DNA of 64,000 bases from Hydractinia symbiolongicarpus (taxonomy: Eukaryota; Cnidaria; Hydrozoa; Anthoathecata; Hydractiniidae): positions 16,594,001-16,658,000 of the forward strand of contig NC_079888.1 in assembly GCF_029227915.1 (NCBI RefSeq), given 5' to 3'. Both the position numbers and the translations under genes were made by a program. The notes below the pieces were generated by a model, which was not told the DNA's origin, made no database searches, and saw only the letters and a list, made by a program, of their open reading frames with translations. Of the stretch, positions 1 through 64,000 are shown piece after piece. The number at the start of each line of letters is the position of its first letter. Position 1 is the stretch's first letter.

Positions 1-312
1 AAGTTTAAAAAATTTTTATAGTGTCGAAAGATTCTTTCGAGGGATGGGTTTTATTTAAGGATGACTCACATATAGAAACGTGTGCGCTAAGCATTGATTC
101 GAAGTTCTTTTTACGCCCGTCCCTTGCCCTTAACCACAAAATCATGTTTGAGTATCCCTGAAAATTACCACTCGAACAAATGCTGATGTGAAGCCTGCAT
201 ACAGCATAACAGCTCGAAATTCGGCTGTCAACTAAAAAATCGATGTTTGGTAGTATGATATTTTTAAACTTCAAAAGATTTGACTCCTTCCACTTCCGTA
301 ACTTCGAGTTCA

Positions 313-475
313 CGTTTAGCGTACTTTTATCGATTTGTTGTCGTTTAGCGTACACTTATTGATTTGTTGACGTTCAGCCTACAGTTATTGATTTGTTGAC
401 TTTTAGCGCATATTTATCGATTTGTTGACGTTTAGCACACACGTGTCGATTTGTTGACGTTTAAAGTACACTTTG
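313..475. repeat. 29-bp minisatellite, about 5.5 copies
   Basis: Five full units begin at 313, 342, 371, 400 and 429 with an exact 29-bp step, and a partial unit follows from 458. Each unit has a CGTTTAGCG-like start and a CGATTTGTTGA-like end. Units differ by a few substitutions and no indels. A single diverged 29-bp relative lies at 4695-4723. No gene is recognised in 1-937 outside this repeat. Confidence 0.85.
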
Positions 476-937
476 CAAGTCACTCTAACGGTTCTAAAAC
501 TTGTTGGCCTGTTCAAAACCGAATTTCCTTAACTTTTCTATTTCGCTGCATCACGACACACTAACTAGCAGATGTTTTTCTTATCACGAATGTTCCCACG
601 CTGTTAAGCAGTTTATACACCCTCTTTTCTTTTTCAACTGTTTATATATATGTTGCCATGGTGATTAATTAGCATTATAAATAATAAATACGAATTTACT
701 ACAGTAAAAACAACAAAACGTGTAGTTATTTTTGGCGCGATATAAATGGAATATAACAAGAGGCTGACGAATGAACAGCGCTCACAAGTTGTTTGTGTTG
801 ACAACAAAATAAAGGATTGAGTTTTGTTTGCGAGCTGGTTGTTGAATATGTGTGTCCACAAAGGCTTGTGATTTATGATTTGTGTTATTTTTATCTGATT
901 GCTGATGTTATAAGATGTGGATTCTCATTGATTTCTG

Positions 938-1153
938 GAGTCGTCGTCGTCGTTGTTGTTGTTGTTCTTTTTGTTTTTGTCGTTGTTGTTGTTACTGTTG
1001 TTAATGTGGTTGTCTTCATCGTCGTCGCCATTCTTTTGTTGTCGTTTTCGTTGTCTTTTTTTTAACTTTTTTTTTTGTCGTCGTTGTCGCCATCGTCTTT
1101 GTAATTTTCGTTGTTGCCGTTATTGTTAGGGTTGTTGTCGTTGTTGCCGTTGG
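938..1153. repeat. (GTT/GTC)n low-complexity tract
   Basis: A trinucleotide-rich stretch of GTT and GTC with scattered interruptions. It produces a long valine-rich plus-strand reading frame (817-1065) that is a composition artefact. It lies just upstream of the first visible exon of the CaaX-protein gene, probably in its intron or 5' flank. Confidence 0.8.
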
Positions 1154-1308
1154 CGAGAAACAGTTAGAGAAGCGTTTGACGTAATCTGCTTATCGTGAAA
1201 AAATAACTTTATAAAACGTTTAGCGTTAAAAAGCTAAACTCTTTAAAATGTTTTGCACCAAAAAGCCAACCGAGCATAACTTATCTTATATACTGATCTC
1301 TATTTTAG

Positions 1309-3098
1309 TTACTTCACAGAAGATAAACTTTCTCTTATCAAAAACAACATCAAAGAACAAAAGTTTGTGCTGGCTATATTTGAAGCGGATTTATCCATCG
1401 AGAACCGTGGTCACGAGGATATATTGATAAATAAACCCCGGGTTGACATAAGTGGCGGAACTGGAAAGGGGTCGTCTTACAAAGCAGAAGGAAGCGAATT
1501 GAAAAGCCTCGTAGAAGCATGTAATAATATTATCTATGGACATGGATCTCTTGGTGAAGGACTAAAACGAAGTAAGAGCTTTTGCTTGTACTTTTTAAGT
1601 GACGGGAAAACTTCAGAATTTTTTTTTTTTGTTTCTACTCTTACCTGATCTATAGAAAAGCAGGAACTTCAGTTAGAACGCCAGGAGAAGTATGAGAGAA
1701 AAGAGAAGAGTATGAGGTGAAAACATGACTCACACTTATCGCCCTGAGTGTCATGACTTTCATGAAGCATGTAACACAATATGTCATGGCCTCGTTATTT
1801 TAGACTGGTTAACCAAGGCTTGTTAGCTATGTAGTAGAAAGTGACTTCTTTAACTGTTTAATAAACTCGTGAAAATTAATGACGGCGCCTGTTATGATGA
1901 CGTTCTAATATTAGTTCTCATCTCTGTGTTATTATAGGGCTTTTTTAAAACTGGACAGAAAAACTCAGAGGATTTGGAGAAAAGTCTAAAGCTGATTTTT
2001 TTATCTTATGTTTGTAAAGTCTAAATACACTTTTTACGATGACTAGTTCATGTTTAGAAAACAACTAATTTGTAACGACAGCATCGGGGAGAGTGCTTCT
2101 TGTCGTGAGGAAGTGCTATGTTGTTCAATTATAATGCTGGTTCCTATAAATGGTTCTGAAAGTAAAAAATAGCGTTATTATTTAACGTGTTTAAAAAAAT
2201 ATCTGTTTTCGTTCTGAAGACATTCGCTAGATAATTTTCAGATTTGATTTTCTGCATAAATTATAATACCATATTTGGACATTTTCTGCCCTCTTTAATT
2301 TGCATCTGTTCAGGGTGTATGCATTATAAAGGTGAATTAATTAACATAAGAAATGGTGTCTGGGTGGAAACCTTCTCGTTCCAGACTCCTGTTTTGACCT
2401 TGTAACTTGTAATTTGCTCATCAGTCTGCAATAACATTTCTTGAGTAAGCTTGCCTACGATTCTTGCATCATTATTTTCTTTTTTACTTGAGGCACTCAT
2501 TCAGTCTTTTTGTGTTCTGACAAAGGGGCGTGCAATAATAATATTTTATTAGAAGCTATAATTTGACTGATGTTGTAAAGAGAGGATTGTAGAATTTCGA
2601 AGAAAAAGAAGAAAAAACTATGAAACTTCACAACTTTTTTTTCTCGTTTCAGTTTCATTGGCGACGGCTGCTTTTTCAAATGCCGGATACACCAGCGGCC
2701 ACACTACGTCACTAACCAACAAACCATTTGCACAGTTTTCTGATATCGTTAAGGAATACACTAACATGAGCTCAGAAGCAGAGGTGAAGCTGGTTGCCGC
2801 TACTGCTGTTGCCGCCGCAGTTGCCTCTGCCACAGCGGAGCACATTGCTAAGCAATCTAACCCGACAATGGGCGCCAAAGCGGCTGCCATGGCGGCAGAA
2901 GTCGCCGATGCTGTTGCCAAGGGAGATGCAGAAAGGGCTGCGAAAGCTGTGATAGCAACAGCAAAGTCAGTGGATGAGGTAGTGGCTTTCTCGAATGTAC
3001 GTCAATCTGTGTCGAGTAAGCCAAATGGTGTAAAGGCTACACCTAATCCAGATAGTTCACAAAACGTGCCGAAAAGCTCTATGTGTGTCATCATTTAA
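1309..3098 (+). CDS. Alanine-rich CaaX-box protein, last three exons (5' end not found)
   Basis: I do not recognise the family. Three exons join in frame with GT-AG borders: 1309-1571 (acceptor tattttag, donor gtaaga), 1656-1709 (acceptor ctatag, donor gtatga) and 2653-3098 (acceptor tttcag, stop TAA). The partial product has about 253 residues. The first exon begins mid-codon and holds a mixed, globular-looking segment containing a Gly-rich GGTGKG. The second encodes a short charged, coiled-coil-like stretch (KKQELQLERQEKYERKEK). The third has an Ala-rich stretch with many AxxA spacings and a Ser/Asn/Pro-rich linker, and ends Ser-Ser-Met-Cys-Val-Ile-Ile. CVII is a CaaX prenylation motif, so a lipid-anchored membrane protein is inferred. 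A donor at 1716 would change the phase and was not chosen. The start exon must lie upstream, possibly outside the window. Introns 1572-1655 and 1710-2652 hold nothing else recognised. Confidence 0.6.
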
Positions 3099-3151
3099 CT
3101 TTTCGAAAGATAAAATATTCTGAACTTTACTCTAAGTTATAAAACCAATGG

Positions 3152-3157
3152 AATAAA
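3152..3157 (+). terminator. Polyadenylation signal AATAAA of the CaaX-protein gene
   Basis: AATAAA lies 54 bases after the TAA stop on the same strand, a usual position for 3' end formation. Further AAATAA-like hexamers occur near 3228 and 3334. Confidence 0.45.
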
Positions 3158-3616
3158 AACTGGCTATTTGCTTCCTCACAAAACGGAACAGTTTCATTAC
3201 GAAATACGCAATGGTGTCTGAAGCAACCAAATAAACCTATTTGTTTACCAATTTTGGCGGGAGTCCTGGATTTGAAATGGTACCAGATCTAGACGAAAAT
3301 ATTGAATTTGATATTAGTTGCATGTAACGTAACGAATAAAAATGACACTTTATTTATCAAAAATTGTACATAGTGTAATATAGTAAACAAAAAATACAAT
3401 CTTAGTGTCCATTGGCCGTCTATTGTTTGTTTACGTTTTTTTTGCTTGATTATTTGCTGCGAAACCTTGACCTTTGCAGGTACACGCGCATGCGCAGTGA
3501 GTTTTGGACAAATTTAAATTAATTCACCCGGTTATAGAACACTGGCTTGACCAGTTCAACAAGCCCAACGCATTCTACCGTGACATAACGTCTTGTTATT
3601 GCATCAAGAGAGAACG

Positions 3617-4495
3617 ATGGTTTATAAAAGTAACAAACCTAACCGTAAGTTTGTAGCCTATCGTTTATAATATACCGCTAATAAAAGTGCTGGGCTTATA
3701 CTAGCTCATCAGTTTTTTTGGTCTGCTTATACACTGTGGAATAGGAGCGGGATTATACATGGAAGGCATGCATTCAAAAAACAAAAGAATCAGCCAGTGC
3801 GATTTTAAATCTTGCTGCCGTCGCCCTCAGTTTCCACATCTTCCCCGTCGTCGCCTTTCTCGTGTTCTTCACTCGATGTTCGAAGATGATATTCTGACTC
3901 CGGTAGTTTTAGTCGTCAATACCGGCGATCCACATTAAATAAATGATAGAATGATCTTTTCTTTACAGAAACAACGGTGCATAAGTGAGACATATTGGTA
4001 TAAGTAATTCTCAACCTCCAGAGTGTTGCAAAGATTATGATGCATCGAGTGAGGATATGTTCTTTATCTTTTAATACCTTCACCCTTGCGACACACTTAG
4101 TTGCTAGCACTCTACTTTCTAATAGTAGAAGATTTTTTTCACCTTCTAGGTCTTCGTCAATATATTTTAAGTCGTTCTTTAATGGCGTTCGCGAATTCCT
4201 TTTGTACTGAAAAACACTGCAGTAACTACTAATTACATGGAAAGATCATTACTTAAAATCAACTTCAAGCGCATGTTAAAACACTTTTTTAAATGTTGTA
4301 TGTGTTTGTCTTAGTTAGCTATTTAGGTCACACATACAAAAAATAAAACACCTTCCTGATTTTACTGCAGAACCAATGCATCTTACTGCAACACTGTATA
4401 TACAATGAAGCCAACTGTTTATGATTATTATTATCGACATTTTTTCAGGGAAGAAGAAGAGGGAGAAACCCGTTGTCGTCCTCAGAGTTCCTTGA
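3617..4495 (+). CDS. Weak two-exon candidate with two competing reading frames
   Basis: An AACC|gtaagt donor at 3645 can join a tttttcag acceptor ending at 4448. One reading starts at ATG 3617 and encodes a basic 24-residue peptide (exons 3617-3644 and 4449-4495, stop TGA 4493-4495), exactly in frame. A second reading of the same junction is open upstream from about 3500 and continues after the junction as an Arg-rich tail to a TAA near 4528, but it has no ATG and would need an earlier exon. Both frames staying open across the junction is suggestive. Neither product is recognised, and chance is a real possibility. The intervening intron overlaps the minus-strand candidate at 3805-4206, so at most one of the two is likely to be right. 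Confidence 0.2.
3805..4206 (-). CDS. Weak candidate: terminal two exons of an unrecognised gene with an acidic tail
   Basis: On the minus strand an exon 4206-4078 (acceptor tttttcag, donor gtatta) can join exon 3897-3805 (stop TAA 3807-3805) in phase 0, giving 73 residues. The last 30 are acidic: SSEEHEKGDDGEDVE followed by TEGDGSKI. The acceptor of the last exon (accggag) lacks a pyrimidine tract, which lowers confidence. An alternative without splicing reads on from the first exon to a stop at 3916. The family is unknown and no upstream exons were identified. 4500-5100 holds nothing else I can support. Confidence 0.25.
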
Positions 4496-5136
4496 GATAA
4501 AGCTCAAAGAACGTCGGGGTCGAGAATAAGAAAAATCCTTTGTTTAGGCACTTTAAACTATAAAACGTCATGAAACGGAGACAGGAAGTATTCTGAACTG
4601 ACGTTTATATGTTCTACAAGAGCGTTTTCTACGTTTTTTGAATTAACATTCAGATTGGGGAGGGGCAAGGGTCCTCAAAATTTAAGCGGATTGACGTTCA
4701 GCGTCCACTTCCCGATTTGTGAGTCATCCCTTACTATGTCAAAATAAATTGCGTGCTCTGCAAATCGTTGTGCCTTAATTAATCACAAAATATTTAACCC
4801 ACAACATGTGTATTCCGGAAACGAACAAATTAGTATTCTATTGTTTTTAAAACAACGACAGTTACATTTAATTGTAACCTGTCTGCTAATAATTATTCGA
4901 CATTTACACCCTAACTTGACATGGCGGGATACAAAGACAGGCGCCGCGTGGTTAGCAAGTACTTATAACACTAGAGAATTTATAAAACAGAATTTATATT
5001 TCCGCAAACAATAAATCTCTTCTGGAAAGTTACATAAGTTTAAAGTAAAATAGTATCTAATTCGGCACAGCCTTTGTAATGTCACCACATGCTGTACGAA
5101 AGCACGAAGCGGTGACAATATAAGTTTATGCACATT

Positions 5137-5142
5137 TTTATT
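5137..5142 (-). terminator. Polyadenylation signal of the reductase gene
   Basis: TTTATT on the plus strand reads AATAAA on the coding strand, about 270 bases past the reductase stop codon. This leaves the SECIS candidate inside the 3' UTR. Confidence 0.45.
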
Positions 5143-5229
5143 TCGTATTTTTTCAATTTTTTTTCATACAATAAAGGCGAATCTACATCTCACTCACAAG
5201 CCTTCACTAAACTTCAGTTGTTGAAAATA

Positions 5230-5279
5230 CATCATCAAACTTAGAATACCATACAAGTACAGCTTTATAACTAAGTCAT
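5230..5279 (-). promoter_or_regulatory. SECIS element candidate in the reductase 3' UTR
   Basis: On the coding strand the order is ATGA (5279-5276), CTTAG, an AAA triplet (5266-5264) about ten bases past ATGA, then CTAAG (5244-5240) and a downstream TGAT. This resembles the SECIS arrangement of a UGA/GA quartet with unpaired adenines in the apical loop, about 138 bases after the Sec codon. The uninterrupted helix above the quartet is only 5 bp and two extra bases sit beside the 3' quartet strand, so this is only a candidate. Confidence 0.3.
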
Positions 5280-5410
5280 CATTCCGTCACCAAAATATGA
5301 CAGCATCTTCTCCAACAATATAAGCGGTACAATCCCACTATTGTTTTCGCGCATGCGTCTAATAATTTACCAAGGGTAAATTAATTCATGCAACGTAAAC
5401 AATAGCGGGC

Positions 5411-12532
<7,122 letters not shown>

Positions 12533-12695
12533 TTATTATTATATAACATTTCTGATCTATGGCAAAACAGAAGAGTTTATCATAAATGTTTAATTATAGT
12601 TTTAATTCGACAAATTAAGCAACACAAATAAACAGCTGCGTAATATTAAACTGATATTCCTTGAAAGTAAATTATGTAACATAAAAAAATGAATA

Positions 12696-12843
12696 CAGGG
12701 TTCCCACTTATATTGCAAGTTAATTTTTTGGAGAATTTGAGCTGTTTTTTAGGTGATTTTTTCAATTAGCAGAGAAAAAAGATACAAAAATTTAGGAGAT
12801 TTTAGGAAAAATTTGAATTAGTGACAAAGGTAACTTAGCAGAT
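12696..12843. mobile_element. Truncated copy of the CAGGGTTCCCA MITE family
   Basis: Begins CAGGGTTCCCA and tracks the 7079-7355 element through the GAGCTGTTTTT and TTTAGGAGATTTTAGG segments with small indels, then loses similarity. No matching right end is visible downstream. It lies just 5' of the reductase start codon. Confidence 0.5.
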
Positions 12844-13522
12844 GTTCCTAATTACATGCTACCTGGGAAATGTTATATTTCTGAAAAAAAGATAGGGATA
12901 AAATATGAAGGAAAAAAAAATGAAATCTTCAAGCAAACTGTCTGAAAAACAACAACAATTTTTTTAAAAATCTTGACACACTTCCTTAAAATAGCTGCAC
13001 AAGAAAACAAGGATGTCAAAGGAATTAAAACAGGAGGACAGATTGGAAATGATCAGATTTCAGTTTCTCATTATTGTTGTTAACCGTCTGGATTTTGCAA
13101 GTGGGCAATACAGGTTTTTTAGCATTCTGATTGACTTTAGTGCTCTTGATGACAGGCCGATATGAAGCAGTGTTGTCAAAAAAAATCATAGCTTAAAATG
13201 TAAACAAGCATGAAAAACAAGTTTCAAGAAGCATTGGAAATGATTAAACTCCTACAATATATTTAGCAACAAAAACATTGTCATAGGATAGAAACAACAG
13301 CAATGTAAAGTTTAACAGTTAAAATAACCAGACTCAGCAACATTCTGTCTAAATGCTTTTTCAAAATGGCAGGTTAATCCAATTCTTCCCCAGTTTTGTA
13401 GGCAGACAACAAGTTTACTAAGACTCCCGTCCTAACAATGAAGTAAAAGGCTAGCCACGTGACAGATCACACACACCCAAAATAGCATTTATAAAATTAG
13501 AATAGACAGTGTGTTAGCTAGG

Positions 13523-13560
13523 AATTCTCAATTGAGGCTGTTATGCCTCAATTGAGAATT
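13523..13560. repeat. Perfect 16-bp inverted repeat (hairpin)
   Basis: Arms 13523-13538 and 13545-13560 are exact reverse complements separated by the six bases tgttat. Each arm contains the palindrome CAATTG. No gene is recognised in 12.85-14.26 kb, which otherwise looks like plain AT-rich intergenic DNA. This could be a MITE remnant or a cruciform site. Confidence 0.75.
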
Positions 13561-14265
13561 TCGATGAGAGTCTCCTGGAGTATGCCTCATGGTAGCGTCT
13601 GTAGTAAAAAATTTTAAATTCTGTTTTCTTATGCCTAGAAACAGCCTTTCCATTTTTTCTAAAACATTGGTCAAAGACTTCACTTTTTTTACTCGCATGC
13701 TACCATTTTTAACTTCACGTTAAAACTGCTGCTGCTAATTTAACGTTAATGACAAAAGAATAAATAAATAAAAATGTGCTATGCAATGATTTTCTTTGCC
13801 ATTGAAATTTCACATTTTAAATAGAACATATACTTTCAAATTAGAACAAAGAACATTCGAATTGTTGATTTCAAAGTTGCATAATAATTATAAGTTAAGT
13901 AATAATGACGGAGCGCCTAGTTTGTTGATTTGTAATAGCGGAACCTTAGTCAAACTTTTACAGTTGCCCACAAAATGGTAAGGATTGCTAAATTTTATTG
14001 GATAATTAGGACACGGCAAAGAAGGCAGACAGCGACAAGCCTAAAAAACTAGCAAGTTTCATAAAACTAAAAATTTCAAAAATATTGATAGAAATCTTGT
14101 AAAGTATCTAGCCCAAAAGAATAAATAGTGTAGTTTTATTGTTTCATGGCATTTATCAACATCAAAATTTTAATTTATACTCTTCAAGAACATTGTAAAG
14201 CTTTAAAATCTTCCATCGTTGAAAGAGTAAGCTACTTTCGATTGGAAAGAGAACGCTAGCTAACG

Positions 14266-14391
14266 TGTTAACATCCTACTGTCTGACTCTAACAATGCAG
14301 TTCATTTATGTTTATTATATGTTTGTATATTTATAGGTATTAATATATAGTGGTGGGTTTATCTATCTCTATTAACATTTACGAGTTTTCA
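14266..14391 (+). repeat. Left LTR
   Basis: Runs from TGTTAACATCC to GAGTTTTCA. It matches 17801-17926 at 125 of 126 positions; the one difference is TATATAG here against TATAAAG on the right. It contains AT-rich TATA-like sequence. Confidence 0.93.
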
Positions 14392-14401
14392 TGGTAGCAG
14401 A
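14392..14401 (+). promoter_or_regulatory. Primer binding site, initiator tRNA-Met type
   Basis: TGGTAGCAGA directly follows the LTR and is complementary to the last ten bases, including CCA, of animal initiator tRNA-Met. Confidence 0.75.
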
Positions 14402-14414
14402 CGGTAGTTAAACA

Positions 14415-16786
14415 ATGGCTAGTGGATTTTTAAACCCACCACGGTGGGATGAAGAAAACAAAGAGTTTTCATTATGGCTCCGAGAAGCCAAGGCATGGAA
14501 AGTTGCCACTTCTGGTGTAACTGGACTGAAAGATGTTCATGGTTTGCAATTAGCATTGCATCTTCCGGATGGAAGCGAAATACGTCGTCAACTATTTGAT
14601 ACCCTTGATACGGAGAACATGACAGGTTATGACGGGTGGAAAAAGGTGATAGAATTGATAGAAACGTACTATAGTAAGGACGATAACACGTCAGCCTTTG
14701 ACACGTGGAAAGACTTCCGTATATTATGTAGAAAAGAAGATCAAAGTATTGAACAATATATCATGTATTATGAGAAATATAAAGTCCGAATGGAGCGCTT
14801 CGACATGAAACTTGGTGAACGTATTCATGGACTTAATTTACTGTGTGGTGCCAATCTTAATGATTCTGACCTTCGTCTAGCAATGAGAGAAGTTGATGGG
14901 GATCAACCAAATGAAATGTATAAACAAGCTAAAAAGGCGCTTAAGAAATATTTTGGCAGTGCTGCTGTCACAAGTACTCAGTCATCCAACACCGCTGTAG
15001 CCTCAGTTCAACCTGCTGTCAAACAAGAGCCTTTTTTTGCCACACTAGATGAATACGAAACATACGTTGCATGGAGACAATACCGATCGAAAAATGGTAA
15101 TTCATCAAATAAAAGTTATCGTGGACAAGGTCGTGGAAAATTGCAACATCGCAATCCCCTAAATGCTGACGGTAAACCTTTAACATGCCGTGTTTGCCGT
15201 TCAATTGCACATTTTGCTCGAGATTGCCCACATCGTTCTGAGAAACAACAAGGTTCGGAAGACAACCAACAGCATGATAGTTCTACAAACCGCTCCTGGG
15301 TTGCTTCTGTTAACTCTGATGTTATTGAATGCCAAGCATCTGATGTGTCTATGGCAGGTGGTGTTGCATTTAACTATATGATTCTCGATACAGGTTGCCC
15401 ACAGAATGTTGCCGGAGTAGTATGGACACAGTGTTTTCTTGATTCCATGAGTACTGATATGTACCAAAATGTCAAAAAGCTTCATGGTAATAACAAATTT
15501 AAATTTGGTGGTGGACGTGTCATGAAATCTATGTATACCATTATAGCTCCTGTTTTGGTTGCTGGGGAAATCACTTCCTTAAAATTCGATGTTGTTGACA
15601 CCGATCTTCCTCTTCTGCTTGGAAAGGAAACTATGAAAGCATGGAATCTGCTCATTTGTACAGGAAATGACACTGCTGAAGTTACAATAAATCGTGTGAA
15701 GAAAAATGTTGAGCTCTTCACATCCCCTACTGGACACTGGTGTATAAATGTGCAGCCAGGTTTTCCTGTTGAAGTACTGGATGTTATGTTTTCTGTTAGT
15801 GAATTGTCCAAACATGACAAAGAACTTGCTGCTAAACGCTTGCATCGCCAATTTTGTCATCCTCCCTTTGAGTTCTTAAAGAAAGTCCTCAGTGTCCTGG
15901 ATAAGCCTGACAAGGAATTTTTGGACATTCTGCATAAATATTCTCAGAATTGTCTAGTGTGTAAGCGATACAAACCGACCATTCCAAGGCCAGCTGTCGG
16001 AAACTTAATGGATCCAGATAAAATGAAATTTAATGAAATAGTTAGTATTGATTTGAAAGAAAGGAAGGGTAAATGGATAATTTACCTCATCGATATGGTT
16101 ACTCGATACACACGTGCTGATTTCATACCATCTAAAGAAAAACGCATCGTTGTTGCAAAGATTATAGAACTTTGGTTGCCCATATTTGGAGCAGCTAAAA
16201 GTTTTCACATGGACAATGGAGGGGAATTCGCTAATGATGAAATGCGGGAACTTGGCAATCAATTTGGGATAAACATCAAGCACACCGCTGCTTATAGTCC
16301 TTGGGCAAATGGTCTGAATGAACGGAATCATGCAACTATAGATATTATGATGGAAAAAATGCTGGAAGATCACCCGAAGTTATCAGAATCACTGGCATTG
16401 CAGTATGCTATATCTGTACGAAATTGCTGTATGTTTGTAAATGGATTTACACCAGCACAGTTAGCAATAGGTCAAAATCCTAGACTGCCATCAGCTTTCC
16501 ATGATGAACTCCCGGCCTTGGAAGGCATTACCACCAGCTCTGTAATAGCCCAGCATCTTAATGCCATTGCTGCAGCCAGAAAAGCTTTCGTGCAAGCAGA
16601 AATAAGCTCAAAGCTTCGCAAGGCATTAAAACATCCTGTTCGCGAGTATGCAGATATCTTCTATCAGCCTGGTAACCAAGTCTTCTATAAACTACCAGAC
16701 GATCGGCGTTGGCAAGGGCCTGCTACTGTCATTGGTGCAGATGGTAAAGTTGTAATGATTCGTCATGGTAGTGTTCTTCCTAGTGT
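14415..16786 (+). CDS. Copia gag-protease-integrase polyprotein (3' part broken)
   Basis: Open from ATG 14415. The N-terminal ~250 residues are a copia-type gag (retrotran_gag-like helical region). A CCHC zinc knuckle with C-x2-C-x4-H-x4-C spacing starts at residue 258. The aspartic protease DTG is at 325-327. The integrase HHCC zinc region is at roughly residues 475-520, and the catalytic core is D546, D600 and E636, with exactly 35 residues between the last two. The integrase C-terminal part ends near residue 790. Past 16786 the frame continues to a stop at 17000, but that tail is out-of-frame translation of the RT remnant. A normal copia frame would continue through RT and RNase H. Gag, protease and integrase look undamaged, so these proteins might still be made. 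Confidence 0.9.
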
Positions 16787-16794
16787 CCTAGTGT
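16779..16794 (+). repeat. Tandem CCTAGTGT pair at the RT deletion junction
   Basis: CCTAGTGT occurs twice back to back exactly where integrase similarity ends and the RT tail begins in another frame. Short direct repeats are typical of template switching or slippage deletions. Confidence 0.7.
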
Positions 16795-17668
16795 TCAAGT
16801 TGGTCATTCAGCATCATCACATTTTAAATATGTTGGTATTAATATCAGCCAGAGTGAATCTGGACAGCTATCACTTGACCAATTGGATTATATTGAAAAA
16901 ATCGATCAAATTCCAATCACCCGAGAACGTCAACTTCAGAAAGATTCCATTTGTACCAAGACTGAATCTTCTCAATATTGCAGATTGGTTGGTCAGTTAA
17001 ACTGGACTGCTACACATACTCGCCCGGATATTGCCTTCGATATTTCTGTATTGAGCTCGACTATGAAAGCTCCTACTGTGTCTAATATCTTGAAAGCAAA
17101 TAAAGTGCTTCAAAGAATCAAAGGTAATCCATTAAAGATTCATTTCCCTAGCCTTGAATCATTGGAAAATTGCTCCATCATATGCTACAGTGATGCATCG
17201 TTGGCAAATCTGTCATCAGGTCAAAGTTCAGGAGGATATGTGGTGTTCCTCTCTGATAATAAAGGGAAGGTGTGCCCATTAGTTTGGAGTAGCAAAACTA
17301 TTCGACGTGTTGTTAGAAGTACACTTGCTGCTGAAACAAGTGCCATGGTGGATGCTCTTGATGCTGCATACTTTATGTCACAAGTTCTTACTGAAATGAT
17401 TTCCATACCAAACACGCAATGTAAGCACATTCAGATTCATGCATTAACTGATAATGAATCTCTTTACCGAAATACTTACTCAACAACAATGGCTGCAGAG
17501 CGCCGACTCAGGGTTGATATTTCTGTTATAAAAGAAATGATTTTGAGAGAAGAACTATCCAGCGTGAAATGGATTCCTACATCCATGCAACTTGCAGATC
17601 CATTGACAAAAGTTGGTGCAGACCCAACAAAGCTGACAGCTGTTTTGGAAACTGGAAACGTCGGATAG
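16787..17668 (+). pseudogene. Copia RT C-terminal remnant and RNase H
   Basis: In the frame starting CCT AGT GTT CAA the translation gives the conserved copia segment FKYVGINI, then QYCRLVGQLNW and TRPDIAF at the end of the RT connection region, then RNase H with YSDAS, AAETSAMVDAL, TDNESLY and ADPLTK carrying its acidic residues. The stop is TAG at 17666-17668. It is out of frame with the upstream polyprotein. The fingers and palm, including the YxDD box, are missing, so this part cannot copy DNA. The ATG at 16883 is internal and not a real start. Confidence 0.85.
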
Positions 17669-17780
17669 AGACACTATTTACACACTTCTGTTATGAACCT
17701 TTGGTTATGTTTTGATTTTGTTTCAGGGCATTTGCAGTGTCGCTATGCATTTGCAGCCGTATGTTTATATTATTGGTTGC

Positions 17781-17800
17781 GAGAAAAGAGAGAATGGGAA
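17781..17800 (+). promoter_or_regulatory. Polypurine tract
   Basis: Twenty bases with only one non-purine immediately before the right LTR, the position from which plus-strand DNA synthesis is primed. Confidence 0.8.
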
Positions 17801-17926
17801 TGTTAACATCCTACTGTCTGACTCTAACAATGCAGTTCATTTATGTTTATTATATGTTTGTATATTTATAGGTATTAATATAAAGTGGTGGGTTTATCTA
17901 TCTCTATTAACATTTACGAGTTTTCA
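17801..17926 (+). repeat. Right LTR
   Basis: 126 bp, TGTTAACATCC to GAGTTTTCA, with one substitution relative to the left LTR. It is followed by the AACG duplication. Confidence 0.93.
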
Positions 17927-18126
17927 AACGCTCTGATAGAATAGTTTGAAAATGTTTTTAACAAAAAACACCAGTGTTCTTTATTTTAGCGCAGTTAGTT
18001 CTGTAATGCAGAAAAATGTTGGAATTTACAGCGTCGTTGAAAAATTTCTTACAGCATGCTATAAAATTAAACTGATTTCATTTTTGGAACATTGTTTCGG
18101 CTATTAAATACAAGAATGTTAAAACT

Positions 18127-18195
18127 GAGTGAGTCGGTAGCTCAGATGCTCAGTTCTGGTTTTTGGGGTTCATGAGTTTAAACATCCCCCACTTG
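18127..18195 (+). mobile_element. Possible tRNA-derived SINE head
   Basis: GGTAGCTCAGATGCTCAG resembles a pol III A box, and GAGTTTAAACATCCC about 35 bases later resembles a decayed B box. An A-rich stretch follows. No flanking duplication was identified. The rest of 17.93-20.16 kb shows no gene I can support. Confidence 0.3.
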
Positions 18196-19502
18196 TCTCC
18201 AACATAAAAATAATATAAAAGAAAGAGTAAAGCTCGCAAGTCACAAAAAATATAAATTCTCGTCGAAAAACAAGTAACTACTAATGAACAAGCCAATGGT
18301 AATTGATCTACGGTTTTCCCAAGCCACATCTATAGATGATGGTTTACTTAGTTACACTTTTTGCGAACTGACGTTACTTTTCTAATTCGTACCCTGCTAG
18401 ACTCAATGAAACTGTTTTGCTATTATGTACGTAAACTATTTTGAATTAAAATAAAAGATTGATTACAAAAATGGGAATATGGAAATTGATGTAATCGTAA
18501 TTAAGTCTATTTCAGGCAAACATATTAGCTAGATTGATAGATGTGCAGATTTGACAAGGCTTCCCTCACAATCCTACAAATATACAGGGCTATACCCTGC
18601 TTATTTTTTCGAAGAGGGTCAGTCGAAAGGCACCCAAAAACATCTGCACTTTTTACAACATATGCAGCCAAAATGAATCCAATACCATGGGTAATGTGGG
18701 AGTAAGTAAGATCGACTCCGTAAAGCTGTGCATGATATACTTCTGCATAAGAGCTCTACTTACTACGACTAGCAATAATAACACTGGATTATCTTACCTG
18801 ATAACAAGATCTTACCAGATTAACTTCTAGAATAAGCTACAACACAACTTTTACTAACAGCAGAACAAAAGAATGGTAGCTAGCTACATACATTTAGTAT
18901 AACAAAGTGAAGTGGCTTAAATAGCTAAGGGTTTTCAACTCAATGAGGTATGTTTAACCAAGACCTTCTGGAACTTATAAAGTTAATGAAATGTTACCAA
19001 TGATGTTACATTCTATTTGTCTATTTGTGTCACTTTTCTGATTCGATATAGCCATAGTTTTATTCCTCTTTTTGTATTAGCCAATTTTTGTCATTGATTT
19101 TAAGTTGTTTTATTCTTTATTTAAAATATATGTTAATCTACTCTATGTAATTGTATATAGCTACAGTTTATTTAATAATAAAAAATGCTTACACTTTTAT
19201 TTACAATTGGCGTCATAATGACACAGCATGCAACTCATGATGCCATTTTGGAAAGTTCTCAGTGCACGCTATCTTGTAACCATAAATGCTTAATAAGCCT
19301 GGTTTCCACTAGCCATCTTTTTGTAGGGAACACAATGCTTTTACCTGAAGCAAATAGATTATTTTTGAGCTAGTACCTTGTAAAATATTGGGAAATTTAA
19401 ATATATTAGCGATTGCGGAGCAAAAATTGGTCCCTTATGTTGGCAAGCGAAAATCTGTGCGCAATACTCAATGCAAAAAACAGGTCTACATGGCATTCTT
19501 GA

Positions 19503-19606
19503 CCCCAGAGCTCTACTATCTCAATGTTTTTTAATGATAGGCTACCGAAAATAACTGTCCCAGAGCTCTTTTAGGTAAACCTGAAAGTCTCGAAGAGCTC
19601 TGGGTA
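19503..19606. repeat. Short inverted repeat built on CCCAGAGCTCT
   Basis: CCCAGAGCTCT at about 19503, again in the same orientation near 19558, and as AGAGCTCTGGG at about 19596. The core AGAGCTCT is itself palindromic. It may be a fragment of a small inverted-repeat element. Confidence 0.4.
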
Positions 19607-20165
19607 CGAAAATGTCGACGGAAGGAAAATGAATTATAGTTTAGCGGTTTACAACTCTCCTAGGGTTTCTTCTTTAGAATATTGGAAAGGCAGATGCAGA
19701 GCCATTCTACGGCTTGTATGACAACATGCAATCGTTTTTACCAGTTAAAACGGCAAACACAACGTAAAAAAAATAATTTATATATATATTTTACACAATT
19801 CTCGCATTTCAACAAAATTTATAGAAAACATTGCAGAGCTTAAGTTTTTTCAGGATGCTTCTTTGTTTACATGATTTTCCAGCAACGTTGCGTTGATTTC
19901 GAACATGCGTGGTTAACTTTAAAATAAATATTTGCCACTCTCGCCGTTTGGGTATAAAAAAAAGAGATGGGGAACGCTGAGGTGATGATGGCTCGTTTAA
20001 GGTATTAAGAGATTTTTTTTATTTTAAATTATTACACGGGGCTCATCTTCGGACTAAGCAAGTCTTTAGTTACTGACTACATGTTAAACACTCTAAAGAC
20101 TAGACATTCTTGTACCCAGACGTCTTAAGATGAATCTGGAAAATGTTGTTCTCTATTATATTCTT

Positions 20166-20825
20166 ACTAGTCGTCCGTAGATATATTCACAGGATGCCTG
20201 TCCTTTGTATATCGCATTACGTGTTACCATGACAGACTAACAAACAGACAGACGACGCCTATTGTTATAGAGACTAGTCGCCAACACTTGAGAAAACCCA
20301 CAGGGTCGTCCGTCTTTTGTATATCGCTTACGTGTTACCATAACAGGCAGACAAACAGACAGAAGACCGCTATTATTATAGAGACTAGTCGTTAACCTGT
20401 GGAAAAATCCACGTGGTCGCCCGTCGCGTTCGCTCGTCCTTTAAATTTACCCGTCGCAACAAAGTGGATAAAAATATGTCGCATTTAATATTCGTGCGCA
20501 TTTTAAAAACTTCCGTGCTTCCGTTAATGGACGCAGCTTTCGCAGACTCACAGACAGAATACGAATATTATTAAAGAGCCCAGCAGTTAACCCGTGAAAA
20601 AATCCACGGAGCTGTCTGTGTTTTATTTATCGTATTTTATGTTTCCGTAAAAAAAAGACAAACAAGCGCACGAACAGACAGACGAAGGCTATTATGAAAG
20701 AGAGTAGCCGAAAACGTGTAGAAAAATCCGAGGTGATCGCTGGTCCTTTATATACTGCATTTCGTGTTACAGCAACACAGCGTTTACCTCGTGGACAGAC
20801 AGACAAAATACGGATATTAGAGAAG
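20166..20825. repeat. Degenerate ~111-bp tandem repeat, about five units
   Basis: Units begin near 20166, 20273, 20384, 20576 and 20703. They share an ACTAGTCG-like start, an AAAATCCACGG-like segment, TTTGTATATCGC, CGTGTTACCAT and ACAAACAGACAGACGA-like ends. The third unit carries about 80 extra bases. Units are far more diverged than those of the neighbouring tRNA array, so this is an older repeat at the array edge. Confidence 0.65.
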
Positions 20826-21040
20826 AAAAGAGCGTACACTATACACATTATACACAGCATCTTTCAAATTAATAAATCGAACAAAGGAAGGAACAAAAAA
20901 ATATCGTTTTAATAACATTTTTTAGGGATATTTCATTTTATAAGGACAAGAAAAAAAAACTGTACCGCTTTCCCTGGAACTTTATTGTCGTTCTTCTCTC
21001 AATTATACTACAAAAAACACTGTTTAAAGGATACAAAACA

Positions 21041-21106
21041 GACGCAGTGGTCAAGTGGTAAGGCGTCGTGAACCGAAGATCACCAGTTAAAACCTCGTCT
21101 GTGCCT
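21041..21106 (+). pseudogene. Array-edge tRNA-Thr remnant
   Basis: First recognisable tRNA copy. The acceptor 5' strand reads GACGCAG, several anticodon-arm bases are deleted so no seven-base loop exists, and the T loop reads CAGTTAAAACC. It is not functional. Confidence 0.85.
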
Positions 21107-22332
21107 AAATTATTTGGACGCCTTTTCCGGGCGCAGATATGCCTTTGAAGAGAAATAAGTGAAGAGATTGGATGAATTTACTGACGTATTGTCCTCGAAG
21201 TCAAAGGAAATAAACAAGACTGAATCAGCAATGGAGTGGAGAAGATTTAAGCATAAATTGCAGAAAGTTATAAAAAGTTTTATACAGGCAACTCCAAAAT
21301 TCATACATATGGAACAACACAGGAACGTATAAAATACTTTGCTTCGGTAATTTTGAACCTGACATAGGTTTACCGTGTCCTCCATTAACATTTGATCACT
21401 TGCATAAAAAGTTACGAGTGATACTGACAGAAAATGTGCCAAAGGATACAAAACAAGCGCAGTGGCCGAGTGGTAAGGCGTCGGTCTCGTAAACCAAAGA
21501 TCACGAGTTCGAACCTCGACTGTGCCTAATTTTTGTGGACGACTTTTTCGGAGTGTTCCTGACAAGTCTGCAGATATGCCTTAGAAGAGAAATAAGACAA
21601 GGGATTGGATGAAATTACCGGCGTATGGTCTTCCAAGTCAAAGGAAATAAACAGGACTGAATCAACAATGGAGTTGGGAACATCTAGGCAAAAATTGCAC
21701 AAAGTTATAAACATTTTATACAGAAAAGTCTAAATTTCCTGTAGATCAAACAACACAGCAACGTGTAAGAAACTGTGCACTATTAAATTTGAACGTGACC
21801 TAAGCTTAGCGAGTTCACTATTAATTTTGAGTACTTGTATAAAAAGTTAATAATGCTGAAAGGCGGATGGAAAATACACCAAAGGATACAACACAGGCGC
21901 AGTGGCCAAGTGGTAAGGCGTCGGTCTCGTATACAGAAAGTCACGACTTCGATCCTCGTCCGTGCCTAAGTTATATGGGTGCGTTTGCCGGAGTTTTCCA
22001 GACGTAACGTGCAGATATGACTTAGAAGTGAAAGAAGTCAAGAAATTGGACGAAACACCAGGGGTATGGTTCTCCAAGTCAAGGGAAATAAACTGGACTG
22101 AATCGGCAATGGAGTTGGGAACATCTAAGCATAAATTGCCCAAAGTTATAAACCGTTTATACAAGAAACTCCAAAATTCCTATATATCGAATAACACAGG
22201 AACGGGTAAGTTTCTTTGCACCGTTAAATTTGATTCTGACAAAGGCCTAGCGAGTTCACTATTAACGTTTGAGTGCTTGCGTGAAAAGTTAATAATGATG
22301 CGGATGGAAAATGTACCAAAGGATGCAAAACA

Positions 22333-22404
22333 GGCGCAGTGGCCAAGTGGTAAGGCGTCGGTCTAGTAAACTGAAGATCACAAGTTCGAACCTCGACTGT
22401 GCCT
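22333..22404 (+). pseudogene. tRNA-Thr-like copy with AGT anticodon (block I)
   Basis: The anticodon loop reads CTAGTAA, so the anticodon is AGT instead of CGT, still threonine. The anticodon stem TCGGT/ACTGA pairs with one G-U. The T stem ACAAG/CTCGA has two mismatches, which argues against function. Confidence 0.65.
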
Positions 22405-23208
22405 AAATTATTTGGACGACTTTTGCGGAAATTTCCTGACAAAGTGTGCAGATATGCCTTAGAAGAGAAAAAAGGCAAGGGATTGGATGAAATTTTATGG
22501 GAATGGTCCTCCAAGTCAAAGGAAATAAACAGGACTGAATCGGCAATGGGGTTGAGAAGACTTAAGCATAAAATGCACAATGTTATAAAAGGTTTTATAC
22601 AAGAAAGCCCGAAATTCCTGCAGATCAAGAAACACAACAACGTGTAAGATACTTTGCGCTATTAAATTTGAACGTAAAGTAGGATTAGCGAGTTCACTAT
22701 TAACTTTTGAGTACTTGCATAAAAAGTTAGAAATGCCGCGAATGGAAAATATACCAAAGGTTAATAAACAGGCGCAGTGGCCAAGTGGTAAGGCGTTGGT
22801 CTCGTAAACCGAAGATGACGAGTTCAAACCTCGTCTGGGCCTAAACTATATCGATGCATTTTTCGGAGTTTTCAGGACATAACGTGCAGATATGCCTTAG
22901 AAGACAAATAAGACAAGGGATTGGATGAAATTTCCGGCGTACTGTCCTCGAAGGCAAAGGAAAGAAACAGGACCGAGTCGGGAAAGAAGTTGAGAAGATT
23001 TAAGCATAAATTGCACAAAGTTATAAAAAGTTTTATACAAGAAAGCCCGAAATTCTTGTAGGTCGAACAACACGGCAACGTGTAAGATAGTTTGCGCTAT
23101 TTAATTTGAACGTGACCTAGGTTTAGCCAGTTCATTATTAACTTTTAAGTGCTTGCATAAGAAGTTAATAATGTTGCGGATGGAAGATGTACCAAAGCAT
23201 GCAAAACA

Positions 23209-23280
23209 GGCGCAGTGGCCAAGTGGTAAGGCGTCGGACTCGTAAACCGAAGATCACGAGTTCGATCCTCGTCTGTGCCT
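23209..23280 (+). pseudogene. Near-intact tRNA-Thr(CGT), anticodon stem mismatch
   Basis: All arms pair except the base pair closing the anticodon loop (A31 against A39), which opens the loop. The same change is at 32692-32763 and 43121-43192. It might still be charged; I rate it as probably impaired. Confidence 0.5.
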
Positions 23281-23645
23281 AAGTTATATGTGTGCGTTTG
23301 CCGGAGTTTTCCAGACATAACGTGCAGATATGACTTAGAAGTGAAAGAAGTCAAGAAATTGGATGAAGCACCTGGCGTATTGTTCTCCAAATCAAAGGAA
23401 ATGAACAGGACTTAATTGGCAATGGAGTGGGGAACATCTAAGCATAAATTGCACAAAGTTATAAACCCTTTATACAGGAAAGCCCGAAATTCCTGTATAT
23501 CGCATAACACTGCAACGTCTAAGACACTTTGCTTCGGTAATTTTGAAACTGACATAGGCTTAGCGAGTTCATTATTAACTTTTGATCACTTGCATAAAAA
23601 GTTAAAAATGATACAGATGGAGAATATACCAAAGGTTGCTAAACA

Positions 23646-23717
23646 GGCGCAGTGGCCAAGTGGTAAGGCGTTGGTCTCGTAAACCGAAGATCACGAGTTC
23701 GAACCTCGTCTGTGCCT
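23646..23717 (+). tRNA. tRNA-Thr(CGT)
   Basis: Seventy-two bases with a complete cloverleaf. Acceptor GGCGCAG/CTGTGCC (one G-U) with U73; D stem GCC/GGC with a loop AAGTGGTAA; anticodon stem TTGGT/ACCGA (one U-G) with loop CTCGTAA, anticodon CGT for ACG codons; T arm ACGAG/CTCGT with loop TTCGAAC. Boxes A (TGGCCAAGTGG) and B (GTTCGAACC) are canonical for pol III. CCA is not encoded, as in eukaryotes, and there is no intron. The first TTTT lies about 36 bases downstream. Confidence 0.75.
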
Positions 23718-24641
23718 AAATTATATGGATGCGTTTGCCGGAGTGTTCCAGACATAACATGCAGATATGCCTTAGAATTGAAAGAAGTCAAAAAATTGGA
23801 TGAAATTTCTGGCGGTTTGTCCTCGAAGTCAAAGGAAATAAACAGGACTGAATCGGGAAGGGAGTTGAAAAGGTTTAAGCATAAATTGCACAAAGTTATA
23901 AAAGGTTTTATGCAGGAAAGCCCGAAATTCTTGTAGGTCGAACAACACAGCAACGTGTAAGATGCTTTGCACAATTAAATTTGAACGTAAAGTAGGCTTA
24001 GCGAGTTCACTATTAACTTTTGAGTGCTTGCATAAAAAGTTAAAATGACGCGGATGGAAAATATACCAAAGGATGGAAAACAGGCGCAGTGGCCAAGTGG
24101 TAAGGCGTCGGTTTCGTAAACCGAAGATCAAGACTTCGAACCTTGTCTGTGCCTAAACTATGTGGATGCTTTTGCCGGAGTGTTCCAGACATAACATGCA
24201 GATATGCCTTAGAATTGAAAGAAGTCAAACCAAGAAGTCAAACCGAAGATCAAGACTTTGAACCTCGTCTGTGCCTAAACTATATGGATGCTTTTGGCGG
24301 AGTTTTCTGGACATAACGTGCAGATATGCCTTAGAAGAGAAGTAAGACAAGGGATTGGATGAATTTTCTGGCGTATTATTTTCGAAGTCAAAGGAAAGAA
24401 ACAGGACTGAATCGGGAAAGGAGTTGAGAAGATTTAAGCATAAAATACACAAAGTTATAAAAGTTTTATACAGGAAAGCCCGAAATTCTTGTAGATCGAA
24501 CAACACAGCAACGTGTAAGATAGTTTGCACTATTTAGTTTGATCGTGACAAAGGCTTAGCGAGTTCAATATTAACTTTTGAGTGCTTGCATAAAAAGTTA
24601 ATGATGATGCTGATGGAGTATATACAAAAGGATGCAAAACA

Positions 24642-24713
24642 GGCGCAGTGGCCAAGTGGTAAGGCGTCGGTCTCGTAAACCGAAGATCACGAGTTCGATC
24701 CTCGTCTGTGCCT
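24642..24713 (+). tRNA. tRNA-Thr(CGT)
   Basis: Complete cloverleaf with Watson-Crick anticodon stem TCGGT/ACCGA and T loop TTCGATC. It is one of the best-paired copies in the array. The spacer downstream starts AAGTTATATGGGTG. Confidence 0.78.
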
Positions 24714-25515
24714 AAGTTATATGGGTGCGTTTGCCGGAGTTTTCCAGACATAACGTGCAGATATGAGTTAGAAGAGAAAGAAGACAAGAAATTGGATGAA
24801 GCACCTGGCGTATTGTTCTCCAAATCAAAGGAAATGAACTGGACTGAATTGGCAATGGACTGGGGAACATCTAAGCATAAGGTGCACAAAGTTATAAACC
24901 TTTTATACAGGAAACTCCAAAATTCTTATATATCGAATAACACAGCAACGGGAAAGTTACTATAAAACGTTAAATTTGATCGTGACAAAAGCTTAGCGAG
25001 TTCATTGTTAACTTGTGAGTGCTTGCATAAAATGTCAATAATGATGCTGATGGGGAATATACCAAAGGTTACTAAACAGCCACAGTGGCCAAGTGGTATG
25101 GCGTCGGTTTCGTAAACCGAAGATCAAGACTTCGAACCTTTTCTGTGCCTAAACTATGTGGATGCTTTTGGCGGAGTGTTCCAGACATAACATGCAGATA
25201 TGCCTTAGAATTGAAAGAAGTCAAGAAATTGGATGAAATTTCTGGCGTATTGTCCTCGCAGTCAAAGGAAATAAACAGGACTGAATCGGGAATGGAGTTG
25301 AGAAGATTTAAGCAGAAATTACACAAAGTTGTAAACATTTTATACAGGAAACTCCAAAATTCCTATATATCGAATAACACAGCAACGGGTAAGTTACTTT
25401 ACACCGTTAAATTTGATCGTGTCAAAAGCTTAGCGAGTTCATTGTTAACTTGTGAGTGTTTGCATAAAATGATAATAATTATGCGGATGGGGAATATATC
25501 AAAGGTTACTAAACA

Positions 25516-25587
25516 GGCGCAGTGGTCAAGCGGTAAGGCGTCGGTCTCGTAAACCGAAGATCACGAGTTCGAACCTCGTCTGTGCCT
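25516..25587 (+). tRNA. tRNA-Thr(CGT)
   Basis: Complete cloverleaf. It differs by GTC in the D stem (U-G pair with GGC) and C in the D loop (AAGCGGTAA), both tolerated. T loop TTCGAAC. Confidence 0.74.
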
Positions 25588-26456
25588 AAATTATATGGAT
25601 GCGATTGCCGGAGTTTTCCAGACATAACATGCAGATATGCCTTAGAATTGAAAGAAGTCAAACCAAGAAGTCAAACCGAAGATCAAGACTTTGAACCTCG
25701 TCTGTGCCTAAACTATATGGATGCTTTTGGCGGAGTTTTCTGGACATAACGTGCAGATATGCCTTAGAAGAGAAGTAAGACTAGGGATCGGATGAATTTT
25801 CTGGCGTATTATTCTCGAAGTCAAAGGAAAGAAACAGGACTGAATCGGGAATGGAGTTGAGCAGATTTATGCATAAGTTGCACAAAGTTATAAACCTTTT
25901 ATACAGGAAACTCCAAAATTCCTATATATCGAATAACACAGCAACGGGTAAGTTACTTTGCACCGTTAAATTTGATCGTGAGAAAAGCCTAGCGAGTTCA
26001 TTGTTAACTTGTGAGTGCTTGCATAAAATGTTAATAATGATGCGAATGGGGAATATACCAAAGGTTATTAAACAGGCGCAGTGGCCAAGTGGTAAGGCGT
26101 CGGTCTCGTAAACCGAGGATCACGTCTTCGAACCTCGACTGTGCCTAAATTATGTGGACGACTTCTGCGGAAATTTCCGGACATAACGTGCAGATATGCC
26201 TGAGAAGAGAAATAAGACAAGGGATTGGATGAATTTTTCGGGGTATGGTCCTCCAAGTCCAACAAAATAAACAGGACTGAATCGGGAATGGAGTTGAGAA
26301 GATTTAAGCATTAATTGCACAAAGTTATAAAATGTTTTATGCAGGAAAGCGCGAAATTCTTTTAGATCGAACAGCACGGCAAAGTGTAAGTTACTTTGCA
26401 TTACTTAGATTGAACGTGACCTAGGCCTAGCGCGTTCGCTATTAACTTTTTTTTCG

Positions 26457-26496
26457 CGTAAACCGAAGATCACGAGTTCGATCCTCGTCTGTGCCT
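26457..26496 (+). pseudogene. Truncated tRNA: 3' half only, behind a T8 tract
   Basis: Eight T residues (26447-26454) and CG are followed by the tRNA from inside the anticodon loop (CGTAAACCGA) to its 3' end, with an intact T arm. The acceptor 5' strand, D arm and 5' anticodon stem are deleted. This truncated form is one of the three monomers in each trimer (also near 28.12, 29.79, 31.01, 36.89, 47.32, 51.42, 52.65, 53.87, 55.10 kb). Confidence 0.85.
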
Positions 26497-27298
26497 AAGT
26501 TATGTGGGTGCGTTTGCCGGAGTTTTCCACACATAACATGCAGATATGCCTTAGAATTGTAAGAAGTCAAAAAATTGGATGAAAGTTCTGGCGTATTGTC
26601 CTCGAAGTCAAAGGAATTAACAGGACTGGATCGGGAATGGAGTTGAGAAGATTTAAGCATAAAATGCACAAAGTTATAAAACGTTTTATACAAGAAAGTC
26701 CGAAATTCCTGTAGATCAAAAAACACAGCAACGTGTAAGATACTTTGCACTATTTAGTTTGAACGTGACCTAGGCTTAGCAAGTTCATTATTAACTTTTG
26801 AGTAGTTGAATAAAAAGTTTAAAATGATACGGATGGAAAATATACCAAAGATTACTAAACAGGCGCAGTGGCCAAGTGGTATGGCGTCGGTTTCGTAAAC
26901 CGAAGATCAAGACTTCGAACCTCGTCTGTGCCTAAACTATATGGATGCTTTTGGCGGAGTGTTCCAGACATAACATGCAGATATGCCTTAGAATTGAAAG
27001 AAGTCAAAAAATTGGATGAAATTTCTGGCGCATTGTCCTCGAAGTCAAAGGAAATAACAGGACTGAATCGGGAATGGAGTTGAGAAGATTTAAGCATAAA
27101 ATTCCCAAAGTTATAAAACGTTTTATACAAGAAAGTCCGAAATTCCTGTAGATCAAAAAACACAGCAACGTGTAAGATACTTTACACCGTTAAATTTGAT
27201 CGTGACAAAAGCTTAGCGAGTTCATTGTTAACTTGTGAGTGTTTGCATAAAATGATAATAATGATGCGAATGGGGAATATACCAAAGGTTGCTAAACA

Positions 27299-27370
27299 GG
27301 CGCGGTGGCCAAGTGGTAAGGCGTCGGTCTCGTAAACCGAAGATCACGAGTTCGAACCTCGTCTGTGCCT
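27299..27370 (+). tRNA. tRNA-Thr(CGT), G6-U67 variant
   Basis: Complete cloverleaf in which acceptor position 6 is G and pairs with U67. All other arms match the array consensus. Confidence 0.73.
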
Positions 27371-29396
27371 AAATTATATGGATGCGTTTGCCGGAGTATT
27401 CCAGACATAACATGCAGTTATGCATTAGAATTGAAAGAAGTCCAGAAGTTTGATGACATTTCTGGCGTATTGTCTTTGAAGTCAAAGGAAATAAACAGGA
27501 CTGAATCGGGAATGGAGTTGAGAAGATTTAGGCAGCAATTACACAAACTTATAAACATTTTATACAGGAAACTCCAAAATTCCTATATATCGAATAACAC
27601 AGCAACGGGTTAGTTACTTTGCACCGTTAAATTGGATCGTGAGAAAAGCCTAGCGAGTTCATTGTTAACTTGTGAGTGCTTGCATAAAATTTTAATAATG
27701 ATGCGGTTGGAGAATATACCAAAGGTTATTAAACAGGCGCAGTGGCCAAGTGGTAAGGCGTCGGTCTCGTAAACCGAGGATCACGTCTTCGAACCTCGAC
27801 TGTGCCTAAATTATGTGGACGACTTTTGCAGAAATTTCCGGACATAACGTGCAGATATGCCTTAGAAGAGAAATAAGACAAGGGATTGGATGATTTTTCC
27901 GGGGTATGGTCCTCCAAGTCTAAGGAAATAAACAGGACTGAATCGGGAATGGAGTTGAGAATATTTAAGCATTAATTGCACAAAGTTATAAAATGTTTTA
28001 TGCAGGAAAGCGCGAAATTCTTGTAGATCGAACAACACGGCAAAGTGTAAGTTACTTTGCATTACTTAGATTTAACGTGACCTAGGCCTAGCGCGTTTGC
28101 TATTAACTTTTTTTTCGCGAAAACCGAAGATCACGAGTTCGATCCTCGTCTGTGCCTAAGTTATGTGGGTGCGTTTGCCGGAGTTTTCCACACATAACGT
28201 GCAGATATGACTTAGAAGTGAAAGAAGTCAAGAAATTGGATGAAGCACATAGCGTATTGTTTTCCAAATCAAAGGAAATAAACAGGACTGAATCGGGAAT
28301 GGAGTTGAGCAGATTTATGCATAAGTTGCACAAAGTTATAAACCTTTTTTACAGGAAACTCCAAAATTCCTATATATCGAATAACACAGCAACGGGTAAG
28401 TTACCTTACACCTTTAAATTTGATCGTGACAAAAGCTTAGCGAGTTTATTGTTAACTTGTGAGTGCTTGTATAAAATGTTAATAATGATGCTGATGGAGT
28501 ATATACTAAAGGTTACTAAACAGGCGCAGTGGCCAAGTGGTAAGGCGTCGGTTTCGTAAACCGAAAATCAAGACTTCGAACCTCATTTGTGCCTAAACTA
28601 TATGGATGCTTTTGGCGGAGTGTTCCAGACATAACATGCAGATATGCCTTAGAATTGAAAGAAGTCAAAAAATTGGATGAAATCTCTGGCGTATTGTCCT
28701 TGAGGTCAAAGGAATTAACAGGACTGAATCGGGAATGGAGTTGAGAAGATTTAAGCATAAAATGCACAAAGTTATAAAACGTTTTATACAAGAAAGTCCG
28801 AAATTCCTGTAGCTCAAAAAACACAGCAACCTGTATGATACTTTTCACTATTTACTTTGAACGTGACCTAGGCTTAGCCAGTTCATTATTAACTTTAGAG
28901 TAGTTGAATAAAAAGTTTAAAATGATGCGGATGGAAAATATACCAAAGGTTACTAAACAGGCGCAGTGGCCAAGTGGTATGGCGTCGGTTTCGTAAACCG
29001 AAGATCAAGTCTTCGAACCCCGTCTGTGCCTAAACTATATAGATGCTTTTGGCGGAGTTTTGTGGACATAACGTGCAGACATGCCTTAGAAGAGAAATAA
29101 GACAAGAGATTGGTTAAAGTTTCCGGCGTATTGTCCTCGAAGTCAAAAGAAATAAACAGGACTGAATCGGGAATGGAGTTGAGCAGATTTAAGAATAAAA
29201 TGCACAAAGTTATAAAAAGTTTTATACAACAAGGCCGGAATTCCTGTAGATCGAACAACACAACAACGGGTAAGTTACTTTACACCGTTAAATTTGATCG
29301 TGACAAAAGCTTAGCAAGTTCATTGTTAACTTGTGAGTGTTTGCATAAAATGATAATAATGATGCGAATGGGGCATATACCAAAGGTTGCTAAACA

Positions 29397-29468
29397 GGCG
29401 CAGTAGCCAAGTGATAAGGCGTCGGTCTCGTAAACCGAAGATCACGAGTTCGAACCTCGTCTGTGCCT
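29397..29468 (+). pseudogene. Near-intact tRNA-Thr(CGT), altered D loop
   Basis: All stems pair, but the D loop reads AAGTGATAA, so the second of the conserved GG pair that contacts the T loop is A, and the A box loses its last G. The same version recurs at 30621, 39826, 41050 and 50255. Confidence 0.5.
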
Positions 29469-31815
29469 AAATTATATGGATGCGTTTGCCGGAGTGTTCC
29501 AGACATAACATGCAGATATGCATTAGAATTGAAAGAAGTCCAGAAATTTGATGACATTTCTGGCGTATTGTCCTCGAAGTCAAAGGAAATAAACAGGACT
29601 GAATCGGGAATGGAGTTGAGAAGATTTAAGCATTAATTGCACAAAGTTATAAAATGTTTTATGCAGGAAAGCGCGAAATTCTTTTAGATCGAACAGCACG
29701 GCAAAGTGTAAGTTACTTTGCATTACTTAGATTGAACGTGACCTAGGCCTAGCGCGTTCGCTATTAACTTTTTTTTCGCGTAAACCGAAGATCACGAGTT
29801 CGATCCTCGTCTGTGCCTAAGTTATGTGGGTGCGTTTGCCGGAGTTTTCCACACATAACATGCAGATATGCCTTAGAATTGAAAGAAGTCAAAAAATTGG
29901 ATGAAATCTCTGGCGTATTGTCCTTGAGGTCAAAGGAATTAACAGGACTGAATCGGGAATGGAGTTGAGAAGATTTAAGCATAAAATGCACAAAGTTATA
30001 AAACGTTTTATACAAGAAAGTCCGAAATTCCTGTAGCTCAAAAAACACAGCAACCTGTATGATACTTTTCACTATTTACTTTGAACGTGACCTAGGCTTA
30101 GCCAGTTCATTATTAACTTTAGAGTAGTTGAATAAAAAGTTTAAAATGATGCGGATGGAAAATATACCAAAGGTTACTAAACAGGCGCAGTGGCCAAGTG
30201 GTATGGCGTCGGTTTCGTAAACCGAAGATCAAGTCTTCGAACCTCGTCTGTGCCTAAACTATATAGATGCTTTTGGCGGAGTTTTGTGGACATAACGTGC
30301 AGACATGCCTTAGAAGAGAAATAAGACAAGAGATTGGTTAAAGTTTCCGGCGTATTGTCCTCGAAGTCAAAAGAAATAAACAGGACTGAATCGGGAATGG
30401 AGTTGAGCAGATTTAAGAATAAAATGCACAAAGTTATAAAAAGTTTTATACAACAAGGCCGGAATTCCTGTAGATCGAACAACACAGCAACGGGTAAGTT
30501 ACTTTACACCGTTAAATTTGATCGTGACAAAATCTTAGCAAGTTCATTGTTAACTTGTGAGTGTTTGCATAAAATGATAATAATGATGCGAATGGGGCAT
30601 ATACCAAAGGTTGCTAAACAGGCGCAGTAGCCAAGTGATAAGGCGTCGGTCTCGTAAACCGAAGATCACGAGTTCGAACCTCGTCTGTGCCTAAATTATA
30701 TGGATGCGTTTGCCGGAGTGTTCCAGACATAACATGCAGATATGCATTAGAATTGAAAGAAGTCCAGAAATTTGATGACATTTCTGGCGTATTGTCCTCG
30801 AAGTCAAAGGAAATAAACAGGACTGAATCGGGAATGGAGTTGAGAAGATTTAAGCATTAATTGCACAAAGTTATAAAATGTTTTATGCAGGAAAGCGCGA
30901 AATTCTTTTAGATCGAACAGCACGGCAAAGTGTAAGTTACTTTGCATTACTTAGATTGAACGTGACCTAGGCCTAGCGCGTTCGCTATTAACTTTTTTTT
31001 CGCGTAAACCGAAGATCACGAGTTCGATCCTCGTCTGTGCCTAAGTTATGTGGGTGCGTTTGCCGGAGTTTTCCACACATAACATGCAGATATGCCTTAG
31101 AATTGAAAGAAGTCAAAAAATTGGATGAAAGTTCTGGCGTATTGTCCTCGAAGTCAAAGGAATTAACAGGACTGGATCGGGAATGGAGTTGAGAAGATTT
31201 AAGCATAAAATGCACAAAGTTATAAAACGTTTTATACAAGAAAGTCTGAAATTCCTGTAGATCAAAAAACACAGCAACGTGTAAGATACTTTGCACTATT
31301 TAGTTTGAACGTGACCTAGGCTTAGCAAGTTCATTATTAACTTTTGAGTAGTTGAATAAAAAGTTTAAAATGATACGGATGGAAAATATACCAAAGATTA
31401 CTAAACAGGCGCAGTGGCCAAGTGGTATGGCGTCGGTCTCGTAAACCGAGGATCACGTCTTCGAACCTCGACTGTGCCTAAATTATGTGGACGACGTTTG
31501 CGGAAATTTCCGGACATAACGAGCAGATATGCCTTAGAAAAGTAATTAGACAAGGGATTGGATGAATTTTCCGGGGTATTGTCCTCCAAGTCAAAGGAAA
31601 TAAACAGGACTGAATCGGGAATGGAGTTGAGAAGATTTAAGCATTAATTGCACAAAGTTATAAAATTTTTTATGCAGGAAAGCGCGAAATTCTTGTAGAT
31701 CGAACAGCACGGCAAAGTGTAAGTTACTTTTACCGTGTCCTCCATTAACATTTGATCACTTGCATAAAAAGTTACGAGTGATACTGACAGAAAATGTGCC
31801 AAAGGATACAAAACA

Positions 31816-31887
31816 AGCGCAGTGGCCGAGTGGTAAGGCGTCGGTCTAGTAAACTGAAGATCACAAGTTCGAACCTCGACTGTGCCT
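31816..31887 (+). pseudogene. tRNA-Thr-like copy with AGT anticodon (block II)
   Basis: Hybrid of two monomers: the 5' half, with A at position 1 and GCCGAGTGG in the D arm, derives from the 21456 type and the 3' half from the 22333 type, joined inside the tRNA near AAGGCGTCGGTCT. Position 1 no longer pairs with C72. Confidence 0.65.
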
Positions 31888-33128
31888 AAATTATTTGGAC
31901 GACTTTTGCGGAAATTTCCTGACAAAGTGTGCAGATATGCCTTAGAAGAGAAAAAAGGCAAGGGATTGGATGAAATTTTATGGGAATGGTCCTCCAAGTC
32001 AAAGGAAATAAACAGGACTGAATCGGCAATGGGGTTGAGAAGACTTAAGCATAAAATGCACAATGTTATAAAAGGTTTTATACAAGAAAGCCCGAAATTC
32101 CTGCAGATCAAGAAACACAACAACGTGTAAGATACTTTGCGCTATTAAATTTGAACGTAAAGTAGGATTAGCGAGTTCACTATTAACTTTTGAGTACTTG
32201 CATAAAAAGTTAGAAATGCCGCGAATGGAAAATATACCAAAGGTTAATAAACAGGCGCAGTGGCCAAGTGGTAAGGCGTTTGTCTCGTAAACCGAAGATG
32301 ACGAGTTCAAACCTCGTCTGGGCCTAAACTATATCGATGCATTTTTCGGAGTTTTCAGGACATAACGTGCAGATATGCCTTAGAAGACAAATAAGACAAG
32401 GGATTGGATGAAATTTCCGGCGTACTGTCCTCGAAGGCAAAGGAAAGAAACAGGACCGAGTCGGGAAAGAAGTTGAGAAGATTCAAGCATAAATTGCACA
32501 AAGTTATAAAAAGTTTTATACAAGAAAGCCCGAAATTCTTGTAGGTCGAACAACACGGCAACGTGTAAGATAGTTTGCGCTATTTAATTTGAACGTGACC
32601 TAGGTTTAGCCAGTTCATTATTAACTTTTAAGTGCTTGCATAAGAAGTTAATTATGTTGCGGATGGAAGATGTACCAAAGCATGCAAAACAGGCGCAGTG
32701 GCCAAGTGGTAAGGCGTCGGACTCGTAAACCGAAGATCACGAGTTCGATCCTCGTCTGTGCCTAAGTTATATGTGTGCGTTTGCCGGAGTTTTCCAGACA
32801 TAACGTGCAGATATGACTTAGAAGTGAAAGAAGTCAAGAAATTGGATGAAGCACCTGGCGTATTGTTCTCCAAATCAAAGGAAATGAACAGGACTTAATT
32901 GGCAATGGAGTGGGGAACATCTAAGCATAAATTGCACAAAGTTATAAACCCTTTATACGGGAAAGCCCGAAATTCCTGTATATCGCATAACACTGCAACG
33001 TCTAAGACACTTTGCTTCGGTAATTTTGAAACTGACATAGGCTTAGCGAGTTCATTATTAACTTTTGATCACTTGCATAAAAAGTTAAAAATGATACAGA
33101 TGGAGAATATACCAACGGTTGCTAAACA

Positions 33129-33200
33129 GGCGCAGTGGCCAAGTGGTAAGGCGTTGGTCTCGTAAACCGAAGATCACGAGTTCGAACCTCGTCTGTGCCT
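33129..33200 (+). tRNA. tRNA-Thr(CGT)
   Basis: Block II counterpart of the 23646 copy (offset 9,483), identical in the tRNA, with the TTGGT anticodon stem. Confidence 0.75.
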
Positions 33201-33565
33201 AAATTATATGGATGCGTTTGCCGGAGTGTTCCAGACATAACATGCAGATATGCCTTAGAATTGAAAGAAGTCAAAAAATTGGATGAAATTTCTGGCGGTT
33301 TGTCCTCGAAGTCAAAGGAAATAAACAGGACTGAATCGGGAAGGGAGTTGAAAAGGTTTAAGCATAAATTGCACAAAGTTATAAAAGGTTTTATGCAGGA
33401 AAGCCCGAAATTCTTGTAGGTCGAACAACACAGCAACGTGTAAGATGCTTTGCACAATTAAATTTGAACGTAAAGTAGGCTTAGCGAGTTCACTATTAAC
33501 TTTTGAGTGCTTGCATAAAAAGTTAAAATGACGCGGATGGAAAATATACCAAAGGATGGAAAACA

Positions 33566-33637
33566 GGCGCAGTGGCCAAGTGGTAAGGCGTCGGTCTCGT
33601 AAACCGAAGATCACGAGTTCGATTCTCGTCTGTGCCT
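33566..33637 (+). tRNA. tRNA-Thr(CGT)
   Basis: Complete cloverleaf with T loop TTCGATT. Block I has instead a defective hybrid here, since this copy lies at the start of the ~946 bp present only in blocks II and III. Confidence 0.74.
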
Positions 33638-34002
33638 AAGTTATGTGGGTGCGTTTGACGGAATTTTCCACACATAACGTGCAGATATGACTTAGAAGTG
33701 AAAGAAATCAAGAAATTGGATGAAGCACCTGGCGTATTGTTCTCCAAATCAAAGGAAATGAACAGGACTGAATTGGGAATGGACTGGGGAACATCTAAGG
33801 ATAAATTGCACAAAGTTATAAACCTTTTATACAGGAAACTCCAAAATTCCTATATATCGTATAACACAGCAACGGGTAAGTTACTTTACACCGTTAAATT
33901 TGATTGTGACGAAGGCTTAGCGAGTTCAGTATTACCTTGTGTGTGCTTGCATAAAAAGTTAATAATGATGCAGATCTAAAATATACCAAGGGATGCAAAA
34001 CA

Positions 34003-34074
34003 GGCGCAGTGGCTAAGTGGTAAGGCGTCGGTCTCGTAAACCGAAGATCACAAGTTCGATCCTCGTCTGTGCCT
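34003..34074 (+). pseudogene. Near-intact tRNA-Thr(CGT), T-stem mismatch
   Basis: The D stem GCT/GGC pairs with a G-U. The T stem ACAAG/CTCGT has a single A-C mismatch in its centre. The copy at 44432-44503 is the same. This region is absent from block I. Confidence 0.5.
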
Positions 34075-35070
34075 AATTTATATGGGTGGGTTTGCCGGAG
34101 TTTTCAAGACATAACGTGCAGATATGACTTAGAAGTGAAAGAAGTCAAGAAATTGGATGAAGCACCTGGCGTATTGTTCTCCAAATCAAAGGAAATGAAC
34201 AGGACTGAATTGGCAATGGAGTGGGGAACAACAAAGCATAACTTGCACAAAGTTATAAACCCTTTATACAAGAAATCCCGAAATTCCTGTATATCGCATA
34301 ACACTGCAACGTCTAAGACACTTTGCTTCGATAATTTTGAAACTGACATACTGAGTTCCTGTAGATCAAAAAACACAGCAACGTGTAAGATACTTTGCAC
34401 TATTAAATTTGAACGTAAAGTAGGCTTAGCGTGTTCACTATTAACTTTTGAGTACTCGCATAAAAAGTTAAAAATGCTGCGAATGGAAAATATACCAAAG
34501 GTTACTAAACAGGCGCAGTGGCCAAGTGGTAAGGCGTCGGTTTCGTAAACCGAAGATCAAGACTTCGAACCTTGTCTGTGCCTAAACTATGTGGATGCTT
34601 TTGCCGGAGTGTTCCAGACATAACATGCAGATATGCCTTACAATTGAAAGAAGTCAAACCAAGAAGTCAAACCGAAGATCAAGACTTTGAACCTCGTCTG
34701 TGCCTAAACTATATGGATGCTTTTGGCGGAGTTTTCTGGACATAACGTGCAGATATGCCTTAGAAGAGAAGTAAGACAAGGGATTGGATGAATTTTCTGG
34801 CGTATTATTTTCGAAGTCAAAGGAAAGAAACAGGACTGAATCGGGAAAGGAGTTGAGAAGATTTAAGCATAAAATACACAAAGTTATAAAAGTTTTATAC
34901 AGGAAAGCCCGAAATTCTTGTAGATCGAACAACACAGCAACGTGTAAGATAGTTTGCACTATTTAGTTTGATCGTGACAAAGGCTTAGCGAGTTCAATAT
35001 TAACTTTTGAGTGCTTGCATAAAAAGTTAATGATGATGCTGATGGAGTATATACAAAAGGATGCAAAACA

Positions 35071-35142
35071 GGCGCAGTGGCCAAGTGGTAAGGCGTCGGT
35101 CTCGTAAACCGAAGATCACGAGTTCGATCCTCGTCTGTGCCT
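35071..35142 (+). tRNA. tRNA-Thr(CGT)
   Basis: Block II counterpart of 24642 at offset 10,429. Complete cloverleaf, T loop TTCGATC. Confidence 0.78.
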
Positions 35143-35944
35143 AAGTTATATGGGTGCGTTTGCCGGAGTTTTCCAGACATAACGTGCAGATATGAGTTAG
35201 AAGAGAAAGAAGACAAGAAATTGGATGAAGCACCTGGCGTATTGTTCTCCAAATCAAAGGAAATGAACTGGACTGAATTGGCAATGGACTGGGGAACATC
35301 TAAGCATAAGGTGCACAAAGTTATAAACCTTTTATACAGGAAACTCCAAAATTCTTATATATCGAATAACACAGCAACGGGAAAGTTACTATAAAACGTT
35401 AAATTTGATCGTGACAAAAGCTTAGCGAGTTCATTGTTAACTTGTGAGTGCTTGCATAAAATGTCAATAATGATGCTGATGGGGAATATACCAAAGGTTA
35501 CTAAACAGCCACAGTGGCCAAGTGGTATGGCGTCGGTTTCGTAAACCGAAGATCAAGACTTCGAACCTTTTCTGTGCCTAAACTATGTGGATGCTTTTGG
35601 CGGAGTGTTCCAGACATAACATGCAGATATGCCTTAGAATTGAAAGAAGTCAAGAAATTGGATGAAATTTCTGGCGTATTGTCCTCGCAGTCAAAGGAAA
35701 TAAACAGGACTGAATCGGGAATGGAGTTGAGAAGATTTAAGCAGAAATTACACAAAGTTGTAAACATTTTATACAGGAAACTCCAAAATTCCTATATATC
35801 GAATAACACAGCAACGGGTAAGTTACTTTACACCGTTAAATTTGATCGTGTCAAAAGCTTAGCGAGTTCATTGTTAACTTGTGAGTGTTTGCATAAAATG
35901 ATAATAATTATGCGGATGGGGAATATATCAAAGGTTACTAAACA

Positions 35945-36016
35945 GGCGCAGTGGTCAAGCGGTAAGGCGTCGGTCTCGTAAACCGAAGATCACGAGTTCG
36001 AACCTCGTCTGTGCCT
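35945..36016 (+). tRNA. tRNA-Thr(CGT)
   Basis: Block II counterpart of 25516, with the same U-G pair in the D stem. Confidence 0.74.
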
Positions 36017-37727
36017 AAATTATATGGATGCGATTGCCGGAGTTTTCCAGACATAACATGCAGATATGCCTTAGAATTGAAAGAAGTCAAACCAAGAAGT
36101 CAAACCGAAGATCAAGACTTTGAACCTCGTCTGTGCCTAAACTATATGGATGCTTTTGGCGGAGTTTTCTGGACATAACGTGCAGATATGCCTTAGAAGA
36201 GAAGTAAGACTAGGGATCGGATGAATTTTCTGGCGTATTATTCTCGAAGTCAAAGGAAAGAAACAGGACTGAATCGGGAATGGAGTTGAGCAGATTTATG
36301 CATAAGTTGCACAAAGTTATAAACCTTTTATACAGGAAACTCCAAAATTCCTATATATCGAATAACACAGCAACGGGTAAGTTACTTTGCACCGTTAAAT
36401 TTGATCGTGAGAAAAGCCTAGCGAGTTCATTGTTAACTTGTGAGTGCTTGCATAAAATGTTAATAATGATGCGAATGGGGAATATACCAAAGGTTATTAA
36501 ACAGGCGCAGTGGCCAAGTGGTAAGGCGTCGGTCTCGTAAACCGAGGATCACGTCTTCGAACCTCGACTGTGCCTAAATTATGTGGACGACTTCTGCGGA
36601 AATTTCCGGACATAACGTGCAGATATGCCTGAGAAGAGAAATAAGACAAGGGATTGGATGAATTTTTCGGGGTATGGTCCTCCAAGTCCAACAAAATAAA
36701 CAGGACTGAATCGGGAATGGAGTTGAGAAGATTTAAGCATTAATTGCACAAAGTTATAAAATGTTTTATGCAGGAAAGCGCGAAATTCTTTTAGATCGAA
36801 CAGCACGGCAAAGTGTAAGTTACTTTGCATTACTTAGATTGAACGTGACCTAGGCCTAGCGCGTTCGCTATTAACTTTTTTTTCGCGTAAACCGAAGATC
36901 ACGAGTTCGATCCTCGTCTGTGCCTAAGTTATGTGGGTGCGTTTGCCGGAGTTTTCCACACATAACATGCAGATATGCCTTAGAATTGTAAGAAGTCAAA
37001 AAATTGGATGAAAGTTCTGGCGTATTGTCCTCGAAGTCAAAGGAATTAACAGGACTGGATCGGGAATGGAGTTGAGAAGATTTAAGCATAAAATGCACAA
37101 AGTTATAAAACGTTTTATACAAGAAAGTCCGAAATTCCTGTAGATCAAAAAACACAGCAACGTGTAAGATACTTTGCACTATTTAGTTTGAACGTGACCT
37201 AGGCTTAGCAAGTTCATTATTAACTTTTGAGTAGTTGAATAAAAAGTTTAAAATGATACGGATGGAAAATATACCAAAGATTACTAAACAGGCGCAGTGG
37301 CCAAGTGGTATGGCGTCGGTTTCGTAAACCGAAGATCAAGACTTCGAACCTCGTCTGTGCCTAAACTATATGGATGCTTTTGGCGGAGTGTTCCAGACAT
37401 AACATGCAGATATGCCTTAGAATTGAAAGAAGTCAAAAAATTGGATGAAATTTCTGGCGCATTGTCCTCGAAGTCAAAGGAAATAACAGGACTGAATCGG
37501 GAATGGAGTTGAGAAGATTTAAGCATAAAATTCCCAAAGTTATAAAACGTTTTATACAAGAAAGTCCGAAATTCCTGTAGATCAAAAAACACAGCAACGT
37601 GTAAGATACTTTACACCGTTAAATTTGATCGTGACAAAAGCTTAGCGAGTTCATTGTTAACTTGTGAGTGTTTGCATAAAATGATAATAATGATGCGAAT
37701 GGGGAATATACCAAAGGTTGCTAAACA

Positions 37728-37799
37728 GGCGCGGTGGCCAAGTGGTAAGGCGTCGGTCTCGTAAACCGAAGATCACGAGTTCGAACCTCGTCTGTGCCT
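37728..37799 (+). tRNA. tRNA-Thr(CGT), G6-U67 variant
   Basis: Block II counterpart of 27299, all arms paired. Confidence 0.73.
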
Positions 37800-40700
37800 A
37801 AATTATATGGATGCGTTTGCCGGAGTATTCCAGACATAACATGCAGTTATGCATTAGAATTGAAAGAAGTCCAGAAGTTTGATGACATTTCTGGCGTATT
37901 GTCTTTGAAGTCAAAGGAAATAAACAGGACTGAATCGGGAATGGAGTTGAGAAGATTTAGGCAGCAATTACACAAACTTATAAACATTTTATACAGGAAA
38001 CTCCAAAATTCCTATATATCGAATAACACAGCAACGGGTTAGTTACTTTGCACCGTTAAATTGGATCGTGAGAAAAGCCTAGCGAGTTCATTGTTAACTT
38101 GTGAGTGCTTGCATAAAATTTTAATAATGATGCGGTTGGAGAATATACCAAAGGTTATTAAACAGGCGCAGTGGCCAAGTGGTAAGGCGTCGGTCTCGTA
38201 AACCGAGGATCACGTCTTCGAACCTCGACTGTGCCTAAATTATGTGGACGACTTTTGCAGAAATTTCCGGACATAACGTGCAGATATGCCTTAGAAGAGA
38301 AATAAGACAAGGGATTGGATGATTTTTCCGGGGTATGGTCCTCCAAGTCTAAGGAAATAAACAGGACTGAATCGGGAATGGAGTTGAGAATATTTAAGCA
38401 TTAATTGCACAAAGTTATAAAATGTTTTATGCAGGAAAGCGCGAAATTCTTGTAGATCGAACAACACGGCAAAGTGTAAGTTACTTTGCATTACTTAGAT
38501 TTAACGTGACCTAGGCCTAGCGCGTTTGCTATTAACTTTTTTTTCGCGAAAACCGAAGATCACGAGTTCGATCCTCGTCTGTGCCTAAGTTATGTGGGTG
38601 CGTTTGCCGGAGTTTTCCACACATAACGTGCAGATATGACTTAGAAGTGAAAGAAGTCAAGAAATTGGATGAAGCACATAGCGTATTGTTTTCCAAATCA
38701 AAGGAAATAAACAGGACTGAATCGGGAATGGAGTTGAGCAGATTTATGCATAAGTTGCACAAAGTTATAAACCTTTTTTACAGGAAACTCCAAAATTCCT
38801 ATATATCGAATAACACAGCAACGGGTAAGTTACCTTACACCTTTAAATTTGATCGTGACAAAAGCTTAGCGAGTTTATTGTTAACTTGTGAGTGCTTGTA
38901 TAAAATGTTAATAATGATGCTGATGGAGTATATACTAAAGGTTACTAAACAGGCGCAGTGGCCAAGTGGTAAGGCGTCGGTTTCGTAAACCGAAAATCAA
39001 GACTTCGAACCTCATTTGTGCCTAAACTATATGGATGCTTTTGGCGGAGTGTTCCAGACATAACATGCAGATATGCCTTAGAATTGAAAGAAGTCAAAAA
39101 ATTGGATGAAATCTCTGGCGTATTGTCCTTGAGGTCAAAGGAATTAACAGGACTGAATCGGGAATGGAGTTGAGAAGATTTAAGCATAAAATGCACAAAG
39201 TTATAAAACGTTTTATACAAGAAAGTCCGAAATTCCTGTAGCTCAAAAAACACAGCAACCTGTATGATACTTTTCACTATTTACTTTGAACGTGACCTAG
39301 GCTTAGCCAGTTCATTATTAACTTTAGAGTAGTTGAATAAAAAGTTTAAAATGATGCGGATGGAAAATATACCAAAGGTTACTAAACAGGCGCAGTGGCC
39401 AAGTGGTATGGCGTCGGTTTCGTAAACCGAAGATCAAGTCTTCGAACCCCGTCTGTGCCTAAACTATATAGATGCTTTTGGCGGAGTTTTGTGGACATAA
39501 CGTGCAGACATGCCTTAGAAGAGAAATAAGACAAGAGATTGGTTAAAGTTTCCGGCGTATTGTCCTCGAAGTCAAAAGAAATAAACAGGACTGAATCGGG
39601 AATGGAGTTGAGCAGATTTAAGAATAAAATGCACAAAGTTATAAAAAGTTTTATACAACAAGGCCGGAATTCCTGTAGATCGAACAACACAACAACGGGT
39701 AAGTTACTTTACACCGTTAAATTTGATCGTGACAAAAGCTTAGCAAGTTCATTGTTAACTTGTGAGTGTTTGCATAAAATGATAATAATGATGCGAATGG
39801 GGCATATACCAAAGGTTGCTAAACAGGCGCAGTAGCCAAGTGATAAGGCGTCGGTCTCGTAAACCGAAGATCACGAGTTCGAACCTCGTCTGTGCCTAAA
39901 TTATATGGATGCGTTTGCCGGAGTGTTCCAGACATAACATGCAGATATGCATTAGAATTGAAAGAAGTCCAGAAATTTGATGACATTTCTGGCGTATTGT
40001 CCTCGAAGTCAAAGGAAATAAACAGGACTGAATCGGGAATGGAGTTGAGAAGATTTAAGCATTAATTGCACAAAGTTATAAAATGTTTTATGCAGGAAAG
40101 CGCGAAATTCTTTTAGATCGAACAGCACGGCAAAGTGTAAGTTACTTTGCATTACTTAGATTGAACGTGACCTAGGCCTAGCGCGTTCGCTATTAACTTT
40201 TTTTTCGCGTAAACCGAAGATCACGAGTTCGATCCTCGTCTGTGCCTAAGTTATGTGGGTGCGTTTGCCGGAGTTTTCCACACATAACATGCAGATATGC
40301 CTTAGAATTGAAAGAAGTCAAAAAATTGGATGAAATCTCTGGCGTATTGTCCTTGAGGTCAAAGGAATTAACAGGACTGAATCGGGAATGGAGTTGAGAA
40401 GATTTAAGCATAAAATGCACAAAGTTATAAAACGTTTTATACAAGAAAGTCCGAAATTCCTGTAGCTCAAAAAACACAGCAACCTGTATGATACTTTTCA
40501 CTATTTACTTTGAACGTGACCTAGGCTTAGCCAGTTCATTATTAACTTTAGAGTAGTTGAATAAAAAGTTTAAAATGATGCGGATGGAAAATATACCAAA
40601 GGTTACTAAACAGGCGCAGTGGCCAAGTGGTATGGCGTCGGTTTCGTAAACCGAAGATCAAGTCTTCGAACCTCGTCTGTGCCTAAACTATATAGATGCT

Positions 40701-42244
40701 TTTGGCGGAGTTTTGTGGACATAACGTGCAGACATGCCTTAGAAGAGAAATAAGACAAGAGATTGGTTAAAGTTTCCGGCGTATTGTCCTCGAAGTCAAA
40801 AGAAATAAACAGGACTGAATCGGGAATGGAGTTGAGCAGATTTAAGAATAAAATGCACAAAGTTATAAAAAGTTTTATACAACAAGGCCGGAATTCCTGT
40901 AGATCGAACAACACAGCAACGGGTAAGTTACTTTACACCGTTAAATTTGATCGTGACAAAATCTTAGCAAGTTCATTGTTAACTTGTGAGTGTTTGCATA
41001 AAATGATAATAATGATGCGAATGGGGCATATACCAAAGGTTGCTAAACAGGCGCAGTAGCCAAGTGATAAGGCGTCGGTCTCGTAAACCGAAGATCACGA
41101 GTTCGAACCTCGTCTGTGCCTAAATTATATGGATGCGTTTGCCGGAGTGTTCCAGACATAACATGCAGATATGCATTAGAATTGAAAGAAGTCCAGAAAT
41201 TTGATGACATTTCTGGCGTATTGTCCTCGAAGTCAAAGGAAATAAACAGGACTGAATCGGGAATGGAGTTGAGAAGATTTAAGCATTAATTGCACAAAGT
41301 TATAAAATGTTTTATGCAGGAAAGCGCGAAATTCTTTTAGATCGAACAGCACGGCAAAGTGTAAGTTACTTTGCATTACTTAGATTGAACGTGACCTAGG
41401 CCTAGCGCGTTCGCTATTAACTTTTTTTTCGCGTAAACCGAAGATCACGAGTTCGATCCTCGTCTGTGCCTAAGTTATGTGGGTGCGTTTGCCGGAGTTT
41501 TCCACACATAACATGCAGATATGCCTTAGAATTGAAAGAAGTCAAAAAATTGGATGAAAGTTCTGGCGTATTGTCCTCGAAGTCAAAGGAATTAACAGGA
41601 CTGGATCGGGAATGGAGTTGAGAAGATTTAAGCATAAAATGCACAAAGTTATAAAACGTTTTATACAAGAAAGTCTGAAATTCCTGTAGATCAAAAAACA
41701 CAGCAACGTGTAAGATACTTTGCACTATTTAGTTTGAACGTGACCTAGGCTTAGCAAGTTCATTATTAACTTTTGAGTAGTTGAATAAAAAGTTTAAAAT
41801 GATACGGATGGAAAATATACCAAAGATTACTAAACAGGCGCAGTGGCCAAGTGGTATGGCGTCGGTCTCGTAAACCGAGGATCACGTCTTCGAACCTCGA
41901 CTGTGCCTAAATTATGTGGACGACGTTTGCGGAAATTTCCGGACATAACGAGCAGATATGCCTTAGAAAAGTAATTAGACAAGGGATTGGATGAATTTTC
42001 CGGGGTATTGTCCTCCAAGTCAAAGGAAATAAACAGGACTGAATCGGGAATGGAGTTGAGAAGATTTAAGCATTAATTGCACAAAGTTATAAAATTTTTT
42101 ATGCAGGAAAGCGCGAAATTCTTGTAGATCGAACAGCACGGCAAAGTGTAAGTTACTTTTACCGTGTCCTCCATTAACATTTGATCACTTGCATAAAAAG
42201 TTACGAGTGATACTGACAGAAAATGTGCCAAAGGATACAAAACA

Positions 42245-42316
42245 AGCGCAGTGGCCGAGTGGTAAGGCGTCGGTCTAGTAAACTGAAGATCACAAGTTCG
42301 AACCTCGACTGTGCCT
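42245..42316 (+). pseudogene. tRNA-Thr-like copy with AGT anticodon (block III)
   Basis: Counterpart of 31816 at offset 10,429 with the same hybrid structure and the same T-stem mismatches. Confidence 0.65.
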
Positions 42317-43557
42317 AAATTATTTGGACGACTTTTGCGGAAATTTCCTGACAAAGTGTGCAGATATGCCTTAGAAGAGAAAAAAGGCAAGGGATTGGAT
42401 GAAATTTTATGGGAATGGTCCTCCAAGTCAAAGGAAATAAACAGGACTGAATCGGCAATGGGGTTGAGAAGACTTAAGCATAAAATGCACAATGTTATAA
42501 AAGGTTTTATACAAGAAAGCCCGAAATTCCTGCAGATCAAGAAACACAACAACGTGTAAGATACTTTGCGCTATTAAATTTGAACGTAAAGTAGGATTAG
42601 CGAGTTCACTATTAACTTTTGAGTACTTGCATAAAAAGTTAGAAATGCCGCGAATGGAAAATATACCAAAGGTTAATAAACAGGCGCAGTGGCCAAGTGG
42701 TAAGGCGTTTGTCTCGTAAACCGAAGATGACGAGTTCAAACCTCGTCTGGGCCTAAACTATATCGATGCATTTTTCGGAGTTTTCAGGACATAACGTGCA
42801 GATATGCCTTAGAAGACAAATAAGACAAGGGATTGGATGAAATTTCCGGCGTACTGTCCTCGAAGGCAAAGGAAAGAAACAGGACCGAGTCGGGAAAGAA
42901 GTTGAGAAGATTCAAGCATAAATTGCACAAAGTTATAAAAAGTTTTATACAAGAAAGCCCGAAATTCTTGTAGGTCGAACAACACGGCAACGTGTAAGAT
43001 AGTTTGCGCTATTTAATTTGAACGTGACCTAGGTTTAGCCAGTTCATTATTAACTTTTAAGTGCTTGCATAAGAAGTTAATTATGTTGCGGATGGAAGAT
43101 GTACCAAAGCATGCAAAACAGGCGCAGTGGCCAAGTGGTAAGGCGTCGGACTCGTAAACCGAAGATCACGAGTTCGATCCTCGTCTGTGCCTAAGTTATA
43201 TGTGTGCGTTTGCCGGAGTTTTCCAGACATAACGTGCAGATATGACTTAGAAGTGAAAGAAGTCAAGAAATTGGATGAAGCACCTGGCGTATTGTTCTCC
43301 AAATCAAAGGAAATGAACAGGACTTAATTGGCAATGGAGTGGGGAACATCTAAGCATAAATTGCACAAAGTTATAAACCCTTTATACGGGAAAGCCCGAA
43401 ATTCCTGTATATCGCATAACACTGCAACGTCTAAGACACTTTGCTTCGGTAATTTTGAAACTGACATAGGCTTAGCGAGTTCATTATTAACTTTTGATCA
43501 CTTGCATAAAAAGTTAAAAATGATACAGATGGAGAATATACCAACGGTTGCTAAACA

Positions 43558-43629
43558 GGCGCAGTGGCCAAGTGGTAAGGCGTTGGTCTCGTAAACCGAA
43601 GATCACGAGTTCGAACCTCGTCTGTGCCT
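43558..43629 (+). tRNA. tRNA-Thr(CGT)
   Basis: Block III counterpart of 33129. Confidence 0.75.
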
Positions 43630-43994
43630 AAATTATATGGATGCGTTTGCCGGAGTGTTCCAGACATAACATGCAGATATGCCTTAGAATTGAAAGAAGT
43701 CAAAAAATTGGATGAAATTTCTGGCGGTTTGTCCTCGAAGTCAAAGGAAATAAACAGGACTGAATCGGGAAGGGAGTTGAAAAGGTTTAAGCATAAATTG
43801 CACAAAGTTATAAAAGGTTTTATGCAGGAAAGCCCGAAATTCTTGTAGGTCGAACAACACAGCAACGTGTAAGATGCTTTGCACAATTAAATTTGAACGT
43901 AAAGTAGGCTTAGCGAGTTCACTATTAACTTTTGAGTGCTTGCATAAAAAGTTAAAATGACGCGGATGGAAAATATACCAAAGGATGGAAAACA

Positions 43995-44066
43995 GGCGCA
44001 GTGGCCAAGTGGTAAGGCGTCGGTCTCGTAAACCGAAGATCACGAGTTCGATTCTCGTCTGTGCCT
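43995..44066 (+). tRNA. tRNA-Thr(CGT)
   Basis: Block III counterpart of 33566, T loop TTCGATT. Confidence 0.74.
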
Positions 44067-45499
44067 AAGTTATGTGGGTGCGTTTGACGGAATTTTCCAC
44101 ACATAACGTGCAGATATGACTTAGAAGTGAAAGAAATCAAGAAATTGGATGAAGCACCTGGCGTATTGTTCTCCAAATCAAAGGAAATGAACAGGACTGA
44201 ATTGGGAATGGACTGGGGAACATCTAAGGATAAATTGCACAAAGTTATAAACCTTTTATACAGGAAACTCCAAAATTCCTATATATCGTATAACACAGCA
44301 ACGGGTAAGTTACTTTACACCGTTAAATTTGATTGTGACGAAGGCTTAGCGAGTTCAGTATTACCTTGTGTGTGCTTGCATAAAAAGTTAATAATGATGC
44401 AGATCTAAAATATACCAAGGGATGCAAAACAGGCGCAGTGGCTAAGTGGTAAGGCGTCGGTCTCGTAAACCGAAGATCACAAGTTCGATCCTCGTCTGTG
44501 CCTAATTTATATGGGTGGGTTTGCCGGAGTTTTCAAGACATAACGTGCAGATATGACTTAGAAGTGAAAGAAGTCAAGAAATTGGATGAAGCACCTGGCG
44601 TATTGTTCTCCAAATCAAAGGAAATGAACAGGACTGAATTGGCAATGGAGTGGGGAACAACAAAGCATAACTTGCACAAAGTTATAAACCCTTTATACAA
44701 GAAATCCCGAAATTCCTGTATATCGCATAACACTGCAACGTCTAAGACACTTTGCTTCGATAATTTTGAAACTGACATACTGAGTTCCTGTAGATCAAAA
44801 AACACAGCAACGTGTAAGATACTTTGCACTATTAAATTTGAACGTAAAGTAGGCTTAGCGTGTTCACTATTAACTTTTGAGTACTCGCATAAAAAGTTAA
44901 AAATGCTGCGAATGGAAAATATACCAAAGGTTACTAAACAGGCGCAGTGGCCAAGTGGTAAGGCGTCGGTTTCGTAAACCGAAGATCAAGACTTCGAACC
45001 TTGTCTGTGCCTAAACTATGTGGATGCTTTTGCCGGAGTGTTCCAGACATAACATGCAGATATGCCTTAGAATTGAAAGAAGTCAAACCAAGAAGTCAAA
45101 CCGAAGATCAAGACTTTGAACCTCGTCTGTGCCTAAACTATATGGATGCTTTTGGCGGAGTTTTCTGGACATAACGTGCAGATATGCCTTAGAAGAGAAG
45201 TAAGACAAGGGATTGGATGAATTTTCTGGCGTATTATTTTCGAAGTCAAAGGAAAGAAACAGGACTGAATCGGGAAAGGAGTTGAGAAGATTTAAGCATA
45301 AAATACACAAAGTTATAAAAGTTTTATACAGGAAAGCCCGAAATTCTTGTAGATCGAACAACACAGCAACGTGTAAGATAGTTTGCACTATTTAGTTTGA
45401 TCGTGACAAAGGCTTAGCGAGTTCAATATTAACTTTTGAGTGCTTGCATAAAAAGTTAATGATGATGCTGATGGAGTATATACAAAAGGATGCAAAACA

Positions 45500-45571
45500 G
45501 GCGCAGTGGCCAAGTGGTAAGGCGTCGGTCTCGTAAACCGAAGATCACGAGTTCGATCCTCGTCTGTGCCT
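45500..45571 (+). tRNA. tRNA-Thr(CGT)
   Basis: Block III counterpart of 35071, consensus in all arms. Confidence 0.78.
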
Positions 45572-46373
45572 AAGTTATATGGGTGCGTTTGCCGGAGTTT
45601 TCCAGACATAACGTGCAGATATGAGTTAGAAGAGAAAGAAGACAAGAAATTGGATGAAGCACCTGGCGTATTGTTCTCCAAATCAAAGGAAATGAACTGG
45701 ACTGAATTGGCAATGGACTGGGGAACATCTAAGCATAAGGTGCACAAAGTTATAAACCTTTTATACAGGAAACTCCAAAATTCTTATATATCGAATAACA
45801 CAGCAACGGGAAAGTTACTATAAAACGTTAAATTTGATCGTGACAAAAGCTTAGCGAGTTCATTGTTAACTTGTGAGTGCTTGCATAAAATGTCAATAAT
45901 GATGCTGATGGGGAATATACCAAAGGTTACTAAACAGCCACAGTGGCCAAGTGGTATGGCGTCGGTTTCGTAAACCGAAGATCAAGACTTCGAACCTTTT
46001 CTGTGCCTAAACTATGTGGATGCTTTTGGCGGAGTGTTCCAGACATAACATGCAGATATGCCTTAGAATTGAAAGAAGTCAAGAAATTGGATGAAATTTC
46101 TGGCGTATTGTCCTCGCAGTCAAAGGAAATAAACAGGACTGAATCGGGAATGGAGTTGAGAAGATTTAAGCAGAAATTACACAAAGTTGTAAACATTTTA
46201 TACAGGAAACTCCAAAATTCCTATATATCGAATAACACAGCAACGGGTAAGTTACTTTACACCGTTAAATTTGATCGTGTCAAAAGCTTAGCGAGTTCAT
46301 TGTTAACTTGTGAGTGTTTGCATAAAATGATAATAATTATGCGGATGGGGAATATATCAAAGGTTACTAAACA

Positions 46374-46445
46374 GGCGCAGTGGTCAAGCGGTAAGGCGTC
46401 GGTCTCGTAAACCGAAGATCACGAGTTCGAACCTCGTCTGTGCCT
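46374..46445 (+). tRNA. tRNA-Thr(CGT)
   Basis: Block III counterpart of 35945. Confidence 0.74.
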
Positions 46446-48156
46446 AAATTATATGGATGCGATTGCCGGAGTTTTCCAGACATAACATGCAGATATGCCT
46501 TAGAATTGAAAGAAGTCAAACCAAGAAGTCAAACCGAAGATCAAGACTTTGAATCTCGTCTGTGCCTAAACTATATGGATGCTTTTGGCGGAGTTTTCTG
46601 GACATAACGTGCAGATATGCCTTAGAAGAGAAGTAAGACTAGGGATCGGATGAATTTTCTGGCGTATTATTCTCGAAGTCAAAGGAAAGAAACAGGACTG
46701 AATCGGGAATGGAGTTGAGCAGATTTATGCATAAGTTGCACAAAGTTATAAACCTTTTATACAGGAAACTCCAAAATTCCTATATATCGAATAACACAGC
46801 AACGGGTAAGTTACTTTGCACCGTTAAATTTGATCGTGAGAAAAGCCTAGCGAGTTCATTGTTAACTTGTGAGTGCTTGCATAAAATGTTAATAATGATG
46901 CGGATGGAGAATATACCAAAGGTTATTAAACAGGCGCAGTGGCCAAGTGGTAAGGCGTCGGTCTCGTAAACCGAGGATCACGTCTTCGAACCTCGACTGT
47001 GCCTAAATTATGTGGACGACTTCTGCGGAAATTTCCGGACATAACGTGCAGATATGCCTGAGAAGAGAAATAAGACAAGGGATTGGATGAATTTTTCGGG
47101 GTATGGTCCTCCAAGTCCAACAAAATAAACAGGACTGAATCGGGAATGGAGTTGAGAAGATTTAAGCATTAATTGCACAAAGTTATAAAATGTTTTATGC
47201 AGGAAAGCGCGAAATTCTTTTAGATCGAACAGCACGGCAAAGTGTAAGTTACTTTGCATTACTTAGATTGAACGTGACCTAGGCCTAGCGCGTTCGCTAT
47301 TAACTTTTTTTTCGCGTAAACCGAAGATCACGAGTTCGATCCTCGTCTGTGCCTAAGTTATGTGGGTGCGTTTGCCGGAGTTTTCCACACATAACATGCA
47401 GATATGCCTTAGAATTGTAAGAAGTCAAAAAATTGGATGAAAGTTCTGGCGTATTGTCCTCGAAGTCAAAGGAATTAACAGGACTGGATCGGGAATGGAG
47501 TTGAGAAGATTTAAGCATAAAATGCACAAAGTTATAAAACGTTTTATACAAGAAAGTCCGAAATTCCTGTAGATCAAAAAACACAGCAACGTGTAAGATA
47601 CTTTGCACTATTTAGTTTGAACGTGACCTAGGCTTAGCAAGTTCATTATTAACTTTTGAGTAGTTGAATAAAAAGTTTAAAATGATACGGATGGAAAATA
47701 TACCAAAGATTACTAAACAGGCGCAGTGGCCAAGTGGTATGGCGTCGGTTTCGTAAACCGAAGATCAAGACTTCGAACCTCGTCTGTGCCTAAACTATAT
47801 GGATGCTTTTGGCGGAGTGTTCCAGACATAACATGCAGATATGCCTTAGAATTGAAAGAAGTCAAAAAATTGGATGAAATTTCTGGCGCATTGTCCTCGA
47901 AGTCAAAGGAAATAACAGGACTGAATCAGGAATGGAGTTGAGAAGATTTAAGCATAAAATTCCCAAAGTTATAAAACGTTTTATACAAGAAAGTCCGAAA
48001 TTCCTGTAGATCAAAAAACACAGCAACGTGTAAGATACTTTACACCGTTAAATTTGATCGTGACAAAAGCTTAGCGAGTTCATTGTTAACTTGTGAGTGT
48101 TTGCATAAAATGATAATAATGATGCGAATGGGGAATATACCAAAGGTTGCTAAACA

Positions 48157-48228
48157 GGCGCGGTGGCCAAGTGGTAAGGCGTCGGTCTCGTAAACCGAAG
48201 ATCACGAGTTCGAACCTCGTCTGTGCCT
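48157..48228 (+). tRNA. tRNA-Thr(CGT), G6-U67 variant
   Basis: Block III counterpart of 37728. It is the last copy in the window with every stem paired; none from 48.3 to 64 kb qualifies. Confidence 0.73.
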
Positions 48229-50434
48229 AAATTATATGGATGCGTTTGCCGGAGTATTCCAGACATAACATGCAGTTATGCATTAGAATTGAAAGAAGTC
48301 CAGAAGTTTGATGACATTTCTGGCGTATTGTCTTTGAAGTCAAAGGAAATAAACAGGACTGAATCGGGAATGGAGTTGAGAAGATTTAGGCAGCAATTAC
48401 ACAAACTTATAAACATTTTATACAGGAAACTCCAAAATTCCTATATATCGAATAACACAGCAACGGGTTAGTTACTTTGCACCGTTAAATTGGATCGTGA
48501 GAAAAGCCTAGCGAGTTCATTGTTAACTTGTGAGTGCTTGCATAAAATTTTAATAATGATGCGGTTGGAGAATATACCAAAGGTTATTAAACAGGCGCAG
48601 TGGCCAAGTGGTAAGGCGTCGGTCTCGTAAACCGAGGATCACGTCTTCGAACCTCGACTGTGCCTAAATTATGTGGACGACTTTTGCAGAAATTTCCGGA
48701 CATAACGTGCAGATATGCCTTAGAAGAGAAATAAGACAAGGGATTGGATGATTTTTCCGGGGTATGGTCCTCCAAGTCTAAGGAAATAAACAGGACTGAA
48801 TCGGGAATGGAGTTGAGAATATTTAAGCATTAATTGCACAAAGTTATAAAATGTTTTATGCAGGAAAGCGCGAAATTCTTGTAGATCGAACAACACGGCA
48901 AAGTGTAAGTTACTTTGCATTACTTAGATTTAACGTGACCTAGGCCTAGCGCGTTTGCTATTAACTTTTTTTTCGCGAAAACCGAAGATCACGAGTTCGA
49001 TCCTCGTCTGTGCCTAAGTTATGTGGGTGCGTTTGCCGGAGTTTTCCACACATAACGTGCAGATATGACTTAGAAGTGAAAGAAGTCAAGAAATTGGATG
49101 AAGCACATAGCGTATTGTTTTCCAAATCAAAGGAAATAAACAGGACTGAATCGGGAATGGAGTTGAGCAGATTTATGCATAAGTTGCACAAAGTTATAAA
49201 CCTTTTTTACAGGAAACTCCAAAATTCCTATATATCGAATAACACAGCAACGGGTAAGTTACCTTACACCTTTAAATTTGATCGTGACAAAAGCTTAGCG
49301 AGTTTATTGTTAACTTGTGAGTGCTTGTATAAAATGTTAATAATGATGCTGATGGAGTATATACTAAAGGTTACTAAACAGGCGCAGTGGCCAAGTGGTA
49401 AGGCGTCGGTTTCGTAAACCGAAAATCAAGACTTCGAACCTCATTTGTGCCTAAACTATATGGATGCTTTTGGCGGAGTGTTCCAGACATAACATGCAGA
49501 TATGCCTTAGAATTGAAAGAAGTCAAAAAATTGGATGAAATCTCTGGCGTATTGTCCTTGAGGTCAAAGGAATTAACAGGACTGAATCGGGAATGGAGTT
49601 GAGAAGATTTAAGCATAAAATGCACAAAGTTATAAAACGTTTTATACAAGAAAGTCCGAAATTCCTGTAGCTCAAAAAACACAGCAACCTGTATGATACT
49701 TTTCACTATTTACTTTGAACGTGACCTAGGCTTAGCCAGTTCATTATTAACTTTAGAGTAGTTGAATAAAAAGTTTAAAATGATGCGGATGGAAAATATA
49801 CCAAAGGTTACTAAACAGGCGCAGTGGCCAAGTGGTATGGCGTCGGTTTCGTAAACCGAAGATCAAGTCTTCGAACCTCGTCTGTGCCTAAACTATATAG
49901 ATGCTTTTGGCGGAGTTTTGTGGACATAACGTGCAGACATGCCTTAGAAGAGAAATAAGACAAGAGATTGGTTAAAGTTTCCGGCGTATTGTCCTCGAAG
50001 TCAAAAGAAATAAACAGGACTGAATCGGGAATGGAGTTGAGCAGATTTAAGAATAAAATGCACAAAGTTATAAAAAGTTTTATACAACAAGGCCGGAATT
50101 CCTGTAGATCGAACAACACAGCAACGGGTAAGTTACTTTACACCGTTAAATTTGATCGTGACAAAATCTTAGCAAGTTCATTGTTAACTTGTGAGTGTTT
50201 GCATAAAATGATAATAATGATGCGAATGGGGCATATACCAAAGGTTGCTAAACAGGCGCAGTAGCCAAGTGATAAGGCGTCGGTCTCGTAAACCGAAGAT
50301 CACGAGTTCGAACCTCGTCTGTGCCTAAATTATATGGATGCGTTTGCCGGAGTGTTCCAGACATAACATGCAGATATGCATTAGAATTGAAAGAAGTCCA
50401 GAAATTTGATGACATTTCTGGCGTATTGTCCTCG

Positions 50435-53400
50435 AAGTCAAAGGAAATAAACAGGACTGAATCGGGAATGGAGTTGAGAAGATTTAAGCATTAATTGCAC
50501 AAAGTTATAAAATGTTTTATGCAGGAAAGCGCGAAATTCTTTTAGATCGAACAGCACGGCAAAGTGTAAGTTACTTTGCATTACTTAGATTGAACGTGAC
50601 CTAGGCCTAGCGCGTTCGCTATTAACTTTTTTTTCGCGTAAACCGAAGATCACGAGTTCGATCCTCGTCTGTGCCTAAGTTATGTGGGTGCGTTTGCCGG
50701 AGTTTTCCACACATAACATGCAGATATGCCTTAGAATTGAAAGAAGTCAAAAAATTGGATGAAAGTTCTGGCGTATTGTCCTCGAAGTCAAAGGAATTAA
50801 CAGGACTGGATCGGGAATGGAGTTGAGAAGATTTAAGCATAAAATGCACAAAGTTATAAAACGTTTTATACAAGAAAGTCTGAAATTCCTGTAGATCAAA
50901 AAACACAGCAACGTGTAAGATACTTTGCACTATTTAGTTTGAATGTGACCTAGGCTTAGCAAGTTCATTATTAACTTTTGAGTAGTTGAATAAAAAGTTT
51001 AAAATGATACGGATGGAAAATATACCAAAGATTACTAAACAGGCGCAGTGGCCAAGTGGTATGGCGTCGGTCTCGTAAACCGAGGATCACGTCTTCGAAC
51101 CTCGACTGTGCCTAAATTATGTGGACGACGTTTGCGGAAATTTCCGGACATAACGAGCAGATATGCCTTAGAAAAGTAATTAGACAAGGGATTGGATGAA
51201 TTTTCCGGAGTATTGTCGTCCAAGTCAAAGGAAATAAACAGGACTGAATCGGGAATGGAGTTGAGAAGATTTAAGCATTAATTGCACAAAGTTATAAAAT
51301 TTTTTATGCAGGAAAGCGCGAAATTCTTGTAGATCGAACAGCACGGCAAAGTGTAAGTTACTTTGCATTACTTAGATTGAACGTGACCTAGCCCTAGCGC
51401 GATCGCTATTAACTTTTTTTTCGCGTAAACCGAAGATCACGAGTTTGATCCTCGTCTGTGCCTAAGTCATGTGGGTGCGTTTGCCGGAGTTTTCCACACA
51501 TAACGTGCAGATATGACTTAGAAGTGAAAGAAGTCAAGAAATTGGATGAAGCACCTAGCGTATTGTTCTCCAAATCAAAGGAAATAAACAGGACTGAATC
51601 GGGAATGGAGTTGAGCAGATTTATGCATAAGTTGCACAAAGTTATAAACCTTTTATACAGGAAACTCCAAAATTCCTATATATCGAATAACACAGCAACG
51701 GGTAAGTTACTTTACATCTTTAAATTTGATCGTGACAAAAGCTTAGCCAGTTCATTGTTAACTTGTGAGTGCTTGTATAAAATGTTAATAATGATGCTGA
51801 TGGAGTATATACCAAAGGTTACTAAACAGGCGCAGTGGCCAAGTGGTATGGCGTCGGTTTCGTAAACCGAAGATCAAGTCTTCGAACCTCGTCTGTGCCT
51901 AAACTATACAGATGCTTTTGGCGGAGTTTTGTGGACATAACGTGCAGACATGCCTTAGAAGAGAAATAAGACAAGAGATTGGTTAAAGTATCCGGCGTAT
52001 TGTCCTCGAAGTCAAAAGAAATAAACAGGACTGAATCGGGAATGGAGTTGAGAGGATTTAAGCAGAAATTACACAAAGTTATAAACATTTTATACAGGAA
52101 ACTCCAAAATTCCTATATATCGAATAACACAGCAACGGGTAAGTTACTTTGCACCGTTAAATTTGATCGTGAGAAAAGCCTAGCGAGTTCATTGTTAACT
52201 TGTGAGTGCTTGCATAAAATGTTAATAATAATGCGGATGGAGAATATACCAAATGTTATTAAACAGGCGCAGTGGCCAAGTGGTATGGCGTCGGTCTCGT
52301 AAACCGAGGATCACGTCTTCGAACCTCGACTGTGCCTAAATTATGTGGACGACGTTTGCGGAAATTTCCGGACATAACGAGCAGATATGCCTTAGAAAAG
52401 TAATTAGACAAGGGATTGGATGAATTTTCCGGGGTATTGTCCTCCAAGTCAAAGGAAATAAACAGGACTGAATCGGGAATGGAGTTGAGAAGATTTAAGC
52501 ATTAATTGCACAAAGTTATAAAATGTTTTATGCAGGAAAGCGCGAAATTCTTGTAGATCGAACAACACGGCAAAGTGTAAGTTACTTTGCATTACTTAGA
52601 TTGAACGTGACCTAGGCCTAGCGCGATCGCTAATAACTTTTTTTTCGCGTAAACCGAAGATCACGAGTTCGATCCTCGTCTGTGCCTAAGTCATGTGGGT
52701 GCGTTTGCCGGAGTTTTCCACACATAACGTGCAGATATGACTTAGAAGTGAAAGAAGTCAAGAAATTGGATGAAGCACCTAGCGTATTGTTTTCCAAATC
52801 AAAGGAAATAAACAGGACTGAATCGGGAATGGAGTTGAGCAGATTTATGCATAAGTTGCACAAAGTTATAAACCTTTTATACAGGAAACTCCAAAATTCC
52901 TATATATCGAATAACACAGCAACGGGTAAGTTACTTTACATCTTTAAATTTGATCGTGACAAAAGCTTAGCGAGTTCATTGTTAACTTGTGAGTGCTTGT
53001 ATAAAATGTTAATAATGATGCTGATGGAGTATATACCAAAGGTTACTAAACAGGCGCAGTGGCCAAGTGGTAAGGCGTCGGTTTCGTAAACCGAAAATCA
53101 AGACTTCGAACCTCGTCTGTGCATAAACTATATGGATGCTTTTGGCGGAGTTTTCTGGACATAACGTGCTGATATGCCTTAGAAGAGAAATAAGACAAGA
53201 GATTGGTTAAAGTTTCCGGCGTATTGTCCTCGAAGTCAAAAGAAGTAAACAGGACTGAATCGGGAATGGAGTTGAGCAAATTTAAGCATAAAATGCACAA
53301 AGTTATAAAAAGTTTTATACAAGAAGGCCCGAAATTCCTGTAGATCGAACAACACAGCAACGGGTAAGTTACTTTACACCGTTGAATTTGATCGTGACAA

Positions 53401-54895
53401 AAGCTTAGCGAGTTCATTGTTAACTTGTGAGTGTTTGCATAAAATGATATTAATGATGCGGATGGAGAATATACCAAAGGTTGCTAATTAGGCGCAGTGG
53501 CCAAGTGGTAAGACGTTGGTCTCGTAAACCGAAGATCACGTCTTCGAACCACGTCTGTGCCTAAATTATGTGGACGACTTTTGCGGAAATTTCCGGACAT
53601 AACGAGCAGATATGCCTTAGAAAAGTAATTAGACAAGGGATTGGATGAATTTTCCGGGGTATTGTCCTCCAAGTCAAAGGAAATAAACAGGACTGAATCG
53701 GGAATGGAGTTGAGAAGATTTAAGCATTAATTGCACAAAGTTATAAAATGTTTTATGCAGGAAAGCGCGAAATTCTTGTAGATCGAACAACACGGCAAAG
53801 TGTAAGTTACTTTGCATTACTTAGATTGAACGTGACCTAGGCCTAGCGCGATCGCTATTAACTTTTTTTTCGCGTAAACCGAAGATCACGAGTTCGATCC
53901 TCGTCTGTGCCTAAGTCATGTGGGTGCGTTTGCCGGAGTTTTCCACACATAACGTGCAGATATGACTTAGAAGTGAAAGAAGTCAAGAAATTGGATGAAG
54001 CACCTAGCGTATTGTTCTCCAAATCAAAGGAAATAAACAGGACTGAATCGGGAATGGAGTTGACCAGATTTATGCATAAGTTGCACAAAGTTATAAACCT
54101 TTTATACAGGAAACTCCAAAATTCCTATATATCGAATAACACAGCAACGGGTAGGTTACTTTACTTCTTTAAATTTGATCGTGACAAAAGCTTAGCGAGT
54201 TCATTGTTAACTTGTGAGTGCTTGTATAAAATGTTAATAATGATGCTGATGGAGTATATACCAAAGGTTACTAAACAGGCGCAGTGGCCAAGTGGTAAGG
54301 CGTCGGTTTCGTAAACCGAAAATCAAGACTTCGAACCTCGTCTGTGCCTAAACTATATGGATGCTTTTGGCGGAGTTTCCTGGACATAACGTGCTGATAT
54401 GCCTTAGAAGAGAAATAAGACAAGAGATTGGTTAAAGTTTCCGGCGTATTGTCCTCGAAGTCAAAAGAAGTAAACAGGACTGAATCGGGAATGGAGTTGA
54501 GCAAATTTAAGCATAAAATGCACAAAGTTATAAAAAGTTTTATACAAGAAGGCCCGAAATTCCTGTAGATCGAACAACACACCAACGGGTAAGTTACTTT
54601 ACACCGTTGAATTTGATCGTGACAAAAGCTTAGCGAGTTCATTGTTAACTTGTGAGTGTTTGCATAAAATGATATTAATGATGCGGATGGAGAATATACC
54701 AAAGGTTGCTAATTAGGCGCAGTGGCCAAGTGGTAAGACGTTGGTCTCGTAAACCGAAGATCACGTCTTCGAACCACGTCTGTGCCTAAATTATGTGGAC
54801 GACTTTTGCGGAAATTTCCGGACATAACATGCAGATATGCCTTAGAAGAGAAATAAGACAAGGGATTGGATGAATTGTTCGGGTTATGGTCGTCC
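50435..54895 (+). repeat. 4,461-bp block, first copy
   Basis: Made of ~1,224-bp trimers (starts near 51035, 52259, 53484, 54709) plus a partial one. The same order recurs 4,461 bp later. It overlaps the end of block III. It contains no intact tRNA. Confidence 0.85.
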
Positions 54896-57800
54896 AAGTC
54901 AAAGGAAATAAACAGGACTGAATCGGGAATGGAGTTGAGAAGATTTAAGCATTAATTGCACAAAGTTATAAAATGTTTTATGCAGGAAAGCGCGAAATTC
55001 TTTTAGATCGAACAGCACGGCAAAGTGTAAGTTACTTTGCATTACTTAGATTGAACGTGACCTAGGCCTAGCGCGTTCGCTATTAACTTTTTTTTCGCGT
55101 AAACCGAAGATCACGAGTTCGATCCTCGTCTGTGCCTAAGTTATGTGGGTGCGTTTGCCGGAGTTTTCCACACATAACATGCAGATATGCCTTAGAATTG
55201 AAAGAAGTCAAAAAATTGGATGAAAGTTCTGGCGTATTGTCCTCGAAGTCAAAGGAATTAACAGGACTGGATCGGGAATGGAGTTGAGAAGATTTAAGCA
55301 TAAAATGCACAAAGTTATAAAACGTTTTATACAAGAAAGTCTGAAATTCCTGTAGATCAAAAAACACAGCAACGTGTAAGATACTTTGCACTATTTAGTT
55401 TGAACGTGACCTAGGCTTAGCAAGTTCATTATTAACTTTTGAGTAGTTGAATAAAAAGTTTAAAATGATACGGATGGAAAATATACCAAAGATTACTAAA
55501 CAGGCGCAGTGGCCAAGTGGTATGGCGTCGGTCTCGTAAACCGAGGATCACGTCTTCGAACCTCGACTGTGCCTAAATTATGTGGACGACGTTTGCGGAA
55601 ATTTCCGGACATAACGAGCAGATATGCCTTAGAAAAGTAATTAGACAAGGGATTGGATGAATTTTCCGGGGTATTGTCCTCCAAGTCAAAGGAAATAAAC
55701 AGGACTGAATCGGGAATGGAGTTGAGAAGATTTAAGCATTAATTGCACAAAGTTATAAAATTTTTTATGCAGGAAAGCGCGAAATTCTTGTAGATCGAAC
55801 AGCACGGCAAAGTGTAAGTTACTTTGCATTACTTAGATTGAACGTGACCTAGGCCTAGCGCGATCGCTATTAACTTTTTTTTCGCGTAAATCGAAGATCA
55901 CGAGTTTGATCCTCGTCTGTGCCTAAGTCATGTGGGTGCGTTTGCCGGAGTTTTCCACACATAACGTGCAGATATGACTTAGAAGTGAAAGAAGTCAAGA
56001 AATTGGATGAAGCACCTAGCGTATTGTTCTCCAAATCAAAGGAAATAAACAGGACTGAATCGGGAATGGAGTTGAGCAGATTTATGCATAAGTTGCACAA
56101 AGTTATAAACCTTTTATACAGGAAACTCCAAAATTCCTATATATCGAATAACACAGCAACGGGTAAGTTACTTTACATCTTTAAATTTGATCGTGACAAA
56201 AGCTTAGCGAGTTCATTGTTAACTTGTGAGTGCTTGTATAAAATGTTAATAATGATGCTGATGGAGTATATACCAAAGGTTACTAAACAGGCGCAGTGGC
56301 CAAGTGGTATGGCGTCGGTTTCGTAAACCGAAGATCAAGTCTTCGAACCTCGTCTGTGCCTAAACTATACAGATGCTTTTGGCGGAGTTTTGTGGACATA
56401 ACGTGCAGACATGCCTTAGAAGAGAAATAAGACAAGAGATTGGTTAAAGTATCCGGCGTATTGTCCTCGAAGTCAAAAGAAATAAACAGGACTGAATCGG
56501 GAATGGAGTTGAGAGGATTTAAGCAGAAATTACACAAAGTTATAAACATTTTATACAGGAAACTCCAAAATTCCTATATATCGAATAACACAGCAACGGG
56601 TAAGTTACTTTGCACCGTTAAATTTGATCGTGAGAAAAGCCTAGCGAGTTCATTGTTAACTTGTGAGTGCTTGCATAAAATGTTAATAATAATGCGGATG
56701 GAGAATATACCAAATGTTATTAAACAGGCGCAGTGGCCAAGTGGTATGGCGTCGGTCTCGTAAACCGAGGATCACGTCTTCGAACCTCGACTGTGCCTAA
56801 ATTATGTGGACGACGTTTGCGGAAATTTCCGGACATAACGAGCAGATATGCCTTAGAAAAGTAATTAGACAAGGGATTGGATGAATTTTCCGGGGTATTG
56901 TCCTCCAAGTCAAAGGAAATAAACAGGACTGAATCGGGAATGGAGTTGAGAAGATTTAAGCATTAATTGCACAAAGTTATAAAATGTTTTATGCAGGAAA
57001 GCGCGAAATTCTTGTAGATCGAACAACACGGCAAAGTGTAAGTTACTTTGCATTACTTAGATTGAACGTGACCTAGGCCTAGCGCGATCGCTATTAACTT
57101 TTTTTTCGCGTAAACCGAAGATCACGAGTTCGATCCTCGTCTGTGCCTAAGTCATGTGGGTGCGTTTGCCGGAGTTTTCCACACATAACGTGCAGATATG
57201 ACTTAGAAGTGAAAGAAGTCAAGAAATTGGATGAAGCACCTAGCGTATTGTTTTCCAAATCAAAGGAAATAAACAGGACTGAATCGGGAATGGAGTTGAG
57301 CAGATTTATGCATAAGTTGCACAAAGTTATAAACCTTTTATACAGGAAACTCCAAAATTCTTATATATCGAATAACACAGCAACGGGTAAGTTACTTTAC
57401 ATCTTTAAATTTGATCGTGACAAAAGCTTAGCGAGTTCATTGTTAACTTGTGAGTGCTTGTATAAAATGTTAATAATGATGCTGATGGAGTATATACCAA
57501 AGGTTACTAAACAGGCGCAGTGGCCAAGTGGTAAGGCGTCGGTTTCGTAAACCGAAAATCAAGACTTCGAACCTCGTCTGTGCATAAACTATATGGATGC
57601 TTTTGGCGGAGTTTTCTGGACATAACGTGCTGATATGCCTTAGAAGAGAAATAAGACAAGAGATTGGTTAAAGTTTCCGGCGTATTGTCCTCGAAGTCAA
57701 AAGAAGTAAACAGGACTGAATCGGGAATGGAGTTGAGCAAATTTAAGCATAAAATGCACAAAGTTATAAAAAGTTTTATACAAGAAGGCCCGAAATTCCT

Positions 57801-58862
57801 GTAGATCGAACAACACAGCAACGGGTAAGTTACATTACACCGTTGAATTTGATCGTGACAAAAGCTTAGCGAGTTCATTGTTAACTTGTGAGTGTTTGCA
57901 TAAAATGATATTAATGATGCGGATGGAGAATATACCAAAGGTTGCTAATTAGGCGCAGTGGCCAAGTGGTAAGACGTTGGTCTCGTAAACCGAAGATCAC
58001 GTCTTCGAACCACGTCTGTGCCTAAATTATGTGGACGACTTTTGCGGAAATTTCCGGACATAACGAGCAGATATGCCTTAGAAAAGTAATTAGACAAGGG
58101 ATTGGATGAATTTTCCGGGGTATTGTCCTCCAAGTCAAAGGAAATAAACAGGACTGAATCGGGAATGGAGTTGAGAAGATTTAAGCATTAATTGCACAAA
58201 GTTATAAAATGTTTTATGCAGGAAAGCGCGAAATTCTTGTAGATCGAACAACACGGCAAAGTGTAAGTTACTTTGCATTACTTAGATTGAACGTGACCTA
58301 GGCCTAGCGCGATCGCTATTAACTTTTTTTTCGCGTAAACCGAAGATCACGAGTTCGATCCCCGTCTGTGCCTAAGTCATGTGGGTGCGTTTGCCGGAGG
58401 TTTCCACACATAACGTGCAGATATGACTTAGAAGTGAAAGAAGTCAAGAAATTGGATGAAGCACCTAGCGTATTGTTCTCCAAATCAAAGGAAATAAACA
58501 GGACTGAATCGGGAATGGAGTTGACCAGATTTATGCATAAGTTGCACAAAGTTATAAACCTTTTATACAGGAAACTCCAAAATTCCTATATATCGAATAA
58601 CACAGCAACGGGTAGGTTACTTTACTTCTTTAAATTTGATCGTGACAAAAGCTTAGCGAGTTCATTGTTAACTTGTGAGTGCTTGTATAAAATGTTAATA
58701 ATGATGCTGATGGAGTATATACCAAAGGTTACTAAACAGGCGCAGTGGCCAAGTGGTAAGGCGTCGGTTTCGTAAACCGAAAATCAAGACTTCGAACCTC
58801 GTCTGTGCCTAAACTATATGGATGCTTTTGGCGGAGTTTTCTGGACATAACGTGCTGATATG
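54896..58862 (+). repeat. 4,461-bp block, second copy (right end replaced)
   Basis: Follows the first copy closely until about 58.86 kb, where the sequence changes to a different monomer subtype (bases GCGTTAGAAGAAAAATAAG instead of GCCTTAGAAGAGAAATAAG). Confidence 0.82.
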
Positions 58863-61800
58863 CGTTAGAAGAAAAATAAGACCAGCGATTGGATGAATTT
58901 TCCGGCGTATTTTCCTCGAAGTCAAGGGAAAGAAAAAGGACTGAATCGGGAAAGGAGTTGAGAAGATTTAAGCATAAAATGCACAAAGTTATAAAAAGTT
59001 TTATACAGGAAAGCCCAATATTCTTGTAGATGGAACAACACGGCAACGTGTAAGATAGTTTGCACTATTAAAGTTGAACGTGACGAAGGCTTAACGAGTT
59101 CATTATTAACTTTTGAGTGCTTGCATAAAAAGTTAAAGATACTGCGGATGGAAAATATTCCAAAGGTTACTAAACAGGCGAAGTGGCCAAGTGGTAAGGC
59201 GTCGGTCTCGTAAACCGAAGATCAAGACTTCGAACTTCGTCTGTGCCTAAACTATATGGATGCTTTTGCCGGAGTTTTCCGGAAATAACTTGCAGATATG
59301 CCTGAGAAGAGAAATAAGACAAGGGATTGGATGAATTTTCCGGCGTATGGTCCTCCAAGTCAAAGGAAATAAACAGAACAGAATCGGCGATGGAGTTGGG
59401 AACATCTAAGCAAAAGTTGCACAAAGTTATAAACATTTTATACAGGAAATTCTGTAATTCCTATATATTGAATAACACAGCAACGTGTAAGTTACTTTGC
59501 ACCGTTAAATTTGATCGTGACAAAGGCTTAGCGAGTTCAGTATTAACTTGTGAGTGCTTGCATAAAATTTTAATAATGATTTAGGTGGAAAATATACCAA
59601 AGGTTTCTAAACAGGCGCAGTGGCCAAGTGGTAAGGAGTCGGTCTCGTAAACCAAAGTTCACGAGTTCGATCCTCGTCTGTGCCTAAGTTATATGGGGGC
59701 GTTTGCCGGAGTTTTCCAGACATAACATGCAGATATGACTTAGAAGTGAAAGAAGTCAAGAAATTGGATGAAACACCAGGGGTATTGTTCTCCAAATCAA
59801 AGGAAATAAACAAGACTGAATTGGCAATGGACTGGGGAACATCTAAGCATAAATTGCGCAAAGTTTTAAACCGTTTATACAGGAAACTCCAAAATTCCTT
59901 CATATCGAACAACACTGCAACGTGTAAGATACTTTGCACTATTTAGTTTGAACGTGACCTAGTCTTTCACTATTAACGTTTGAGTGCTTGCGTAAAAAGT
60001 AAAAAATGATGCGGATGGAAAATGTACCAAAGGATGCAAAACAGGCGCAGTGCCCAAGTGGTAAGGCGTCGGTCTCGTAAACCGGAGATTACGAGTTCGA
60101 ACATCGTCTGTGCCTCAATTTTGTGGACGACTTTTGCGGAATTTTCCTGACAAAGCGTGCAGATGTGCCTTAGAAGAGAAATAAGACAAGGGATTGGATG
60201 AAATTTCAGGGGTATGGTCCTCCAAGTCAAAGGAAATAAACAGGACTGAATCGGCAATGGTGTTAAGAAGATTTGAGCAGAAAATGCACAAAGTAGTAAA
60301 ACGTTTTACCCAAGAAAGCCCAAAATTCCTGTAGATCAAAAAACACAGCAACGTGTAAGATACTTTGCACTATTTAATTTGAACGTAAAGTAGGTTTAGC
60401 GCGTTCACTATTAACTTTTAAGTACTTTCCTAATAAAAATAAAAAGTTTTATACAGGAACGCCCGAAATTCTTGTAGATAGAACAACACGGCAACGTGTA
60501 TAATACTTTGCACTATTTAGTTTGAACGTGACCTAGGCTTAGCGAGTTTACTATTAACTTTTGAGTGCTTGCATAAAAAGTTATTAATGATGCGGATGGA
60601 AGATATACCAAAGGATGCAAAACAGTCGGAGTGGCCAAGTGGTAAGGCGTCAATCTCGTAAACCGAAGATCACGAGTTCGATCCTCGTCTGTGGCTAAGT
60701 TTTATGGATGCGTTTGCCGGAGCTTTCCAGACATAACGTGCAGATATGACTTAGAAGTGAAAGAAGATGGATGAAACACCAGGGGTATGGTTCTCCAAGT
60801 CAAGTGAAATAAACAGGACTGAATCGGCATTGGAGTGGGGAACATCAAAGCATAACTTGCACAAAGTTATAAACCCTTTATTCAGGAAAGCCCGAAATTC
60901 CTGTATATCGCATAAAACGGCAACAGCTAAGACACTTTGCTTCGGTAATTTTGAACCTGACATAGGTTTACTGAGTTCTCCATTAACTTTTGTGTGCTTT
61001 CATAAAAAGTTAATAATGATGCGGATGGGAAATATGCCAAAGGTTGCAAAACAGGCGCAGTGACAAAGTGGTAAGGCGTTGGTCTCGTAAACCGAAGATG
61101 ACGAGTTCAAACCTCGTCTGTGCCTAAACTATATGGATGCTTTTGGGCGGAGTTTTCTGGACATAACGTGCAGATATGCGTTAGAAGAAAAATAAGACCA
61201 GGGATTGGATGAAATTTACGGCGGCGGAGATTTCCGGACATAACGTGCAGATATGCCTTAGAAGAGAAATAAGACAAGGGATTGGATGAATTTTCCGACG
61301 TATTTTCCTCGAAGTCAAGGGAAAGAAAAAGGACTGAATCGGGAAAGGAGTTGAGAAGATTTAAGCATAAAATGCACAAAGTTATAAAAAGTTTTATACA
61401 GGAAAGCCCAATATTCTTGTAGATGGAACAACACGGCAACGTGTAAGATAGTTTGCACTATTAAAGTTGAACGTGACGAAGGCTTAACGAGTTCACTATT
61501 AACTTTTGAGTGCTTGCATAAAAAGTTAAAGATACTGCGGATGGAAAATATTCCAAAGGTTACTAAACAGGCGAAGTGGCCAAGTGGTAAGGCGTCGGTC
61601 TCGTAAACCGAAGATCAAGACTTCGAACTTCGTCTGTGCCTAAACTATATGGATGCTTTTGCCGGAGTTTTCCGGAAATAACTTGCAGATATGCCTGAGA
61701 AGAGATATAAGACAAGGGATTGGATGAATTTTCCGGCGTATGGTCCTCCAAGTCAAAGGAAATAAACAGAACAGAATCGGCGATGGAGTTGGGAACATCT

Positions 61801-64000
61801 AAGCAAAAGTTGCACAAAGTTATAAACATTTTATACAGGAAATTCTGTAATTCCTATATATTGAATAACACAGCAACGTGTAAGTTACTTTGCACCGGTA
61901 AATTTGATCGTGACAAAGGTTTAGCGAGTTCAGTATTAACTTGTGAGTGCTTGCATAAAATTTTAATAATGATTTAGATGGAAAATATACCAAAGGTTTC
62001 TAAACAGGCGCAGTGGCCAAGTGGTAAGGCGTAGGTCTCGTAAACCGAAAACCATGAGTTCGATCCTCGTCTGTGGCTAAGTTATATGGACGACTTTTGC
62101 GGAGATTTCCGGACATAACGTGGAGATATGCCTTCGAAGGGAAATAAGACAAGGGATTGGATGAATTTTCCGGCGTGTGGTGCTCAAAGTTAAAGGAAAT
62201 AAACAGGACTGAATCGGGAGTGGAGTTGAGAAGATTTAAGCGTAAAATGCACAAAGTTATAAAAAGTTTTATACAGGAAAGCCCGAAGTTCTTGTAGATC
62301 GAACAACACGGCAACGTGTAAGATAGTTTGCGCTATTTAGTTTGAACGTGACCTAGGCTTAGCGAGTTTACTATTAACTTTTGAGTGCTTGCATAAAAAG
62401 TTATTAATGATGCGGATGGAAGATATACCAAAGGATGCAAAACAGTCGGAGTGGCCAAGTGGTAAGGCGTCGATCTCGTAAACCGAAGATCACGAGTTCG
62501 ATCCTCGTCTGTGGCTAAGTTTTATGGATGCGTTTGCCGGAGCTTTCCAGACATAACGTGCAGATATGACTTAGAAGTGAAAGAAGATGGATGAAACACC
62601 AGGGGTATGGTTCTCCAAGTCAAGTGAAATAAACAGGACTGAATCGGCATTGGAGTGGGGAACATCAAAGCATAACTTGCACAAAGTTATAAACCCTTTA
62701 TTCAGGAAAGCCCGAAACTCTTGTATATCGCATAACACGGCAACAGCTAAGACACTTTGCTTCGGTAATTTTGAACCTGACATAGGTTTACTGAGTTCTC
62801 CATTAACTTTTGTGTGCTTGCATAAAAAGTTAATAATGATGCGGATGGGAAATATGCCAAAGGTTGCAAAACAGGCGCAGTGACAAAGTGGTAAGGCGTT
62901 GGTCTCGTAAACCGAAGATGACGAGTTCAAACCTCGTCTGTGCCTAAACTATATGGATGCTTTTGGGCGGAGTTTTCTGGACATAACGTGCAGATATGCG
63001 TTAGAAGAAAAATAAGACCAGCGATTGGATGAATTTTCCGGCGTATTTTCCTCGAAGTCAAGGGAAAGAAAAAGGACTGAATCGGGAAAGGAGTTGAGAA
63101 GATTTAAGCATTAAATGCACAAAGTTATAAAAAGTTTTATACAGGAAAGCCCAATATTCTTGTAGATGGAACAACACGGCAACGTGTAAGATAGTTTGCA
63201 CTATTAAAGTTGAACGTGACGAAGGCTTAACGAGTTCACTATTAACTTTTGAGTGCTTGCATAAAAAGTTAAAGATACTGCGGATGGAAAATATTCCAAA
63301 GGTTACTAAACAGGCGAAGTGGCCAAGTGGTAAGGCGTCGGTCTCGTAAACCGAAGATCAAGACTTCGAACTTCGTCTGTGCCTAAACTATATGGATGCT
63401 TTTGCCGGAGTTTTCCGGAAATAACTTGCAGATATGCCTGAGAAGAGAAATAAGACAAGGGATTGGATGAATTTTCCGGCGTATGGTCCTCCAAGTCAAA
63501 GGAAATAAACAGAACAGAATCGGCGATGGAGTTGGGAACATCTAAGCAAAAGTTGCACAAAGTTATAAACATTTTATACAGGAAATTCTGTAATTCCTAT
63601 ATATTGAATAACACAGCAACGTGTAAGTTACTTTGCACCGTTAAATTTGATCGTGACAAAGGCTTAGCGAGTTCAGTATTAACTTGTGAGTGCTTGCATA
63701 AAATTTTAATAATGATTTAGGTGGAAAATATACCAAAGGTTTCTAAACAGGCGCAGTTGCCAAGTGGTAAGGAGTCGGTCTCGTAAACCAAAGTTCACGA
63801 GTTCGATCCTCGTCTGTGCCTAAGTTATATGGGGGTGTTTGCCGGAGTTTTCCAGACATAACATGCAGATATGACTTAGAAGTGAAAGAAGTCAAGAAAT
63901 TGGATGAAACACCAGGGGTATTGTTCTCCAAATCAAAGGAAATAAACAAGACTGAATTGGCAATGAACTGGGGAACATCTAAGCATAAATTGCGCAAAGT
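58863..64000 (+). repeat. Right-hand diverged monomer subfamily
   Basis: Monomers differ from the central ones and repeat with their own steps: the segment at 59170 recurs at 61563 and 63306, and that at 60625 recurs at 62447. All tRNA parts seen here carry stem defects, for example GGCGAAG acceptors or GGAG in the D arm. The array runs off the window. Confidence 0.85.

What the first reader, a model, noticed from the sequence alone, without database searches (positions are those of the whole stretch)
21025..64000. A satellite with higher-order repeats whose monomer is a threonine tRNA gene
More than 42 kb is a single-orientation tandem array of ~438-bp monomers, each a tRNA-Thr(CGT) sequence plus spacer, organised as monomer, ~1,224-bp trimer, and 4,461- and 10,429-bp blocks. 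Nested periodicity of this kind is known from centromeric alpha satellite. tRNA gene clusters are known, and so are tRNA-derived SINEs, but a tRNA satellite with this hierarchy would be remarkable. Each monomer brings pol III A and B boxes, so the array could recruit TFIIIC/TFIIIB densely and act in centromere identity, insulation or nuclear positioning (inference).
Basis: partly seen in the sequence, partly recalled or inferred. Interest (0 to 1): 0.9.

Follow-up and report, generated by a model that had tools for sequence, protein, structure and literature searches.

The report
206-kb array of decaying threonine-tRNA genes
A jellyfish relative carries hundreds of head-to-tail copies of a threonine-tRNA gene in one chromosomal block, many of them damaged; such tRNA gene arrays are already reported from this animal group, so this is a large, fully assembled example of gene birth and decay rather than a new kind of chromosome element.

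Summary
From 21,026 to the window end, tRNA-Thr-bearing ~437-bp units run head to tail on one strand, with a 1,224-bp trimer and blocks of 10,429 and 4,461 bp. The window shows only the left fifth: the array runs 206 kb (window coordinates 21,026-227,070; 461 units, all +). An exact 34-nt tRNA core occurs 147 times in the genome; 145 lie in the stretch that holds this array, and one of the other two is a solitary canonical gene. A second array, tRNA-Arg/Lys on the opposite strand, starts about 2.4 kb beyond.

Corrections: the higher order is a set of separate local duplications of different sizes, not one array-wide higher-order repeat (first 141 kb). By strict counting most copies are impaired: 116 of 442 full tRNAs keep all stem pairs, 182 of 442 match both promoter boxes, though ARAGORN still accepts 324. 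A flanking gene places the source in Hydrozoa; tRNA tandem arrays are published for Hydractinia (PMC11067881). Best reading: an amplified tRNA-Thr gene array in birth-and-death, with a functional minority.

The parts
21026..64000 (+). Left part of the tRNA-Thr tandem array (106 tRNA-bearing units in the window; array continues to window coordinate 227,070)
21026..21039 (+). Left edge of the array: homology begins 14 bp before the first (shortened) tRNA copy
22332..31814 (+). First copy of the 10.4-kb block (9,483 bp, two monomers short)
31815..42243 (+). Second copy of the 10,429-bp block
42244..51364 (+). Third, incomplete copy of the 10,429-bp block
50634..55094 (+). First copy of the 4,461-bp block
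   Evidence: 97.2% to the next copy
55095..59555 (+). Second copy of the 4,461-bp block
30183..31406 (+). Example of the 1,224-bp trimer (437 + 380 + 407 bp); the 407-bp unit has only tRNA positions 31-74, so no A box
24082..24640 (+). Example of the other deletion unit (158 + 401 bp; tRNA positions about 37-73 only in the second piece)
33565..33638 (+). Best-scoring tRNA-Thr(CGT) sequence of the window (70.7 bits, shared with its block copy at 43,994; all stem pairs, both boxes)
5790..11494 (-). Flanking thioredoxin(-glutathione) reductase gene (nine exon pieces recognised; approximate span), used to place the organism

Best explanation
It is a tandem array of RNA-polymerase-III tRNA-Thr(CGT) genes in a hydrozoan, built from a ~437-bp unit (74-bp tRNA plus 363-bp spacer) by repeated unequal exchange. 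Larger blocks were duplicated locally and recently, which makes the nested periods. Most copies have since decayed to some degree (broken T stem, incomplete B box, deletions, changed anticodons). A minority remains intact and is probably transcribed into ordinary tRNA-Thr. Shown here: the anatomy, extent, near-exclusive single location of exact copies of the tRNA core, block duplications, decay, and slower change of the tRNA than of the spacer. Inferred: unequal exchange as the mechanism, transcription of intact copies, and that keeping a functional subset is why the tRNA part changes at half the spacer rate. No centromeric or insulator role is needed.
For: 206 kb, 461 units, all +; edges 14 bp before and ~10 bp after a tRNA, as expected if exchange acted between tRNA copies. 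145 of 147 genome-wide exact core matches lie in the fetched stretch with the array; one solitary canonical tRNA-Thr(CGT) sits on C4 in unrelated flanks. Several separate block duplications of different sizes at 97-99.8%, while monomers at 102-162 kb average 86.3% identity (136 monomers). Decay: 116 of 442 full tRNAs with all 20 pairs, 182 of 442 with both boxes, 376 of 442 read CGT. tRNA diverges 5.6% from consensus against 10.9% for spacer; intact in stems, boxes and anticodon 18.4% observed against 1.7% expected at the spacer rate (397 monomers). 0 of 291 spacer windows of 74 nt are as little diverse as the tRNA (95 representatives). Neighbouring Arg/Lys array of 506-bp units, 92% identity. 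Same genome organisation published for Hydractinia.
Against: No expression data. Stem counting is strict: ARAGORN accepts 324 copies (56, 205, 63), so the share of true pseudogenes is uncertain. The constraint is uneven: over the array T stem and full B-box match are hardly above the spacer rate (0.47 against 0.42; 0.57 against 0.50), which is odd if selection for tRNA function explains the rest. Tested element by element, only the A box (P=0.014) and the next seven bases (P=0.024) fall below 0.05; acceptor, anticodon stem and anticodon do not. By parsimony on the window monomers the A-box signal is P=0.023. All these units are related, so P values are approximate.
Confidence: 0.8

Rival explanations
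1. Inert satellite: the array no longer makes tRNA. It persists by exchange alone, and the lower divergence of the tRNA part is a leftover of past function or of gene conversion centred on tRNA sequences.
For: 326 of 442 full copies lack at least one stem pair; T stem and full B-box match near the spacer rate over the array; T-arm haplotypes recur in scattered units, as exchange would give; even copies with a broken T stem keep an invariant A box (12 representatives), which conversion could do.
Against: 79 of 442 full copies keep all stems and both boxes; intact copies are about ten times the neutral expectation (18.4% against 1.7%).
Confidence: 0.3
2. Chromatin element: the array acts as a TFIIIC/TFIIIB platform for insulation, nuclear positioning or centromere identity.
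For: High density of tRNA-like sequences over 206 kb; A-box pattern in 332 of 442 full copies; T-loop core TTCGA less diverse than spacer (P=0.008, P=0.020, P=0.053); B box somewhat above expectation in the window (0.53 against 0.41); a second tRNA array next to it on the other strand; a boundary role is proposed for the human 1q23.3 tRNA repeat.
Against: The full B box, the main TFIIIC contact (recalled), is matched in 242 of 442 copies and hardly above the neutral expectation over the array; the trimer amplified A-box-less units; no array-wide higher-order repeat in the part examined.
Confidence: 0.07
3. Tandemised tRNA-derived SINE: the unit is a SINE whose head is tRNA-Thr and whose body is the 363-bp spacer.
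For: Tandem repeats derived from tRNA-headed SINEs exist (squamates, limpet PcH-sat).
Against: No simple-repeat tail or poly(A) between units (sequence); no copy of the consensus in the 21 kb to the left; 145 of 147 exact cores genome-wide in this stretch. The spacer itself was not searched genome-wide.
Confidence: 0.05
4. Assembly artefact: the 10.4-kb and other near-identical blocks are false duplications of alleles or mis-joined reads.
For: Block copies are 98.7-99.8% identical, within what alleles could show.
Against: The copies lie exactly in tandem, no N in the stretch, the first copy differs by two monomers, and several independent nests exist. The Hydractinia authors argued against artefact for their tRNA arrays from independent assemblies.
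Confidence: 0.05

Closest known systems
ncRNA tandem arrays of Hydractinia echinata and H. symbiolongicarpus (PMC11067881; section 14 read; passages)
   Same: Hydrozoan; [quoted passage not shown]
   Different: The section and passages read do not describe nested blocks, decay, or a 200-kb single-isotype array; its supplementary tables could not be read, so this array may be listed there.
tRNA arrays of Phytophthora infestans (PMC9584435; passages)
   Same: Monomeric and multimeric tandem arrays, e.g. 271 tRNA-Cys in a 513-nt unit, and a Thr(CGT)-Trp-Ser array; unequal crossing-over proposed.
   Different: Oomycete; monomeric arrays on one chromosome nearly identical, dimeric and trimeric ones more diverse; nested blocks not mentioned in the passages seen.
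Maize tRNA satellite tRNASAT_ZM (PMC10335936; passages)
   Same: 91.95-kb array called a tRNA satellite, on one chromosome arm.
   Different: Plant; unit and state of the tRNA not seen here.
Human 1q23.3 tRNA VNTR (PMC4041453; passages)
   Same: tRNA genes in a tandem repeat with copy-number variation.
   Different: 7.3-kb GC-rich unit that binds CTCF and holds several tRNA genes; units 98% identical.
Amphibian Pol III tandem repeats: newt PolIII/TAN, Xenopus OAX, Rana/polIII (summarised in PMC10702118, section 3 read; passages)
   Same: Tandem repeats with a tRNA-like part.
   Different: Rana tRNA likeness only 64% over 64 nt; origin from SINEs debated; vertebrates.
Nematostella and teleost tDNA clusters (PMC2888827; abstract and passages)
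   Same: Cnidarian with more than 17,000 tDNAs, 89% clustered, clusters of fifty and more.
   Different: Neighbours in Nematostella mostly of mixed isotype.

Membership tests
Tandem tRNA gene array (Hydractinia type) | Evenly spaced head-to-tail copies of one tRNA gene, tens to hundreds | tested here: met
   461 units, all +; 397 of the 460 intervals run between full units at 425-445 bp
Tandem tRNA gene array (Hydractinia type) | Spacers homologous between units, several hundred nt | tested here: met
   363-bp spacer; monomers at 102-162 kb 86.3% mean identity, 136 monomers
Tandem tRNA gene array (Hydractinia type) | Copies are predicted functional tRNA genes | tested here: inconclusive
   116 of 442 full copies keep all stem pairs, 79 of 442 also both boxes; ARAGORN accepts 324 copies
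Tandem tRNA gene array (Hydractinia type) | Transcribed by RNA polymerase III | not testable with these tools
   No RNA data
Satellite DNA | Long non-coding head-to-tail array | tested here: met
   206 kb; no codon periodicity in the differences among 20 window monomers
Satellite DNA | Heterochromatic, centromeric or telomeric location | not testable with these tools
   C14 16.6-16.8 Mb of 24.93 Mb; gene-bearing left flank
Alpha-satellite-type higher-order repeat | Divergent monomers in fixed order, blocks near identical | tested here: met
   Representative monomers 17% apart; 10.4-kb blocks 98.7-99.8%
Alpha-satellite-type higher-order repeat | One higher-order unit repeated many times over the array | tested here: not met
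   Several local nests of different size with few copies (first 141 of 206 kb)
tRNA-derived SINE | Dispersed copies | tested here: inconclusive
   145 of 147 exact tRNA cores in one stretch speaks against it; spacer and divergent copies not searched genome-wide (not scored)
tRNA-derived SINE | Simple-repeat or poly(A) tail | tested here: not met
   Units join without a tail (read from the sequence)
tRNA-derived SINE | Target-site duplications | not tested
   No dispersed copy was in hand
TFIIIC-bound extra or insulator site | Conserved B box | tested here: inconclusive
   Full match 0.57 observed against 0.50 expected over the array, 0.53 against 0.41 in the window; TTCGA core less diverse than spacer (borderline)
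Centromere | CENP-A chromatin | not testable with these tools
   No chromatin data

The most novel reading that the evidence does not exclude
The array is kept for a product other than translation-competent tRNA: selection keeps the 5' part of the tRNA (A box/D arm above all, with acceptor and anticodon stems) while the T stem drifts, even in copies whose T stem is broken (A box invariant in 12 representatives). It would then be a 200-kb source of tRNA-Thr 5' fragments or of aberrant Pol III transcripts, lying beside a second, opposite-strand Arg/Lys array in a tRNA-dedicated chromosome domain.
Probability: 0.08. Interest if true: 0.75.

Novelty: new member of a known kind. Interest (0 to 1): 0.38.

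Why it matters
It gives one fully assembled 206-kb locus where tRNA gene amplification, local block duplication and decay can be read unit by unit, next to a more uniform array of other tRNAs. That makes birth-and-death of tRNA arrays testable in a hydrozoan. It also cautions that tRNA-finder counts in such genomes can include many impaired copies.

Tried and rejected
Coding origin of the spacer: a long frame (about 145 codons) is open in the consensus, but differences show no codon periodicity (0.185/0.167/0.176, 20 representatives); rejected. Compensatory evolution of stems: 3 of 20 pairs with a change on both sides, reached by 71 of 500 shuffles; cells with such change 19 of 500, pair types 133 of 500, covariation score 4 of 500, cells paired (90.8% against 89.7%) 1 of 500; 32 of the 33 distinct full tRNAs were given. 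Weak, so active upkeep of stems is not shown this way. Folding single tRNAs gave z -1.6 to -2.4 (five sequences); uninformative. Exact 43-nt tRNA pattern in viral contigs and genome contigs: 0. Copia ORF homologues: 9 proteins among 7,991 scored, none with a name; no taxon. Ten paper searches showed in their listings no animal paper on a tRNA-Thr satellite with nested blocks; only open-licence PMC was searched and two listings were capped (20 of 200 papers; 10 of 22). A genome-wide count of tRNA arrays (family RF00005) was asked repeatedly and never answered. Count differences: partial units are 24 when the window is searched alone and 19 in the long stretch, because E-values scale with length. 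Rows dropped: stem counts leave out partial units, and one search also the shortened first tRNA at 21,040 (one search keeps it); searches use only full units of about normal length (in one search also 380- and 408-bp units) and, where said, representatives. Rfam was run on the window and on 6 of 26 fetched stretches. ARAGORN ran on 10-kb pieces, so tRNAs cut by piece ends are missed; a few Thr-array units are called Ala, Val or Lys. Anticodon letters for indel-bearing tRNAs are approximate.
Full report
What is there. From 21,026 to 64,000 the window is a head-to-tail array on the + strand. ARAGORN reports 56 tRNA-Thr genes, Rfam 81 tRNA matches, nhmmer 106 tRNA-bearing units, 82 full and 24 partial. 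The unit is 437/438 bp: a 74-bp tRNA and a 363-bp spacer. The consensus covers 99.7% of the array part of the window and has no copy in the 21 kb to its left. There is no N in the window.

Hierarchy. Two deletions, each with constant junction lengths, shape the units: 380+407 bp (the second piece starts at tRNA position 31, so it lacks the A box) and 158+401 bp. The 1,224-bp trimer is 437+380+407 bp. Copies of the 10,429-bp block are 98.7-99.8% identical and the 4,461-bp pair 97.2%. Fifty normal-length window monomers fall into 20 clusters at 97%; representatives (of 19 clusters at 94%) differ by 17% on average. In the first 141 kb, further nests have periods of 16,370, 4,370, 4,600 and 3,931 bp, each at its own place. 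This is recent local block duplication, not one higher-order repeat spread over the array; the last part (165-227 kb) was not examined for blocks.

Beyond the window. The window is C14:16,594,001-16,658,000 of a 480.9-Mb assembly in 76 contigs. Fetched neighbouring stretches show that the array runs to window coordinate 227,070: 206 kb, 461 units, all +, with one 3.77-kb interruption at 162,051 that begins with an (AAT)n run, and two identical 230-bp insertions. The left edge lies 14 bp before a tRNA and the right edge about 10 bp after one, which fits amplification by exchange between tRNA copies (inference). A 34-nt tRNA core occurs 147 times in the genome, all in one orientation; 145 are in the fetched stretch with the array. 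One of the remaining two is a solitary tRNA-Thr(CGT) on C4, 97% identical over the tRNA only, in unrelated flanks, 65.8 bits; the other was not located. Divergent copies elsewhere and dispersed spacers are not excluded, because the DNA search was not scored.

Neighbour. About 2.4 kb past the array a second tRNA array starts on the minus strand: tRNA-Arg(TCT) and tRNA-Lys(TTT) units of about 506 bp, with two tRNA-Ser(GGA) and two unassigned calls. In the fetched part nhmmer finds 95 units and ARAGORN makes 95 calls, with one 17-kb gap; 92 monomers average 92% identity, and the tRNA is less than half as variable as the spacer (0.039 against 0.087). Its most variable tRNA position is 37 of the 76-mer, the middle of the anticodon (that this change separates TCT from TTT is read from the sequences).

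State of the genes. In the window 19 of 81 full tRNAs keep all 20 stem pairs, 69 match the A-box pattern, 38 the B-box pattern, 27 both (patterns recalled). Over the array: 116, 332, 242 and 182 of 442; 79 keep all stems and both boxes. ARAGORN is more lenient: 324 calls in the array (56, 205 and 63). The tRNA diverges from consensus half as much as the spacer (5.6% against 10.9%; 397 monomers), and 0 of 291 spacer windows are as little diverse (95 representatives). If tRNAs had mutated at each unit's spacer rate, 1.7% would be intact in stems, boxes and anticodon; 18.4% are (15.2% against 1.5% in 145 representatives). Acceptor, D and anticodon stems and the A box are above expectation; over the array the T stem (0.47 against 0.42) and the full B box (0.57 against 0.50) hardly are. 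Results that cut the other way: in the 51 window monomers T stem and B box stand higher above expectation (0.45 against 0.32; 0.53 against 0.41), and the T-loop core TTCGA is less diverse than spacer (P=0.020, 0.008, 0.053). Element by element only the A box (P=0.014) and the following seven bases (P=0.024) fall below 0.05. Units with a broken T stem still show an invariant A box (12 representatives). Units are related, so these tests are approximate; by parsimony on the window alone the A-box signal is P=0.023.

Organism. The left flank holds a thioredoxin(-glutathione) reductase gene. Among the 120 listed of 7,810 matches the closest named are Clytia hemisphaerica (72%) and Hydra vulgaris (69%); an unnamed contig gives 94%. 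So the source is a hydrozoan (inference). The assembly size resembles H. symbiolongicarpus HSymV2.0 (482.9 Mb, 84 sequences; PMC10411563, passages), a hint, not an identification.

Known or new. [quoted passage not shown] Similar arrays or tRNA-bearing satellites are known in P. infestans, maize, human, Nematostella and amphibians; Arabidopsis has a mostly silent tRNA-Ser/Tyr cluster (PMC12308677, abstract and passages), and zebrafish has repetitive tRNA clusters on chromosome 4 (PMC11417395, passages). What I did not find in the passages read is the nested block structure with heavy decay; the supplement of the Hydractinia paper was not readable here.

Mechanism. Best supported: unequal exchange in a tRNA gene array under birth-and-death, with a functional minority. 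The TFIIIC-platform reading is weakened, not excluded, by the often incomplete B box and by amplification of A-box-less units. The centromere reading is untested. The uneven decay, with a weak T stem but a kept 5' part, is the one feature without a firm explanation; gene conversion centred on the 5' part, past selection, or use of a 5' product would each fit.

Noticed in passing
C14:16,823,508 to at least 16,887,734 (loci L019-L025; window coordinates about 229,500-293,700): A second tRNA array on the minus strand, ~506-bp unit, mixing tRNA-Arg(TCT) and tRNA-Lys(TTT) bodies that differ at the middle anticodon base; 95 units by nhmmer and 95 ARAGORN calls (two Ser, two unassigned), with a 17-kb gap without hits.
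   Followed up: partly
L026:5094-5166 (C4:6,490,094-6,490,166): A solitary canonical tRNA-Thr(CGT) gene with unrelated flanks, a candidate for the ordinary functional gene or the seed.
   Followed up: partly
window coordinates 162,051-165,815 and 78,502-78,731 / 94,872-95,101: The array is interrupted by a 3.77-kb insert beginning with (AAT)n, and by two identical 230-bp inserts beginning with (TAT)n.
   Followed up: no
14412-17668 (+): Copia-like retrotransposon ORFs: Pfam finds only an integrase core in the first and nothing in the second (which looks RNase-H-like by recall); no reverse-transcriptase domain in the two ORFs given, whereas listed relatives of the first carry one.
   Followed up: no
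20188-20425, with further decayed copies by eye to about 20780: ~111-bp tandem repeat just left of the array.
   Followed up: no
T arms of both arrays: In both tRNA arrays the T stem is among the most variable parts of the tRNA (Thr: pi 0.23 in its 5' strand; Arg/Lys: positions 51, 53, 62, 64). No explanation tested.
   Followed up: partly
21026-64000: CpG observed/expected is 1.12 in the array against 0.86 in the left flank, no sign of CpG decay.
   Followed up: no
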